From NCBI RefSeq assembly GCF_036867195.1, contig NZ_JBAJII010000001.1, positions 1,054,001 to 1,118,000 of the forward strand: a DNA stretch of 64,000 nt, read 5' to 3'. The stretch is from Arthrobacter sp. Soc17.1.1.1 (GTDB taxonomy: Bacteria > Actinomycetota > Actinomycetes > Actinomycetales > Micrococcaceae). Positions 1 through 64,000 of this stretch are shown here, piece by piece. Made by a program: the position numbers and the translations under genes. The notes beneath the pieces were generated by a model. The model had not been told where the DNA came from. It saw nothing but the letters and a program-made list of their open reading frames with translations, and made no database searches. Position 1 is the first letter of the stretch. The number at the start of each line of letters is the position of its first letter.

Positions 1-158
1 TCCTGCAGGTCGGTCAGGTAGCCCTCCCGGTCGAGGAACGCGATGACGAGCGCCGCGACGCCGGCGGCCAGCGAGGCGAACCACAGTCCTCGCGCCACCC
101 GCAGCAGCGACGGCGGCTGGGGTGCCGCGGTGATGGGCGGGGGGACGGCGTTGGACAT
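1..158 (-). CDS. Membrane protein, N-terminal part only
   Basis: The first 52 codons of a gene that runs off the left edge. The start is ATG at 158, preceded on the minus strand by only a weak purine stretch. The peptide begins with a Pro-rich cytoplasmic stretch, followed by one clear hydrophobic helix at about residues 26-43 (WFASLAAGVAALVIAFLD) and then a polar turn. This resembles small polytopic membrane proteins of actinobacteria, but no family can be named from the fragment. It is transcribed away from the DUF559 gene, and its promoter must lie in 159-421, which also holds one of the repeat modules described below. Confidence 0.55.
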   Translation of the reverse strand, partial: MSNAVPPPITAAPQPPSLLRVARGLWFASLAAGVAALVIAFLDREGYLTDLQ

Positions 159-322
159 CTCTGGCCGGGGAGGACGCATCCTCGTAATGTAACCGGGCCT
201 CGCGCGGGCCACAACGGGTGAGGCCCGGCGCGTCCTCCCGGCAGGCTCCGGCCTCCCGCCTTAGCCCGTCCACTTTCCTCCGCGCGCCGGCCTCCCGCCC
301 GGCGTCGTTCCTCCGTCTGGCC

Positions 323-414
323 GCCGTCGTTCCTGCCTTATGGCCCTGGACAGTGTGTCAAACCCCGACACGCCGCCGCGGAGGCCGGTTCACGTCGAAA
401 GGTGGGAACGACGG
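323..414. repeat. Left copy of inverted repeat module flanking the DUF559 gene
   Basis: A roughly 92-bp module with GTCGTTCC at 326-333, GTGTC (355-359) facing GACAC (367-371), and GGAACGAC at 405-412. Read as reverse complement it aligns with 1341-1438: both show CCGTCGTTC, GCGTGTCGGG, GACACAC and GCAGGAACGACGGC in the same order with similar spacing. A further GTCGTTCC lies at 304-311. Confidence 0.6.
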
Positions 415-421
415 ACGGCGT

Positions 422-1246
422 TCAGCGGATCGGTCTGCGCCCGAGGGCCTGGAGGACCACCGCGAGGAGCTGCTCCGGATGCCCCATCACGTCCTCGAAC
501 GTGAACCGGAGCACGGTGTACCCGGCGATCACGGCCGCGTTGTCGCGCAGCCTGTCGCGGCGGAAGGACTGCCGGTCCGAGTGGTAGGCCGCACCGTCGA
601 TCTCGACGACCAGGAAGCCCTCGACGAGGAAGTCGACGCGCCCGACACCCGGGATCCGCACCTGCGGCCGGACGTCGAGGCCGGCTCCCCGCAGCAGCAG
701 GCGGGCCACCACCTCGATCGCCGAATCGGCCGTGCACTCGACCCTCGCGAGCGCGGTGCGGGCCTTCCCGTTGCGTCGGCCCTGCAGGCGGGCGTCGAGG
801 GGTGCCCGGGTGGCGGCGCCGCGGCGGAGGGCGCACTCGACGACGGCGACCGACTCCTCCTCCGGCCGGCACTGGAGCACGTGGACCAGCACGTCCATGA
901 GTCCGACCAGAGGCAGGTGCGCATGGACCGCGACCGACCGCCTCCGGTGGTTCACGCAGTCGGAGGAGGTGGCGTCCGGCCGGCTGAGGTGGATCTGCTC
1001 CGGATCGTGGACGCGCCACAACCCGTAGTGCGCCGCGGCGGAGACGCAGGTCAGCCGCGCATGCTCGTCGACCGCCTTGACGAAGTCGGCCGGTGCATCC
1101 GGCAGCGCCAGGACTCCCCGGCGGATGCGCAGGGCGCGGCCCTCGTCGACACCGCGGTCGATCTGCCACTGACTGATGCCCCGCGCGCGGAGCACATGGG
1201 TGGGCGCCACGCCTCCGACGAACGACAGCACGGTCTCCAGGCTCAT
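422..1246 (-). CDS. DUF559 endonuclease-like protein with N-terminal AbiEi-type winged helix
   Basis: 274 aa from ATG 1246; a longer reading upstream is possible but adds Pro/Ala-rich sequence without character. The N-terminal third (HVLRARGISQWQIDRGVDEG, then RIRRGVLAL) matches the winged-helix 'antitoxin-like' domain that precedes DUF559 in actinobacteria. The C-terminus has the DUF559 (very-short-patch-repair-like, PD-(D/E)XK fold) pattern: VDFLVEGFLVVEIDG, YHSDR, RRDRLRDNAAVIAGYTVLRF. The Asp of VDF and the Glu of VEIDG are the expected catalytic acids. The family is common in actinobacteria and its role is unknown; DNA nicking or cleavage is inferred from the fold. The flanking inverted modules suggest that the gene moves or is maintained as a cassette. 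Confidence 0.8.
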   Translation of the reverse strand: MSLETVLSFVGGVAPTHVLRARGISQWQIDRGVDEGRALRIRRGVLALPDAPADFVKAVDEHARLTCVSAAAHYGLWRVHDPEQIHLSRPDATSSDCVNHRRRSVAVHAHLPLVGLMDVLVHVLQCRPEEESVAVVECALRRGAATRAPLDARLQGRRNGKARTALARVECTADSAIEVVARLLLRGAGLDVRPQVRIPGVGRVDFLVEGFLVVEIDGAAYHSDRQSFRRDRLRDNAAVIAGYTVLRFTFEDVMGHPEQLLAVVLQALGRRPIR

Positions 1247-1616
1247 CCCTGCAGTGAAGGCCGTCCTGACGAGGGGGAGGGGTGGCCCGTGCGGTATGTG
1301 CACAGCGGCAGTGGCCCGGGCGGCGCCGGGGAGATCGGCACAGCCGTCGTTCACTGTTCTCGGCCACGGAGTGCGTGTCGGGCGGGGGACACACCGGGTC
1401 GCGGGCCGGCCGGGCGCAGAAAGCAGGAACGACGGCCGGCGGCGACCGGAACGACGGCGGGGGCGGCGGGCGGCGGGCGGTTAGCCGGCGGTGGGCAGTG
1501 ACGGTGGGCGACCCGGGCGGCGGCGGGCGGCCGGGGCGGGTCGCCCCCTCTGCCGGGACATGGCAAACTGGTACACCGTGCGCACATGCTCCGGCACCGG
1601 TCGGGCGTGGACGCGG
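1247..1616. other. Intergenic DNA with right repeat module and tRNA promoter region
   Basis: 370 bases without a credible gene. The first 200 hold the right-hand repeat module (1341-1455). The remainder is a G-rich run followed by the presumed promoter of tRNA-Gln just upstream of 1617; I cannot fix -35/-10 boxes with confidence. Confidence 0.5.
1341..1455. repeat. Right copy of inverted repeat module
   Basis: GTCGTTC at 1346-1352, GTGTC (1375-1379) facing GACAC (1388-1392), GGAACGAC at 1426-1433, and a further GGAACGAC at 1448-1455. It is the inverted counterpart of 323-414. Confidence 0.6.
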
Positions 1617-1688
1617 TCCGCCCTGGTGTAACGGCAGCACCCCAGCCTTTGGAGCTGTGGAGTATAGGTTCGAATCCTATGGGCGGAA
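1617..1688 (+). tRNA. tRNA-Gln (anticodon TTG)
   Basis: The acceptor arms TCCGCCC (1617-1623) and GGGCGGA (1681-1687) pair fully. The T arm is ATAGG-TTCGAAT-CCTAT. The anticodon loop CTTTGGA (1647-1653) gives anticodon TTG at 1649-1651. The discriminator base would be A1688 and CCA is not encoded. The anticodon stem has one imperfect outer pair. A tRNA-Gln directly before glmU is the usual order in Arthrobacter relatives. Confidence 0.92.
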
Positions 1689-1756
1689 CGGGGAGAGTCC
1701 TCGGCCGGTCGGGCCAGGACGCCGCCGGTCAGCTACAGCATTAGGAGCGCTTCTTC

Positions 1757-3304
1757 ATGAGCAACCATGACGGTTCCATCATCGCTGCACGCACGGACGA
1801 GACTCAGGAAGCACCGGCCGCGGTGATCGTCCTCGCCGCCGGCGCCGGCACCCGCATGAAGTCCCGGACCCCGAAGATCCTGCACCCCATCGGCGGCCTG
1901 TCCATGATCGGGCACGCCCTCGGGGCCGCCCGCGGCGTGCAGCCCCGCGAGCTCGCCGTCGTCGTCCGGCACGAGCGCGACCGCGTGGCCGAGCACGTCA
2001 CGCAGCTGGACACCACCGCGGTGCTCGTCGACCAGGACGACGTCCCCGGCACCGGCCGCGCCGTGCAGGTGGCGCTCGAGGCCCTCGACGCGCGCTCCGG
2101 ACAGCTCACCGGCACCGTCGTGGTTACCTACGGCGACGTGCCCCTGCTCACCCCCGAGACCCTCCGCGAACTCGTCGCCGTCCACCAGGGCGACGGCAAC
2201 GCCGTCACCGTCCTCACCGCGCTCCTCGAGGACCCCACCGGCTACGGGCGCATCCAGCGGCACGACGACGGCACCGTGGTCGCGATCGTGGAGCACAAGG
2301 ACGCCTCGCCCGAGCAGCGCGCCATCCGCGAGGTCAACTCCGGCATCTACGCATTCGACGCCGCCGTCCTCCGGGACGCGCTGACCCGCGTGGACACCGC
2401 CAACGCGCAGGGCGAGATGTACCTGACGGACGTCCTCGCGATCGCCCGTACCGCCGGCGGGCGCGTGGCCGCCGTCGTCCTCGCCGACCGCTGGCAGGTG
2501 GAGGGCGCGAACGACCGCGTGCAGCTCGCCGCGCTCGGCGCCGAACTCAACCGCCGCATCGTGGAGCGGTGGATGCTCGCCGGCGTGAGCGTCGTGGATC
2601 CGGCCTCCACGTGGATCGACACCACCGTGGTCCTCGACGAGGACGTCACCCTGCTGCCCGGCACCGCCCTCCACGGCCGGACCGTCGTGGCGCGCGACGC
2701 CGTCGTCGGCCCGGACACGAGCCTCACCGACGTCGTGATCGGCGAGGGCGCGCACGTGGTGCGCACGCACGGCAGCGGAGCGCGCATCGGCGCCGGCGCC
2801 AGCGTGGGGCCGTTCACCTACCTGCGCCCGGGCACCGTCCTCGGCGAGGAGGGCAAGATCGGCGCGTTCTACGAGACGAAGAACGTGACGATCGGCCGCG
2901 GCTCCAAGCTCTCCCACCTCGGCTACGCAGGCGACGCCGAGATCGGCGAGTACACGAACATCGGCTGCGGCAACATCACCGCCAACTACGACGGCGTCAA
3001 CAAGCACCGCACGGTCATCGGCTCGCACGTCCGCACCAGCTCCAACACCGTGTTCGTGGCCCCGGTGTCGGTGGGCGACGGCGCGTACACCGGCGCAGGC
3101 GCCGTGGTCCGCAAGGACGTCCCCGCCGGCGCGCTCGCCCTGAGCGTCGCACCCCAGCGGAACATCGCCGACTGGGTGGCGGGCAAGCGCCCGGGCACGG
3201 CGGCCGCCACCGCAGCAGCCGACGCCGGCACCGATACAGGCACCACCCAGACCCCCACAGGCACCACCTCGAGCACAACCACAGAAGAGAGCACCAACGC
3301 ATGA
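1757..3304 (+). CDS. glmU: Bifunctional UDP-N-acetylglucosamine pyrophosphorylase / glucosamine-1-phosphate N-acetyltransferase
   Basis: 515 aa from ATG 1757, with AGGAG about 10 bases upstream. GlmU acetylates glucosamine-1-phosphate and then uridylylates it to UDP-GlcNAc, the precursor of peptidoglycan and of many polysaccharides made here. The N-terminal nucleotidyltransferase shows LAAGAGTRMKSRTPKILH (about residues 26-43). The C-terminal half is a left-handed beta-helix of hexapeptide repeats with the conserved acetyltransferase segment EYTNIGCGNITANYDG. A Thr-rich tail of about 35 residues after the helix is low complexity and typical of actinobacterial GlmU. The stop codon overlaps the prs start (ATGA), so the two are translationally coupled. 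Confidence 0.98.
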   Translation: MSNHDGSIIAARTDETQEAPAAVIVLAAGAGTRMKSRTPKILHPIGGLSMIGHALGAARGVQPRELAVVVRHERDRVAEHVTQLDTTAVLVDQDDVPGTGRAVQVALEALDARSGQLTGTVVVTYGDVPLLTPETLRELVAVHQGDGNAVTVLTALLEDPTGYGRIQRHDDGTVVAIVEHKDASPEQRAIREVNSGIYAFDAAVLRDALTRVDTANAQGEMYLTDVLAIARTAGGRVAAVVLADRWQVEGANDRVQLAALGAELNRRIVERWMLAGVSVVDPASTWIDTTVVLDEDVTLLPGTALHGRTVVARDAVVGPDTSLTDVVIGEGAHVVRTHGSGARIGAGASVGPFTYLRPGTVLGEEGKIGAFYETKNVTIGRGSKLSHLGYAGDAEIGEYTNIGCGNITANYDGVNKHRTVIGSHVRTSSNTVFVAPVSVGDGAYTGAGAVVRKDVPAGALALSVAPQRNIADWVAGKRPGTAAATAAADAGTDTGTTQTPTGTTSSTTTEESTNA

Positions 3305-4281
3305 GTGAGATCACGGCACGCGGCGAGAAGAAGCTCGTCCTCGCCTCGGGACGCGCCCACCCCGAACTGGCCGAAGAGATCGCGTCGTGGCTCGGCACGG
3401 AGCTCCTTCCGGTGTCTGCCTACGACTTCGCCAACGGTGAGATCTACGTCCGCTCGGGGGAGAGCGTGCGTGGAACGGATGTCTTCGTCATCCAGGCGCA
3501 CCCGGCGCCGCTGAACAACTGGCTCATGGAGCAGCTGATCATGGTCGACTCGCTCAAGCGCGCCTCGGCCAAGCGCATCACCGTCGTCTCGCCGTTCTAC
3601 CCCTACGCACGCCAGGACAAGAAGGGCCGCGGCCGCGAGCCCATCTCCGCGCGCCTCGTCGCCGACCTCTACAAGACCGCCGGCGCCAACCGGCTCATGT
3701 CCGTGGACCTCCACACCTCGCAGATCCAGGGCTTCTTCGACGGACCCGTGGACCACCTCATGGCCATCCCGCTCCTGGCCGACTACATCCGGTCACGGGT
3801 CGACGCCGACAACGTCACCGTGGTGTCGCCGGACACCGGCCGCGTCCGCGTGGCCGAGCAGTGGGCCGAGCGCCTCGGCGGCGCACCGCTCGCCTTCGTG
3901 CACAAGAGCCGGGACCTCACGGTGCCGAACCAGGCCGTGTCCAAGCAGGTCGTCGGGCAGATCGAGGGACGCACCTGCGTGCTCATCGACGACATGATCG
4001 ACACCGGCGGAACCATCTCCGGTGCCGTGCAGGTGCTGAAGAACGCCGGCGCGAAGGACGTCATCATCGCCGCCACCCACGCGGTGTTCTCCGACCCCGC
4101 CGCTCGCCGCCTGGCGGAGTCGGGTGCGCGCGAGGTGGTCGTCACCAACACGCTGCCCATCCCGTCCGAGAAGCGGTTCCCGCAGCTCACGGTGCTCTCC
4201 ATCGCGCCGCTGATCGCCCGCGCCATCCGCGAGGTGTTCGACGACGGATCGGTCACCAGCCTGTTCGACGGCAACGCCTGA
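3301..4281 (+). CDS. prs: Ribose-phosphate pyrophosphokinase (PRPP synthetase)
   Basis: 326 aa; ATG at 3301 overlaps the glmU stop by four bases. It makes PRPP from ribose-5-phosphate and ATP for nucleotide, His, Trp and NAD synthesis. Diagnostic segments are FANGEIYV, YPYARQDKK (ATP/catalytic flexible loop), DLHTSQIQGFF, VVSPDTGRVRVAEQWAERLG and the PRPP-binding loop VLIDDMIDTGGTI. Length is normal for the family. In relatives, rplY normally follows directly; here more than 22 kb of regulator and polysaccharide genes intervene. Confidence 0.98.
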   Translation: MSEITARGEKKLVLASGRAHPELAEEIASWLGTELLPVSAYDFANGEIYVRSGESVRGTDVFVIQAHPAPLNNWLMEQLIMVDSLKRASAKRITVVSPFYPYARQDKKGRGREPISARLVADLYKTAGANRLMSVDLHTSQIQGFFDGPVDHLMAIPLLADYIRSRVDADNVTVVSPDTGRVRVAEQWAERLGGAPLAFVHKSRDLTVPNQAVSKQVVGQIEGRTCVLIDDMIDTGGTISGAVQVLKNAGAKDVIIAATHAVFSDPAARRLAESGAREVVVTNTLPIPSEKRFPQLTVLSIAPLIARAIREVFDDGSVTSLFDGNA

Positions 4282-4347
4282 CAGGAGTTCCACGCATACT
4301 GGCACGCAATCAAACACTCGTATCCCACGTATTAATTGCGGGGTTTG

Positions 4348-4418
4348 CAAGTAGTCTTATGGTTACTACGTGGGTGCAAAGCGAGTAGGTGGCGTGCAAC
4401 TCCAGTAAGTGCTACTCG
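4348..4418. promoter_or_regulatory. Cluster of four heptamer sites before the first LAL operon
   Basis: Four matches to CTAC(G/T)(T/C)G in either orientation lie in 71 bases: CAAGTAG 4348-4354, CTACGTG 4366-4372, CGAGTAG 4382-4388, CTACTCG 4412-4418. The first and second face each other, and the third and fourth form a perfect inverted pair. On random sequence one match per roughly 2 kb is expected. The region is also much richer in A+T than its neighbours, as expected of a promoter. The same core recurs upstream of other operons here, so I read this as the operator/promoter of the LAL pair. Confidence 0.5.
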
Positions 4419-4486
4419 TGTAGACGTATGGAAGGCTTTCTAGGCTCGGGGGAACCGCACATTCTTTGAATCCAGGAAGTGTTCCC

Positions 4487-4561
4487 ATGGATGCTCGAAC
4501 CGCTGGCGCAAGTGTCAAACCCTCGTTATTCTCCATCTGCCGCAAGGCGGTGGCGAGATGA
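4487..4561 (+). CDS. 24-aa leader ORF coupled to LAL gene 1
   Basis: ATG at 4487 is preceded by a good ribosome site, AGGAAG (4474-4479), with 7 bases spacing. The ORF ends with TGA at 4559-4561, which overlaps the LAL start ATG (4558-4560) as ATGA. The peptide starts MDARTAGASVKPSLF and ends CRKAVAR, giving a basic C-terminus. No family is recognised. The strong ribosome site belongs to this ORF, not to the regulator gene, whose own upstream sequence is weaker. Translation of the regulator may therefore depend on ribosomes that finish the leader. The second LAL pair has the same arrangement. Confidence 0.5.
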   Translation: MDARTAGASVKPSLFSICRKAVAR

Positions 4562-7221
4562 GCAGACTGGCCGAGGCCCCCTTCTTCGTGGGGCGGGCGG
4601 ACATCGTGGCGTCGGTCGAGGAGGCACTCCTCTCGACCGGGTCCGTGGGTGCGGTCCTGGTGGGTGAGGCCGGCGTCGGCAAGACCGCCGTCATGCAGCA
4701 GGCCCTCACCGCACGGGCCGCGGACCTGCTGATCGTCCGCATCCGCGGCTCCAAGGGCTCCTACCACCAGGCATTCCGGCCGGTGAACTTCCTGCTCTCG
4801 GAACTCGACACGGACGTCGTCGACCACCCGGTCACCGTCCTGCGGGCCGTGTCCGAGCTGCTGAACTTCCAGGCCCGGGGGCGCCGCGTGGTGCTCGCGG
4901 TGGACAACATCGAGTACCTCGACCCGTCCTCCTCCTCGCTCATCACGCAGCTCGTCCTCAACGGGACCGCGAGCGTGCTGCTGACCACGCAGGACTTCAC
5001 CGCCGCGGATCCCATGTTCGCCTCGCTGTGGCGGGAGGGCTCCCTCAAGCGGTTCGACCTCTCGCCCTTCACCGCCGCGGAGGCGCGGGCCTTCCTCGAA
5101 GCCGAACTCGAGGGGCCGGTCAGCGTCGAGTGCGTGCACCTGCTCCTGAGGATGAGCGGGGGCAACGCCCGCTTCCTGCAGGCCTCCACGCGGGCCCTGC
5201 GCGGACGCCGGATCGTCCGGCAGGACGGCACCTGGGTGCTCCTGCCCGGAGGCACCCCCGTCCCTGCCGAGGTCACCGAGGCCGCGATCGGCGTATTCGA
5301 GGAACTGCCCTCCGGCCAGCGCGACGTCGCCCACCTCCTGGCCCTCGCCGGCCGGCTGCCCGTCTCCGCGATGCACGGGCTCGCGGGCAGCACCGACGTC
5401 GACGCCCTCCAGTCCGCAGGCCTCGTGGTGGTCCGCCACGGCAAGCAGGAGGAGGTGGAGCTCGCCGATCCCGTGCTGGGCGCCGGCGCCGTCGAGTCCA
5501 TCGCCGCGCACCGCGCCCAGGAACTGTACGGGCGGCTGGCCGAGGACACCACCCTGATCGCGGCACTCGACCCGGAGCGCCACGCCCGCTGGCTGCTGCG
5601 CTGCCACCATTCGGTGCCCGCGGGCCTGTGCCTGGCCGCCGCACAGTCGGCGAGCGACGACGGCCGCTACTGCGACGCCGTCGAGTTCACCGAGATCCAG
5701 GACCTCCACCGGTCGGACGTGGCCCTCGCGGGCGAGCGCGTCCGGGCGCTCATCGACGACGGCCGCTTCGAGGACGCAGCGAACGCCCTCTCCCTCGCTG
5801 CCCCGCTCCTGGCGGAGGCCGCGCCGGCCGACGCCGTGCGGATGCTCCTCGCCGACGCCGTCCTGCGGAACTTCCTGGGCCTGCGCGGTGCGGGGGACCC
5901 CGTCGCCGATGCGGAGGCCCGCGTCGACGCAGCCGGAGACGCAGCCGGAGACCCTGCCGGGGACACTGCAGGGGATACTGCCGGGGACACGGACGCGCTG
6001 CGCGCCGAGATCATCATCACCCGGGCCGAGCTCGCCTCCCTCGACGGCGAGTACCCGCGCTCCCGCGAACTCATGCAGTCCCTCCGGGCGGCGGCCTACC
6101 CGCTCAGCCCCGAGCAGAAGATCCGCAGCGACGCCCTCCTGTGCGAGGCGTGGGCGATGATGGAGAGCCAGCTCGAGGCCCTCCAGCTCGCGGACGACCT
6201 CGCCGACCGCCTGCAGCACGGCGGCGTGAGCCACCGGACGCGGGAGATCGCCTACCTCCGCCTCATCGCCGTGTACAGCGCGTCGGGCAGCTGGGGTTCC
6301 GGTGCCCGGCGGCTCGGCCTGGACGTCGACCACGGGGAGGCCGCGCACCGCGGGTCCTCCGTGCAGCTCGCCCTGGGACTCGTCCTGGCCCGCTACGGCC
6401 AGCCCGAGGACGCCCTGGGGCTGCTGAAGCCGGCGTTCGACCAGTTGCGGGGACGCGATCCGCACCGCCTCCTGCCCATCGCCGCGGCGTCGATCGCCTA
6501 CTGCCACACCATGAACCGCAACATCCAGGACGCCATCCCGTTCCTCGTCCACGCTGAGCCCTCCGCGGGCGTGCCGTGGATGGTGCGGCGGCTCACCTCC
6601 CAGCTGCAGCTCTCCAGCCTCGGTCTGCGGGAATCGAAGACGGAGGCCGCGCAGCAGCTGCAGGCACTGGGCCAGCGGGACAGGGAGCGCGGGGCGTCGC
6701 TCTTCGAGCTCTCCGCCTTCACCACCGCCGTGCGGCTCGGCAACACCGAGGCGCTGGCCGAGCTGTCCGATGTCGCCGCCCGCGTCCAGGGGCCGTTCGC
6801 CCGGCTCAGCGAGATGTTCGCGAAGGGTGTGGGTCACCGCGATGCCGAGGTGCTCCTGCAGGCCATGGAACTCGCGGCCGCGGCCGGCGACCAGAACTTC
6901 GGCCGCGACGCCGCCCGGTCCGCGCTGAGCGCGGCGCAGGCCCTGGGCAACAAGTCCACGGTGCGCGAGGTGCAGCAGCGGGCGCGGCAGGTCCTCGTGA
7001 ACGAGACCTCCGGCGGCCCGATGTCGCAGCTCGAGTCGCTCACCCCGAGGGAGAGCGAGATCGCCCAGCTCGCGGCGGGCGGCTACGCCAACCGGGAGAT
7101 CGCCGATGTGATGTGCGTGTCCGTGCGGACCATCGAGGGCCACCTGTACCAGATCTACTCCAAGCTACACGTCTCTTCCCGCCTCCAGCTCGCAGAGCTG
7201 CTGCCCACCCCACTGCAGTGA
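4558..7221 (+). CDS. Large ATP-binding LuxR-family regulator (LAL 1)
   Basis: 887 aa, the size expected of LAL/MalT-like STAND regulators. The N-terminal NTPase shows Walker A GEAGVGKT (36-43) and Walker B VVLAVDNIEYLD (111-122). A long middle region of helical, TPR-like character follows. The C-terminal about 60 residues are a LuxR helix-turn-helix: LTPRESEIAQLAAGGYANRE, then SVRTIEGHLYQIYSKL. Residues about 458-477 are five AGD-x repeats encoded by five 12-bp tandem units. It should be a cytoplasmic, ATP-dependent transcription activator; the inducer is unknown. It overlaps the leader ORF upstream and LAL gene 2 downstream (GTGA). From its position beside a polysaccharide locus I infer control of that locus. 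Confidence 0.9.
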   Translation: MSRLAEAPFFVGRADIVASVEEALLSTGSVGAVLVGEAGVGKTAVMQQALTARAADLLIVRIRGSKGSYHQAFRPVNFLLSELDTDVVDHPVTVLRAVSELLNFQARGRRVVLAVDNIEYLDPSSSSLITQLVLNGTASVLLTTQDFTAADPMFASLWREGSLKRFDLSPFTAAEARAFLEAELEGPVSVECVHLLLRMSGGNARFLQASTRALRGRRIVRQDGTWVLLPGGTPVPAEVTEAAIGVFEELPSGQRDVAHLLALAGRLPVSAMHGLAGSTDVDALQSAGLVVVRHGKQEEVELADPVLGAGAVESIAAHRAQELYGRLAEDTTLIAALDPERHARWLLRCHHSVPAGLCLAAAQSASDDGRYCDAVEFTEIQDLHRSDVALAGERVRALIDDGRFEDAANALSLAAPLLAEAAPADAVRMLLADAVLRNFLGLRGAGDPVADAEARVDAAGDAAGDPAGDTAGDTAGDTDALRAEIIITRAELASLDGEYPRSRELMQSLRAAAYPLSPEQKIRSDALLCEAWAMMESQLEALQLADDLADRLQHGGVSHRTREIAYLRLIAVYSASGSWGSGARRLGLDVDHGEAAHRGSSVQLALGLVLARYGQPEDALGLLKPAFDQLRGRDPHRLLPIAAASIAYCHTMNRNIQDAIPFLVHAEPSAGVPWMVRRLTSQLQLSSLGLRESKTEAAQQLQALGQRDRERGASLFELSAFTTAVRLGNTEALAELSDVAARVQGPFARLSEMFAKGVGHRDAEVLLQAMELAAAAGDQNFGRDAARSALSAAQALGNKSTVREVQQRARQVLVNETSGGPMSQLESLTPRESEIAQLAAGGYANREIADVMCVSVRTIEGHLYQIYSKLHVSSRLQLAELLPTPLQ
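5929..5988 (+). repeat. Five 12-bp tandem units inside LAL gene 1
   Basis: Five in-frame units of the form GCNGCCGGRGAC (with small changes) encode AAGD, AAGD, PAGD, TAGD, TAGD. They form a flexible acidic linker in the middle of the regulator and a likely site of length variation between strains. Confidence 0.85.
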
Positions 7222-9935
7222 CGCTCCGGGAAGACGGTTCGGTCCCCCTCGTCGGGACCGAGCGCATCCTGGGTGCGATCGTCCACACACTGTCCCACCC
7301 CGATCTCCACGGGGCACTCGTCATCGGCGAGACCGGCATGGGCAAGAGCGCCATCGCGCGCCGCCTCGTGCCGATCATCGACGGCCAGCACAAGCGGTGC
7401 TTCGTGATCCGGGCGACGTCGAACCTCGCCGACGTGCCCTACGGCTCGCTCGGCGCCTACCTCTCGGACGCCGCGCCGCAGGCACTGCGCTCGTCCCTGT
7501 CCGCCCTCCGGGCGCTCGTCGCCTACCTGAGGGAGGCCTCGCAGGGCCGGGACGCCGTGGTCATCATCGACGATGCCCAGTACCTCGACGATGACAGCAG
7601 CCACATCCTCACTCAGCTCGTGGTCTCGCGGACCATCAAGGTGGTGCTCTTCTCCAACGGCATCCCGCCGCGCTCGGGCGAGCTGTTCTCCCTGTACACG
7701 GACGGGTTCATCAGCCGCGTGGACCTCACCGGGCTGTCCGACGCCGACGCCGGCAAGTTCTGCGAGAGCGTTCTCGGCGGCCCCGTGACCCGGGGGGCCG
7801 AGGCCTACTTCGCCCGCCAGAGCGCAGGGAACCCGCTGATGCTGCGCGCCCTGCTTGACCACGCCTCGGCCACGGGGGAGCTGGTGCTCCGCGACGGCGT
7901 GTGGTGCCTCACCGGACGCTTCCACCCGCCCGGCCCGCCGCTCACGGACCTCGCGAAGACCCTGCTGCAGGGGCTCAGCGAGCAGGAGCGGACGGCGTAC
8001 GAGGCCGTGTCCCTCAGCGGCGGCCTGACCGCGGCACGCCTGGCGCGCCTCGTGGAGGATGCCGTGGCGCAGCAGCTGCTGCGGCGCGGGCTCCTGCGCA
8101 GCCCCGGCTCGCCCACCGGACTGCTCCGGGTGGCGCACCCCATGATGACGCGCGTGATGCGGGCGCTCGTCCCGGCCGGCCGGAGCGCCGAGCTGCGCCG
8201 GCAGGTGTTCGACGACGATGTCACGCTGCCTGCCCTGCAGGACGGGCGGATCGAGTACCTGAACTGGGCCCTCGACGCCAACGTGCCGGTCCCGGCCACG
8301 ATCCTCCTCGAGGCTGCCCGGACGGCGGCCCACGTCTCCCGGCCCGAATCGGCCCTCCGGTTCGCCGGCGCCGCGAAGGCCGGGGGAGGAGACGCCGCAT
8401 CGGCCGTCGAGGAGGCCCGCGTCCGGGTGACCCTGGGCGAGTATGCGGTCGCCGTCGCGATGCTCGACCAGGTGCTGGCCGGTCCGGCGCGGCCGGGCAC
8501 GCTGGCCGACGCCGCGACGCTCAAGGCCCTGGCCTGTGTGCGGCGCGGTGACGATCCGGACACCCTCCACCGCATCGCGGAAGCGTGCGCGGCGCGGCTC
8601 GAGGCCGCCGGAGCGGGGAGTGCCGGCGCACCACCGCCGGAAGGCTCCATCGACGAAGCTGGCTCGGCGCCCGAGGACCTGACGCTGCTCCACCTGCTCG
8701 GCTGGGTCCTCGAAGGGCAGTTCGACACGGCCCGCACGCACCTGGAGGCCCTGGACACCTCGCTCTCCTCGCAGCAGGCCGGCCCGCCGGCCCACGTGCC
8801 GGTGCTGGTGCTCACGCTGCGCGGCATGATCGACGGCGCCCTCGGCCTCTCCGACGCGGCGCACGCCGAACTGCGGGCGGCCCTCGAGAACGTGGACAGG
8901 TCCCAGGGGCGGCTGGAGCATCTTCGGGCGCCCATCGTGGCCCAGTACGTCTCCGCCCTCATGGGGTCGGGCGACTTCTCGACCGCCACCGAGGCGATCG
9001 ACGAGTACCGCCGGCAGCCGCTGGTGGATTTGAGCTACGTCAGCGGTGCCCTCCCGGTGCTGCAGGCCGTCCTGGAGGTCCGCCGCGGCAAGTACCGCGC
9101 GGCGCTGCGCATCCTCGTGCCGGCCCTGGTGTCGCTGCGGCAGGCGGACAGCGAGATGCTGCTGCCCTACGCGCTCGGTGTCGCCGCCTGGTGTGCGCAT
9201 TCGCTGGGGGAGAAGGACGCCGCGGACGCCTTCGAGCAGGAGTTCAACCAGGTGCCGGGCACCGGTAGCCGCCCCATGCTGCTCGTGGCCCGCGCCTACC
9301 TCGCCGCCGCGAACTCCGGCAGCTCCGAGGACGGGCACGATCTCGATGCGCTGCGGGACCTGGCCGAGGCGGCAGGGTCGGCGCCGTTCCCGGCCTGCGA
9401 GAAGGACACCCTCGAACTACTACTGGCCCTCGGGGACACAGCACGGGCCTGGCGCCTCGCGGAGCTCGCGGACAGCTTCGAAGGGTCGGAGGCGCAGGTC
9501 CTCTCGCAGTACGCCCACGCGCTCACCGCCGCGGATCCCGACGCCCTGCTGCTGGCCGCCGATAAGGCGGAGAGCATCCAGAAGGTCCCGCTCGCCGCGG
9601 ATGCCTCGGCCCGGGCCATGCGCCTGTATGCGGACAAGGGCGATGTGAGGGCACGCCGGCTCGCCCTGCGGGCCATGCGCCGGCGCCAGTCATTGCTCGA
9701 GGGCGTGCTGCCGCATGAGGAGGGCGATACGCGTACCTCCCACGAGCTGACGTCGAGGGAGCGGGAGATCGCGAAGCTCGCGGCCGAGGGTGCGACGAAC
9801 CGAGCCATCGCGAGGATCCTCGTGCTGTCTACTCGCACGGTGGAGGGGCATCTCTACCGGATCTACGGGAAACTCGGCATCACCACCCGCGAGGAACTGA
9901 CCGCCGAGTTCACGAACGACCAGGATCAGCGGTGA
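7218..9935 (+). CDS. Large ATP-binding LuxR-family regulator (LAL 2)
   Basis: 905 aa. The start is GTG 7218, which overlaps the LAL 1 stop as GTGA; reading further upstream in this frame crosses the LAL 1 coding region and is not meaningful. Walker A is GETGMGKS (37-44) and Walker B VVIIDDAQYLDDD (from about 114). The LuxR helix-turn-helix is at the C-terminus: LTSREREIAKLAAEGATNRA, then [18 protein letters not shown]. It is a paralogue of LAL 1, 3 and 4 with low overall similarity outside the motifs. Tight coupling to LAL 1 suggests that the two are made in fixed ratio and may act as a hetero-oligomer, which is inference. Confidence 0.9.
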   Translation: MTLREDGSVPLVGTERILGAIVHTLSHPDLHGALVIGETGMGKSAIARRLVPIIDGQHKRCFVIRATSNLADVPYGSLGAYLSDAAPQALRSSLSALRALVAYLREASQGRDAVVIIDDAQYLDDDSSHILTQLVVSRTIKVVLFSNGIPPRSGELFSLYTDGFISRVDLTGLSDADAGKFCESVLGGPVTRGAEAYFARQSAGNPLMLRALLDHASATGELVLRDGVWCLTGRFHPPGPPLTDLAKTLLQGLSEQERTAYEAVSLSGGLTAARLARLVEDAVAQQLLRRGLLRSPGSPTGLLRVAHPMMTRVMRALVPAGRSAELRRQVFDDDVTLPALQDGRIEYLNWALDANVPVPATILLEAARTAAHVSRPESALRFAGAAKAGGGDAASAVEEARVRVTLGEYAVAVAMLDQVLAGPARPGTLADAATLKALACVRRGDDPDTLHRIAEACAARLEAAGAGSAGAPPPEGSIDEAGSAPEDLTLLHLLGWVLEGQFDTARTHLEALDTSLSSQQAGPPAHVPVLVLTLRGMIDGALGLSDAAHAELRAALENVDRSQGRLEHLRAPIVAQYVSALMGSGDFSTATEAIDEYRRQPLVDLSYVSGALPVLQAVLEVRRGKYRAALRILVPALVSLRQADSEMLLPYALGVAAWCAHSLGEKDAADAFEQEFNQVPGTGSRPMLLVARAYLAAANSGSSEDGHDLDALRDLAEAAGSAPFPACEKDTLELLLALGDTARAWRLAELADSFEGSEAQVLSQYAHALTAADPDALLLAADKAESIQKVPLAADASARAMRLYADKGDVRARRLALRAMRRRQSLLEGVLPHEEGDTRTSHELTSREREIAKLAAEGATNRAIARILVLSTRTVEGHLYRIYGKLGITTREELTAEFTNDQDQR

Positions 9936-9948
9936 AAGCCGGCATGAC

Positions 9949-10029
9949 CACGTAGTTTCGAGCTGTGAGTAGGTAGTGGAACAGGTATCTCCGGGTACCC
10001 GCGGGAAAAAGACAAGCCCCTCGTACTCG
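9949..10029. promoter_or_regulatory. Heptamer-containing region after LAL 2
   Basis: CACGTAG (9949-9955, reverse of CTACGTG), TGAGTAG (9966-9972) and GTACTCG (10023-10029) lie within 81 non-coding bases. No annotated gene starts nearby. If this is a promoter it would serve the candidate RNA described at 10050-10279. Confidence 0.35.
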
Positions 10030-10049
10030 TGAGAGGTATGCAAGCGGTA

Positions 10050-10279
10050 CGTAATGTTGCATGTGTTGGAGCAAGGGTGGTCCAGCAGCAGGGCTCATGC
10101 CCTCACCCGAGTGAAGGCGGGTCCCGGACTGGGGCCAGCGGCATAGGAGTCTTCTTGAGACCGAGACTTCGTCCCCAGCTGTCGCTGGCCCCTTCCTCCG
10201 GATTCAGGGCAACCTGACCAGGGCGGTACGAACGCAGAAGAAGGGCCGGAGCGAATGCTCCGGCCCTTCTTCTGCGTTC
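10050..10279 (+). ncRNA. Candidate small RNA (unproven)
   Basis: About 200 non-coding bases between a heptamer-containing region and a strong terminator. They can fold: GGGGCCAGCG (10131-10140) pairs with CGCTGGCCCC (10183-10192), and AGTCT/AGACT nest inside. The readable 62-codon frame through it (GTG 10029 to TGA 10217) has no recognisable protein character. No known RNA family is recognised. This is suggestion only. Confidence 0.25.
10230..10279. terminator. Strong bidirectional hairpin terminator
   Basis: Two perfect 23-base arms (10230-10252 and 10257-10279) around a GAAT loop; the core is GGGCCGGAGC against GCTCCGGCCC, with AAGAAG/CTTCTT flanks that give a T-rich side in each direction. 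It lies between the converging LAL 2 / candidate RNA transcript and the leftward LAXTG gene, so it can end both. Confidence 0.85.
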
Positions 10280-10305
10280 CAGGTGGTGCGAGGTGCTACT
10301 GGTTG

Positions 10306-10944
10306 TTACGCCTCGACGGCGCGACGGCGGGCAACAACGATGCTGCCGGCACCCAGGCCGAGTGCACCGATGCCGGCGGCGCCCCAGAGGACCATCGCGG
10401 AATCGATACCGGTGTTGGCGAGGCCGCCCTTGCCGGTGGCCGAGGTGGTGCCGGAAGTGGTCCCACCCGTCGTACCGCCGGTGGTGCCACCGACAGCGTT
10501 CGCGGTGTCGACGACGACGGTAGCCGTGATCGGAGCGGCAGGCGTTCCGTCAGCTGCAGCGGCGGACAGCGTGTAGGTGCCTTCCTCGGTCAGCTTCACC
10601 GAGTAGGAGAATCCGCCCTTGGCGTCAGCAGTGGTGGTGTCGGTGAGGACGATCTGGTTGAGGACGATCAGACCGCCGCGAGCCGAAGCCGCTCCACCGG
10701 CGCCGAAGCCGGCAGCTGCAGGGGTTCCAGCGGTGCGGTCGACGGAGATGTTGAGCAGCTCACCGGGGGTGAAGTAGCCAGCGGGGCCTGAGAAGACGAT
10801 GGTCTCGCCCGGAGCGGCAGCGGGATCGCTGACGGTGCCGGTAGGAGCGGTGAGGTAGTTGGTGTTCGGAGCGGCCTGTGCCGCACCTGCTCCGAGAAGT
10901 GCGAATGTACCGGCGATGGCCAGGACGGAGGCGGTCTTGCGCAT
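10306..10944 (-). CDS. Secreted surface protein with LANTG sorting signal
   Basis: 212 aa; ATG 10944 with GGGGAG six bases upstream. It has a cleavable signal peptide (residues 1 to about 24, ending AAQA), one extracellular Ig-like or adhesin-like domain, then a Gly/Thr linker (GGTTGGTTGGTTSGTT). The C-terminal wall-sorting signal is LANTG (175-179) followed by a hydrophobic helix and the basic tail ARRRA. The LAXTG form is the one used by class E sortases in actinobacteria; no sortase gene is in this window. It has its own upstream region with three phased heptamer sites and a strong terminator downstream, so it is probably abundant and separately controlled. Confidence 0.8.
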   Translation of the reverse strand: MRKTASVLAIAGTFALLGAGAAQAAPNTNYLTAPTGTVSDPAAAPGETIVFSGPAGYFTPGELLNISVDRTAGTPAAAGFGAGGAASARGGLIVLNQIVLTDTTTADAKGGFSYSVKLTEEGTYTLSAAAADGTPAAPITATVVVDTANAVGGTTGGTTGGTTSGTTSATGKGGLANTGIDSAMVLWGAAGIGALGLGAGSIVVARRRAVEA

Positions 10945-11057
10945 GATGGCTCCCCAAAAGGCTGAAAGTGAGACGGGTGAAAAACTGTGAAGTGACCGGG
11001 CTTTCGTTCCCCAAGAGCCCTGAGCCGACTTTCCAGACCCTATAGCAATCGCGCCGA

Positions 11058-11107
11058 TTACTCGAACCGGCGCTCATGTTACTTGGACTTGGAAAAGCTA
11101 CTACTTG
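11058..11107. promoter_or_regulatory. Three phased heptamer sites before the LANTG gene
   Basis: TTACTCG 11058-11064, TTACTTG 11079-11085 and CTACTTG 11101-11107, all in the same orientation, with starts 21 and 22 bases apart, that is about two helical turns. They lie about 115-165 bases upstream of the leftward gene start. Direct repeats at helical spacing fit binding by a multimeric activator. Confidence 0.5.
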
Positions 11108-11210
11108 AAACCTACCAAGAAAGAGCAGGTAGTGGAAGATTCAAGACTGTCCTGCTCGAGATGTAACGCAGTGTTCATCTGGGCGGTTCGCGAAGCTTGA
11201 GCCCCGGCCC

Positions 11211-13112
11211 TCAGTCGCAAGACTGCAGGCCTTCTGCCGGCAGGATCACGTCAGCGGGGTCCTGCACCGTGGGGGTCACATCGAGGACTGGCTCTGTCTC
11301 CTGGACCACCTTCGAGAAGTCCATTTCGAGGGTCGTAGTCTCGCCTGGGCCGAGCTCGGTGGTAAGGATGCCTACTGGCCTGTTCCCATGGAGGAAGGAG
11401 CCGATGGGTGTATCCGTTCCGTTGATCCGCGCCCGCTGTAGTACCGACTGGGCAGGGCCGTAGCTCACCGTATTGGTCCTCACCCGTCCTGGGTCGATAC
11501 CGAACACTCCAGCGCCGGTCACATACTCGGGCAGGCTCGTCGCCGCGTCCGCCGGCGCGGTATTCGCCAGGCTGATTCGGACGGTGTACTGCGAGTACCC
11601 GTCACCAACGCAGCTCTTCACGAGCTGGACGGTGCGGCGCACGTAGTAGTCCATCTTCGCGCCAGTGCCGTCATTGAAATACACACCGAAGGCAGCTCCG
11701 CCTACCGCGGGCCCGAGCGCGGCTCCGGCGAGGTCGGTCTGGCCAAGAAGCTCCTGCTCCTCGGACGAAGCGGACCACAGGTAGAGCCGCCCCTGGTCGG
11801 CGCTCGTCACCAGAGCTTCGATGAGTTGCGTGCCATCTCCCTGGGAGTTGGTCAGAGCACCGAACACCTTCCCCGCGACAGCTGCGAAGTACGCGTCCTG
11901 CAAAGCCGGTTCCTTGATCTGCGCGTAGACGTCCGAGAGGAGGGTGGGCACCACGTTGGTGGAATCAAGCGAGGTGGGTAGTTGCGTCTCGGAAAGCAGG
12001 GAACCGATCGTTGCATCACCGAAAGTGCCGAGTTCCACCGGTCCGGTGGCCCACAGGATATTGGCCAATACCACCGGGTCCAGTGCAATGACGCCGTCAA
12101 TACGCGAGTCCGGATGGCGGTCCTGCCACATCCTTTGTGCGGTGGAGGCGGCGGTTGGGAAATCGGGGGTGAGGTTGACGCTCTGCATGAACGTGGCCAT
12201 CCGATTTGAATAGATCTTCTCCTGCTCGGGGTCCACGTCGAGTGGGGGGTTGAACCGACCCAGTTCCCCGGCACTGCCCTGGTCAGTGAGGGAGATTCGA
12301 CCGTCCTCGACAGTTAGGACGGCCAATGCTCCGGAGATGCCGCCCGTCGCACGAACTTCGGCGCTGTTCTGCACCAGCACCAAATAGTTGCGGGGGCTGT
12401 CCGCACCAAGCATGGCGGGCAGAAGCTGACCGGCGCGGGAAGAGTCGTTTAGAGGCCCTCGCACGTCATCGAGCCGCTCAACTGCGTCCTGAATCGGCCC
12501 GGCGATTTGCGGTAGAAGCGCCGATCGGTCGATTCCATTGAGGCGACCGTAGGACAGGTCGACCGTGGTAGCAGCGGCGGAAAGCGTGGGGGCAATTTCA
12601 GCCAAGGGAGCGGTATCGATGCGCCCCTCGACGGGGGTGAGCGCGTCCCAATCCAGAGCGGCGATTTTATCCACCATGGGCGCGATCGCCCGGTTGACGA
12701 TGTCGTCAGCCGAAGCTGTTACTTCGGAGACAGCGCTGAAATTCTGGCCGACAAATGGGAGGATGCCAGCGGCTTTCCACACCGGGTCGGTACCGGCTGC
12801 ACGAGCTGCATTGGTGTGCTCTGTCAGTTCAGCCGACACGGCTTTGGCTCGGCCGGTGTCACGAGCAACGACAGCCTCCTGCAGATCGGGCAGTAGGGAC
12901 ATACTGCTCTCGAGATGACTGCGCACTTGCTGCGCACGGTGCGCCAGCCACCCACCGGCAGCCACAAGCAGTACCAGCACAATGATGGCGCTCGCCACGA
13001 GCGCACGGGAGCCCTTGCGGCGAACGCCCTCTTGCGCTCGCGCGATCCTTGGAGGTTGCGTCGACGCCTCGGAGCTCGCGGACCCAGCGTTGATGGAGTA
13101 TCCGTCAGTCAT
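11211..13112 (-). CDS. DUF4012 membrane-anchored protein of the polysaccharide locus
   Basis: 633 aa from ATG 13112 with AAGGA seven bases upstream. A short cytoplasmic N-terminus and one membrane helix (about residues 37-58, LVASAIIVLVLLVAAGGWLA) are followed by a large extracellular part. The segment LLPAMLGADSPRNYLVLVQN, the run EVRATGGISGA and DGVIALDPVVLANIL are characteristic of DUF4012, found with exopolysaccharide clusters in actinobacteria. The role is unknown; attachment or polymer handling outside the membrane is plausible because LytR-CpsA-Psr-like proteins occupy similar positions. It is the last gene of the leftward sugar-transferase/BY-kinase group. Confidence 0.8.
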   Translation of the reverse strand: MTDGYSINAGSASSEASTQPPRIARAQEGVRRKGSRALVASAIIVLVLLVAAGGWLAHRAQQVRSHLESSMSLLPDLQEAVVARDTGRAKAVSAELTEHTNAARAAGTDPVWKAAGILPFVGQNFSAVSEVTASADDIVNRAIAPMVDKIAALDWDALTPVEGRIDTAPLAEIAPTLSAAATTVDLSYGRLNGIDRSALLPQIAGPIQDAVERLDDVRGPLNDSSRAGQLLPAMLGADSPRNYLVLVQNSAEVRATGGISGALAVLTVEDGRISLTDQGSAGELGRFNPPLDVDPEQEKIYSNRMATFMQSVNLTPDFPTAASTAQRMWQDRHPDSRIDGVIALDPVVLANILWATGPVELGTFGDATIGSLLSETQLPTSLDSTNVVPTLLSDVYAQIKEPALQDAYFAAVAGKVFGALTNSQGDGTQLIEALVTSADQGRLYLWSASSEEQELLGQTDLAGAALGPAVGGAAFGVYFNDGTGAKMDYYVRRTVQLVKSCVGDGYSQYTVRISLANTAPADAATSLPEYVTGAGVFGIDPGRVRTNTVSYGPAQSVLQRARINGTDTPIGSFLHGNRPVGILTTELGPGETTTLEMDFSKVVQETEPVLDVTPTVQDPADVILPAEGLQSCD

Positions 13113-13163
13113 GCAAAAGTCCTTCGTGCAGTGGGCGTGAGACCAGGGGAATGTAATGGCAGG

Positions 13164-14609
13164 TCAGAAGGCGCCGTGGCGGCCAATGACGGCTTTGAAG
13201 GTGCGCAACAGGATGGCCAGGTCACCGAGGAACGACCAGTTCTCTACGTAGTACAGGTCGAGCCGAACGGTCTCGTCCCAGGAAAGAAGTGATCGTCCAC
13301 TGACCTGCCACAGTCCGGTCATTCCAGGACGCACCAGGAGTCGTCGATGTGCGCGAATGTCATAACGCTCCACTTCGGCTGCCAAGGGAGGACGCGGACC
13401 CACGAGGGACATGGAGCCACCGAGAACATTGAACAGCTGTGGCAGTTCGTCGAGGCTGAACTTGCGCAGGACTCGACCAACGCGAGTGACACGGGGGTCG
13501 TTCTTCAGCTTGAACAGCACCGCGTTGCCCTCGTGGTTCTCCCTGAGCTGCTCAAGCTTCGCCTCCGCGTCCACCTCCATGGAGCGAAACTTGTACATCT
13601 CGAAGCGCTCACCTGCAGTTCCTACACGTTCCTGACGAAACAGGACGGGCCCCGGAGAATCGAACCTCACGATCAGGGCGATAGCGGCAAGAAGCGGAGA
13701 GGCCGCGAGGATGATCAGGGCGGCGCCGATGATGTCGGTCGTCCGCTTGACGAAGCGCTGACCTTTTTCCAGATTCGGTGTGGAAACGTGGATCAAGGGG
13801 AGGCCGGCAACCGGCCGGGTATGTATACGTGGTCCTGCGACATCGGTAAGCGCAGGCGCCATGATGAGGCGGATGTTGAGGTCTGCGAGCGCCCAGCCGA
13901 GCGCCCGGATCGTTTCGGGGGCCAATTGCATACTGCTCGAGAGCGCTACGGCATCAGGCCCGAACGATTTAATGTCGGACATGATGTCATCGGCCTCGAC
14001 GGCCCTACCAACAACTTGCAGATCCAGGTGCTCAGCAGTGCTCGCGCCTGGTTCGACTCCCGGAAGGTAGGCCCCCACTGGGAGATAGCCGGCCATCGGT
14101 TGCGCTCGGAGTGAGTTCGCCAGGTGCTGCGCCCCGCTGGAGCTACCGACAACCAGAACGCGCAGAGAACTGTTGCCCCGCTCGCGTTCGATATGAAGGA
14201 AGCGACGGACGATGACGCGTGACAGCAGGAGCATGATGAGGCCGGCTGGCAAAGCGACGCCGACATACCCGCGCGCGGTGTCGAACTGCAGCGCATAGCT
14301 GACGATGGCTACGAGCCCGAAAAGAATCAGTGAGGCACTGACGACCCGCTTGTACTCCTCCGTGCCGTGTCCGAGTACGGTAGGCTCCCTGCTGCCGCGG
14401 AGCGACAACATTACCCACCAGCCGGCTGCGAGCACGAGGGACAAGATCACGTAGGGCTGTTCACGTGCGCTCAGTCGCTCAGCTTCTGGAACCCCAAAAC
14501 GGATCACGAGCGCTCCGACCGTTGCCCACAGCACGACAGCGGCATCCACAACGGCCAGACGCCTGCCATAGCGCTGAGTCCACCCAGCATTCTGTTTGAT
14601 CTCCGACAC
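13164..14609 (-). CDS. Polyprenyl-phosphate sugar phosphotransferase (initiating glycosyltransferase)
   Basis: 481 aa from GTG 14609 (GGGGA just upstream). It is predicted to transfer a sugar-1-phosphate from a UDP-sugar to undecaprenyl phosphate, the first step of repeat-unit assembly. The N-terminal half has several membrane helices and a CoA-binding-like Rossmann segment ([19 protein letters not shown]). The C-terminal bacterial sugar transferase domain (from about residue 290) has [54 protein letters not shown] and [14 protein letters not shown]. This is the WbaP/CpsE architecture. It lies directly after the BY-kinase. Confidence 0.93.
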
Positions 14610-14666
14610 AGTTCCCCGTACCCGTACCTGTACCCCGGAGCACGTCGCCTACAAGCGACATGCTGA

Positions 14667-16127
14667 TTATTTGGTTTGAGACGGAACCCCGAAGATCCGC
14701 TCATCGAAGTCAGAGGGAGCATCCTTATTGGATCGTCGGGTGACTGGTGAAGCATCGTCCATAGTGGACGGTTTCACCGAATCGTACGAATAGTAGCTGT
14801 ATGCGTAAGCATCAGGCCCCTTGCTAGGAAGGAGGTTGATGACGACGCCGAGCAGGTCAGCGCTCACCATGTCCAGGTTCCCAAGTGACTTCTGCAGGTC
14901 CGGCAGCCTCACCTTGGACGAGCCGATGACCAACACGACTCCACCTACCTGCTGCGCAAGTACTGCTGCATCGGTGACTGGAAGGAGGGGAGGAGCATCG
15001 ATGATGACCGCGTCGAACTTCTGCTCAAGCCGAGTAATAAGCTGCTTCATGGCGTCAGATCCCAGCAATTCACTGGGATTCGGTGGGATCTGCCCAGCTG
15101 TCAGGATGTACAGCTCGTCCGCCCCCCAAGGCTGAAGCAGATCCTCAACGTCGGCTCGGCCAATCAAAGCTGTGGTAAGTCCTGCATTCCGCTCGAGCCC
15201 CAGGTATTCATCCACGCGAGGGCGCCGCAAGTCAGCATCTACGAGTACTACTGACTGGCCGCCCTGAGCGATCGCGATCGCAAGGTTTGTGGCAGTCGTG
15301 CTTTTGCCTTCCCCAGGCAATGAAGACGTGACCAGGACCGCTTTGGACTTGTGGCTTACATGCGCAAACTGCAGGTTGGTGCGAATCTGTCGGAACGACT
15401 CGGCGCGAGGGCTCTGGGCCGGGGCCTGCGTCAACAGCGGTTTTTTCTGTGCGTCGCTGTCGAAAGAGATGCCACCAAGAAGCGGAGCGTCACTGACCCG
15501 GCGAAGGTCAGATTCACCTCGCACCCTGGTATCGAGCATCGTCCGCAACACCGCGACGCCCACGCCCACGGCAAGCCCTACAAGGAGCCCTAGCACGATG
15601 TTCAAACGTGTGTTTGGCGCTGAGGACTCAGAGGGCGCAGTCGCGGGTGTAATCACAGTTAGATTGACGGGTGAAGTTCCACCCTCGGCGGGGCTCTCGA
15701 GCCCTCCTACCGACTCTACGAGGCTGTCCGCAGTCGCCTGCGCAATAGCGGCCGCCTGCACAGGCGACGTATCATCCACAGAGATCGTGATAATGACGGT
15801 GTTGAGGTCAGCGGTGGCAGTCACCTTACGCGCCAGTTCAGCCGCCGTGATGTCCAGGCCCAACGACTCAACGACCGGCTGAAGTACGAGCGGCTCAGCC
15901 ACCGTTTCTACGTAGGACTGCACACGTGCTTGCGTGAAGGTGTTGCCCTGTTGCAGATCTTGTACGCTTCCCGAACTTTGAATCGCTACGAACAGCTTTG
16001 TCTCAGCGGTGTAGGTCGGACGGATGGCGAAGGAAGCAACGGCTCCAACGATTAGGCCGACGACGGCACAGACGAGGATCAGCAGCCAGTTGCGACGCAG
16101 GATCCGAAGATAGTCGTTCAGCTCCAA
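14667..16127 (-). CDS. Wzz-type chain-length / BY-kinase protein
   Basis: 486 aa from TTG 16127, chosen because GAGAGG lies six bases upstream. A Wzz domain is flanked by two membrane helices (about 13-35 and 170-195). The bacterial tyrosine kinase domain has Walker A SLPGEGKSTTA (about 266-275), Walker A' VVLVDADLRRPRV (about 290) and Walker B VIIDAPPLLPVTDA (about 375). A Tyr cluster near 445 (YAYSYYSYDS) is the expected autophosphorylation site. It controls export and chain length of Wzy-type polysaccharide at the membrane; the counteracting phosphatase is at 23501-24085. Confidence 0.93.
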   Translation of the reverse strand: MELNDYLRILRRNWLLILVCAVVGLIVGAVASFAIRPTYTAETKLFVAIQSSGSVQDLQQGNTFTQARVQSYVETVAEPLVLQPVVESLGLDITAAELARKVTATADLNTVIITISVDDTSPVQAAAIAQATADSLVESVGGLESPAEGGTSPVNLTVITPATAPSESSAPNTRLNIVLGLLVGLAVGVGVAVLRTMLDTRVRGESDLRRVSDAPLLGGISFDSDAQKKPLLTQAPAQSPRAESFRQIRTNLQFAHVSHKSKAVLVTSSLPGEGKSTTATNLAIAIAQGGQSVVLVDADLRRPRVDEYLGLERNAGLTTALIGRADVEDLLQPWGADELYILTAGQIPPNPSELLGSDAMKQLITRLEQKFDAVIIDAPPLLPVTDAAVLAQQVGGVVLVIGSSKVRLPDLQKSLGNLDMVSADLLGVVINLLPSKGPDAYAYSYYSYDSVKPSTMDDASPVTRRSNKDAPSDFDERIFGVPSQTK

Positions 16128-16213
16128 AGGAGACCTCTCTAGATGCTTGTTGTGCTACGAAGCCAACAGGCAACGCAACCGAAGTGCCACTGAGGCAGGG
16201 TTATTGGAAGTTT

Positions 16214-17179
16214 TCAGCCGCGCAGGCTGGACTGGTTTGAGCGATACCAGTCGACTGTATTCTTCACGCCGTCCTCGAGATTAATCTTTGCGGTCCATCC
16301 CGCCTCGGCCAGTTTGGACACATCGAGCAACTTCTGGGGCGTTCCGTCCGGCTTGCTGGTATCCCACTTCATGCTGCCCTCGTAGCCCACCGCCGAAGCC
16401 ACAGTCTCCGCTAGTTCCCTGATAGTCACGTCGCTTCCGGTTCCCACGTTGACCTGGGCGGGACCGTCGTAATGCTCCAAGAGGTGAAGGCAGGCAGCGG
16501 CCATGTCGTCGACGTGAAGGAATTCGCGTCGAGGAGACCCTGTGCCCCAGTTCGTGACAGTCTCGCTACCACTTCGCGCTGCTTCGTCATACCGACGGAT
16601 GAGCGCAGGTAAGACGTGTGATCCTTCCGGCGAGAAGTTGTCGCCAGGTCCGTACAGGTTGGTAGGCATTGCCGAAATCCATGGGAGTCCATACTGACGA
16701 CGGACAGCCTGAACGTGCATGATTCCAGCAATTTTGGCAATCGCATAGGCATCGTTGGTCGGTTCAAGGTGCCCAGTGAGCAAAGAGTCTTCCCGAATGG
16801 GCTGCGGCGCAAGCTTGGGGTAGATGCAAGAGGACCCGAGGAAGAGAACCCGCTCCACATTGTGCTCACGGGCCGCGTCGAGCACGTTCACCTGGATTTG
16901 GAGGTTCTCCGTGAGGAAGTCCACCGGGAAAGTGTTGTTGGCCATGATGCCGCCGACCTTTGCGGCAGCCAGTACCAGATAGCGGGGCTGCACATCCGCA
17001 ATGTAGTCGAAGACCGCCGTGCGATCTTTCAGATCCAAATCGGAGGACGTCTGTCCGTGAAGGGCAGTGAACCCCTCCGACTCAAGCCTGCGCCAAATCG
17101 CGGACCCGACAAGCCCTCGGTGACCTGCGACGTAGAAGGGAGCGTCTCGATCGAGAGGCCCAGGTTGGAAATCTGTCAT
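16214..17179 (-). CDS. fcl: GDP-L-fucose synthase
   Basis: 321 aa; ATG 17179 with GGGAG upstream, one base after the gmd stop. It converts GDP-4-keto-6-deoxymannose to GDP-L-fucose (epimerase/reductase, NADPH). Extended-SDR features: the NAD(P) loop GHRGLVGSAI, SSCIYPKLAPQPI containing the catalytic Ser, YAIAKIAG with the Tyr-Lys pair, and NLYGPGDNFSPEGSHVLPAL. With gmd it gives fucose donor from GDP-mannose. GDP-mannose itself must come from genes elsewhere, since no manB/manC is in the window. Confidence 0.95.
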   Translation of the reverse strand: MTDFQPGPLDRDAPFYVAGHRGLVGSAIWRRLESEGFTALHGQTSSDLDLKDRTAVFDYIADVQPRYLVLAAAKVGGIMANNTFPVDFLTENLQIQVNVLDAAREHNVERVLFLGSSCIYPKLAPQPIREDSLLTGHLEPTNDAYAIAKIAGIMHVQAVRRQYGLPWISAMPTNLYGPGDNFSPEGSHVLPALIRRYDEAARSGSETVTNWGTGSPRREFLHVDDMAAACLHLLEHYDGPAQVNVGTGSDVTIRELAETVASAVGYEGSMKWDTSKPDGTPQKLLDVSKLAEAGWTAKINLEDGVKNTVDWYRSNQSSLRG

Positions 17180-17180
17180 G

Positions 17181-18206
17181 CTATTTCTCCCAGCTCTCCA
17201 GGTCGACCGTGTCGATCCAGTTCCGACCTGCGTGATTGAGGGCTTCAATGTCTGCATCCACCATGAGCCGCGCCAGGTCAGGCGTATGAATGGTCGCCTT
17301 CCACCCCAGCTTGTCCTGCGCCTTCGATGCGTCCCCCACCAGAGCGTCGACCTCGGTGGGACGTAGGTATCGCTCGTCGAACTTGACGTGCTCCTCCCAG
17401 TTCAGCCCAGCGTGCTCGAATGCGATGCGCAGGAAGTCCTTTACCGTGTAGTTGCCGCCGGTAGCGAGAACAAAGTCGTCCGGCTCATCGGCCTGGAGCA
17501 TGCGCCACATGCCCTCTACATACTCTGCCGCGTAACCCCAGTCACGCACGGCGTCCAGATTGCCCATGTACACATGCTCTTGCTTTCCAGCCTTAATGGC
17601 GGCAACTGCACGCGTGATCTTTCGCGTCACGAAGGTTTCGCCTCGACGAGGAGACTCGTGATTGAAGAGGATGCCGTTCACGGCGTACATGCCGTACGCC
17701 TCCCGGTAATTCTTCGTGATCCAGTAGCTGTAGACCTTGGCGGCACCGTAGGGCGAGCGGGGGTAGAACGGAGTCTCTTCATTCTGAGGGGGAGGAGTTG
17801 CACCAAACATCTCCGAGGATGACGCCTGATAGAACCTTGTGTCGATGCCGGCGAGTCTTACTGCCTCAAGGAGACGGACAGTTCCCATGCCGGTCGTGTC
17901 TGCGGTGTGTTCCGGCTCGTCGAAGGAGACCCGAACGTGTGACTGCGCTGCGAGGTTGTAGACCTCGTCGGGCTTGATATCGGCAAGGAGCGTCACCAGA
18001 CGAGATCCATCACTGAGGTCCCCGTAGTGAAGGAAAAGCTTTGCCGCCGGGTCGTGAGGATCCACGTACAAGTGATCCACGCGCGTGGTGTTGAAAGTTG
18101 AAGCTCGTCGAATCAAACCGTGAACTTCGTAGCCCTTCTTTAGGAGGAGCTCCGCGAGGTAAGAGCCATCCTGACCGGTGATACCGGTAATCAGTGCCTT
18201 CTTCAT
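17181..18206 (-). CDS. gmd: GDP-mannose 4,6-dehydratase
   Basis: 341 aa; ATG 18206 with GGAAG upstream. Rossmann loop [10 protein letters not shown] (8-17), the GMD signature [42 protein letters not shown] with catalytic Tyr/Lys, and [18 protein letters not shown]. It produces GDP-4-keto-6-deoxy-D-mannose for the next gene. Length is normal. The pair sits between a family-4 glycosyltransferase and the BY-kinase, so fucose is a predicted component of the polymer. Confidence 0.96.
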
Positions 18207-18250
18207 CAATCCACTACTTCCTGTCTGCGGCCACCTGCGCCCAAGCGCCG

Positions 18251-19381
18251 TCACCGTGATTCGCACTGTTTGAGGTAACCAGCCCAAGCTGCCGCTCCGG
18301 CGCTGACTGTTCGATTCTTGCGGAAAAAATGCTGCCCGGATGCTCCCATGGCTCCTGCAAGCGTCGAGTCAGATGCGATCCTCTCGATCACTCCCCTCAG
18401 GGAGGTTACATCAGTTGGATCGGCGACAAGGCCCGCACACGCGGACGCGATGTCCAGTGCCGCCTGGGAATCGGCGGAACCCAGAAACAGTATCGGCCTA
18501 CCCACCGACATGGAGGCGTACACCTTTGACGGTACGCAGGTGCCCGTGGCCTCGACCGCCAAAGAAGCTACGTGCCAGTCCGCGGCTCGCAAAAGCTTAC
18601 CCATGTCCCCAAACGGAACAGGCGGAAGAAAATGACAGTTCTTCAATGCGAGATCTTGAGCAAGTTGGCTGGCCTCATCAAATTTCGCGCCCTGACCCAC
18701 AACGACGAGATCGATGTCCGCGTTCTGCGCTTCTGCGAATGACTGAACCAGTCCTGCCAATGGATGATTCTGACCTGCACGCCCGCTGTATAGCATCATG
18801 AGCTTCGAAGTCAGTCCGAGATCCGCTCGAAACAGATCGATTTCGCTCTTGGTTGATGCAGTGACATCGGCGTGCCAAATCGGGATGATCTGCGAATTTC
18901 TCTTGGCTATCGATCGAACTTCCTCCTGCATGCAGGAGCCAATGACAACTACCTCGTGCGCAGACTTCAATGAAGCGACTTCCATGAACCGTCGTAAGTT
19001 TCGCTTTGGCGTGGATCCATTCATTGCCAAGTCTTGGGACCGATACAAGTCTAATGCCCAATTGACAATCTTTGGCGCCGTCGGCCGGAGAATCGAAACA
19101 ACGCGAAGGAGTAACGTCAGCCCGGTGGGTATGTCCACTAGGATGAGAAACTTGGCGGGTTGGCGCCGAAGCAATATATGACAAGCGAGTTCTAGTGAAA
19201 ATAGAATTTGCTGGAGTGGACGTGCATTAGATGGCGCCACTTTGGACACGGTAGGACGCACAACCCGCGCATCCAGCCCTTCGGCAATCAAACCGCCCTT
19301 CAATTCTTCGAGGGCGCGGGCTACTGCGTCCTTATGATTGTCCGCATAGGCGTATGCTAAATCAACGCGCAAGGAACTCAT
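18251..19381 (-). CDS. Glycosyltransferase, GT-B fold (family 4-like)
   Basis: 376 aa from ATG 19381; AAAGGG upstream. A GT-B enzyme of the cytoplasmic face: the C-terminal half carries [56 protein letters not shown] and [16 protein letters not shown], the usual nucleotide-sugar binding layout of GT4 (WbuB/ExpE7-like). The substrate cannot be told. It is in the low-G+C core of the locus and shares the leftward direction of its neighbours. Confidence 0.85.
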
Positions 19382-19454
19382 GAGGGTTTGCCCTTTCCGG
19401 CTGGCGAATTTTGATTTGTGTCCATGTGCATAAGTAGCGGCATTGCAAATTGAC

Positions 19455-20690
19455 CTACGATGAAGCTGATGAGTCGGATCCCACTTCAGCGAAATCGTTG
19501 GCACGGCTTCGAGCCTGCCGAGCGAGGACAGCAGCAGTTAAAGCAATGACAAGCGCCTGCAAACCTTGCATGACGAAAAACACGACGGGAAGCTGCTGGA
19601 GCGTCGACAGGGCGGCGAGGGCCGACACGAGCACAACCGACGACCCGAACCGCATCCATCCGATCGACGCGTATTTGCCGGTCACTCTAACTTGAGCCAG
19701 CCACGGAGACCCTAGGGCGAACAGCACCGCGGACAGTACGGCAATGATTAGCGCGAGTCTCGTTGGGGTCGCGTCGAGACCGAAGACCATAGCGATGATT
19801 GTCTGTCCGACCGAAAGCGCGAGCGCGCCGCCGGTGATCGACACTCCAAGTATCGCCACCCAAAATACTCTTATGGCGCTTTTTGCCTGCTCCGCCTTCG
19901 TGCTCAACAGAGGAGTGAGACTCAGTGTTAATCCGGTAAACACCAGGGAGAGCGGCGAGAGGATCGCGGACAGTGCCCGGATCGCCGCAACGTCGCTGGG
20001 GACGCCGAAATGACTGATGATATACAGGGAAACGTGAGCTATTAATACAATACCCACCGCATCAATCAGGAGACTTTTTGCGTTCTTCCAAATCTTTGTT
20101 TTGTACCACCCCTTGGCGGTCAGGCTCGGGGGGGTGTTCTTTCTGGTCAGAGCTAAGCACACCAATGCCGACACTAATCCTGCAACGGCCCAGAGGACGA
20201 GGAGGCGTTGCCAGCGGTTGGGGTCGTATAGATGATCGGATAAGCCTCCGATGAACAGGATGCAGACCGAGACTGTGGTCGCCGCTAGAGCGGCGGTTGG
20301 TCTTTCCAGTGCGTATGCTCTGATCCTGACGAATTCCGCGCCGAGCATCACTCCGATGACTACTCCAATGACGAAGTAATTCCCTTCGAAGGGTAACGCC
20401 ACTGCAGTACAGAGCATTGCGAGTGCTCCGCCAGCAATTGAAAGGGAAAATGCTATGCGAAGGTATGGCCCTCCGCGGTCTCCCAAAGGTAGCGCCAGGA
20501 GAGGCTCTGCGAGCACAGCCCGGCCAAGCGTGAGCAGCCCGAAATACACGGCAGTCACCAGAGCGAATGCTGCGATGCTCTGCGTACCACCCTGAGCAGC
20601 GAAGACAACTAGCGCAAGATTGACGACCGCGATGAGGCCTTGATCGGCGATGCCGAACAAGCTGGTACTTCGTGCACGTCGAACGTTCAT
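19455..20690 (-). CDS. Polysaccharide flippase-like membrane protein (Wzx / MOP superfamily)
   Basis: 411 aa, about 12 hydrophobic helices throughout. The start is ATG 20690 with AAGGA upstream; a TTG one codon earlier is less likely. The opening RRARSTSLFGIADQGLIAVV and the spacing of helices are like O-antigen/exopolysaccharide flippases that move lipid-linked repeat units across the membrane. Sequence motifs in this family are weak, so the call rests on topology and on the neighbouring glycosyltransferases. Confidence 0.75.
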   Translation of the reverse strand: MNVRRARSTSLFGIADQGLIAVVNLALVVFAAQGGTQSIAAFALVTAVYFGLLTLGRAVLAEPLLALPLGDRGGPYLRIAFSLSIAGGALAMLCTAVALPFEGNYFVIGVVIGVMLGAEFVRIRAYALERPTAALAATTVSVCILFIGGLSDHLYDPNRWQRLLVLWAVAGLVSALVCLALTRKNTPPSLTAKGWYKTKIWKNAKSLLIDAVGIVLIAHVSLYIISHFGVPSDVAAIRALSAILSPLSLVFTGLTLSLTPLLSTKAEQAKSAIRVFWVAILGVSITGGALALSVGQTIIAMVFGLDATPTRLALIIAVLSAVLFALGSPWLAQVRVTGKYASIGWMRFGSSVVLVSALAALSTLQQLPVVFFVMQGLQALVIALTAAVLARQARSRANDFAEVGSDSSASS

Positions 20691-20732
20691 CAATTGTTAT
20701 CCTTGGAGGCGAGAGTGGATCTCACACTTGCG

Positions 20733-21257
20733 CTATGCATCGCGTCGTTCGCCGGCCGGAAACACAATGGCCGCCGGTCCTTTGACTGAGGCAAGATCTG
20801 GCACCGACGTAAGGACTACGGCTCCAGCGCCGATCCGGGCCCCCCTTCCAACGGTTATCCCACCCAAAATAATTGCCCCAGCGCCGATTTCTACATCTTC
20901 GGATATAACAGGACAAGGTCCTCCATCAACCCGGCTGCCGATGGTGACTCCATGTCGCAGTGTGACATTCTTTCCGAGGACCGCCTGATCGTTAATCACA
21001 ATTCCGACTCCGTGATAGATCGTCAGTCCAGGACCAACCCTAGTTCGAGGTCGGATCTCGATTCCCATAATCCACTCGACAACCAAGCGGTAGGCGACCA
21101 CAATTGGCAGGGTCAGCGGCGATCCTTGATCTACCCTTGCCCAATGAGCAAGGCGGAAAAAGCAGCACACGAATCTTGCTTTGCTGTCTCCGGGGTTGGA
21201 CCGGAAGTCGCTCTTAATCAGATCAATTAAGGAACTGTGATGCTCAGGAGAACTCAT
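20733..21257 (-). CDS. Hexapeptide-repeat O-acetyltransferase (serine acetyltransferase-like)
   Basis: 174 aa; ATG 21257 with AAGGAA eight bases upstream, overlapping the end of the next gene upstream by 14 bases. Left-handed beta-helix repeats (RTRVGPGLTIYHGVGIVIND, KNVTLRHGVTIGSR, EDVEIGAGAIILGGITVG, ARIGAGAVVLTSVPD) are of the CysE/WcaB type. In this context it should acetylate a sugar of the repeat unit using acetyl-CoA rather than make O-acetylserine. Confidence 0.85.
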   Translation of the reverse strand: MSSPEHHSSLIDLIKSDFRSNPGDSKARFVCCFFRLAHWARVDQGSPLTLPIVVAYRLVVEWIMGIEIRPRTRVGPGLTIYHGVGIVINDQAVLGKNVTLRHGVTIGSRVDGGPCPVISEDVEIGAGAIILGGITVGRGARIGAGAVVLTSVPDLASVKGPAAIVFPAGERRDA

Positions 21258-22353
21258 TAACAAGTTCCTTCCATGAATCGTCGAATGCTTGACGTGAGAA
21301 GCGCGCAGCGAATTTCTCACGGGATGCTCGGGACATTTCTTCCCACAGTACGTCGTCGTTTGCCAGTTTTTCGACAGCTAGTCGTAATGCGTGTCGGTCG
21401 CCCTGGCATACAACAAAGCCTTCGCGACCATTCTCAATGATATCGGCAACCCCTCCAGTGTCGTACGCGACGACTGGAATGCCATTTCTCAAAGCTTCTA
21501 TGAGTGTAAGAGGTTGCGCTTCCAGCTTGTATGTGCTTGGAAATACGAGGATCTTTGAGCGACGCAGAATCAACTGCTTTTCCTCACCAAACACGGCGCC
21601 GTGAAGTACTACAGTCTGCTCGTGAATCTGGGAGATTTTCGCCTCCAGCGCAGCCTTATACGCCCTATCAGCATCGGCCCCAACGATCTCAAATGAGAAG
21701 TTCGATGCTGATTCCCAGCCGGCTGCAACGTGGACAAAGTCAAGGGCCCCTTTAGAAGGAATCAAGTTCGATATGAAAGTGATGCTCTTGCGTCCTGTGA
21801 TTGGTTCGTCGGCGGATCCATCATGGCGGTCGGAGAGGCAGTTCTCAATTACGGCGACTGCGTTGGACCTGGCGAACGATTCCACGTCAGCAGTTAGTTT
21901 CTCGGATAAACAAACGACTCGGGCCGCCTTGGCAAACATTCGTTTGACCAAGAGTCGCCAAATCATACCCGCCTTAGCTAGTTCAGAAAATCCTACGGTG
22001 TGGATATAGAGGATCGTGGGAATGCGGTGATGGCGGATTATTTCGTGAAGCAGGGTGTCCACCAAGAAGGAACCTCGACGCGTCGTTGCGAAGAGGATGA
22101 TAACGTTCGGTTTCCTTGCGCACGCTTTCTGGACGTCTTTGGCGAGCCCAACAACGAGAAGTAGTTTCCTCAAGCTGAAGCCCCCCACTTCTTCGATAGA
22201 TCGACTGAACTTCTTGTTGACAAACTGAATGTCGTGCTCGTGTTCTTTGAGCGAATCCAGCAGAGTTGCGGTCATCACGGTTGACCCGTGGACGGGTGGT
22301 GGGAGTTGGCTAATTACAGCTACATTACGCGCCACTAAGGCTTTACGCTTCAT
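21244..22353 (-). CDS. Family 4-like glycosyltransferase
   Basis: 369 aa; ATG 22353, two bases after the stop of the WecG-like gene. GT-B signatures are SQLPPPVHGSTVMT near the N-terminus, then ITFISNLIPSKGALDFVHVA, FSFEIVGADADRAY, and the nucleotide-sugar site FPSTYKLEAQPLTLIEALRN followed by GIPVVAYDTGGVADII. The E-x7-E pattern is present (EAQPLTLIE). It assembles the repeat unit on the cytoplasmic face; donor and acceptor are unknown. Codon use is more A+T-rich than in the flanks. Confidence 0.9.
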   Translation of the reverse strand: MKRKALVARNVAVISQLPPPVHGSTVMTATLLDSLKEHEHDIQFVNKKFSRSIEEVGGFSLRKLLLVVGLAKDVQKACARKPNVIILFATTRRGSFLVDTLLHEIIRHHRIPTILYIHTVGFSELAKAGMIWRLLVKRMFAKAARVVCLSEKLTADVESFARSNAVAVIENCLSDRHDGSADEPITGRKSITFISNLIPSKGALDFVHVAAGWESASNFSFEIVGADADRAYKAALEAKISQIHEQTVVLHGAVFGEEKQLILRRSKILVFPSTYKLEAQPLTLIEALRNGIPVVAYDTGGVADIIENGREGFVVCQGDRHALRLAVEKLANDDVLWEEMSRASREKFAARFSRQAFDDSWKELVNEFS

Positions 22354-22355
22354 CC

Positions 22356-23123
22356 TTAGTTCTTTCCTCGGGCCCCGAGGCGGAACTGCTCGAGGCAGGC
22401 CAAAATGAAGCCGACATTTCCGAAAAGGTACCGGCGCCAAAGTCTCCGGGGTTCCGTGATAAGCCTGAATGTCCATTCGAGGCCGAGAGGGGAAAGCCAG
22501 GCCGGAGCCTCCCTCTTGGTGCCGGCGCTGAAATCGAAAGCTGCTCCAATAGCTACGGCGACAATGGGTAGTGACTTGGCAAGTCTTGAGACTTCAAGGT
22601 CTTGTTTCGGTGTGCCGAGTCCGACCCACACAATGTCGGCTCCACTGCTCTGAATCGCGTCGTCTTGCACGGCCAGTTCTTCATCGGTCAAGGGTCGAAA
22701 TGGGGGGCTATTCTGACCAACGATAGTGGCGCCTGGATAGTCTCGAGTGAGGTTCGATGCGAGCTTCTCAATCACCTCAGGTGTCGAGCCAAGTAGGTAA
22801 TGACGGATAGTCCCGTGCTGGGAGGCCGCGAAAACGTCCTTGAAGAGTTGTGGTCCCCGGACCTGCCGGAGTTGCGGCGACCGGTGCATGAGCCGAGACA
22901 TCCATGCGACTGGCCGGCCGTCGGGAAAGACGAAGGTCGCTGCATTGAGAAGCTGACGGTAGGCGCGATCTTTGCGAGCAAGTGCGACGGTATAGGCATT
23001 TGCAAAGTGGACAGCAATGCCCTCGCTTCGCGATGCTGCCGCGACCCCCAAAAGGTCCTGGATCGCGTCGCTCGGCGTGCTTATTGTGAACTTCACTGAA
23101 CCGAGGAGTAGTTTTCCTGACAT
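22356..23123 (-). CDS. WecG/TagA/CpsF-family glycosyltransferase
   Basis: 255 aa; ATG 23123. GT26 features: FANAYTVALARKDRAYRQLL, FVFPDGRPVAWMSRLM (the DG-x-P motif), VRGPQLFKDVF, YLLGSTPEVIEKLA, ADIVWVGLGTPKQDLEV and GAAFDFSAGTKREAPAWL. Members add ManNAcA, ManNAc or a hexose as second sugar to an undecaprenyl-PP-linked primer. It is probably first in the leftward operon ending near 13 kb, since a 377-base gap lies upstream. Confidence 0.93.
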   Translation of the reverse strand: MSGKLLLGSVKFTISTPSDAIQDLLGVAAASRSEGIAVHFANAYTVALARKDRAYRQLLNAATFVFPDGRPVAWMSRLMHRSPQLRQVRGPQLFKDVFAASQHGTIRHYLLGSTPEVIEKLASNLTRDYPGATIVGQNSPPFRPLTDEELAVQDDAIQSSGADIVWVGLGTPKQDLEVSRLAKSLPIVAVAIGAAFDFSAGTKREAPAWLSPLGLEWTFRLITEPRRLWRRYLFGNVGFILACLEQFRLGARGKN

Positions 23124-23500
23124 TCCGAACCTTATCGATTAGTCGGCCGACTTACGCTTCTTCTCATCGCCCATGAGATGCGACGGTGTGAGCGTGCGTG
23201 AACGTGGATGTGCAATATGTTGACGTAGGAGGTCGCAGGGTGCGCTGTTGAGGAGTGGACGGCACCGCGCGGGGGGTGTGGCTAGAGTTAAAGATGGTTC
23301 CGCTTGATGGTAACTCGGATGATTTCTTATAGCGGAACCGTCGTGTCGCACCGAGCGAACAAGTAGAGATCCTTGGGCTGTGGGCTCGTCGATCTGCTGA
23401 CTCCTAATACTGTTTCGTCCTGCACCAACACGGCGATGGCCAGGGCTCGAGCACCGAACTGTCTTCAAGTTGCTGTTTGGAGTACGGTCTCCTGCTGATT
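23124..23500. other. Intergenic DNA with 9-bp inverted repeat
   Basis: 377 bases without a credible gene; a minus-strand frame through it has no protein character. GGTTCCGCT (23296-23304) and AGCGGAACC (23331-23339) are perfect inverted arms 26 bases apart, positioned to act as an operator or 5' UTR stem for the WecG-like gene. No heptamer site was seen here. Confidence 0.45.
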
Positions 23501-24085
23501 TCAGTCGTTACGTGGCGACCGATGTTCGAGCTCCCAAGCAACGATTGATTGCACTGAGGGCACTAGTTCGCGCACCATCTGTTGGTAGACCTCGTCCGGG
23601 CGGCGATATGGGTCAACAACATCATCGTGAGAGGGGTCTGAGGGGTGCGCGCTGCGTGCGCGAACGACCTTTGGCAGTAGTGCGCGCCACCGACGTGGGC
23701 CGTCGAGCGACTGGTCGCCGTCCACCGTGGCGAGGACGCGCGCGAACTCACGCAAGGTGAAGGTCTTTCGTAGAAGCGACGGAGACATCTCGATCGCTCG
23801 GCTCCGGTGCTCCCGGGTGAGGGTCAGGATGAGGTCTTGGTTGCTCAGAATGCCCTCGCTGAGTTGCCTGGCCCGGAACCCCTCAGGGTTCCCATTGAAG
23901 ACGCGGACAAGGCCGGCTACCTGTGCGTCGATTGGTGCACCAACCAATGCACCGGTGCCTGCGCTGGACAACTCGAACTCACCGGGTGCGATGGTCGCAA
24001 AGGAGCTTTGTAGCAGTCGCTCCACCATGGGTGAGCGGCAGATGTTGCCCGTGCATACGGCGAGAATGCGAAACGGAGTATCCAT
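23501..24085 (-). CDS. Low-molecular-weight protein-tyrosine phosphatase
   Basis: 194 aa from ATG 24085 (GGGGG seven bases upstream; an ATG two codons earlier is possible). The catalytic P-loop CTGNICRS (C-x5-R, residues 11-18) is near the N-terminus, and the general acid lies in VVDPYRRPDEVY near residue 160. It is cytoplasmic. It is expected to dephosphorylate the BY-kinase Tyr cluster, completing the Wzb/Wzc-type cycle. It is somewhat longer than the usual 150-160 aa, with an internal Arg-rich insertion. It is separated from the glycosyltransferase operon by its own upstream gap. Confidence 0.93.
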   Translation of the reverse strand: MDTPFRILAVCTGNICRSPMVERLLQSSFATIAPGEFELSSAGTGALVGAPIDAQVAGLVRVFNGNPEGFRARQLSEGILSNQDLILTLTREHRSRAIEMSPSLLRKTFTLREFARVLATVDGDQSLDGPRRWRALLPKVVRARSAHPSDPSHDDVVDPYRRPDEVYQQMVRELVPSVQSIVAWELEHRSPRND

Positions 24086-24235
24086 GGTCATGCCCCCAAC
24101 CGTCAAAGAGTTTGCCCCGCGCAGTGGTTGCCAGCAGCAGTGCGAGAGGCTGCCTCTTGAGCCTACCGTCCGTGCGCCGCCGACCGGGCTAGGCGCGTGA
24201 GCCTACACCGCTGAAGTTCAGGATTTGGCAATCGG

Positions 24236-25549
24236 TCAGGGTCTGCCAATTCCCTTGTAGTTCCAACCCGCGGCTCGCCACTTTAAACTGTCCAGCGTGT
24301 TGCGCCCGTCCAATACATTCTTTGCCCGAACCAACTGTGCTGCATGCTGCGGCGCGAGAGACCTGTACTGATCCCACTCCGTCAGCAGCAGCACAGCGTC
24401 TGCGTCATAAATCGCGCAGTCCAAATCATGCTCGTATGTGAGCTCCGGGAAGCGGCGCCGCGCGCCGTCAATGGCTTGAGGGTCGGTAACGGTGACCTCG
24501 GCTCCTTGTAACTGCAGCTGTGCGGCGATGTTCAAGGCAGGGGAGTCGCGCACGTCGTCGCTGTTGGGTTTGAACGCTGCACCGAGAACGGTGATGTGCT
24601 TACCCAGTAACGAGCCGCCGAGGAGCCCGCGAGTGAGCTCGACAGCCCGCATGCGGCGGCGCACATTGATGTCGTCGACTTCGCGCAGGAAGGTGAGCGC
24701 TTGATCTGCGCCCAGCTCACCCGCACGCGCCATGAACGCTCGAATGTCTTTCGGCAGGCACCCACCGCCGAAACCGATACCCGCGTTCAGGAACTTGCGG
24801 CCGATTCGCTCGTCCATGCCGATGGCGTCGGCGAGCACTGTGACGTCTGCACCGGTCACCTCGCAGACCTCCGCCATGGCGTTGATAAAAGAGATTTTCG
24901 TGGCCAGAAAGGAGTTCGCGGCGGACTTCACGAGTTCAGCGGTGGCATAGTCAGCCACGAGGCGCTGCGTGCCGAGGGAGAGCGAGGTGCTGTAGACCTC
25001 GTCGAGGGCAGCGGTGGCACGCACACCCGGCTCGCCGTCAGGTATCCCATAGACGAATCGATCCGGTGAGAGCGTGTCCTTGACGGCGAAGCCCTCGCGG
25101 AGGAACTCCGGATTCCAGGCAAGCACGGCATCGGGGTGGCGCTCGGCAAGGTTCTCGGCAAGGCGGGCCGCGGTGCCTACCGGGACCGTGGACTTGCCGA
25201 CTACTACGTTGCCTGGTTCGAGGGAGTCCAGCAGGGAGGCGAAGGCGGTGTCGACGTGGCGCAGGTCCGCTGCGTACTCGCCCTTCCGCTGAGGGGTTCC
25301 GACGCACAAGAAGTGGACCTGTGCTCCTTTGGCGTCGGCAATGTCGGGGCTGAACTTCAGCCGGCCAGAGGCCAGGACGTCATTGAGGAGTTCGGGCAGT
25401 CCCGGCTCGAAGAAGGGCACGCGTCCTGCCTGCAGCTCACCAATCTTCCAGGTGTCGGCGTCGATGCCGACGACGTCATGCCCCAGCTTCGCCATGCATG
25501 CAGCGTGAACCGCACCCAGGTAACCGCAGCCGATGATGGAAATGCGCAT
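24236..25549 (-). CDS. UDP-glucose / GDP-mannose dehydrogenase family (UDP-glucose 6-dehydrogenase)
   Basis: 437 aa; ATG 25549 with GAGGAG upstream. Rossmann loop GCGYLGAVHA (7-16), FLCVGTPQRKG, GKSTVPVGTA, NPEFLREGFAVKD, the catalytic Cys in FGGGCLPKDIRA (about 262), and ITVLGAAFKPNSDDVRDSPA in the C-terminal domain. It most likely oxidises UDP-glucose to UDP-glucuronate for the acidic polymer. Other members oxidise UDP-ManNAc or GDP-mannose, so the substrate is inferred. Confidence 0.9.
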   Translation of the reverse strand: MRISIIGCGYLGAVHAACMAKLGHDVVGIDADTWKIGELQAGRVPFFEPGLPELLNDVLASGRLKFSPDIADAKGAQVHFLCVGTPQRKGEYAADLRHVDTAFASLLDSLEPGNVVVGKSTVPVGTAARLAENLAERHPDAVLAWNPEFLREGFAVKDTLSPDRFVYGIPDGEPGVRATAALDEVYSTSLSLGTQRLVADYATAELVKSAANSFLATKISFINAMAEVCEVTGADVTVLADAIGMDERIGRKFLNAGIGFGGGCLPKDIRAFMARAGELGADQALTFLREVDDINVRRRMRAVELTRGLLGGSLLGKHITVLGAAFKPNSDDVRDSPALNIAAQLQLQGAEVTVTDPQAIDGARRRFPELTYEHDLDCAIYDADAVLLLTEWDQYRSLAPQHAAQLVRAKNVLDGRNTLDSLKWRAAGWNYKGIGRP

Positions 25550-25651
25550 GCCGGTGCTCCTCGCGGAAGGGACTGATCCGAGGATGACGCTAGCGAGACC
25601 CGGAAGACTCCCAGTGAGCGCAGGCTGGGACTAACTGAACAGTCGGTGAAC

Positions 25652-26101
25652 CTATGACGTCCGCCGGCGGTGGCGCGCCGAGACCAGCATCCATGCCACC
25701 AGAGTGCCGCACACCGCCCCGATGGTGTTGGCAAGCACGTCGTCCGGCGTCGCGACCCGTTGCGGCAACAGGAGCGCCTGTGTTCCCTCGATGAGCAGCG
25801 AGAGCACCATTCCTGCCAGCGGTCCGGCCCACCGCCAGCCCCGCGGAATGAGGATGAACCAGAACAGGCCCAGGGGCGCGAACATCAGCACATTGGACAG
25901 GAATTCCACCGAGGAGTAGGTCACGAATGCGGGTAGCCCATGGGTGTACAGATACGCCAGTGCCCGCTGAAGGAGCGGTCCGCCTGCACGGTCTACCGGT
26001 GTCGGCCACAGGACGATCAGCGCCACTGCCACCAGCCATGCCGCACACAAGCCCGCGGTCACAGTCCTGTACCGGGTCGAGGGGAGCGGCGCTGTGCTCA
26101 C
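25652..26101 (-). CDS. VanZ-family membrane protein
   Basis: 149 aa from GTG 26101 with AAGGA upstream. Four membrane helices; VanZ-like motifs LSNVLMFAPLGLFWFILIP, LSLLIEGTQALLLPQR and TPDDVLANTIGAVCGTLVAW. The family is widespread, of unknown function, and often found beside cell-envelope genes. It is the rightmost gene of the first locus. Confidence 0.88.
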   Translation of the reverse strand: MSTAPLPSTRYRTVTAGLCAAWLVAVALIVLWPTPVDRAGGPLLQRALAYLYTHGLPAFVTYSSVEFLSNVLMFAPLGLFWFILIPRGWRWAGPLAGMVLSLLIEGTQALLLPQRVATPDDVLANTIGAVCGTLVAWMLVSARHRRRTS

Positions 26102-26388
26102 GGGAAGTCCTTCGAGAAAGAAGACTGATGGGCGGTAGGGGAGTAGCGCTTTATTATGGCCGCAAGAACCTGAGGAACAGCCGACCCTCCACCTTCCTGT
26201 ACGATTGAACGCGATGCCTAGGCGAGGGAGCGGGCCGGAGGAAGAATTATCCGGCCGTACTCCGTGATCGACGGTGGCTAGCGACTCTACTGGTTTCTAG
26301 ACGACTGCCCCACGCGTGTTCCTTCCGCCCCGGTGACGTCCCAGTGCTCCCGCCTACCGTGGAGAGCCGCAACCGTTCAGGAGAAACC

Positions 26389-27039
26389 ATGTCCGAGCAG
26401 AAGCTCGCAGCACACGTCCGCACCGAATTCGGCAAGGGCTCGGCCCGCCAGGCCCGCCGCGCCAACATGATCCCCGCGGTCATCTACGGCCACGGCGCGG
26501 ACCCCATCCACATCCTGCTGCCCGCGAAGGCGACCACGCTGGCCGTGCGCACCCCCAACGCCCTGCTGACGCTGGACATCAACGGCGAGGACCACCTCGC
26601 CCTGGTCAAGGACATCCAGCGCAACCAGCTCAAGCGCATCGTCGAGCACCTCGACCTGCTGACCGTCCGCCGTGGCGAGAAGGTCCAGGTCGACGTCGCG
26701 ATCCACGTCGAGGGCGAGCCCGCCGCGGACGTCACCTTCAACCTCGAGGCCAACACGGTCCTCGTCGAGGCCGACGCCACCCACCTGCCCGAGACCCTCA
26801 CGGTCAACATCGAAGGCCGCGGGGTCGGAGAGCACATCCACGCCTCCGACATCGAGCTGCCCCAGAATGTCACCCTCCTCACCGAGGCCGAGACGCTCAT
26901 CGTCAACCTCATGGCACCGACGGTCCAGGACCTCGGCGAGACCCCGGAGACCGACGCTGACGTCGAAGGCACCTCCGAAGGCGCGACCGCCGGCAACGCC
27001 GACGCTGACGCCGTCATCACCGACGCCGACGAGCAGTAG
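26389..27039 (+). CDS. rplY: 50S ribosomal protein L25/general stress protein Ctc
   Basis: 216 aa; ATG 26389 with AGGAG seven bases upstream. The L25 domain ([48 protein letters not shown]) binds 5S rRNA; the longer C-terminal TL5/CTC domain and an acidic Ala/Asp tail follow. It precedes pth as in most actinobacteria, but prs is far to the left. Confidence 0.97.
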
Positions 27040-27050
27040 GCAAGCAACCG

Positions 27051-27635
27051 GTGTCCACTGACACCTGGCTCGTAGTCGGGCTCGGCAACCCCGGGCCCGG
27101 CTACGCCGGCAACCGCCACAACGTGGGCCAGATGGTCCTCGACCTCCTCGCTGCCCGGATGGGCGGCCGCTTCACCTCCTCGAAGGCGCAGGCCGTCACA
27201 CTCGAGGGGCGGATGGGCATCGGCGGACCGCGCCTGGTCCTGGCGAAGCCACTTACCTACATGAACATCACCGGCGGCCCGGTCTCGGCGCTCTCCCGCT
27301 TCCACGACGTCGCGCCTGACCACGTCATCGCCGTACACGATGAAATCGATATCCCCTTCAACACCCTCAAGCTCAAGCTCGGCGGGGGTGAAGGCGGACA
27401 CAACGGCCTGCGCGACATCAGCAAGGCCCTCGGCGCCAAGGACTACTACCGCGTGCGGGTCGGGGTCGGACGCCCGCCGGGGCGCCAGGACCCGGCGGAC
27501 TTCGTGCTCAAGGACTTCGGCACTGTGGAGAAGAAGGAGCTGCCTTTCCTGCTCGACGACGCCGCGGATGCGGTCGAGCTCCTCATTCGCGACGGACTCA
27601 CGGCCGCCCAGCAGAAATTTCACGCCCCCGCGTAG
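27051..27635 (+). CDS. pth: Aminoacyl-tRNA hydrolase
   Basis: 194 aa from GTG 27051, 11 bases after rplY. It releases peptides from peptidyl-tRNA that dropped off the ribosome. Motifs: [20 protein letters not shown] with the catalytic His, [35 protein letters not shown] and GGHNGLRDI. Length is normal. Probably co-transcribed with rplY. Confidence 0.97.
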
Positions 27636-27728
27636 GCGAATCAGGCGAGGGCGCGTCCCACCTACCCTTCAGGTGACGCGCAAGCTGCGAATAGCTAGCG
27701 ACCACCCACGGCAGATGACGGCTCGAAG

Positions 27729-29123
27729 TTGATTGCGCTAAGTGCCACCTTTGCGGACCTCGGGTCGATGGCCAAGAATGGCGCGTTCGACGGGCAGACA
27801 GACGATACAGCCCCTCTTCGTGCCGCACTGCAGGCGGCCACTCACGCCCTAGAACTTGGCGGGCGGACGACGCTAGTGTCCGGGCTCTCGTTCCCACGGG
27901 GAAATCTGACTGTCCGCAACGCGACCATCATCGTCGGCGCGCAGACGGCGAACGCCAGCTTTGGGGCGGGCATCACGCACGACTCTCTCGACGGAGTCAC
28001 CTACGAGAACGTGACCTTCACGCTCGCGGCCGGCGCTAACCCGTCAGCGATGGTGAGGGCGCTGGCATTCGTGAACTGCCGGAACGTGAGTTTCAAGTCG
28101 TGCCGATTTAGGGGCTTCACGGGCAACGCCATGTACTCCTCAGGCACGCAAATCGTCCTCGTGGATGACTGCGGCTTTTGAAGCAACAACACCATGAGCA
28201 CCGGAATCGCCGACCCCGGCGACGACTACGGGGACCTCGCCTTCTTCGGCGGGACTGACGTTACGGTCCAGCGCAGCAGGTTCAATGCGGGAGGCGCTTC
28301 CGTCTCCATCTCCGGCGTCAAGCACGCAGTCATCGCCAATAACGAACTCCGGGGAGACCCTGCCAACGTGTGGGCGATGGGTGTCTACATCATGCGCGAC
28401 GCCGAAGACGTTGTTGTCCTCGAGAACGACGTCTCAGGCTTCGCCAACGAGGCCGTCGTCGTGACCAACATCGGCAACACCGGCGACCCTACCGCTGTAT
28501 CCCGCAACATCCGGGGTGCGCGACAACAAGATCCGCAAATGCGCGTTCGCAGGCATTGCAGCGGCAGTCGGCGTCGAGGACGTCATCATCCAAGGCAACG
28601 ACATCGGCAACACCACCATTCCGCTACAGCACGGAATCACGGCTACAGGAGTGCGGACGCTGAAAGTGCTGGACAACAAGGTGCACGGGCAGTCGGGCGC
28701 GTACGCCGTCGACCTGAACGCCTGCACGGACTACGAGGTGGGCGGCAACACGCTCTCCGGCTCGTTCGACAACGCTCAACTGTCTCTCACCAGAACAGCC
28801 ACGACACCGTCGACAAGAACAACCTGACAGTTCCGGCCGCCAAGGTAGGCACCTTGATTTACCCCAAAGCGAGCGATGACCACCTCGACCTCGCAGCTAA
28901 CAGGATCATCGGACTCATCGCTTCCGCTCAGCTCTTCAACTGCACGACATCAAACAACCTGACCCGCTCTACGATCAGCCGGAACAAGCTCACCCTCGGG
29001 TCGGTCTCGCTGCCCTTCAACAAGGTCGTTGTCGTGACAGAGAACATCTTCACGACCGTAACGGGGGCGATCGTAGACAACGGTGGGTGCGTCATCGCGA
29101 ACAACCCAGGATTGCCTGCTTAG
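27729..29123 (+). pseudogene. Broken parallel beta-helix (tailspike/pectate-lyase-like) gene
   Basis: About 465 codons of right-handed beta-helix character (DGQTDDTAPLRAALQAA, VTYENVTFTLAAG, VLVDDCGF, VIANNELRGDP, VIIQGNDIGNTTI, VLDNKVHGQ, ISRNKLTLGSV). Reading is broken three times: an in-frame TGA at 28179-28181, a frame change near 28510 at a GGGG run (the protein continues as VRDNKIRKCAFAGIAA), and a compensating change near 28785 (continues HQNSHDTVDKNNLTV). No ribosome site or signal peptide is visible at the 5' end, so it may also be truncated. N-termini of the FDGQTDDTAPLRAAL type are common in phage tailspikes and polysaccharide lyases. Confidence 0.75.
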
Positions 29124-29340
29124 ACAGCGGCCAGGTTGCAGTCTGCGGCGAGCTTCAGCGTGGTGGTGCTATCCCGGTAGTTCTTCGGAGATAGGCGCCG
29201 GAGGTTGCCGCTGGGTCGCCCTGCGCGAGCCAGATGTACAGCCCAAGGACAAGGATGAGCGCGAGAATGATCGCAACGTTTCGCTGGAGTTGCCGCGTCG
29301 CCCAACTCAGTGCTGGGACGTCTGCTCAATCTGAGGCCAT
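29120..29340 (-). pseudogene. Remnant of a small one-helix membrane protein
   Basis: Reading left from ATG 29340 gives MASD, then TGA at codon 5 (29326-29328), then a good membrane segment RNVAIILALILVLGLYIWLA. A frame change about 30 codons later gives a plausible tail (SPKNYRDSTTTLKLAADC) ending at 29120. There is no usable start codon after the TGA. It overlaps the end of the beta-helix pseudogene. Possibly a holin-like or other phage remnant; identity is not established. Confidence 0.35.
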
Positions 29341-29380
29341 GCTGTCAGAATAGCCGGCGGCCCTCATCTAGGATTGCCGA

Positions 29381-30772
29381 ATGCGGGGAACACTCACAGT
29401 ACAAGGTGCGAAGAAGCCGGTTACAGCCATTACGGGGACGCTAGCAGTTGCCTTGCTACTTGCGGGAACCAGGTGGGGATCGTACATCGGCTACGCTCCA
29501 CTGTTCCTCACCGACGTGCTCATTGCGCTGGCCGTCATCCACGCCGCACTGGGGCACGCCACGCGTGGCACGAAGGCGCTCAGCGCTGGTCGCCGCAGGC
29601 ATCCTCCCTTGATGTTCATCGCGTTCTTTGCCTACCTGGTCCTGCGCGCCCTCCTGTCCGTCGAATACGCCTTCACGATGGACTGGGTGCGAGATTTCGT
29701 TCCCTTCGCGTATGGAGTTCTCGCCTTTATCTCGGCAGCGAGCTTTGCCGTTGCGAGCAAGGAGGACCAGGCGCGAACAATGAAGTGGATTTGGGGGGCG
29801 TTGATCTTTCACCTGCTCTGGACTGCGGGGATAGTTCTCAGTGGGGTGAACACCGAAGCATTCCCTCGGATGCCAGCCTCCGAAGTCCCTGTCTTTTCAG
29901 CGCGCCCGGACACCGATATGGCCATACTGGGCATCACGGCAGCGTTGATGCTCAGGCGAGTCCTTCTGAAGCAGAACAGATTCTGGGCAACTATCGGCAT
30001 GCTTCTGGCGATCGTGACCGCAACCGGAATGCACTCGCGGGCTGGCCTGCTTTCCATGGCCCTGAGCCTGACAACCGCCTATGTCATCACATATGCAGCC
30101 GTACCCAAGTCCGACAGAAACCGGCGGACGCTTATGACTCTGGCTGTGCCCGTGTTGCTGTCAGTAGCAGCAGCTGGGGTGGCCCAAACTAACCCAGGCC
30201 AGCGCCTGATCGCCTCCGTCTTTCAGACCAGCACCGGAGCCGAGTACGAGCTGAACGCACAAGGAACAGAGCGGGCTCGGGAGATGGCATGGGAAGGCGT
30301 CACCGACTGGACTCTCTCAGACCCGAGCAGGTTCTTCTTCGGTGGCGGCTTCGGGAATGACTTCCTCTCGGAATCCGGAGTTCTCGACTACCTGCAAGGA
30401 ACCGAGTACGTGAATGTCAGAAGCCCTCACAACTGGCTTGTAGGGGTACTTGCCCGCACCGGGATCGTGGGTGTCGGGCTAGCAGTGCTCATTCTCGGCG
30501 CGCTGGTAGTTCAAGTTGGCCGGACGCGTGCGCGCTTGGGGCAGGACGAATTACCTGCCGCAGCTGCACTCATCGTCCTTGGCATTATCCCGGTCGCACT
30601 CCTTGGAGTTGTACTCGAATCACCGTTCGGCGCAGTGCCCTTCTGGTGGGCGGCCGGCATCCTATTCGCCCTTCGAGCCGAGGAAGTCGAGAGTGCCGGT
30701 TGTCCCAAAAACGACACGGCCCGCAAGGAGTCTTCACCTCAGCTATACAGAGTGCGGCAAGCTCAGTTCTGA
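29381..30772 (+). CDS. O-antigen ligase / Wzy-like polymerase
   Basis: 463 aa; ATG 29381 with AGGA upstream. About 11-12 membrane helices with one large extracellular loop between about residues 280 and 350 (NAQGTERAREMAWEGVTDWT, FFGGGFGNDFLSESG, VRSPHNWLVGVLARTGIVG). The pattern R-x(n)-W, GxG and H-N-x-x-L is typical of the WaaL/Wzy superfamily. It is the only polymerase candidate near the locus and probably links repeat units made by the 10-25 kb genes, despite being separated by rplY-pth. Its 3' end overlaps the converging SGNH gene by 10 bases. Confidence 0.82.
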   Translation: MRGTLTVQGAKKPVTAITGTLAVALLLAGTRWGSYIGYAPLFLTDVLIALAVIHAALGHATRGTKALSAGRRRHPPLMFIAFFAYLVLRALLSVEYAFTMDWVRDFVPFAYGVLAFISAASFAVASKEDQARTMKWIWGALIFHLLWTAGIVLSGVNTEAFPRMPASEVPVFSARPDTDMAILGITAALMLRRVLLKQNRFWATIGMLLAIVTATGMHSRAGLLSMALSLTTAYVITYAAVPKSDRNRRTLMTLAVPVLLSVAAAGVAQTNPGQRLIASVFQTSTGAEYELNAQGTERAREMAWEGVTDWTLSDPSRFFFGGGFGNDFLSESGVLDYLQGTEYVNVRSPHNWLVGVLARTGIVGVGLAVLILGALVVQVGRTRARLGQDELPAAAALIVLGIIPVALLGVVLESPFGAVPFWWAAGILFALRAEEVESAGCPKNDTARKESSPQLYRVRQAQF

Positions 30773-31578
30773 AGCTCCTGAATCGCAGCTATCAGCCGCT
30801 GCGACGTGTACTGGTGGCCAGCGTCGTTTACGTGAGCACCATCTCCAGGGACGAGGAATTGAGCCGAATTCTCCTCCGTAAACCAACCACGGAGCACGGG
30901 CTGAATCGTGAAAGCCCCTGCGTCCAAAGCCCCTGACCGAATCGGCTCAGCCATCCGCTGCAGCATCGCGCCCAAAGGCTGAGGCGCTGCCGGCCCCATT
31001 ACAAGCACAGAGGTGTCAGGCCAAGCCTCCTTGGCTCTGGTCGCTACGTCCTTCACTGCAGCCCGAAGGTCCGCGGGTTCGGCTTTGTCGTCATTCAGCC
31101 CGCCTTCAATGACGACCAGGTCCGGGGTCATGTCGGGATCTTCAATCCAGAAGTTCAAGCGGTTGATGTACTGATTGTTGTCGTTCCCAATCGCTCCTTC
31201 TTGGGAGCCACCGCCCCGAACGAAGCCCGTGCCACCAATGCCGTCGATAGTTCGCTCCCACCCGAAGTAATCAGCCGTCAGTGCAGCCCAGTTGCCGTCA
31301 GCCTTATCAGATGCGCCTACGCCCTCGGCCCACGAGTCACCGATGAACAGCGCTTGCGATCCCGCAGGAAGCGCCGGCATGGTCTGGCCATTATCACGGG
31401 AGATGCCGGTTGGGGTGTAGGTCTCAGCTAGCCGAGCGTTAGCTTGCAGCACCTCTTGCTGCCTTAAGTACAAGCCGCTGAGCAGCAGGACAGCTGCAAC
31501 GGCAGCGCATGCGATTGCCGCGATGCTTGCGCGCCTCGAGATGGACGGGCGGCGTTTGAATTTCCGAACTGACTGCAC
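30763..31578 (-). CDS. SGNH/GDSL hydrolase, membrane-anchored or secreted
   Basis: 271 aa from GTG 31578 with GGGGAAG upstream. Basic N-terminus and one helix (about 18-37), then an extracellular esterase/acetylhydrolase domain: block I LFIGDSWAEGVGAS (Ser), the oxyanion block GGLNDD, and the catalytic DGAHVNDAGH with Asp/His. It is likely to remove or transfer acyl groups on surface polysaccharide, opposing the acyltransferases here. Confidence 0.87.
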   Translation of the reverse strand: MQSVRKFKRRPSISRRASIAAIACAAVAAVLLLSGLYLRQQEVLQANARLAETYTPTGISRDNGQTMPALPAGSQALFIGDSWAEGVGASDKADGNWAALTADYFGWERTIDGIGGTGFVRGGGSQEGAIGNDNNQYINRLNFWIEDPDMTPDLVVIEGGLNDDKAEPADLRAAVKDVATRAKEAWPDTSVLVMGPAAPQPLGAMLQRMAEPIRSGALDAGAFTIQPVLRGWFTEENSAQFLVPGDGAHVNDAGHQYTSQRLIAAIQELQN

Positions 31579-31841
31579 AACTTCCCCAATGCTCGAGACC
31601 TAGAAGGATTATGCCCCGCCGGGAGCCTTGCCATAAATCCGGTTTGTGTGACAGCGATTGGAAACGAGGTAGAGGCTTAGCTGAACGGTGCCCTTGCCCT
31701 GAGCCTCACGCTGAGCGCTTCGGACGTCACCCTTTTCGGCACCGCTACGCTCGCAGTATTCTGTCGGGCGCACCGTTTTCCGGCTCTTGGGACAACAGGA
31801 CGATCGGCGCGGTCTTGATATCGTCCGCTTGCGCGTCGGCT
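31579..31841. other. Intergenic DNA
   Basis: 263 bases between two leftward genes. I see no gene, terminator or heptamer site. The string CCATAAATCCGG at 31632-31643 recurs at 33165-33176; its meaning is unclear. Confidence 0.4.
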
Positions 31842-32876
31842 TCAGGCCCTAACTAGTCGTTTCGGCATGGAGAAAAGCCAGCCGAGGCCGGCCCCCCTGA
31901 GAAGAATGCACAGCCCAAGGGCGGCCGCAACTAGGGCTACTACCGTGATCGCGGGGTACACGGCGGCGGCAATGGTCGAAACCAATCCGCCGTCGAACGC
32001 GGGGGTGTACAGCCGGCTGAGTAGTGCGAGCAGAGGCAGGTGGAGAACGTATACCGGCAGGGTGTGTCTGCCAATGTACTGCCCGAGCCTCTCGAACGGG
32101 CTGAATCGTGCGAGTACAGAAAGGACCGTGAGACCGGCCCAGATTGCCACGGCGGAGGCCGCAGGCCTGACGCCAGGAAAGCGGTCAGCGTCCACGACAT
32201 AGATCAACACAACGCCTAGGTACAAGCCGGAACCTAGAAGGGCGCGGGTGGGGGTCGCCCGTTCTGCTACAGCCTGCACCACATGCGGGAAGTACGCTCC
32301 GGCCATGAAGAACACGAGATTGGCGGGCACGCCAAGTTGGACAGTAAGAGGCCATGCCGACACCACAACCGCTAGGCAAACTGCGATCGCCAGACTTACC
32401 GGGCGGGGTAGCCCACACAGCCCCTTCGCGATGAGGAAGTAAGCGGCTAGGGCGTATAGGTACCAGAGGCTCGATGCGGGGTATAGGAAGGCTTCAGCTA
32501 CCCCTCGGGCGCTGGCCGCGTTCGTGCCGTCAATGGGAGTCGCGAGTGCGATGTAGATTGCCGCCGACACCACCAGCCAGATGACGTAGAGGTAGTAGGG
32601 CTGGACCACCCTCGGCAGCAGTGTCCTTCCCCAGGGGCGGCCTATTGACCTTGCGGCCAGGAACCCGGAGATAAGGAAGAAGAGTGGCATTCTGAGGGGG
32701 TTGAGACCGCGCCCGAAAACCTCCCAAGCGACTCGAAAAGGCTCGGGGCCGGGTAGGAACACGAAGTACTTGTTCGTGACGTGGACGAGCACGACCAAGA
32801 CGATGCACGTCCCTTTGATCACGTCCGCCCAGGCGAAGTGATCGTTGGGAGCTGCCTTGCTTGCGCCGGTCAGCAT
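31842..32876 (-). CDS. Acyltransferase family 3 membrane protein
   Basis: 344 aa; ATG 32876. About ten membrane helices. The conserved first helix has WADVIKGTCIVLVVLVHVTN with the active-site His, then MPLFFLISGFLAARSI, and late VYVLHLPLL. These are hallmarks of AT3 sugar O-acyltransferases that modify exopolysaccharide or lipid-linked sugars using cytoplasmic acyl-CoA. No strong ribosome site is visible. Confidence 0.9.
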   Translation of the reverse strand: MLTGASKAAPNDHFAWADVIKGTCIVLVVLVHVTNKYFVFLPGPEPFRVAWEVFGRGLNPLRMPLFFLISGFLAARSIGRPWGRTLLPRVVQPYYLYVIWLVVSAAIYIALATPIDGTNAASARGVAEAFLYPASSLWYLYALAAYFLIAKGLCGLPRPVSLAIAVCLAVVVSAWPLTVQLGVPANLVFFMAGAYFPHVVQAVAERATPTRALLGSGLYLGVVLIYVVDADRFPGVRPAASAVAIWAGLTVLSVLARFSPFERLGQYIGRHTLPVYVLHLPLLALLSRLYTPAFDGGLVSTIAAAVYPAITVVALVAAALGLCILLRGAGLGWLFSMPKRLVRA

Positions 32877-33510
32877 CGCGCTACTGTTTGAGAGACCATT
32901 TGCGGCGACAGTACGCGGATGGCCGCCTGACCGTGGCGTCTTGCGGATTCCTTATGTCAGCATTTCGCCTCTACCCACCATGAAACTGGTTCAGCTCATT
33001 GTTCGACTCGCGTAGTCATCGAATACGGCTTCGCACTCGTTGGAACACCAGGACTTGCCGGGACTTGCGGCGTTGCACCAGCCGCATATCTTGGAAGGCG
33101 GCGGCTCGCTGGCCCACCAGTATTTGATGCTTTGCATGAGACCCATGGACGGCATCACACCCGCCATAAATCCGGCTTGCTTATATCGGCACGCAGCTCA
33201 GACGCGGACCGCTAGTGGTTCGAATCGATTTCCTGGTATCCCGAACTTGCTTCAGGACTCCGAAACATCAGCGTTCTGGCAGACGCTATAAAGAGTGAGG
33301 CCGATGGGCACGCTGTTCTCGTTGCCCCGCCTGTCTTCATGGAACCTGCAGGTTCGTGATCGCCAATCGCCTCGTGCTCCGAGACGCGTGAGGTACTCCA
33401 TGTTATCCGTAATGACACCGCCCGCCCGCTGGCATTGGAGCCTGCAGCGGAGAAATAGGCGGCGACGAAGCCGGCCTAGGGGCACCTAGCACATCTGCCC
33501 TGCCCGCCTT
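32877..33510. other. Long gap before the truncated LAL copy
   Basis: 634 bases. The only credible reading frame is a 58-codon Cys-rich ORF at 32991-33167 (listed separately). The remainder, 33168-33510, has short frames on both strands without recognisable protein character. It may be decayed DNA next to a duplication boundary. Confidence 0.45.
32991..33167 (-). CDS. Possible 58-aa Cys-rich zinc-knuckle protein
   Basis: ATG 33167 to TGA 32991. The peptide contains CGWCNAASPGKSWCSNEC, that is C-x2-C-x9-C-x3-C, followed by EAVFDDYA. This resembles small treble-clef or zinc-ribbon proteins in which CxxC is followed by WCSxxC and an aromatic. There is no good ribosome site, so expression is uncertain. 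The four-Cys arrangement is unlikely by chance in unconstrained DNA of this length. Confidence 0.4.
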   Translation of the reverse strand: MAGVMPSMGLMQSIKYWWASEPPPSKICGWCNAASPGKSWCSNECEAVFDDYASRTMS

Positions 33511-33828
33511 CTCCGCGCGCCGGTACTCGCTCCGGGGCGAGGACTACTTGCGTCAGCGAGCGCTCCCACCGCGATAACGGCGCACAATCAAATGGGATTC
33601 GGCGAAACGACCTGGTCGACGAAGCAACGGTCGGGGCGGTCGCCCGCGCAGGGCGGCCGGCGGGGGATTGGTTATGGCCCTGCTGATGGACGGAGGGGAC
33701 CCGCCGTCATGACCGGCGACTACATGGGTGCCTGGCCGCTACTCGAGCGGCCGGGTGAGGTTCTATCGATCATGACGACTCTCGCCGCCTCCAGCTCGGC
33801 CGGCGTGCTGATCGTTGGCGCACCCGGC
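33511..33828 (+). pseudogene. Truncated duplicate of the LAL 3 promoter, leader ORF and N-terminus
   Basis: Aligns without gaps to 46240-46557 (constant offset 12,729), about 85% identical by my count. It includes the heptamer sites, a 45-base block identical to 46324-46368 (33595-33639), the whole 12-aa leader ORF (33674-33712, MALLMDGGDPPS) and the first 40 codons of the regulator from ATG 33709. Similarity stops inside the Walker A motif (APG), where the frame is lost. Differences concentrate in the coding part. It is a relic or a deliberate decoy/leader copy of the second LAL operon. Confidence 0.85.
33523..33550. promoter_or_regulatory. Heptamer pair in the truncated LAL copy
   Basis: GTACTCG 33523-33529 and CTACTTG 33544-33550, starts 21 bases apart, exactly as before LAL 3. 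The third site of the intact copy has decayed here. Confidence 0.4.
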
Positions 33829-33949
33829 AGGCAAGGTCGAGATACGGCGTCGGCATCGTGCTCTTCTGCGGGCTGGTCGATGGAAACGCGTTTCACATTG
33901 TCTCGTCCGGTTCGGCTGGAATTCGTGAGGCCGCCCCTACACTGAGCCC

Positions 33950-35050
33950 ATGAAGCGCTCGGTCTCAGGCGTAATAGGTCTCATTCTCGCCACAAGTCTT
34001 TTCGGAGGGCCCGCCCAGGCCCAAACTCCTCCTGCCGTCGAAGGGAGCAAGACCATCACGTGCACAGCGACGGGGAGCACGGCCACCGCGGTCCGGAAGG
34101 TGGCGGCTCCCGCGGCCGGTTCCACCGCGGACTGGGCAGGCACCATCCAGTCGGCCATCGACACGGCCTCGCGGCGCGGCGGGGAGGTGGTGCAGCTCGC
34201 CGCCGGCACGTACCCGCTCTCCAAACCGCTCGTCCTCCGCAGCGGCGTCACCCTCAAGGGCGCCGGGGCGGCCACGCGGCTGAAGGCCGGCCCGCAGTTC
34301 CTCACCCGGAAGGGACCGTTCGGCGGACACCCCCTGATCACCACCAACGGCGCCACGAAGGTGACCATCTCGGACCTCACCGCGGATCAGAGCGGCAACA
34401 CCCTCAACGGCAACACGCCGAACCGGCTCAACGAGTACCTGATCGACGTCCGCTACTCCACCAACGCCGTCGTGCAGCGCATCACCACGGTCAACCCCTT
34501 CACCTACTCCATCGCCGTGGTGGCCAGCACCGACTTCTGCGTCCGGTACAACACCACGTCCGTGGCCACCAACGGCAAGTACGACCAGCTCGACGGCATC
34601 CACATCCTCGACTCCAGCTTCGGCGTGGTGCAGGGCAACACGGTGGACCAGGGCTCGGGAACCGACGGCGACGACGGCCTCGTGGCGCACAGCATGGGCG
34701 AGCCGATCCACGACGTCGCCTACCTCGACAACACGGTGCGTGGCGGCCGCCACGGATCCGCGATGCAGATCGCGGTGGCGGACGCCGGGGCCTACAACCT
34801 CACGATCGCCGGCAACCGTTTCTGGGGCTCCACGGGCGGGCTCGTCACCGGCTACTACGGCGGCACCGGGCCGGTCACCAACGTGTCGGTCCGGGACAAC
34901 ACCTTCACGGACATCCCCGGACCCTCCGTCGACATCTACGGCGCCATCTCCGGGATCGTGCTCAGCGGCAACACGGCCGTGCGCAGCGGAGCCTTCCAGG
35001 TGGTCAGCGGCTTCGGCACCCGTATCGACGTCTGGGGCAACAGCTACTGA
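33950..35050 (+). CDS. Secreted right-handed parallel beta-helix protein
   Basis: 366 aa from ATG 33950. Signal peptide (1 to about 24, ending AQAQ), then DWAGTIQSAIDTASRRGGEV, VQLAAGTYPLSKPLVL, SGVTLKGAGAATRL and about ten beta-helix coils (VTISDLTADQSGN, VVQGNTVDQGSG, LTIAGNRFWGST, VSVRDNTFTDIP, IVLSGNTAVRSG). This is the pectate-lyase/C5-epimerase-like fold. A polysaccharide lyase or epimerase acting on the exported polymer is plausible; catalytic residues cannot be assigned. It converges on the PIG-L gene with a 10-base gap. Confidence 0.85.
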   Translation: MKRSVSGVIGLILATSLFGGPAQAQTPPAVEGSKTITCTATGSTATAVRKVAAPAAGSTADWAGTIQSAIDTASRRGGEVVQLAAGTYPLSKPLVLRSGVTLKGAGAATRLKAGPQFLTRKGPFGGHPLITTNGATKVTISDLTADQSGNTLNGNTPNRLNEYLIDVRYSTNAVVQRITTVNPFTYSIAVVASTDFCVRYNTTSVATNGKYDQLDGIHILDSSFGVVQGNTVDQGSGTDGDDGLVAHSMGEPIHDVAYLDNTVRGGRHGSAMQIAVADAGAYNLTIAGNRFWGSTGGLVTGYYGGTGPVTNVSVRDNTFTDIPGPSVDIYGAISGIVLSGNTAVRSGAFQVVSGFGTRIDVWGNSY

Positions 35051-35060
35051 GGAACCGGAC

Positions 35061-35891
35061 CTACACGGACGTGGCGTAGTAGGTCTCCGGCTCGAGGGGG
35101 ATCTGCCCGTCGGGGAACAGGGCATCGGCCTGGGTGCCGTAGCCCCGGATCATGGCCTCCTTCGCGGCGAGGTGCCGGTCCCAGCCGCCCCGCTGCAACC
35201 GGTGCGCGGACACGAACTTCTCCTCCACGGGGTAGGACAGGCTGTACGGGAAGTCGGAGTAGTACACCACCTTGTCCGGGAAGAACGTTCCCACCAGGCG
35301 GGTGATCAGGTGATCCACGTGGCGGCCGATGCCGATGGGGCAGAACAGCAGTTCGGCGTCGGTCTTCTCCAGGAGTCCCTCCACCTGCGTCCGGAGGTCC
35401 TCGATCAGGGCGCGGTCGCCGCGCGAGATGCGTCCCAGCGCGATGTCGTACCGGTAGGTGGGATACCGGTGGACGAGTTCGGGGAGCACCCTCCTCACCA
35501 GGGCGGCGACGGGCGACGCGTGCCGCCGGCGGAACAGGGCGTCCTCGAGGCCCAGGTGCACGTGGCGCACCCCCAGCTGCTCCAGCACCTGGCGGTCCTC
35601 GGCCTGCCGCTCCTTGAAGAGCGACCGGGCGTCGGTGGCCGAGCACTGGCTGATGAAGGTCTTCGCCGCATGGGTGTGCGGGGGGCTCGACGGCTCGGTG
35701 AAGAGCGTCGCCACGGTGATGTCCCGCACCTGGGCGCTCTCGTGCAGCAGCGCACCGCAGGACAGCACGGCGTCGTCGAGGTGCGGTGAGAGCACCAGCC
35801 ACGGGTTGTTGCTCTGCAGGGACTGCTGGAGGCGGGGCAGGACGGAGATCACGGGGAGCCTTTCGGAAGCGGGACGGAGGGGCCGGGTCAT
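35061..35891 (-). CDS. PIG-L family deacetylase
   Basis: 276 aa from ATG 35891; an ATG seven codons earlier (35912) would overlap the upstream glycosyltransferase and neither has a clear ribosome site. The metal-binding motif is LSPHLDDAVLSCGALL and the second metal ligand lies in GIGRHVDHLITR. The family removes N-acetyl groups from amino sugars (for example GlcNAc-PI or mycothiol precursors). As last gene of a glycosyltransferase operon it probably de-N-acetylates a sugar or acts on an amino-sugar intermediate. Confidence 0.88.
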   Translation of the reverse strand: MTRPLRPASERLPVISVLPRLQQSLQSNNPWLVLSPHLDDAVLSCGALLHESAQVRDITVATLFTEPSSPPHTHAAKTFISQCSATDARSLFKERQAEDRQVLEQLGVRHVHLGLEDALFRRRHASPVAALVRRVLPELVHRYPTYRYDIALGRISRGDRALIEDLRTQVEGLLEKTDAELLFCPIGIGRHVDHLITRLVGTFFPDKVVYYSDFPYSLSYPVEEKFVSAHRLQRGGWDRHLAAKEAMIRGYGTQADALFPDGQIPLEPETYYATSV

Positions 35892-35898
35892 CGGGGCG

Positions 35899-37077
35899 TC
35901 ATTGCCCCGCATGCACGGACAGCGCGCTGCGGTAGATGGCGGCCTGACGGTCCGCCTGGGTGTCCCAGTCGAACCGCCGGGCGAAGGAACGGCCCTGCAG
36001 CCCGGCGGCGAGCAGGTCGGGCTCGGCGGGGTAGCGCTGCACGAGCTCGGCTGCGAGGGCCTCCGCGTCGAACGGCGCGACCTTCCAGCCGCAGCCCTCC
36101 GGGACCACCTCGCGCAGGCTCGGGATGTCGAAGATCACCACGGGCGTGCCGCTCGCGAGGGCCTCCACGGCCACGAGGCCGAACGTCTCATGGCGGGAGG
36201 GGACGACGACGAGGCGGGCGGAGCGCATCAGGTCCAGCTTGGCCTGCCCCGAGACCCAGCCCACCAGCTCCACCGAGTCCGACACCCCGAGGGAGTCGAT
36301 CAGCCGCTCCACCCGCTCCTGGTCCGGTCCGGTGCCGGCGATGACGAGCTTCGCGCCGAGCTGCGGCGCCGCCGTCGCCCAGGCCGCGAGCAGGACGTCG
36401 AGGCCCTTGAGGTGCAGTTCCAGCCGCCCCACGAAGAGCACGTCCCGGCCGAGGGTGAGATCGCCGTCGAGCGCCTCGCGGTCGATCCCGTTGCCCACCA
36501 CCTCCACGGTCGCGGCCGGATTCAGCGAGACCAGCTTGTCCGCCGTGCCCTGCGACACCGCGATCAGCCGCGAGTGGCTGCGGACCCCGAAGCGCTCCAG
36601 CCAGTGCAGGGGCAGCCTGTACTGCCTGGCCTTGTCCCGGGCGTGGAGCCACTGGACCACACCGATGGTCGGCCTGCCCGTCCACCGTGGCGCGGCCATG
36701 GTGGAGAACGGCGCGAAGAAGTCCTCGACCACGAGATCGGCGCCGTGGCGCCGCCGCCGGGTCTCGAGCGGCAGCCGTGCGATGTACCCGAGGAGGCGCG
36801 TCAGCCGGTTGCGCCCCTGCCCGAAACCGATCGGCACGTAGTGCACGCCGTCCTGCAGGCGCTCCTGCGCCCCTGGATAGGTGGTGGTCAGCACGGTCAC
36901 CTGGAGACCGGCCGCGGCCAGGCGCCGGTTGATCTGGTGGGTACGGACGGAGCCTCCGCCGGCACCCGGCATGAGGGGATCCTCGAACCCCAGGTGCAGC
37001 ACGCGGAGAGGGCCCTCCTGCGGCGCGGCGCCCGCCGTGGCGCGGTCCAGGTCGGCAGGGCTCGGGGGAGTGCTCAT
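35899..37077 (-). CDS. Family 4 glycosyltransferase
   Basis: 392 aa; ATG 37077 with GAAGG upstream, five bases after the preceding stop. GT-B features: GGGSVRTHQINRRLAAAG, LIAVSQGTADKLVSL, VVGNGIDREAL, DVLFVGRLELHLKGLDVLLA, KLVIAGTGPDQERV, VVPSRHETFGLVAVEALASG and TPVVIFDIPSLREVV. The E-x7-E (ETFGLVAVE) is present. Cytoplasmic; donor unknown. Confidence 0.94.
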   Translation of the reverse strand: MSTPPSPADLDRATAGAAPQEGPLRVLHLGFEDPLMPGAGGGSVRTHQINRRLAAAGLQVTVLTTTYPGAQERLQDGVHYVPIGFGQGRNRLTRLLGYIARLPLETRRRRHGADLVVEDFFAPFSTMAAPRWTGRPTIGVVQWLHARDKARQYRLPLHWLERFGVRSHSRLIAVSQGTADKLVSLNPAATVEVVGNGIDREALDGDLTLGRDVLFVGRLELHLKGLDVLLAAWATAAPQLGAKLVIAGTGPDQERVERLIDSLGVSDSVELVGWVSGQAKLDLMRSARLVVVPSRHETFGLVAVEALASGTPVVIFDIPSLREVVPEGCGWKVAPFDAEALAAELVQRYPAEPDLLAAGLQGRSFARRFDWDTQADRQAAIYRSALSVHAGQ

Positions 37078-37082
37078 GGCCT

Positions 37083-38459
37083 TCACCCTTTCAGATCGCG
37101 GATGGTCTCCGCGTAGACGGAGAGGGGGACATCTGTTGCCGGGTCGAAGAGATCGTCCTCGAACGCGAAGAGGAAGGTCTCCAGTCCGCAGTCCGCGGCG
37201 TACCGGGACGCCGAGCCGAGCTGCTCCCGGAGGGAGTCCGAGTTGGGCGCGCTGCCGGTCCCGGGGAGGGAGGGAGGCCCGGGGTTCTCGCCCATCACCG
37301 GGTACCCGGCGCTCCGGGCGACGGCGATCGTCCAGCGGGACGCCGACCACTCGGCCACGCCCGGGGTGTCCTCGAGCGGCAGTCCGGCGTCCTCCGCCTG
37401 GCACGTATCGGCGGGCGGGGATTCGTCGCGGGCCAGGACCGCCGTGGCGTCACCGAGTCCCGTGATGTCGGCGACGACGTCGGCCTCCGGGAGCGCAGCC
37501 CTGATGGACGGCAGCTGCTCCGGGTAGTAGAGCCCGCGTTCGAGGCTCGCGTCGCGGTCTCCCGTGCCGTCGAGGAATGCCCGGACGGCACTCTCGCGGT
37601 CCTCGGGCAGCGTGCCCCGGCCGGCCAGGGGCAGGTGGAACTCCCCGGCGAACCCGAGGCCCTGCAGGAGGCCGATCTGCCAGGCGACGGTCCGCGAGAC
37701 GGAATCCGTGTACCAGTCGAGCCAGGTGCCGACGTCGTCCGCCGTGACGTCCGACCCGGACCACTCCGTGGCCCCGGGGACCCAGCCGGGCATCGGTGTG
37801 GTCTCCATGCCGTCGGGAAGGCCCTCGCCCGTCTGGGCGGCGTCGTTGTAGGCCCAGAAGCTGTTGCGGCCGGACCTGCTCTCCAGCGGGTCGGCGGGGA
37901 AGCCCAGCTCGCCGGCCTCGCTGGTGCCCAGCCGGATCGCCGAGACGCTGCCCTCGGGCACCAGCTGCACCACCTCGGAGGCGTAGCGCTCGAAGGCCCG
38001 GCGCACGTCGGCGCTGAACATCAGGTTCGGCGCGGCGGCCTCGCTGCGGGTGCCGGTCTGGTCGATGAACTCACCGTCGGGCAGGGCCCGCACCCAGTCC
38101 GGGGCGTACTGCGTGCCCAGCCCCAGGACGACGTCGAGCCCGGCGTCCCGGCAGACCTCCAGCATCGAGAAGACCTGCTGGGTGTACGCCGGCGCCGCCG
38201 CCGCGGAGTCCGGGTGGTACAGGTCCCAGCGCAGGTCCACGTGCACCACGCTCACCCCGGCCTGCTGGAGCTCCCGGGACCGGACGGAATCGCACTGCGA
38301 CGCGAGCACGCCGAAGCGGGTGCCGCCGTCCGCCGCGCCGGCGTCGTCGTCGTCCTGGACCGCGACGACCGCGCTCCCGGCCGCTACGGCCGCCAGGGCC
38401 GCGATCACACCGAGCTGCCGGCGTGCCCGCCTCCTGCGCCCCTGCGGGGGTTCACCCAC
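37083..38459 (-). CDS. Membrane-anchored TIM-barrel glycoside hydrolase-like protein
   Basis: 458 aa from GTG 38459, which lies four bases after the stop of the fusion gene. Basic N-terminus, one helix (about 14-34, QLGVIAALAAVAAGSAVVAV), an acidic stretch and an extracellular domain. Segments VSVVHVDLRWDLYHP, GLDVVLGLGTQYAPDWVRAL, SAIRLGTSEAGELGFP and NSFWAYNDAAQTGEG look like the beta-galactosidase (GH42-type) barrel, with the Glu of SEAGE as a candidate acid/base. The late segment LETFLFAFEDDLFDP fits a barrel end. The specific activity is unknown; trimming or editing of the polymer outside the cell is plausible. Confidence 0.6.
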   Translation of the reverse strand: MGEPPQGRRRRARRQLGVIAALAAVAAGSAVVAVQDDDDAGAADGGTRFGVLASQCDSVRSRELQQAGVSVVHVDLRWDLYHPDSAAAAPAYTQQVFSMLEVCRDAGLDVVLGLGTQYAPDWVRALPDGEFIDQTGTRSEAAAPNLMFSADVRRAFERYASEVVQLVPEGSVSAIRLGTSEAGELGFPADPLESRSGRNSFWAYNDAAQTGEGLPDGMETTPMPGWVPGATEWSGSDVTADDVGTWLDWYTDSVSRTVAWQIGLLQGLGFAGEFHLPLAGRGTLPEDRESAVRAFLDGTGDRDASLERGLYYPEQLPSIRAALPEADVVADITGLGDATAVLARDESPPADTCQAEDAGLPLEDTPGVAEWSASRWTIAVARSAGYPVMGENPGPPSLPGTGSAPNSDSLREQLGSASRYAADCGLETFLFAFEDDLFDPATDVPLSVYAETIRDLKG

Positions 38460-38463
38460 GGCG

Positions 38464-41400
38464 CTACCGCTCGGTCTCGTAGGTCGCGGACGGGAAGCCG
38501 ATGTTGGCCGCCGCTCCGCTGCGCAGCGTCTCGTCGTCGACCTGCCAGATCACGGTGTCTCCGTTGGTGGGCCCCTCCGCCTCGAACACGGGCTCCGCGT
38601 TGGCCTCGAGCCACTCCAGCATGGCCGGCTGGGCGTAGCCGTACCCCATGGAGGTGGGGTGGTCCTGGGTCAGGATGTACTCCACGTCGTTCGCCTCCAT
38701 GAGCGGTGCGGAGGGCCAGACGCCGAAGCGGGGATCGCCCTCGAAGGCCAGTTCGCCGGTGCTGTTGGAGACACTGACGCGGGCGTCCGCCGGGATGTTC
38801 GTGGCCGCCCAGTCGCGTGCCTGGACGAATCCGTTGTCCACGGTGGTGACGGCCCGCACCCCGAACACCGCGGTGAGCGCGGTGAAGGCCACGGCGGCCA
38901 CGATGACGGGGGTCCGCCAGCGCGGGCGCTTCCCGGCCAGTTCCAGTGCGTACACCGCGGAACTGAGGACGCCGGCGAACAGGACGGGGTAGCCGTACTG
39001 CTCCTCGAGGGTGCCGAAGGCTGCACTGTAGAGGCCGAAGAGCCCGAACAGGACAGCTACGAGGCCCACCAGGCGGCGTGCGGCGTGCGCGCTGAAGCAC
39101 AGCAGGAGCCCGGTCACGGGGGTGAGGGCCAGGAGCAGGTAGGAGGAACCGAACTGGCCGAGCTGGTCGATAACCCGGCTGATCAGGCTCGGCGCACCCT
39201 CGGCGTTGAACCCCGTGGTCTGCTCCAGCCCGATCATGCGGCGCACGCCACTGGTCTTGGCCCAGATCCAGGTGTCCAGCAGGTTGTTGGACGCGAGCAC
39301 CACGAGGTAGATCGCGTAGGGGAGAGCCGAGGCGCCCAGGACGGTCAGGCCGTCCCGCATCGCCAGGGTCTTCCGCCAGAACAGTGCGAGGACGATCGGA
39401 GCCACGGCACCGAGGACGAAGACGTCCTTCGTGAGGACCGCGTAGCCCAGCAGGAGTCCGGCGGCCACGAGCTGCAGCGTCCGGTACCTGGTGGAGGGCC
39501 GCAGCATCACGGACACGAGGATCAGCAGTCCGCCGAGCATCGCGGCCATGCCGAGGGTCTCCAGGAACACGCGGCTGTTGTTGCGCAGCACGAACGGCTC
39601 GAGCGTCAGCACGGCCGCCGTGACCCAGGCGGCGGGGGTGTTGGCCACCTTGCGGACCAGGAGGAAGGCGAGGCCCACGCTGAGGGCGCCCAGCGCCGCA
39701 TTGAGCCAGCGCAGCTGCAGCACCAGGTCCAGGTTGTCCCCGGTGATGCCGAAGGCGCTGATCACGGCGCCCTCGAGCAGGAAGTAGCCCGGCGGGTGGA
39801 GCATGAACGGTCCGTCCGGCAGGTTGGGGATCTGGCCAAGGCTCACGGAGTAGCCGAGGCGGGCGTACAGCATCTCGTCCACCCACAGCTCGAAGCCGCG
39901 GGTCAGGCCCACCGCGCGTGTGCCGAAGGCCACGGCGAGCACCACGACGAGACCGAGGAGACCGCTGCGGGTGGGCCGGAAACGCTCCGAGGGGCGGAAG
40001 CGGCGCCCGGCCCGGTGGGCCGGCGCCTGCCCGGACGCGTCGTCCGGCGCATGGTCCGGTTCGGCGTCGGGGAGCTGAGTGCGCCGCTGGAAAGCGAGAA
40101 TGCCGAGACCTGTCATGAGGACCACCAGAAGCCATATCAGTGGCACGGAACCGGCCACGAGGAGGAGGAGGGTCAGCACTGCACCGGCGAGGAGACCCCG
40201 GAGTGCCATGCGCCCTGTGGAGGAGGGAAGGAGGGGGATCGCGATGACGGCGAGGATCGCCGCGGAGGCGAGTGCTGCCCCGGCCGTGCCGATGGCCACA
40301 CCGTGGACACCGTCGAGGGTCCAGCCCAGGGCCATCCCGGCGGGCAGGAGCACCGTCGCCGCGATCAGGCCGAGCTGGCAGCGACGGTAGGCCCGCAGGG
40401 CCAGGAGGATGGTGGCGAGGACCGTGAGGATCGCGTACCCGAGGCCGGCACCCGCCAGCCAAGGCAGCAGGGCGATCGACGCGTGGTACTTCTCCGGGAG
40501 GAACATCGCCACGAGCGACGCCGGCACGGTGGCGATGACCACGCAGGCGGCGACGGCCAGCAGGCCGAAGGAGCGCAGGGCGGACACCAGGATGGGGCCG
40601 CGGTCCGCACCGGCCCGGCGGAGCAGGGGGAAGGCGACGAGCACGGTGCCCGCGGCGACGTAGATGGGTCCCTTGGCGATGGTGGACAGGGCCTGGAAAC
40701 CGGCCCCCGCGTCCGAGCCGCCGTCGAGGAAGGACATCACCACCACGTCGGCGCCGGTCAGCGCCGTCACGATGCACAGGGTCAGCGCGATGTCGCCGGT
40801 CTCCGACCAGCGCCGCCGGTCGCGGATGATCTGCGGACGCCAGGAGAGGTCACGGTAGAAGGAGCGGGGCACGGCGAGTATCACCAGGGCACCGATCGCG
40901 AAGCCGAGCACCGCGCCCGTGGCACCCCAGGCCAGGGCGACCACGAGCACGCTGAAGCCGAGCCTGACCAGCACCTCGGCGAGGGATGCCGTCGCGTACC
41001 GGAGGAACCTCAGCTCGCCCTGCAGCCAGCCCAGGGGAGCGGCCACCACGAACAGCACGAACGCCGTCAGGGCCGAGACCAGTGCCAGCACGGGGGAGCC
41101 GAAGGCCGAGACGATCGCGCCCGTGGCGCCGGCGGCCACCACGCCGGCGATCACCGACACCATCATGGCGAACGCCATGCCGTCCCGGCGGCCGGCGGTA
41201 CCGGCGCCGTGCGTGGCCACCGCGTGGGACAGGGGCAGCGGCACGAGGGCGGAGGACACGATGCCCACGATGCCGAGCAGCATCTGCGCGGCGGCCAGGT
41301 TGCTGTACTCCTGCGAGCTGAGGGCGTTGGCCATCAGGAGGGTGCAGGCGTAGCTGATGACTCCCACGAGGCCGGCGGACACGGAGAGCAGTCCGCTGCT

Positions 41401-41490
41401 CTGGGCCACCTCGGCGGCCGCGGAGCGTGCCGGCGTGCGCGGCAGGTGCTCGGGTTCGGCGGGGAGCGTCGGGGCTGCCGACGCGCTCAC
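38464..41490 (-). CDS. Fusion of MOP-family flippase and ArnT/PMT-like glycosyltransferase
   Basis: 1008 aa; GTG 41490 overlaps the upstream stop (GTGA). Residues 1 to about 465 form a Wzx-like flippase with about 12-14 helices (SVSAGLVGVISYACTLLMAN, FLPEKYHASIALLPWLAGAG). A hydrophilic linker (about 466-508, Pro/Arg-rich) joins it to a GT39/ArnT-like GT-C enzyme: helix 1 is followed by FELWVDEMLYARLGY with the acidic loop motif near 533, and FMLHPPGYFLLEGAV is typical of that family. A flippase joined to a polyprenyl-phosphate-sugar-dependent transferase could couple export of a lipid-linked glycan to its decoration outside the membrane. No frameshift was found between the halves. Confidence 0.85.
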   Translation of the reverse strand: MSASAAPTLPAEPEHLPRTPARSAAAEVAQSSGLLSVSAGLVGVISYACTLLMANALSSQEYSNLAAAQMLLGIVGIVSSALVPLPLSHAVATHGAGTAGRRDGMAFAMMVSVIAGVVAAGATGAIVSAFGSPVLALVSALTAFVLFVVAAPLGWLQGELRFLRYATASLAEVLVRLGFSVLVVALAWGATGAVLGFAIGALVILAVPRSFYRDLSWRPQIIRDRRRWSETGDIALTLCIVTALTGADVVVMSFLDGGSDAGAGFQALSTIAKGPIYVAAGTVLVAFPLLRRAGADRGPILVSALRSFGLLAVAACVVIATVPASLVAMFLPEKYHASIALLPWLAGAGLGYAILTVLATILLALRAYRRCQLGLIAATVLLPAGMALGWTLDGVHGVAIGTAGAALASAAILAVIAIPLLPSSTGRMALRGLLAGAVLTLLLLVAGSVPLIWLLVVLMTGLGILAFQRRTQLPDAEPDHAPDDASGQAPAHRAGRRFRPSERFRPTRSGLLGLVVVLAVAFGTRAVGLTRGFELWVDEMLYARLGYSVSLGQIPNLPDGPFMLHPPGYFLLEGAVISAFGITGDNLDLVLQLRWLNAALGALSVGLAFLLVRKVANTPAAWVTAAVLTLEPFVLRNNSRVFLETLGMAAMLGGLLILVSVMLRPSTRYRTLQLVAAGLLLGYAVLTKDVFVLGAVAPIVLALFWRKTLAMRDGLTVLGASALPYAIYLVVLASNNLLDTWIWAKTSGVRRMIGLEQTTGFNAEGAPSLISRVIDQLGQFGSSYLLLALTPVTGLLLCFSAHAARRLVGLVAVLFGLFGLYSAAFGTLEEQYGYPVLFAGVLSSAVYALELAGKRPRWRTPVIVAAVAFTALTAVFGVRAVTTVDNGFVQARDWAATNIPADARVSVSNSTGELAFEGDPRFGVWPSAPLMEANDVEYILTQDHPTSMGYGYAQPAMLEWLEANAEPVFEAEGPTNGDTVIWQVDDETLRSGAAANIGFPSATYETER

Positions 41491-42956
41491 GGGCTGCTGT
41501 TCCGGGAGGAACCCGGAACATCCTGCGCAGCGAGGATCCCTGCACCGGGTGCCCCTGCGGGACCTGCGAGGACGCCGTTGCGGTCGGCGAGGCTGATGTC
41601 CGCCTCGAAGATGCCGAGCCGGTGCAGCACGCCCAACGCATCGGTCTCGTCGCACCCGTTGAGGAGCACGGCCGTTTCGTCGCCGTCCTGCGTGATCTCG
41701 TCCGTGGCCCTCAGGGACGCCGTCGGGCCGAAGCCCACGGGGGTGGGGAAGCGGGCGAAGGCGGACATGTCCGAGCGGGCGTTACGCCGCTGGGCACGGA
41801 CACCCCGGACGGCGCCGGTCTCCTCGACCAGGACCCCCGCCAGGAGGGCGGCGCTCCTGTCCCAGGTGAAGCGGCCCGCCCAGTCGCGGCAGGCAGCCGT
41901 GATGGACCGCGCCGAGCCGGTGTCCCCGATGTCCTTCAGGGCCTCGATGAGGGTGGCGCCGAAGTCGCGTGGTTCGTCGACCAGCCAGCCGGTCTTCCCG
42001 TCCACCACGGAGTCCCGGATGCCGGGGACCCTGAGGGCGATGCAGGGCACGCCCCACGCATTGGCCTCGATGACCGAGCAGCCCCAGCCCTCCGCAGCGG
42101 AGGTGGATGCCGTGAGCCAGGCACGGCGGAGGAGCCCGTCGCGCACCTCGTTCGACTGGTACCCGTGGAAGGTGACGTTGGAGAGCAGATTGAGGTCCGC
42201 GGTGATCTTCTGGAGGCGGTCCTTCTCCGGACCATCGCCCACGATGTCGACGCGGAGGTTCGGGACGGCCTCCACCACCACGGCGATCTGGCCGAGCAGC
42301 AGGTCCAGGCGCTTGTGCGGCACGAGCCGGCTGACCACGGTGATCGTGGGATCCGGGTCGCGGGGACCCACATTCAGGGGCAGGTCCATGGTGCCGTTGG
42401 GCACCACGAAGATGGGGCTGGTGTAGCCGAGGCGCCGCCGCAGTTCCAGGCGGGTGGACGGTGAGACGGCCGCGATGGACCGCTGGCCGTAGATCACCCG
42501 GGCCACGTCCTTCTCGAGGAAGCGTCCCACGGCCGCGAGGGGTTCCGAGAAGCGGGTGGCGAACTGGTCCTGGTGCACGTGGTGCACCACCTGCACGATC
42601 GGCGTGGACTGCGGCAGGAAGAGCGGGGAGAAGAACGGGATGCCGTTCTGGCAGTCGATCACGCCGTCGAACTTCTTGCCGTGACGCATCAGCCAGAGCG
42701 CTGCGCGGGGGTAGAGCCCGAGGGCCCCGCCGGCCCGGATGACGGTGATGCCGTCGATGACGTCCTCCGGGGCCTGGTTGCTGCCGCGCCCGGTGACCCA
42801 GGTGACCTTCGCGCCCGCCTTCACCCAGCGGACCGCGATCTGGTGCATGTACTGCTCCGCGCCGCCGGACTGGGGGTGCTTGACGTCGCGCCAGTTGAGC
42901 ACGAGCAGGTTCTTGCCGGCCAGACGGTCCAGCGGGGACGTGAGGAGATTCTCCAT
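41487..42956 (-). CDS. Glycosyltransferase (GT-B, family 4/1-like) with C-terminal extension
   Basis: 489 aa; ATG 42956 overlaps the preceding stop by one base (TGATG). N-terminal domain: LLVLNWRDVKHPQSGGAEQY, VTWVTGRG. C-terminal domain: PTITVVSRLVPHKRLDLLLG, LRVDIVGDGPEKDRLQ, TASTSAAEGWGCSVIEANAW, GVPCIALRVPGIRDSVVDGK. The E-x7-E is EGWGCSVIE. The last 80 or so residues after the fold (from about 405) are not part of a usual GT4 and have no recognised domain. Often found in actinobacterial clusters with an ALG5-like GT2, as here. Confidence 0.92.
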   Translation of the reverse strand: MENLLTSPLDRLAGKNLLVLNWRDVKHPQSGGAEQYMHQIAVRWVKAGAKVTWVTGRGSNQAPEDVIDGITVIRAGGALGLYPRAALWLMRHGKKFDGVIDCQNGIPFFSPLFLPQSTPIVQVVHHVHQDQFATRFSEPLAAVGRFLEKDVARVIYGQRSIAAVSPSTRLELRRRLGYTSPIFVVPNGTMDLPLNVGPRDPDPTITVVSRLVPHKRLDLLLGQIAVVVEAVPNLRVDIVGDGPEKDRLQKITADLNLLSNVTFHGYQSNEVRDGLLRRAWLTASTSAAEGWGCSVIEANAWGVPCIALRVPGIRDSVVDGKTGWLVDEPRDFGATLIEALKDIGDTGSARSITAACRDWAGRFTWDRSAALLAGVLVEETGAVRGVRAQRRNARSDMSAFARFPTPVGFGPTASLRATDEITQDGDETAVLLNGCDETDALGVLHRLGIFEADISLADRNGVLAGPAGAPGAGILAAQDVPGSSRNSSP

Positions 42957-43774
42957 CAGAACACCCGCGCCATCTGCCGGACGGCGTTGAAGCTCTCCAG
43001 GCCGTCGCGGACGGGCCGGAAGGTCGAGGCAGGACCATCGGTCCAGGCGACGGGGAGTTCGAGGATCTGCCCGCCCTGGTGCTGCATGCGCTGGAGCAGC
43101 TCGACGTCGAAGGCGAAGCCCGTGGTGCGGCACTCGACGAGCGCCCGCTTGGCGGCAGCGAGATCGAAGAACTTGAACCCGCACTGCGTGTCCGCGATGC
43201 CCTGCACCATGCGGCGCGTCAGGAAGCGGAAGGCGCCTCCGCCGAGCCGCCGGCCCAGCCCCTGGGGCTGGACGAACTGGGCTCCCGGTGCGTGACGCGA
43301 CGCGATGACGGCCGTGGCGCCCGCCTCCAGGAGCGGCATGGCGTTGGTGAGCGTGGAGATCGGGGTGGCGAGGTCGGCGTCGATGAAGCCGGCGTAGCGG
43401 GCGCGGCTGCTCAGCAGGCCGCGGCGCACCGCCGCGCCCTTCCCGGGCTGGGCGCAGCCGAGGAGGGTGACGTCCACCGAGTCGGCCGTGCGGGAGAACC
43501 TCCGCACCACGGCGCTCGTCTCGTCGACGCTCCCGTTGTCCACCACGACGATCCGCGAGCTCCACGTCTGCGCCTCGAGGTACTCGAGCGTGGCGTCCAA
43601 GGTGCCCGGGAGGCGCTCCGCCTCGTTGTAGGCAGGGATGACGACCTCGAGATCGACAGCGGTCCGCGCCGTCGAGCACGCGGCCCCCCGTCCGGTCCGG
43701 TACTGGCCGGCAGGGCGGGGCTCCGGTACCCGGTGGTCAGCGGGCATGCGGAAAAAGGCAGTGTCTGTCCCCAA
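42956..43774 (-). CDS. GT2 glycosyltransferase, dolichyl-phosphate glucosyltransferase-like
   Basis: 272 aa from TTG 43774, chosen because GAGGAG lies six bases upstream; longer ATG starts exist at 43840 without a ribosome site. GT-A features: VDLEVVIPAYNEAERLPGTL, IVVVDNGSVDETSAVVRRFS, GKGAAVRRGLL, and the DXD-type GFIDADLATPI; GIADTQCGFKFFDLAAAKRA is the ALG5/DPM signature. It should load a sugar onto polyprenyl phosphate. This would supply the lipid-linked donor needed by the GT-C half of the fusion protein downstream. First gene of the leftward six-gene operon. Confidence 0.92.
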   Translation of the reverse strand: MGTDTAFFRMPADHRVPEPRPAGQYRTGRGAACSTARTAVDLEVVIPAYNEAERLPGTLDATLEYLEAQTWSSRIVVVDNGSVDETSAVVRRFSRTADSVDVTLLGCAQPGKGAAVRRGLLSSRARYAGFIDADLATPISTLTNAMPLLEAGATAVIASRHAPGAQFVQPQGLGRRLGGGAFRFLTRRMVQGIADTQCGFKFFDLAAAKRALVECRTTGFAFDVELLQRMQHQGGQILELPVAWTDGPASTFRPVRDGLESFNAVRQMARVF

Positions 43775-43870
43775 GAGGTGCTCCTCATTGATTGAAATCC
43801 CCAGGATGGGCGCCCGGATCATCCACGGGCTTCCAATCAATGACGCTACTTATCCGCGACCGGCGGCACA

Positions 43871-43930
43871 CGAGTAACTGTTACCCGACGTACCCGGCAG
43901 GGTACTTACCACGTAGCAGTGGGCTACTGG
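43871..43930. promoter_or_regulatory. Heptamer sites upstream of the second polysaccharide operon
   Basis: CGAGTAA 43871-43877 (reverse TTACTCG), CACGTAG 43910-43916 (reverse CTACGTG) and the near match CTACTGG 43924-43930, in the 163-base gap before the leftward GT2 gene. This is the same core as before the LAL pairs and the LANTG gene. Confidence 0.45.
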
Positions 43931-43937
43931 TGCGCGG

Positions 43938-46070
43938 TCAGAAGTCGATGATCCCCTGGTCCACCAGTTCAGCCCTCAGCGCGGGGGCGACCTTCAGCTG
44001 GTAGGCCGGTGTCATGTGGACGAGATCGCGCTTCGTGGGGGTGGTCCCCACGAAGCTGGGGCACCAGTCTTCCGCGCAGAACCAGAGTTCCGAGTCGATG
44101 AAGGAGGCGCCGACGGTGTCCGCGAGCTCCCGCTCGGCGGTGGCGAAGGTGCGCCACTGGGGATCGATCGTGCCCGCGCAGTAGGACGGTTCGGCGATCT
44201 TCGAGTAGCAGTCGGTGATGTCCGTGAACAACGGCGGCGGTGTGAGGAACACCACACGGTCCACGGAATCGCTGAACCGCGCCAGGATGGCCTGCATGCT
44301 CTCCTGCCACTCCTGCGGGGTCATCGGCTGGTCCCAGGACGCGGGGAAGCGCGGCTCGTAGGTATTGGCGATGAAGACCACGTCCGGTTCCAGCTCGTTG
44401 ATGGCGTCGACGGCCTGGGACTTGCGGTCCTCGCAGGCCTCGACCACCTCGGGCTCGGGGTTCTCGATCAGCAGGTCCGTGAACGTGCAGCCGAACGTGC
44501 CGAGGCTGGTCACGTCCCAGCCCTGGTCCGTACCGAGCGCCTCCCGCAGCGGGGAGACCCAGGTCATGGCGATCGAGTCGCCGACCACGACGGCGTGGCG
44601 GTCGGCCGCCGGGTCGCCCCAGGTGCAGTCCTCGACCACGAGGGGTCCGATACCGCCGCACTCCGTGACCTCCGGCGGGGCCTCGGCTCCCGCCATGGCC
44701 TCGTCGATGGTGGGCGTCAGGTCCGGCCACTCGGTGCTGCCCAGGGCGGTGCGGATCTGCTCCTGCAGGTCCGCGGTCTCCGGCGACACGTCCTCCGGGA
44801 GTGCGCCCACGAGCTGGATGTCCTTCTGCTGCGCGGGGACGAACGGCAGCGCGGCCGCCGTCACCAGGACCGTGGCCGCTGCGCCGACCGCCGCCCGCTT
44901 GAAGCCGGCGCCGAACGCCGTCGTCCCGGTGGTCCGGCCACGGCCGGACAGCCACGCGGACCGGCGGACGGGGTCCTCGACGAGGTGGAACGAGAAGACG
45001 GCCGCCAGGAGCATCGCCGCCGTGCAGCCGAGGTAGAACAGCGCGGACCGTTCCACGAAGACTGCTCCCGCGAAGATGATCACCGGGAAGTGCCACAGGT
45101 AGAGCGAGTAGGAGATATTCCCCAGGTATCCGCTCACCGGGTTGGTGAGGGGGACGATGAACCGGTGCCGGTCCGCGCCGGTGCCGGCGAGGATGACGAG
45201 GACGGTGCCCGTCACGGGCAGGAGGGCCCAGGGCGCGGGGAACGCGGACGAGGCATCGATGAGGAACAGGCTGCCGCCCATCATCGTGATCCCGAGCCAG
45301 GCGATCACCGGGCGGACGGCATCGGGGAGGCGGCTACAGAGGGGGGCCGCGAAGGCCAGGGCGGCGCCGGCCCCCAGTTCCCAGGTGCGCGAGAAGGTGG
45401 AGAAGTAGGCACGCGTGGGGAGCGCCTGCGTCTCCCACAGCGCCCAGGCGAGCGAGGCGAGGGAGATCAGCCCGATCACCACTCCCGCACCGAGGCGTGC
45501 GTGGTGGCGGTCCCCGCCCCGCCGGACCACCAGGGTCAGCACGAGGAGCATGACGGCCGGCCACGCGAAGTAGAACTGCTCCTCCACGGACAGGGACCAG
45601 AAGTGCTGCAGGGGCGAGACCGGGCCGGCGGCCCGGAAGTAGTCGGTCCCCGCAGCGGCGAAGCGCCAGTTCGCGCTGAAGAGCGCGGCGGCGACGCCGT
45701 CCTTCACCGTCTCCACGAAGCGTGCCGCCCCGAAGACGAGGAAGGCGCCGAGGAGCGTCACCGCGATCGCGGCCGTGGACGCGGGGAGGATCCGCTTGAT
45801 GCGGCGGCGGTAGAAGTTCCCGAAGGAGATGCGGCCCGTCTTCTCGTACTCGCGCAGGAGGAGTCCCGTGATGAGGAAGCCTGAGATGACGAAGAAGATG
45901 TCGACGCCGATGAATCCACCGCTCGGCCAGCCGACCAGGTGGTCGAGGACCACCACGATCACGGCGACGGCCCTCAGGCCCTGGATGTCCGGTCGGAACC
46001 GTGCGGGAGCAGCTGCGGGCTCGGTGCGATCGAGCGCACGGCGCCTCAGGGAAGGAAATGCGGATCGCAT
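43938..46070 (-). CDS. OafA/YrhL-type acyltransferase with C-terminal SGNH domain
   Basis: 710 aa; ATG 46070 with AAGGG upstream. AT3 half: FRPDIQGLRAVAVIVVVLDH with the active-site His, GGFIGVDIFFVISGFLITGL, FYRRRIKRILPA, FWSLSVEEQFYFAWP, GYLGNISYSLYLWHFPVIIF. The C-terminal SGNH domain (from about 475) has AVVVGDSIAMTWVSPL and the catalytic pair in KRDLVHMTPAYQLKV. Such fusions O-acetylate surface glycans: the membrane half passes acetyl across and the extracellular half transfers it. It lies between the second operon and LAL 3 with its own 5' gap. Confidence 0.95.
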   Translation of the reverse strand: MRSAFPSLRRRALDRTEPAAAPARFRPDIQGLRAVAVIVVVLDHLVGWPSGGFIGVDIFFVISGFLITGLLLREYEKTGRISFGNFYRRRIKRILPASTAAIAVTLLGAFLVFGAARFVETVKDGVAAALFSANWRFAAAGTDYFRAAGPVSPLQHFWSLSVEEQFYFAWPAVMLLVLTLVVRRGGDRHHARLGAGVVIGLISLASLAWALWETQALPTRAYFSTFSRTWELGAGAALAFAAPLCSRLPDAVRPVIAWLGITMMGGSLFLIDASSAFPAPWALLPVTGTVLVILAGTGADRHRFIVPLTNPVSGYLGNISYSLYLWHFPVIIFAGAVFVERSALFYLGCTAAMLLAAVFSFHLVEDPVRRSAWLSGRGRTTGTTAFGAGFKRAAVGAAATVLVTAAALPFVPAQQKDIQLVGALPEDVSPETADLQEQIRTALGSTEWPDLTPTIDEAMAGAEAPPEVTECGGIGPLVVEDCTWGDPAADRHAVVVGDSIAMTWVSPLREALGTDQGWDVTSLGTFGCTFTDLLIENPEPEVVEACEDRKSQAVDAINELEPDVVFIANTYEPRFPASWDQPMTPQEWQESMQAILARFSDSVDRVVFLTPPPLFTDITDCYSKIAEPSYCAGTIDPQWRTFATAERELADTVGASFIDSELWFCAEDWCPSFVGTTPTKRDLVHMTPAYQLKVAPALRAELVDQGIIDF

Positions 46071-46251
46071 GGGGGCCCTTAGGGTCGGTAACGGCCGCTG
46101 AAACCTGCCGTGTCGTCGGTAATGCTAGCGCAACGCCCTGAAGGACCGGGGAGAGGACGGCGGGACCGCCGGTGCGTCCGGGCACCCGCCCGGTCCCGCT
46201 GCGGCGGAGGTGGCGCAGCCCCTGCGTCCGGCCGAACGACTCCGCGCGCCG

Positions 46252-46324
46252 GTACTCGCTCCGCGGCGAGGACTACTTGTTCGGGAGAGCGCTCCCACTG
46301 CGATACCGGCGAATAATCGAGTAG
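46252..46324. promoter_or_regulatory. Heptamer sites before the second LAL operon
   Basis: GTACTCG 46252-46258 and CTACTTG 46273-46279 (starts 21 bases apart), then CGAGTAG 46318-46324. The first two are preserved in the truncated copy at 33.5 kb. An uninterrupted 45-base stretch identical in both copies follows at 46324-46368 and contains the dyad CGACCTGGTCG. Confidence 0.5.
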
Positions 46325-46402
46325 GATTCGGCGAAACGACCTGGTCGACGAAGCAACGGTCGGGGCGGATGCCCGGGCAAGGCGGCTGGAGGGGAACTGG
46401 CT

Positions 46403-46441
46403 ATGGCTCTGCTGATGGACGGAGGGGACCCGCCGTCATGA
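46403..46441 (+). CDS. 12-aa leader ORF coupled to LAL gene 3
   Basis: ATG 46403 to TGA 46439-46441; encodes MALLMDGGDPPS. GGAGGGG at 46387-46393 is a suitable ribosome site. The stop overlaps the LAL 3 start (ATGA), as for the leader before LAL 1. In the duplicate at 33674-33712 the same 12 residues are kept, with only the Ala codon changed (GCT to GCC). The run GGAGGGG inside this ORF would also serve LAL 3. Confidence 0.5.
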   Translation: MALLMDGGDPPS

Positions 46442-48920
46442 CCGACGACTACATGGGTGCCTGGCCGCTGCTCGAGCGATCGGGGGAGGTCTCGGCCATC
46501 CTGGCGGGCCTCGCGGCTCCCGGCTCGGCCGGCGTGCTGATCGTCGGGGCACCCGGCGTGGGCAAGACGGCCATCGCCCGCGCAGCGGCAGCACAGCTGG
46601 AGAGCACCGCGCAGGTGGTCCTCATCCGCGGCTCCGCCGCCATGACCTCCACGCCCTACGGTGCGCTCAGCGTCCTCCTGATGGACGTGGACCCTGCCGG
46701 TGACATCGAATCGCTCCCCGTCCTGCATTCCCTCCAGGCCGCGCTGCGCGCGCGGGCGCGCAACCGCCCCGCCATCCTCATGGTGGACAACGTGCACCAC
46801 CTCGACGACCCCTCCGTCCGGGTACTCTCCTACCTCGCGGAGGTCGGCGCCGCCCGCCTCCTCGTGGCCTGCGACGGACCCACGCCCGCCGCCCGTTTCT
46901 TCGACCTCTGGCGCACCGGGCGGCTCGCCCGCGTCGATGTGGCACCGCTGACCTTCGAGGGCATGCGCACCCTCCTCACCCACCTGCTGGACGGGCCGCT
47001 CTCCGGCACGGCCGCCGTCGCCCTCTGGCGTGCCTCCCGCGGCAACCTCCGCGCCCTCCAGCTCGCCGTGCGCAGTGCGGTCGCGGCGGGTGCCCTCACG
47101 CGCAGCACCGGGGCGTGGGTCTGGCACGACGGCGTGGACGCGCACACCGCGCACGGGACCGAGGGCCTGCCCGGGCCACCGACCGCCCTGACTCACGCCG
47201 CCCGGCAGGTCCTCGACGTGGTCGCGGTCGCCGGACCGGTGCCCCTCGACGCACTCCTGCCGTCCTGCAGCGCCGGGACGGTGGACGAGCTCGAGCAGGC
47301 AGGGCTGTGCGTCGTCGGACCCGAGGCACCGCATGCGGTCGCGGTGGCCCACGGGATGATCGGCGACCGCCTGCGCGGTGCACTCGCCGTCAACCCGCTG
47401 CCCGCCTTCCTCGAACGGCTGAGGAGCCTCGACGCCGGCGGCCTGCCGGTCGCCGGCCGGCTGAACCTGCTGCGATGGTTCCTGGACGCCGAGATCCCGC
47501 TGCAGGATGCGTACCTCCGGGACGTCGCCCGGGCCGCCACCGACGCCGGCGAGCCGCGCCTGGCCCTGCTCGCCGTCCGGCACCTCGCGGGGGTCGACGC
47601 CGCGGACCTCGCCGAGGTGCGCGCCTGCCTGCTGCGCCTGAAGTACAGCGAGGCCGGGGCGCTCCTCGAGCGGATCGTGGCCGGCGACGCGGCGGCGTCG
47701 GACCCTGCCCGCGCGGCCGACCAGGCCCTGACGGTCGCGGTGGAGGCGGCCGCGCACGAAGGACGCTTTCCGGACGTCCTGGAGCTCGCCGCACCCCGGG
47801 ACGGGGTGCTCCCCACGGGTACGCTCGCCGCGGAACGCGCCGCCCGGGTGGTCCTGGCACGCAGTCTCACGGGCACCGGGCCGGGAGTGAGGCGGTCCCT
47901 CGCCCGGCTCCACGGCACCGGCCTGCCCGCCCCCACGGGCACCGCGGCGCGCCTGCTGCAGGAGCACGGATTCGCGGCGCTGGTCGAGGAGGGCTACCTC
48001 GAGGACGCCCTGCGCCTCACGGGCGCCTCCTCCCTGGCCGCCGGGCAGTGGCAGGACCCCGTGGTGGCGGACACCCTCGCCGGGACCGCACTGGCAGCCC
48101 TCGGGCACCGGGACGCCGCGCTCGCAGTGGTGCGGCCCGCCCTCGAGCAGCTGCGCGCGGACAACCGGAGCGGCCTGCTGCCCATCGCCGACGCGGCAGC
48201 CGCCTACGCATCCGTGCTGGGCAGCCAGGACGACGCCCACGCGTCCCCGACGAACGCGCGGGACGGGCGCGACGCCGGGTCGGCGGAGCACCTGCCCTGG
48301 GTGCACCGCTCCACGATCGGTCTCCTGCGCACCCTCGCGGACGCCCTCATGTCCGACAGCGATGCCGCCGCGCGCCGGTTCGTCGTCATGGCCGGCGCCC
48401 AGCGCGAGGCCGGCAACACCGGCGCCGAACTGCTGCTGCGCATGCACGCCGTCCGGCTCGGCCAGCAGTCCCAGGCCCAGCCCCTGCTCGAGCTCGCGCG
48501 GGGCATCGACACGCCCCTCGCCGGAGCCGCGGAGCTCCTGGCCCGCGGCGTGGCGGCCCGCGACCCGATGATCCTGCTGCAGGCCGCCGAGGCGGCGTTC
48601 GCCTTCGGGCACCTGGACCTGGCCGGCTCCGCCGCCCTGATGTCCATGCGCCTGCACGACACCGAGGACGAACCGCTCCACTTCATCCGCGCCGAACAGA
48701 TCTTCCGCCGCACGCACGTCCCCCGGAGGAACACCAGTGCACGGCGCATCCTCACGGACCGGGAGCGCGCCTTCGCCCGCATGGCCGCCCGCGGCGCCAC
48801 GAACAAGGAAGTGGCCGCCACGCACCACCTCTCCATCCGCACCGTCGAAGGGCACATCCTGAAGGCCATGGGCAAGCTCGGCGTCTCCAGCCGCAAACAG
48901 CTCTCCGAGGTGTTCACGCA

Positions 48921-48924
<4 letters not shown>
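46438..48924 (+). CDS. Large ATP-binding LuxR-family regulator (LAL 3)
   Basis: 828 aa from ATG 46438; this start follows GGAGGGG (46421-46427) and the leader stop, and it is the point where the duplicated copy also starts. Walker A GAPGVGKT (37-44), Walker B AILMVDNVHHLDD (from 112). C-terminal LuxR helix-turn-helix: LTDRERAFARMAARGATNKE, SIRTVEGHILKAMGKLGV. The middle is Ala/Leu-rich helical repeats. First gene of the second tandem pair. Confidence 0.92.
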
Positions 48925-52984
<4,060 letters not shown>

Positions 52985-52985
52985 C

Positions 52986-53438
52986 ATGAGCACGGGCCTC
53001 GAACAGCTGTACCAGCAGATCATCCTCGACCACGCGAAGGCACGGCACGGCTCGCCGCTGCGGGAGTACGACGGCGCGGGCCGCGTGGGCGAGTCCCACC
53101 AGCTGAACCCCGTGTGCGGTGACGAGATCACCCTGCGCGCCGGCGTGGCCGACGGTACGCTCGCCACGGTGACGTGGGACGGCGCGGGCTGCGCCATCTC
53201 GATGGCCTCCGCGTCCGTGCTCACCGACCTGGTGCAGGGACTGCCGCGGGACGAGGCCATCACCCTGGTGGACGCGTTCCGCGAGGTGCTGCGCTCCCGC
53301 GGGAAGATCGAGGCGGACGAGGAGGTCCTCGGCGACGCCGCGGCGTTCTCCGGTGTCTCGCGGTTCCCCGCGCGGGTCAAGTGCGCCATGCTCGCCTGGG
53401 TGGCGCTCGAGGAGTCGCTGCTCGCCGCGAACGCCTGA
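52986..53438 (+). CDS. sufU: Zinc-dependent sulfurtransferase SufU
   Basis: 150 aa from ATG 52986. The three zinc/sulfur-relay cysteines are present: NPVCGDE (C44), GAGCAIS (C69) and RVKCAML (C133), plus the zinc-ligand Asp (D46). The opening YQQIILDHAKARHG is typical. The insert between C69 and C133 is of SufU rather than IscU type. It accepts persulfide from SufS. Confidence 0.96.
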   Translation: MSTGLEQLYQQIILDHAKARHGSPLREYDGAGRVGESHQLNPVCGDEITLRAGVADGTLATVTWDGAGCAISMASASVLTDLVQGLPRDEAITLVDAFREVLRSRGKIEADEEVLGDAAAFSGVSRFPARVKCAMLAWVALEESLLAANA

Positions 53439-53475
53439 CCCGGCCGCCCGGAATCCGACCCGCAAGCAGGTTCAC

Positions 53476-53500
53476 ATGTGCACACACGTGCACATATGAT
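53476..53500. promoter_or_regulatory. ArsR-type operator next to a -10 box
   Basis: Perfect inverted repeat ATGTGCAC (53476-53483), ACAC spacer, GTGCACAT (53488-53495), immediately followed by a -10-like TATGAT (53495-53500). It lies 35 bases before the MFS start. An ArsR repressor gene follows the MFS gene, so autoregulation through this site is likely. Confidence 0.7.
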
Positions 53501-53534
53501 GAGGTGATCCACTCCTGCGCGAGACGGGTCTCCC

Positions 53535-54779
53535 ATGCTCTCTGTCCTCCGGCGGTCCGCGTACCGCACTCTCTTCACCGCGCAGGTCGTGGCCCTGCTC
53601 GGTACCGGCCTGCTCACCGTCGCCCTCGGCCTCCTGGCCTTCGACCTCGCCGGCGGACGGGCGGGCGCGGTGCTCGGCACCGCGCTGACCATCAAGATGA
53701 TCGCCTACGTCGTCGTCGCACCGGTGATGGCGGCCCTGGTCGAACGGCTGCCGCGCAAGGGTGTCCTCGTGAGCGCGGATCTCGTGCGCGCGGTGATCGC
53801 GATGGGCCTGCCCTTCGTGGACCAGGTCTGGCAGATCTACGTGCTGGTGTTCGTCCTGCAGTCGGCGTCGGCGACCTTCACGCCCGCCTTCCAGTCCCTC
53901 ATCCCCGTCGTCCTGCCGGAGGAGAAGGACTACACGAGGGCGCTGTCGCTCTCCCGCCTCGCCTACGACCTCGAGTCCCTCCTCAGCCCGCTGCTGGCCG
54001 CAGCGCTCCTGGCGGTGGTCTCGTACTCCGACCTGTTCGTCGGTACGACGGCGGGGTTCCTCGTGTCCGCTGCGCTGGTCCTCGCGACGAGGCTCCCGGT
54101 CATCCCGCCCTCGCAGCACCAGGGCTCCCTCCTGCGCCGCACCACCCTCGGCACCAGGATCTTCCTGCAGGATCCGGCCCTGCGCGGGCTGATGGCCCTG
54201 AACCTCGTCGTCGCCACGGCGACGGCGCTCGTCCTGGTGAACACCGTCGTCTACGCCCGGGAGCTCTTCGGCGGGTCGAACACCGATGTCGCGTTCGCGC
54301 TGGCCGCCTTCGGCGCCGGGTCGATGCTCGTCGCGTTCATCGCACCCGCAGTCCTCGAGCGCGTGACGGACCGGACGCTCATGCTCGCCGGCGGGACCAT
54401 CCTCCCGCCGGGCCTGCTCGGCGCGGCCCTCGTCAGCGCGACCGGCGGGTCGTGGGCGCTGTTCCTCGGCCTCTGGGTGGTCCTCGGCATCGGGACCTCC
54501 ATGATCAGCACCCCGTCCTCGCGTCTGCTCCGCCGCGCGGCGACCGATGACACCAGGAGCCACCTCTTCACCGCCCAGTTCTCCCTGTCCCATGCGTGCT
54601 TCATGCTCACGTACCCGGTGGCCGGGTGGGTGGGGGCTGCCGCGGGCCAGCCGGCGGCAGCCCTCGTCCTGGGAGGGCTGGCCCTGGCCGGCACGCTCAC
54701 CGCGCTCGCCGTCTGGCGCCCGGCGCGGATCGGCGCCGCATCGGCTCAGGCCGGGCAGGGCGCCGTCGCGGAGCGGTAA
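53535..54779 (+). CDS. MFS transporter
   Basis: 414 aa from ATG 53535 (weak ribosome site; no in-frame alternative upstream). Twelve membrane helices. The loop LVERLPRKGVLVSADLVRAV between helices 2 and 3 is the MFS-3/enterobactin-exporter type. FTPAFQSLIPVVLPEEKDYT is also typical. With the ArsR-type regulator 39 bases downstream and the operator upstream it is probably an inducible exporter; the inducer may be a metal or a small drug. Confidence 0.9.
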   Translation: MLSVLRRSAYRTLFTAQVVALLGTGLLTVALGLLAFDLAGGRAGAVLGTALTIKMIAYVVVAPVMAALVERLPRKGVLVSADLVRAVIAMGLPFVDQVWQIYVLVFVLQSASATFTPAFQSLIPVVLPEEKDYTRALSLSRLAYDLESLLSPLLAAALLAVVSYSDLFVGTTAGFLVSAALVLATRLPVIPPSQHQGSLLRRTTLGTRIFLQDPALRGLMALNLVVATATALVLVNTVVYARELFGGSNTDVAFALAAFGAGSMLVAFIAPAVLERVTDRTLMLAGGTILPPGLLGAALVSATGGSWALFLGLWVVLGIGTSMISTPSSRLLRRAATDDTRSHLFTAQFSLSHACFMLTYPVAGWVGAAAGQPAAALVLGGLALAGTLTALAVWRPARIGAASAQAGQGAVAER

Positions 54780-54818
54780 CGTAGGAGCGGCACAGGACAC
54801 GACGCCGGGACGAGGAGA

Positions 54819-55199
54819 GTGGTCGAGATCAGCACCCCCAGCGCCTCGGGCGGCGAGCCCGCAGGGCCGAGCCTGGTGCATCCCGTCGCCCCCGACGCGG
54901 CCCGGCTGGACGCGGGGGCAGCGACCTTCCGCATGCTCGCCGACCCGACCCGCCTGCATCTCCTGTGGCTCCTCACGCAGGGGGCCGCCGACGTCGGGAC
55001 CCTCGTCGCGGCGACGGGCGCCAACAGGACCGCGGTGAGCCAGCACCTCGCCAAACTGCGCCTGTCCGGGCTGGTGTCCACGCGCAAGGAGGCCCGCAAC
55101 GTCGTCTACAGCATCATCGACGGGCACCTGGCCCGGCTCATCCTCGAGGGCATGAACCACGCCGACCACCGCGTCACCGGGGAACCCGTCCACGAGTAG
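54819..55199 (+). CDS. ArsR/SmtB-family transcriptional repressor
   Basis: 126 aa from GTG 54819. Winged helix-turn-helix: FRMLADPTRLHLLWLLTQGA, ADVGTLVAATGANRTAVSQH, LAKLRLSGLVSTRKEARNVV, YSIIDGHLARLILEGMNHAD. The recognition helix is within NRTAVSQHLAKLR. No CxC metal motif in the alpha-3 position; the His-rich end (NHADHR) could bind metal. Downstream of the MFS gene it probably controls through the 53476 operator. Confidence 0.92.
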   Translation: MVEISTPSASGGEPAGPSLVHPVAPDAARLDAGAATFRMLADPTRLHLLWLLTQGAADVGTLVAATGANRTAVSQHLAKLRLSGLVSTRKEARNVVYSIIDGHLARLILEGMNHADHRVTGEPVHE

Positions 55200-55220
55200 T
55201 CGCCGCCACCGGTGCGGCGG
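55200..55220. terminator. Short hairpin between converging genes
   Basis: CGCCGC (55201-55206) and GCGGCG (55214-55219) with a 7-base loop, between the ends of arsR and the DUF305 gene. There is no T run, so this is a weak candidate. Confidence 0.35.
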
Positions 55221-55234
55221 CCCGCGCCGGTCGG

Positions 55235-55873
55235 TCAGGGACCGGCGAGGAGCTCGTCCATCTCGGTAATCTCCGCAGTCTGCGTCTCGACGACCCGTTC
55301 GGCCAGGGCGATCGCTTCCGGGTGCTGCCCGTCGTCGATCTCGTCCTGCGCCATGCCGACCGCGCCCTCGTGGTGGGCGGTCATCGACTCGAGGAAGAGG
55401 CGGGACGCGTCGGAGCCGTCGGCGGCGTCGAGCTCGGACAGCTCGTCCTCGCTCAGCATCCCGTCGGATGCCGACCCGCCGGTGTCGGATCCCGTGTCGG
55501 ATCCCATGTCGGATCCCATGTCGTGGCCCTCCATGCCGCCGTCGGCCTCCACGGGCTCACCCCAGGCGTCCAGCCAGCCGGTCATGGTACGGATCTCGGG
55601 GCCCTGGGCCTCCTTGATCCTCGTGGCGAGGTCCGTGACCTCCGGGCTGATGCCGTCCTTGGCGAGCATCAGCTCGCTCATCTCCACGGCCTGCTCGTGG
55701 TGGGGGATCATCTGCTGCGCGAACATCACGTCCGCGTCGTTGTGCCCGGCCTGGGCGGAGCTCCCTCCCGTGCCCGCCGAGCCCTCCTTGTCCCCGCCGG
55801 AGGACGGACCGCAGGCGGACAGGGTGACGAGGGCGGCCAGGGACAGGGATGCCAGGGACAGGGAACGCTTCAT
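55235..55873 (-). CDS. DUF305 lipoprotein (copper-associated)
   Basis: 212 aa; ATG 55873 with AAGGAT upstream. Lipobox LSAC (about 18-21), so lipid-anchored outside. DUF305 marks: DVMFAQQMIPHHEQAVEMSE, then ASRLFLESMTAHHEGAVGMA, with HH-E/Q-M motifs thought to bind copper or other metals. A Met/Asp/Gly insert (GSDMGSDTGSDTGG) is coded by 12-bp tandem repeats. It lies just after the copper ATPase in the same direction and may be co-transcribed. Confidence 0.9.
   Translation of the reverse strand: MKRSLSLASLSLAALVTLSACGPSSGGDKEGSAGTGGSSAQAGHNDADVMFAQQMIPHHEQAVEMSELMLAKDGISPEVTDLATRIKEAQGPEIRTMTGWLDAWGEPVEADGGMEGHDMGSDMGSDTGSDTGGSASDGMLSEDELSELDAADGSDASRLFLESMTAHHEGAVGMAQDEIDDGQHPEAIALAERVVETQTAEITEMDELLAGP
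55482..55523 (-). repeat. 12-bp tandem repeat inside the DUF305 gene
   Basis: Units GTGTCGGATCCC, GTGTCGGATCCC, ATGTCGGATCCC and a partial fourth; in frame they encode repeated GSD(M/T). Confidence 0.85.
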
Positions 55874-55896
55874 GGTCGGATCCTTCGGGGTTCAGA

Positions 55897-55944
55897 GAGG
55901 GGTGGTGTCAGTGAGGGGTGGTGTCAGTGAGGGGTGGTGTCAGG
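55897..55944. repeat. Three 16-bp tandem units over the copper ATPase stop codon
   Basis: GAGGGGTGGTGTCAGT at 55897-55912 and 55913-55928, and GAGGGGTGGTGTCAGG at 55929-55944. The ATPase stop (55908-55910) lies in the first unit; 16 is not a multiple of three, so copy number alters the C-terminal frame. Confidence 0.9.
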
Positions 55945-58064
55945 TCGTGCCGTGGTCCCGGCGCCGATCGTGCGGTGCCCGCTGCGCCGATGTGCCGCGG
56001 GTTGAGGTCGATCCGCCGCAGCAGCTGCGCGTTGAGCGCCACCACGATGGTGGACACGCTCATCAGCACCGCGCCGGCGGCAGGTGAGAGCAGGATCCCG
56101 GCAGACGCCAGCACGCCTGCGGCCAGCGGCACGGCCAGCACGTTGTACCCGGTGGCCCAGATCAGGTTCTGGATCATCCTGCGGTAGCTGGCCCTGGACA
56201 GGTCGATCAGCGCCAGCACCGAGCGCGGGTCGTTCCCCGCGAGGACCACGCCGGCGGACTCCATGGCCACGTCCGTCCCGGCGCCGATGGCGATGCCCAC
56301 CTCCGCTCGGGCCAGGGCGGGGGCGTCGTTGACGCCGTCGCCGACCATCGCGATCCTCAGGCCGCGGCCCTGCAGCTCGGTGACCTTGGAGTCCTTGTCC
56401 CTGGGCAGGACGTCGGCGAACACCTCGTCGATGCCCAGTTCCGCGCCGACCACGTCGGCGACCTGGCGGGCGTCGCCGGTGATCATCGCGACCCTCACCC
56501 CGCGGGCCTGCAGGGCCTGCACGGCCGTCCGGGATTCCTCGCGGACCCTGTCCTCGAGCCTGAGGGCGCCGATCACCGCACCGTCGCGGATGACGTGCAG
56601 GACAGCCGCGCCGCGGCCCACCCATCCGTGCACCGTGGCCGCGATGTCCGAGGGGGTGTCGAGTCCGAGGTCCCTGAGCATGGCCGGCCCGCCGACCGCC
56701 ACGTCGCGGCCATGGACCGTGGCCCGGACGCCGCGGCCGGTCAGGGAAGTGAACCCCGTGCCGATGTAGGCGAGGTCCGCCGCCTCCCGATCGGCGCGAG
56801 CGGCTGTTACGACGGCGCGGGCGACCGGGTGCTCGCTGTCGGCTTCGGCGGCGCCGGCCAGTGCCAGCAGCTCGGCCTCGCTCATCCCGGTGACCGTGGT
56901 GGTCGCGGTGACGGCGTGCCGGCCCTCGGTGAGGGTGCCGGTCTTGTCGAACAGGACGATGTCGACGGTGCGCATGCGTTCCAGGGCGATGCGGTTTCTG
57001 ATCAGTATCCCGGCCTTCGCGGCGCGTTCGGTGGAGATCGCGATCACCAGCGGGATCGCCAGTCCGAGGGCGTGGGGGCAGGCGATCACGAGGACCGTGA
57101 CGGTGCGGATCACCGCGTCATCCGGGCTGCCGAGGAGCATCCAGGCGAGGAAGGTCAGGATGCCGGCGCCGAGCGCGAAGTAGAACAGCAGGGCGGCAGC
57201 CCGGTCCGCCAGGGCCTGCGCCCTCGAGGAGGAGGCCTGCGCCTCGGCGACCAGTCGCTGGATCCCGGCGAGCGTGGTCCCGGACCCGACGGCGGTCACC
57301 GCCAGCCGCACGGCGTTGTCGGTGGCGACGGTACCTGCGACGACGGTGTCCCCGACCGCGCGCGGCACGGTACGCGATTCGCCGGTGATCATCGACTCGT
57401 CGAACTCGGCCGCCCCGTCGATGATCCGCCCATCGGCGGGTACCCGGGCGCCGGAGCGCACGAGCACGGCGTCCCCGACGGTCAGCGAGCCCACCGGCAC
57501 GGTCTCGACGCCGGCGGCCGTGATCCTGTCGGCCTCGTCGGGCAGCAGGGCCGCCAGGGCGTCCAGGGCCCCGGCGGCGGAGCCCAGGGCGCGCATCTCC
57601 ATCCAGTGGCCCAGGAGCATGATCACGATCAGCAGGGCGAGCTCCCACCAGAAGTCCAGGGCGAACCCGCCGATCCGCAGCGTGGTGACCCAGGAGGCGA
57701 TGAACGCGACGCTGATGGCCATGGCGATCAGCAGCATCATGCCGGGCTGCCGGGACCTCAGCTCCGACACCCCTCCCTTCAGGAACGGGGTGCCGCCGTA
57801 CAGGAAGATGATCGTGCCGAGCACCGGGGCGATCAGGGTGGAGCCCGGGAACTCCGGCGGCATGCGGCCGAGGAGCATGGTGAACATGGGACTGAAGGCG
57901 ACGACCGGGACCGCGAGGACCAGGCTGGCCCAGAACCGGCTCCTGAACATGGCCGTCGAATGCCCGGCGTGCTCCCCGTGGGAGTGCACCTGATGATCGT
58001 CGTGGTGGGTGTGCCGGGTGGCTCTGATGTCCGGCGTCAGCTGGGTGTGGGGTGTTCCATCCAT
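55908..58064 (-). CDS. Copper-translocating P1B-type ATPase (CopB-like)
   Basis: 718 aa; ATG 58064 with AGGAGA upstream. It has a His-rich N-terminus (HTHHDDHQVHSHGEHAGH, about 18-35) instead of a CxxC metal domain. Motifs: the transmembrane metal site CPH in VIACPHALGLAIP (about 328), phosphorylation site FDKTGTLTEGRHAV (about 370), the HP-lock in DSEHPVARAV, MITGD and MVGDGVNDAPALA. CPH plus a His-rich N-terminus is the P1B-3 (CopB) class, which exports Cu(II) or Cu(I)/Ag(I). A CsoR-type palindrome lies upstream. Confidence 0.93.
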   Translation of the reverse strand: MDGTPHTQLTPDIRATRHTHHDDHQVHSHGEHAGHSTAMFRSRFWASLVLAVPVVAFSPMFTMLLGRMPPEFPGSTLIAPVLGTIIFLYGGTPFLKGGVSELRSRQPGMMLLIAMAISVAFIASWVTTLRIGGFALDFWWELALLIVIMLLGHWMEMRALGSAAGALDALAALLPDEADRITAAGVETVPVGSLTVGDAVLVRSGARVPADGRIIDGAAEFDESMITGESRTVPRAVGDTVVAGTVATDNAVRLAVTAVGSGTTLAGIQRLVAEAQASSSRAQALADRAAALLFYFALGAGILTFLAWMLLGSPDDAVIRTVTVLVIACPHALGLAIPLVIAISTERAAKAGILIRNRIALERMRTVDIVLFDKTGTLTEGRHAVTATTTVTGMSEAELLALAGAAEADSEHPVARAVVTAARADREAADLAYIGTGFTSLTGRGVRATVHGRDVAVGGPAMLRDLGLDTPSDIAATVHGWVGRGAAVLHVIRDGAVIGALRLEDRVREESRTAVQALQARGVRVAMITGDARQVADVVGAELGIDEVFADVLPRDKDSKVTELQGRGLRIAMVGDGVNDAPALARAEVGIAIGAGTDVAMESAGVVLAGNDPRSVLALIDLSRASYRRMIQNLIWATGYNVLAVPLAAGVLASAGILLSPAAGAVLMSVSTIVVALNAQLLRRIDLNPRHIGAAGTARSAPGPRHDLTPPLTDTTPH

Positions 58065-58293
58065 GGTGTTCTCCTGGGGCGTTCGTCTCCGTCATGAGGA
58101 AAGCGGTTCCGGGGACCTCTTTCACGGGATGCGCGGCGGTCGCGCGCTCGCGGCATCCATGGCACGTCTGGTGGCGCAGGGTGGCACTGCCCGACCATCG
58201 GGGTCTGCGGAGTGCCCGCCTGCGGCGGTCGTGCGACTGGACCATCACGGTGTGCGTCCCGGAGGGGGAGACAGCCTTTTCAGGTACCGCTGA
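58065..58293. other. 5' leader of the copper ATPase
   Basis: About 230 bases between the CsoR-like palindrome and the ATPase start. The open minus-strand frame here (containing HQTCHGCRER) runs out of frame into the ATPase and I do not accept it as a gene. Confidence 0.4.
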
Positions 58294-58318
58294 ACTTATA
58301 CCCCTAGGGGGTATAAGT
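58294..58318. promoter_or_regulatory. CsoR-type copper operator
   Basis: Near-perfect palindrome: ACTTATACCCC (58294-58304), TA, then a G run and TATAAGT to 58318. This matches the known CsoR operator style (TATACCCC-TA-GGGGGTATA). It lies upstream of the leftward copper ATPase gene. No csoR gene is in the window, so the regulator acts in trans. Confidence 0.85.
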
Positions 58319-58363
58319 CAAGGAGTGTGGATCACCGGTCCGCTCCGGCGACGGATGCGGCTC

Positions 58364-59245
58364 TCAGCGGACCTGGCGGGTGGTGACGATGGACTTCCAG
58401 GGACCTGGCGGGACGTCCCCGTCATCGACGAACTGCCAGTCCACGCGGTCGTCCTGGCCGTTCACCTGCTTGAACCCGAGGCAGCCGTTGAGGGCGGGCG
58501 AGACGTCCATGCCGGCTCCGTTGAAACTCCTGTTCGCCGGTCGTGCGTCATCGGCGCCGAAGACGTAGGCCTTGTCCCGGTACTGGCCGGGCCCGGCGTC
58601 CTGGATCTGTCCGTAGCATTCGCGGCCGCCGCTGCGGATCCTCACCCAGCGGTTCTTCATGTAGCTGAACGAGGTGTCCGTCGCCCTGCCGGCGTAGGCC
58701 GGCTCGCCGGCCCAGGGTATGACGGAGGCCCTCTCCCGGAAGGCCGCGGCATTGTTGATGTCGTCGTAGGGCAGGTCCAGGTAGAACGGGTTCTCCCGCG
58801 GTGTCATGCGGGTGGGGGCATAGCCGTTCGCGGCCACCCGTGCTTCGGTCCGGCAGGCACCATCGACGACGACGCCGTCGCACCCACCGTAGCTCTCCAG
58901 CCACGCGGAGTCGTAGGTCGAGTACGCCTGGCTGCCGTCCGGTGCCTGCGGGTCGAAGATCTCGCCGACCCAGAAGGTCGTGGCCACGATGTCCGTGTGC
59001 CAGGGATACGTCCTCCCCGCGGCCGGCTCGGCGCGCGGGGACGGTCGAGGGACGGCGGATGGAGCCACCGGTGGAGCCGCCGGTGGGGGCGACGGTGCGG
59101 CGGACTGAACCGGTGGGGACGGCTCAGGGTCGGGCGGCGAACACGCGGCGGTTCCCAGGGCCAGGATCACCAGGAGCGTGCAGGCCACCACGGGAGGCCT
59201 GCGGTTCCCGTGACGGGCGTTCTTGACGGCGGACGAGGTGTTCAT
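58364..59245 (-). CDS. Secreted lipoprotein of unknown function
   Basis: 293 aa from ATG 59245. Signal peptide with lipobox GTAAC (about 35-39), a Pro/Ala-rich extracellular linker (about 40-75), then a folded domain. It has Cys pairs (GGCDGVVVDGACR, ECYGQ, NGCLGF) and segments DTSFSYMKNRWVRIRSGGRE, CYGQIQDAGPGQYRDKAYVF and FNGAGMDVSPALNGCLGF. The last recall double-psi barrel/expansin-like or endolysin-like secreted proteins of actinobacteria, but I cannot assign a family. It shares a short spacing (232 bases) with the histidine kinase behind it. Confidence 0.65.
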   Translation of the reverse strand: MNTSSAVKNARHGNRRPPVVACTLLVILALGTAACSPPDPEPSPPVQSAAPSPPPAAPPVAPSAVPRPSPRAEPAAGRTYPWHTDIVATTFWVGEIFDPQAPDGSQAYSTYDSAWLESYGGCDGVVVDGACRTEARVAANGYAPTRMTPRENPFYLDLPYDDINNAAAFRERASVIPWAGEPAYAGRATDTSFSYMKNRWVRIRSGGRECYGQIQDAGPGQYRDKAYVFGADDARPANRSFNGAGMDVSPALNGCLGFKQVNGQDDRVDWQFVDDGDVPPGPWKSIVTTRQVR

Positions 59246-59477
59246 GGCGCCTGGTTCTCTTCCGACCTGGATTCGCGCGGATTCCATCGCGGGAAGGCGT
59301 GCTGGACCTGCGCCCTCCTGCGCAGCCGGGCACGGCGCTCCGCGCCGCCCGGGCGACTGGCCTGGTGCTCCGTCGGCGCAGCACAACGCCGTGCGGCGCC
59401 GACGCCCACCAATGTACGGGCCTTTCGGCGGCGACAGGCCGGTCAGGGGTACCCGAATCTCCGGCGGCGGCACTCGG

Positions 59478-61169
59478 TCAGGGCCGGACGCCGTCCGGCG
59501 CAGGCTGCGGGATCAGGATCGTGAAGCACGTGCCCTTGCCACGCTCGCTCGTCACGGTGATGGAGCCCTGGTGCTCGCCCACGATGGTCTTGGTGATCAG
59601 CAGCCCCAGCCCGACGCCGGGCACCGCCGTCGCCCGGACCGTCGGCGAGCGGAAGAAGCGGTCGAAGATCCGGTGCAGGTCCTCCGACTCGATACCGATC
59701 CCCGTGTCCTCGACCTCGATGACCAGGCCGTCCTCGCCCCGGCGGGCATCGAGCGTGATGCTCCCGCCCCGCCGGTTGTACTTCACGGCATTGGTGAGCA
59801 GGTTGTCGACGGCCTGTCCGAGGCGCACCGGGTCCACCACGGCGGGCAGGGACGACGGCGCGCGGTTCACGAGCCGCAGGCCCGCGTGCGTGGCACGGAC
59901 GTACCCCGACGACGCCGCGTCCGCCAGGAGCCGGCCGACGTCCGTGGGCACGGGGTCCACGCGGAAGGACCCGGCATTGATGGCGAGCAGGTCCTCGACG
60001 AGGCGCTCGAGCCGCACCGCGTTGCGGCGCGCCACCTGGAGGTGCCCGGCGACGCCGTCGGGCAGATGGTCCTCACGCTCGAGCGTCAGCTCGAGATACC
60101 CGAGGATGGACGTCAGCGGTGTCCTGAACTCGTGCGACACGTTGGACAGGAAGTCGTCCTTCGCCTGCAGCGCGAGGACCAGTTCGGTCACGTCGTTGAA
60201 GGAGACCACCGTGCCGGCGAACGTGCCGTCGTCGTCGTGCATGGCGTGCGAGTAGATGTTGAAGGCGCGCTGGCCCCGCCCGCTGCCCACCCACACCTGC
60301 TCGGCCTCGAGGTCCTCGCCGCGGATCGCCCGGCGCACCGGCCGCTCCTCCGGCGGCACGGGCGTGACCCGGTCGGCGCCGAAGATCAGCAGTTCGGACT
60401 CGTTCGGATCGTCGTTGCCGGGAGGCGCGGCAGCGGCGTGGGCCTCGCGCTGGCGGGCGTTCATGAGGATGTCGTGGCCCCCGGCGTCGACCGCCAGCAG
60501 CCCCACGCTGACCGTGTCGAGGACGGTGCCGAGCAGGCGCTCGCGGGCGCGGCCCGCCTCCACGTTCGCGCGCAGCGCCGCCTGGGAGGCCCTCAGTGCC
60601 TCCTGCCGCCGCCGGTTCTCCTTGGTGAGCGCGCTGACGAACCAGGCGAGGCCGGCGAGCAGCACGGGGAGCAGCACCGGGTCGGCCAGCTCGTCGAAGG
60701 TCACCGGTTCGGCGCGGAGCGCGAGCGGCAGCCAGATGATCGCCAGGGACGCGAGGGCGGAGACGGCGACGGCGGTGCGGGTCCGGACGCGGGACGCCGC
60801 GATCCAGACGACGGGGAACGCCGCCAGCAGGCCGACACCTGCGAGGCTCTCGCCCGCCGACGCGCGGGAGAGGCCGATCGCGACGAAGTCGACGAGCGGC
60901 ATGACGATCACCCAGCGGCTCGGGATGCGTGACCAGGGCAGGATGCAGCACAGGGCCAGGACGAGGAGATTCAGGGCCCAGCCGGCGAGGAAGCCCGGGG
61001 CGGAGGCGAGGGCGTCACGCTCGGTGAAGGCCAGTGCCGTGGCGAGGGTGAACGCGATGGTGAGGGCGAGTTCGCTGTAGATGATGCGGCGCCGGTGTCG
61101 GAAGAGCCGCGCACTGCGGCCCGTCTCCTCGAGGCTTCCCGCCATCGGCACACGTGCGGCTCGGCCCAT
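59478..61169 (-). CDS. Membrane sensor histidine kinase with PAS domain
   Basis: 563 aa; ATG 61169 with AGGA upstream (an ATG at 61145 is possible). About five N-terminal helices (28 to about 175), a short coiled region ([20 protein letters not shown]), a PAS domain ([20 protein letters not shown] to [10 protein letters not shown]), HisKA with phospho-acceptor in [20 protein letters not shown] (about 345), and HATPase boxes [35 protein letters not shown] and [13 protein letters not shown]. No response regulator is adjacent, so it is an orphan in this window. Confidence 0.93.
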
Positions 61170-61258
61170 GGGGTGATCCTAAGCCAGTAGAGTGGACGGA
61201 GGTGAGCCGGGAAGTCTGGTCGGCAGTTTCTTCGTCGACCCGTTCTGAGGACACCATC

Positions 61259-62602
61259 ATGAGCCAGACCCCATCCGTACCGCCACGTTCCGCCGTCCTG
61301 GGCAGGGGCACCTACGGCGAGGCGCTGAGGATCGGCGAGATCCTCCGCAAGGAGACCGTGGGCGGCATCCTGCTCGTCGCCGCGGCCGTCATCGCCCTCG
61401 TCTGGGCCAACTCCCCGGCCTCCGAGAGCTACTTCGCGCTCCGCGACCTGCGCGTGGGCTACGCGCCGTGGCACCTCGAGCTGTCCCTCGGCGCCTGGGC
61501 CGCCGACGGGCTGCTGGCCATCTTCTTCTTCCTCGTCGGCCTGGAGCTCAAGCGCGAGTTCGTGGCCGGCGACCTCCGCAGCTTCAGCCGGTCCGTGGTG
61601 CCGATCGCCGCCGCCGTCGGTGGTGTGGCGGTCCCCGCCGTCATCTACGCGCTGGTCAACCTCGGCAACCCGGAGGCGCTGCGCGGCTGGGCGATCCCCA
61701 CGGCGACGGACATCGCGTTCGCGGTGGCCGTGCTGGCGATCATCGGCTCACACCTGCCGAGCGCGCTGAGGATCTTCCTGCTCACCCTGGCCGTGGTCGA
61801 CGACCTCATCGCGATCACCATCATCGCGGTGTTCTACACCAGCGACCTCTCCGCCGCTCCGTTGCTGCTGGCGCTCCTGCCCCTGGCCGTCTTCACGTTC
61901 CTGGCCCAGCGCTACCGCCGGTTCTTCGGCATCCGGCCCTGGGCGGCCTGGTACATCCTCCTGCCCCTGGGCCTGATCACCTGGGCGCTCGTGCACGCCT
62001 CGGGCATCCACGCCACCGTGGCCGGCGTCCTCCTGGGCTTCGCCATCCCGGTGATCCGCTCGCAGGCGAGCGGCGGCCCGTCGGCCGGCCCCGGGCTCTC
62101 GGAGGTGTTCGAGCACCGGTTCCGGCCCATCTCGGCCGGCTTCGCCGTCCCGGTGTTCGCCTTCTTCTCCGCCGGCGTCGCCATCGGGGGCTGGGACGGT
62201 CTGGTCTCGGCCGTCACCGACCCCGTGGCCGTCGGTATCGTCGTGGCCCTCGTGGTGGGCAAGCCCGTCGGGATCCTGGGCACCACGTGGCTCGTCACGA
62301 AGCTCACGCGGGCGTCCCTGGACCGCTCCCTGAAGTGGATCGACGTGTTCGGGATGTCGCTCCTGGCCGGGATCGGCTTCACGGTCTCGCTGCTCGTGGC
62401 GGAGCTGAGCTTCGGGCTGGGCAGCATCCACGACGACCACGCCAAGGTGGGCATCCTCACGGCGTCGCTGCTGGCGGCGCTCCTGGCGTCGTCGGTGCTG
62501 GTCCTCCGCAACCGCCACTACCGCATCGTGGAGGCCGAGGAGGCCGTCGACGCCGACCAGGACGGCGTGCCGGACGTGTACGAGCAGGACGGCCGGCCGT
62601 AG
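61259..62602 (+). CDS. nhaA: Na+/H+ antiporter NhaA
   Basis: 447 aa; ATG 61259 with TGAGGA upstream. Inner-membrane antiporter, about 12 helices. Conserved blocks: [79 protein letters not shown] with the ion-binding Asp-Asp (about 180-181), [17 protein letters not shown]. The C-terminus ends with a polar tail containing [12 protein letters not shown], an EF-hand/thrombospondin-3-like calcium motif that is unusual for the family. Confidence 0.97.
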
Positions 62603-62607
62603 GCCGG
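62593..62607 (+). terminator. Short hairpin at the end of nhaA
   Basis: CCGGCC (62593-62598), GTA, GGCCGG (62602-62607), overlapping the nhaA stop codon, between converging genes. No T run; weak. Confidence 0.3.
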
Positions 62608-62649
62608 ACGGGGCCCGTCGCGCGCTGACGGATCCACGTCCGCAGGCCA

Positions 62650-63342
62650 TCAGGCCCTGCGGGCGAACGGGCCCTCCAGCGCCGCCCACTGCAGCAGCAT
62701 GATGGTCTTGGCGTCGACGATGGCCCCGTCCCGGATGCCGGCCAGGGCGTCGGCGAAGGGCAGCTCGACGACCTCGAGGTCCTCCCCGTCCGAGCGCAGG
62801 CCGCCGCCGGGTCCGGACCGGTCGGCGTCGCTGTAGGGCGCGGCATAGAAGTAGATCGCCTCGGTGACGGAGCCCGGGCTCATGTAGGCCGTGAAGACGT
62901 GCTCGAGGGCACCGATGGTCACCCCGGTCTCCTCCTCGGCCTCCCGGCGGATCGCGGTGGCCGGGTCGTCCTCGTCGAGGAGGCCTGCCGGAGCCTCCAG
63001 GAGCATCCCGTCCGCGTGGTCGTTCACATAGGCGGGGTATCGGAACTGCCGGACGAGGAGCACGGTGCCGTGCCCGGGGTCGTAGAGGAGCACCGTCGCA
63101 CCGTTGCCGCGGTCATAGGTCTCGCGGGACTCGATGTTCCGCGAGCCGTCCAGGCGGGTGTACTCGAAGGTGGTCCGGCGCAGCACATGCCAGTCCGATG
63201 CGAGGACGGACACGCCCAGGATCCTGACCCGTGCGTTCCGCGTCAGGTCGCGTCCTGCCCGGTCGAGCCCTGTCCGGCCGCGCGCGTCCGGCGCGTCGGC
63301 GGCGTGGTGCTGCAGATCCTCGAGGTCCTGCTCGCGGGTCAT
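62650..63342 (-). CDS. Nudix hydrolase, NudK/ADP-ribose pyrophosphatase type
   Basis: 230 aa; ATG 63342 with AGGAG upstream. Nudix box: GLLDEDDPATAIRREAEEET followed by GV; the REAEEETG core is intact. The upstream part is one residue shorter and has Asp in place of the first Glu, as in GDP-mannose hydrolase NudK. FRYPAYVNDHADGMLLEAPA and FTAYMSPGSVTEAIYFYAA fit the same subfamily. It hydrolyses a nucleoside-diphosphate sugar; GDP-mannose would be of interest because the polysaccharide locus uses GDP-mannose, but that link is inference. Confidence 0.85.
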   Translation of the reverse strand: MTREQDLEDLQHHAADAPDARGRTGLDRAGRDLTRNARVRILGVSVLASDWHVLRRTTFEYTRLDGSRNIESRETYDRGNGATVLLYDPGHGTVLLVRQFRYPAYVNDHADGMLLEAPAGLLDEDDPATAIRREAEEETGVTIGALEHVFTAYMSPGSVTEAIYFYAAPYSDADRSGPGGGLRSDGEDLEVVELPFADALAGIRDGAIVDAKTIMLLQWAALEGPFARRA

Positions 63343-63376
63343 GGTCTGCTCCTGAGGGAGGTACTGTGCTGCGGCC

Positions 63377-63598
63377 TCAGCCGATGAGGGTGCGGACCCC
63401 GATGACGGCGGTGGCCGCGCCGAGGATCATCGACGTGGAGATCAGCATGACATGCACCGTGAGGAAGCGGGTGGGCGCTCCCTTCTCGTCACGGGCGCGC
63501 GGGTCCTTGAGGATGCGGCGCAGGAACGGCGGCCAGACGATCAGGGTCCAGACGCCGGCGAGGATCAGGATGAGGGCGAGGGGTGTGGGCAGTTCCAT
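63377..63598 (-). CDS. SCO4848-family small membrane protein
   Basis: 73 aa. Two membrane helices (about 6-26 and 48-70) with a basic loop: LILILAGVWTLIVWPPFLRR, then LTVHVMLISTSMILGAATAV. The short GVWTLIVWP-FLRRI pattern and the TVH segment before helix 2 match the actinobacterial SCO4848 family of unknown function. Confidence 0.8.
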   Translation of the reverse strand: MELPTPLALILILAGVWTLIVWPPFLRRILKDPRARDEKGAPTRFLTVHVMLISTSMILGAATAVIGVRTLIG

Positions 63599-63644
63599 GG
63601 CGTGCGGGTCTTCCGGTTCGGGGGAGGGGCTGGACGGGCGCGGG

Positions 63645-64000
63645 TCAGCGGCTCTCGAGCCACTTCCGGGCCTCGACGGCCTGCACGTTGAGGGCCTTGC
63701 CGATCATCGGCTCCGCGGCGCCGGCGATCTTGCCGCCGAGGAACGGGATGGAGGAGGTGACGTTGCCCTGCAGGTCGACGACGGTGTCGGTGCCCTGGGC
63801 GATCAGCCGCTGGACCGCGGACACGTTCAGGGGCACACCGGCGACAGTCATCTCGAGCGAGGCCTGGCGGGAGCCGTCCGCTGCGGGCGCCTCCCAGTGC
63901 TCGGTCTGCGTGACCGAGAGGGTCTCGCCCACGAACTTGCGGGCCATGTCCGGGAGGCGGGTGGTCGGCATGGTGCGGACCGCGGTGAGGGTGAACGCCC
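63645..64000 (-). CDS. DUF2505 protein, 5' end missing
   Basis: The gene enters from the right edge; the frame is open to base 64000 (AFTLTAVRT precedes the internal MPTTRLPDMARKFVGETLSV). Segments TEHWEAPAADGSRQASLEMT, DTVVDLQGNVTSSIPFLGGK and AGAAEPMIGKALNVQAVEAR are typical of the SRPBCC-like DUF2505 family of actinobacteria. The role is unknown. Confidence 0.85.
   Translation of the reverse strand, partial: AFTLTAVRTMPTTRLPDMARKFVGETLSVTQTEHWEAPAADGSRQASLEMTVAGVPLNVSAVQRLIAQGTDTVVDLQGNVTSSIPFLGGKIAGAAEPMIGKALNVQAVEARKWLESR

Follow-up and report, generated by a model that had tools for sequence, protein, structure and literature searches.

Recurring promoter boxes at LAL regulator genes of Arthrobacter sp. 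Soc17.1.1.1 and a conserved structured RNA with a predicted promoter of the same layout

Introduction

What signal, if any, is shared by the promoters of the LAL regulator genes and of the adjoining surface-polysaccharide genes in Arthrobacter sp. Soc17.1.1.1, and what might read it? A preliminary description of a 64,000-nucleotide stretch of this genome (the whole stretch analysed, hereafter the window) reported a recurring heptamer in six non-coding clusters, for which it named five roles, and proposed a shared operator read by the LAL proteins. The genes concerned are as follows, with start codons of our own choice.

4487..4561, forward: leader ORF of 24 codons whose stop overlaps the LAL1 start (ATGA); same in loci L012, L013 and L014
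4558..7221, forward: LAL1, AAA_16 ATPase and GerE/LuxR helix-turn-helix
7218..9935, forward: LAL2, AAA_16 and GerE
10306..10944, reverse: surface gene (previously labelled 'LANTG'), with only an InlK_D3 match, below cut-off
11211..13112, reverse: DUF4012 gene, with GGTCTCA at 13138-13144 upstream of its start
13164..14609, reverse: exopolysaccharide polyprenyl glycosylphosphotransferase gene (Bac_transf)
14667..16127, reverse: wzz, Wzz/tyrosine autokinase gene
46438..48924, forward: LAL3, AAA_16 and GerE
48924..51569, forward: LAL4, AAA_16 and GerE, start approximate

LAL1, LAL2, LAL3 and the LAL4 frame all have the build of LAL regulators, namely an N-terminal AAA/STAND ATPase and a C-terminal GerE helix-turn-helix in about 900 amino acids, with AAA_16 and GerE above the Pfam cut-offs. 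The best NCBIfam match of LAL1, LAL2 and LAL3 is the AbsR2-type LAL regulators (NF050132), but as their scores of 100.2, 78 and 73.2 bits lie far below the equivalog cut-off of 850, we did not file them as AbsR2. Six further matches in the same genome cover only the GerE region.

Results

The heptamer is enriched in gaps

Every heptamer site previously described was present, and BTACKYG matched 84 times in the window against 52.4 expected, a total reached in none of 100 shuffles; the expected frequency is thus one per 1.2 kb, not the one per 2 kb or so that had been estimated. Twenty-one of the 84 sites fall in the 6,217 intergenic bases (9.7% of the window), which gives 3.38 per kb in gaps versus 1.09 per kb in genes (binomial p=4e-5), the split resting on ORFs that we chose and that the family search covers up to about 58 kb. 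The enrichment in gaps is real and holds against shuffled sequence, since shuffled gaps carried 7.0 heptamers on average and at most 15 in 300 shuffles. The clusters involved, apart from the three promoters given further below, are these.

4348-4354 (reverse), 4366-4372 (forward), 4382-4388 (reverse): heptamers upstream of LAL1
9949..9955, reverse: heptamer CTACGTG before the RNA promoter
11058..11107, forward: three heptamers, spaced 21 and 22, before the surface gene and in the opposite orientation to it
33511..33828, forward: truncated copy, 86% identical, of the promoter and 5' gene end of LAL3
46252..46324, no strand assigned: three heptamers before LAL3, with a weak layout (CTACTTGTTC, 18 nt, CGATACC)

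In sets of 500 shuffles, the four heptamers of gap 4282-4557 and the three of gap 10945-11210 were never equalled, and the three in each of gaps 46071-46437 and 33400-33949 gave P values of 0.018 and 0.038; the 17 remaining gaps held two heptamers where 3.6 were expected. The sites at 33523-33550, formerly counted as a separate cluster, sit within the duplicate of the LAL3 promoter and are therefore not independent. By the loose heptamer alone, the pairs in gaps 9936-10305 (P 0.066) and 43841-43937 (P 0.166) were not significant.

A longer box at a fixed distance from the -10 hexamer

The conserved unit extends beyond the heptamer and consists of NTACTCGTGN, exactly 18 nt, and TAnnnT. Three window promoters carry it.

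4412..4446, forward: LAL1 promoter, box CTACTCGTGT, 18 nt, -10 CTAGGCT; top matrix score 27.96
10023..10057, forward: RNA promoter in the gap after LAL2, box GTACTCGTGA, 18 nt, -10 GTAATGT
43843..43877, reverse: promoter of the second polysaccharide cluster (box from 43877), box TTACTCGTGT, 18 nt, -10 GTAGCGT

Strict TACTCGTGW occurs at 10 sites in the 4.23-Mb genome, three of them in the window, and only those three are followed by TAnnnT at 18 nt; with the box in its CACTCGTG form, at least one promoter of this kind lies outside the window. When the window's sites were left out of its training, the matrix returned three strong window matches (28.0, 23.6 and 21.3; the next scored 11.9) and gave 19.0 to the promoter of a second RNA copy outside the window. 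Of these, the first two have homologues among the training promoters, unlike the third match and the outside RNA copy; the long box was itself defined partly on sites that it later scores. A conserved operator that overlaps or abuts the -35 region at a fixed distance from the -10, as here, is the arrangement of LuxR/NarL-type class II activator promoters. The position of the reverse-strand promoter also implies that the glycosyltransferase start must be downstream of 43840, the first possible start of its ORF.

Across the genus, the box-18-TAnnnT layout was found upstream of 18 of the 30 LAL1 homologues examined (loci from 30 of the 35 LAL1-bearing genus genomes), that is, in 18 of 19 with at least 34% identity and in none of 11 with 31-33% identity, and the same layout recurs at 20 of 24 genus RNA loci; these genomes are related, and the draws, including those for phasing, are not independent. 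The 18 genus LAL1 promoters hold 33 reverse boxes in all; counted from the proximal box, 14 are at 30-31 nt, 11 at 63-64 nt and 6 at 84-86 nt. As to the helical phasing previously suggested, these reverse boxes lie roughly on one helix face (coherence 0.29 at 10.0, 0.78 at 10.5 and 0.90 at 11.0 bp); the forward boxes (n=12) gave 0.37, 0.35 and 0.73.

LAL3 fared differently. Its weak layout is absent from the 15 best window matrix matches, and among relatives the element was found in only 4 of 20 upstream regions of second pairs, two of these being RNA promoters, so that LAL3-type promoters were rejected as conserved targets. Taken together, the earlier observation is partly confirmed and its interpretation partly supported: footprinting in the genus and the fixed 18 nt to the -10 hexamer uphold a conserved operator common to LAL and polysaccharide promoters, without LAL3.

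A structured RNA after LAL2

The gap after LAL2 carries the promoter of a conserved structured RNA, which had been overlooked.

10063..10280, forward: structured RNA gene, with its start predicted from the -10 and its end from the inverted repeat; z -6.84 for a fold that takes in this repeat
10131..10193, forward: conserved RNA core (model R1), 63 nt, with 13-bp P1, 8-bp P2 and GUCCCCAGC unpaired in R1; 87.4 bits
10156..10162, forward: P2 hairpin loop UGAGACC, GAGACC invariant in 28/28; GGTCTC on the reverse strand at 10157-10162
10230..10279, no strand assigned: perfect 23-bp inverted repeat, a probable two-way terminator

The fold of the core is supported by covariation. In an alignment of 24 of the 28 loci (17 distinct rows), 97.7% of cells were paired versus 90.6% in shuffles and 40 cells showed double changes versus 13.8, neither value being reached in 500 shuffles; three of five measures beat all shuffles and two did not, as pairs with a double change were as numerous in 38 of 500 and further pair types in all 500. 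With its predicted promoter at 10023 and probable terminator, the RNA would be a free-standing transcript of about 215 nt that starts near 10063. No Rfam family can be assigned to it at gathering score: across the whole window only the tRNA reaches a gathering cut-off in Rfam 15, and the 17 matches up to E 10 in the RNA gap are all below gathering, most of them on the inverted repeat.

Across the family, the RNA follows the distribution of LAL genes. The model detected it in 37 of 38 genus genomes (27 of 38 by DNA similarity) and, with stricter filters, in 143 of 295 family genomes. Of these 295, 140 had both the RNA and a LAL2 homologue, three the RNA only, 16 the LAL gene with no RNA found, and 136 neither. 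In the order, 11 of 198 genomes were positive, all of them members of the window's own family.

A start-site complement of the RNA loop

The loop UGAGACC is complementary to GGUCUC, which recurs near translation starts.

16130..16135, reverse: GGTCTC at the wzz translation start, found in 12 of 17 close orthologues
31595..31600, reverse: GGTCTC before the GDSL lipase start
32892..32897, reverse: GGTCTC before the acyltransferase start

Over three sets, all picked after the motif had been seen in them by eye, GGTCTC was the best shared of all 6-mers: 12 of 17 wzz starts, 12 of 18 LAL1 leaders and 9 of 16 leaders from other genera (taken as the 260 nt that precede the RNA core; in 7 of the 9 the motif adjoins an ATG). 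Second came GTCTCA (4, 12 and 5), which overlaps GGTCTC. Because three of the 17 wzz starts (the window's, L041 and L042) had been seen beforehand, the fresh test amounts to 9 of 14. The motif is absent from 5 of the 17 close wzz orthologues, from 9 of 10 distant homologues, and from the LAL1 leaders of this genome, L012-L015 and L029. Within the window it lies near 4 of 33 starts against 0.86 expected, ranking 154th of 1192 6-mers. A simple duplex-energy ranking of these 33 starts favoured the gene for the GDSL lipase (-16.5), one for a glycosyltransferase (-15.3) and the DUF4012 gene (-12.5), with wzz outside the 8 best. Conserved complementarity between an unpaired seed and the starts of other transcripts, as expected of a trans-acting antisense RNA, is seen at 12 of 17 wzz starts, in sets partly chosen by eye; the pairing itself is a prediction.

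A second candidate seed, GUCCCCAG, faces UUGGGGA, which has six window sites, three of them in leaders; it stays a lead because it overlaps the G-rich Shine-Dalgarno sequence. A fourth site would count as a leader site if the glycosyltransferase gene at 43.8 kb had its start downstream of it.

Discussion

We consider it probable, by a modest margin over even, that a LAL-type activator turns on LAL1 and the second polysaccharide cluster together with an RNA which, by pairing at translation starts, serves as a delayed brake. In this proposal the heptamer would be the core of the activator site. LAL1, the RNA gene and the polysaccharide cluster each have one site that stops 19 nt short of the -10 hexamer; this site would span roughly -41 to -32, the place at which a class II activator is expected to contact RNA polymerase. 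Additional sites lie upstream at LAL1, the reverse ones roughly on one helix face. The most likely reader of the box is the LuxR-type domain of a LAL protein, which would make LAL1 autoregulated. The same activator would also switch on the RNA of about 215 nt, whose loop may pair with GGUCUC(A) beside the wzz start codon, near some other surface-gene starts and, for many relatives, where the LAL1 mRNA has its first start. Such pairing would most likely hinder translation and so act as a delayed brake within one circuit. In other genera the same element sits in cis, within a leader that precedes Bac_transf.

The best-placed alternative, which we nonetheless regard as unlikely, is that the RNA acts in cis as a leader element, or binds a protein, and is no trans antisense RNA, the GGTCTC complement mattering within its own transcript only. 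In nine stretches from other genera (L118, L121, L123-L126 and L128-L130) the element indeed sits immediately before Bac_transf and on its strand, and in L133 it is further away; L124 has tandem copies. In eight of the nine a leader ORF encloses the element; this ORF starts beside GGTCTC (7) or GATCTC (1), and its stop overlaps a start in the Bac_transf frame in all eight. However, in the window and in L041-L043 the RNA stands free, followed by an inverted repeat and a gene in convergent orientation (judged by eye), and GGTCTC is conserved at wzz, which belongs to a separate transcript.

Somewhat less likely again, at about one chance in four, is that another protein reads the box, either a LuxR/NarL-type regulator or an alternative sigma factor with ACTCGTG as its -35, the LAL genes being targets and not readers. 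The spacing from box to -10 is as rigid as for a -35 element, and this genome encodes other GerE proteins. Yet RNA and LAL genes co-occur almost one to one, and for a sigma factor in particular, the extra boxes in both orientations upstream of LAL1 suit an activator better, and the TAnnnT hexamer resembles the -10 of the primary sigma factor.

It is improbable that the conserved core is a translated leader peptide instead of an RNA structure. The open leader ORFs that cross it in eight of nine loci examined span 60-122 codons, all eight end on the Bac_transf start, and their translations are alike around the core; against this, paired changes alter the encoded residues (by eye), in A. ruber a one-base difference immediately ahead of the core puts the frame out of register with that of the window (by eye), and of the three ATGs before the core in the window, the first overlaps the -10 and opens a frame that ends within the core, while the frames of the other two close before reaching it. 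Finally, that the clusters reflect chance and the composition of AT-richer gaps seems very remote, for although 63 of the 84 heptamers lie inside genes and two clusters are individually not significant, gaps hold three times the shuffled number and heptamer positions are conserved across species at LAL1 and the RNA promoter.

Returning to the LAL-driven circuit, it is tempting to extend it, as a tentative idea that we rate a little below even, to a novel RNA family belonging to the bacterial family of the window, placed under LAL control and existing in two forms, a free trans-acting RNA and a cis-acting leader element within a translated leader ORF. Its loop, UGAGACC, would read a single start-site code, GGUCUC(A) next to the start codon, common to the LAL regulators, the chain-length kinase and the initiating-transferase leader, and would thereby close a feedback loop on surface polysaccharide. 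If so, the LAL regulators of these actinobacteria would have a defined operator assigned to them, along with target genes and a partner RNA, and the wiring of LAL pairs to adjoining polysaccharide genes would be explained. The RNA family, with no Rfam 15 match and present in nearly half of the family genomes, would offer a short seed open to single compensatory changes, and a family in which one element works in cis as well as in trans would lend itself well to studying how riboregulators change mode.

Among known systems, NarL/LuxR-type operators are built on a TAC-led heptamer (TACYYMT for NarL) that is bound by a GerE/LuxR helix-turn-helix, singly or in pairs and in either orientation. The window box is likewise TAC-led and used in either orientation, but differs in being extended (CTACTCGTG) and held rigidly 18 nt from the -10, with LAL proteins as its presumed readers. 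EAR is a structured RNA in the leaders of Bacillus eps polysaccharide operons, a setting that our RNA shares; we set it apart by host group, by the additional free-standing form of the RNA described here and by a loop complementary to start sites.

PimR, a SARP-LAL regulator, is reported to recognize direct repeats of the heptamer CGGCAAG with 4-nt spacers (PMC5930380), and resembles our case in its LAL homology and in having heptamers in the promoter of an actinobacterial regulator gene; on the same account it binds through its SARP domain, with another heptamer and spacing, and serves antibiotic and not polysaccharide genes. Ms1 is, like the window RNA, a conserved actinobacterial RNA, found by synteny and with Arthrobacter named in a table of the paper (PMC9130861). 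An Ms1 or 6S-like identity was rejected, as nothing in the gap reaches an Rfam gathering score and the gene neighbourhood differs: Ms1 is accompanied by HAD hydrolase, oxidoreductase, Fic and CpaE genes (PMC9130861), whereas the RNA described here has LAL, prs, pth or Bac_transf genes beside it.

The heptamer and its extended promoter box

Every heptamer site (BTACKYG) reported in the preliminary description was found in the window, and its enrichment between genes held up, with three times the density of genes and 21 gap sites compared with 7.0 in shuffles. The loose heptamer is itself frequent (84 per 64 kb vs 52 in shuffles), and 63 of the 84 lie inside genes. Six stretches tested for the previously described clusters take in 17 of the 21 gap heptamers, two more (32911 and 33009) share a gap with the cluster at 33.5 kb, and the remaining 17 gaps hold 2, compared with 3.6 expected. 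On site counts alone, neither the cluster at 9949-10029 nor that at 43871-43916 reaches significance against shuffles. The 33.5 kb sites, once counted as a separate cluster, lie in a copy, since 33511-33828 is 86% identical to the LAL3 promoter and gene start; this shortened duplicate, which takes in the 5′ end of the gene, is decaying. At the surface gene (10306-10944) the three heptamers are reversed, and the forward layout is absent there.

The conserved element extends beyond the heptamer. LAL1, the first of the ATPase-LuxR regulator genes, has homologues (E<=1e-60) in 35 of 38 genus genomes, our own included, and from these 35 we compared 30 loci and inspected all 30 upstream regions. Heptamers are denser over the upstream 400 nt (4.83/kb) than inside the genes (1.03/kb). 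The footprinting in related Arthrobacter that had been proposed as a check bore the element out at LAL1 promoters, as box, spacer and -10 are kept in 18 of the 30 homologues, in the form [CG][TC]ACTCGTGN, exactly 18 nt, then CTA(G/C)NCT. This layout is found in 18 of the 19 homologues with >=34% identity (the exception is L021) and in none of the 11 inspected upstream regions of homologues with 31-33% identity. Reverse boxes further upstream hold fixed spacings of 30-31, 63-64 and 84-86 nt to the proximal box. In addition, a short leader ORF at 4487-4561, kept in three close relatives, is coupled to LAL1 through an ATGA overlap.

A pattern scan and a matrix derived from 24 non-redundant promoters of relatives both identified three such promoters in the window:

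4412 (+): box-18 layout of LAL1, matrix score 28.0
10023 (+): box-18 layout, matrix score 23.6
43877 (-): box-18 layout, matrix score 21.3

The next-best window site scores 11.9. The sites at 4412 and 10023 are homologous to training promoters, whereas that at 43877 is not. Strict TACTCGTGW occurs at ten sites in the 4.23-Mb genome (reversed control, 33); three of these are the window promoters, and only those three have TAnnnT, the ordinary -10 pattern, at 18 nt. One promoter with the CACTCGTG form of the box is known outside the window, the genome-wide scan having covered TACTCGTGW only. LAL3, previously proposed as a target, has only a weak version, and the element is present in 4 of 20 second-pair LAL upstream regions of relatives, two of which are RNA promoters; LAL3 was therefore set aside as a conserved target.

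A predicted structured RNA behind LAL2

In the gap after LAL2 in A. ruber, A. sp. B0490 and A. cheniae, a long non-coding block is kept between diverged flanks, and an inverted repeat follows it (judged by eye). The window counterpart comprises:

10063..10280 (+): predicted structured RNA, putatively driven by the 10023 promoter
10131..10193: core, with loop UGAGACC
10230..10279: inverted repeat

The stretch folds with a z of -6.84 relative to shuffles, its 23-bp inverted repeat included. The core has a 13-bp P1, an 8-bp P2, a loop with invariant GAGACC and the conserved GUCCCCAGC, part of which RNAalifold pairs. Core alignments held 24 of 28 loci (A1) or all 28 (A2). Under our own structure three measures exceed all 500 shuffles: the share of paired cells (97.7% vs 90.6% shuffled), the number of cells changed in both partners (40 vs 13.8) and the covariation score (0.423 vs 0.274); the 8 pairs with a double change (matched by 38/500) and the 18 further pair types (500/500) do not stand out. 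The RNA had no match reaching any Rfam gathering score, and a title-level literature search returned none on this RNA or this box.

With a slightly loosened pattern, the box-18-TAnnnT promoter precedes 20 of the 24 genus RNA loci that were anchored (of 28), in three cases ~290 nt upstream; L061, L062, L071 and L080 are without it. RNA promoters also precede second LAL genes in L192 and L193 (genomes G012 and G016), so that the locus carries RNA and LAL genes in alternation.

A DNA similarity search detected the RNA in 27 of 38 genus genomes and a covariance model in 37. Across the family, the model detected it in 17 of 32 genera (143 of 295 genomes), a single genome holding as many as 6 matches. 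The order-level scan found it in 11 of 198 genomes, all 11 of our own family, which would be Micrococcaceae if the window comes from an Arthrobacter, the genus to which its named relatives point. RNA presence tracks LAL2 homologues: among family genomes 140 have both, 3 the RNA only, 16 the LAL only and 136 neither. Of 20 neighbourhood stretches (18 from relatives), 19 contain the RNA. In 13 of them (L116, L118-L124, L127, L128, L131-L133) tblastn places it ~1 kb or less 3′ of a LAL match, and in nine (L118, L121, L123-L126, L128-L130) directly upstream of a polyprenyl glycosylphosphotransferase (Bac_transf) on the same strand. A leader ORF of 60-122 codons encloses the RNA in eight of these nine; L129 begins too close to a contig end. 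The ORF stop overlaps a start codon of the Bac_transf frame in 8/8. L124 also holds a tandem pair of RNA cores, 117 nt apart, in one leader (8494-8671).

A second copy in our own genome (L113, G000:C1:1032654-1032715; 48.6 bits), ~21 kb before the window, holds two UGAGACC stretches and has its own box promoter (GCACTCGTGC, 18 nt, GTACTGT). It follows a TatD-like gene (204.8 bits vs the NCBIfam cut-off of 206) and precedes a probable ksgA, identified by eye, for which the searched frame gave no match. In several relatives, e.g. G004, G005, G006, G014 and G022, weaker copies are found ~18-30 kb ahead of LAL1.

The loop complement at start sites

GGTCTC, the complement of loop GAGACC, stands at the start of the Wzz/tyrosine autokinase gene (wzz) in the window, A. 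ruber and B0490. It directly precedes the TTG/GTG start in 12 of 17 close wzz orthologues (68-100% identity), is absent there in five (L141, L144, L148, L149, L150), and occurs in 1 of 10 distant homologues. Among the 18 LAL1 leaders with a box promoter, 12 carry it: in ten (L016-L019, L022-L027) it lies directly at an ATG that starts either LAL1 itself or a short leader ORF, in L028 it falls slightly inside a leader ORF, and L020 has GTCTCATGG there and GGTCTC elsewhere; the leaders of the window, L012-L015 and L029 lack it. The Bac_transf leader ORF starts adjoin GGTCTC in 7 of 8 cases and GATCTC in L126, and in other genera GGTCTC lies within the 260 nt before the RNA core in 9 of 16, 7 of these beside an ATG. 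It is the best shared of all 6-mers across these three sets (12/17 wzz starts, 12/18 LAL1 leaders, 9/16 other genera; runner-up GTCTCA, 4, 12 and 5), which were chosen after GGTCTC had been noticed in them by eye.

The complementarity is strong across the compared genomes but modest within our own, because GGTCTC, near 4 of 33 window starts (DUF4012, wzz, GDSL lipase, acyltransferase; 0.86 expected), ranks 154 of 1192 6-mers there, and duplex energies over the window starts do not favour wzz. A different sequence, TTGGGGA, is the complement of most of the conserved RNA strand GUCCCCAG and has six window sites. Two are in the surface-gene leader (10957-11014), as is also seen in L041-L043, and one is at 43774 (-), close to where the glycosyltransferase of the second cluster starts.

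Proposed regulation

The box lies at about -41 to -32, the -10 is an ordinary one and, by eye, no -35 resembles TTGACA, an arrangement that fits activation by a protein that would sit beside polymerase. The LAL proteins are natural candidates for reading the box, given their own promoter, the shared locus, the co-occurrence and their LuxR HTH. With GGTCTC adjoining or overlapping the ribosome site, putative pairing with the predicted RNA would most simply block translation initiation, so that the proposed circuit would switch transcription on and hold translation back. The known systems with which this arrangement may be compared are the NarL heptamers and EAR.
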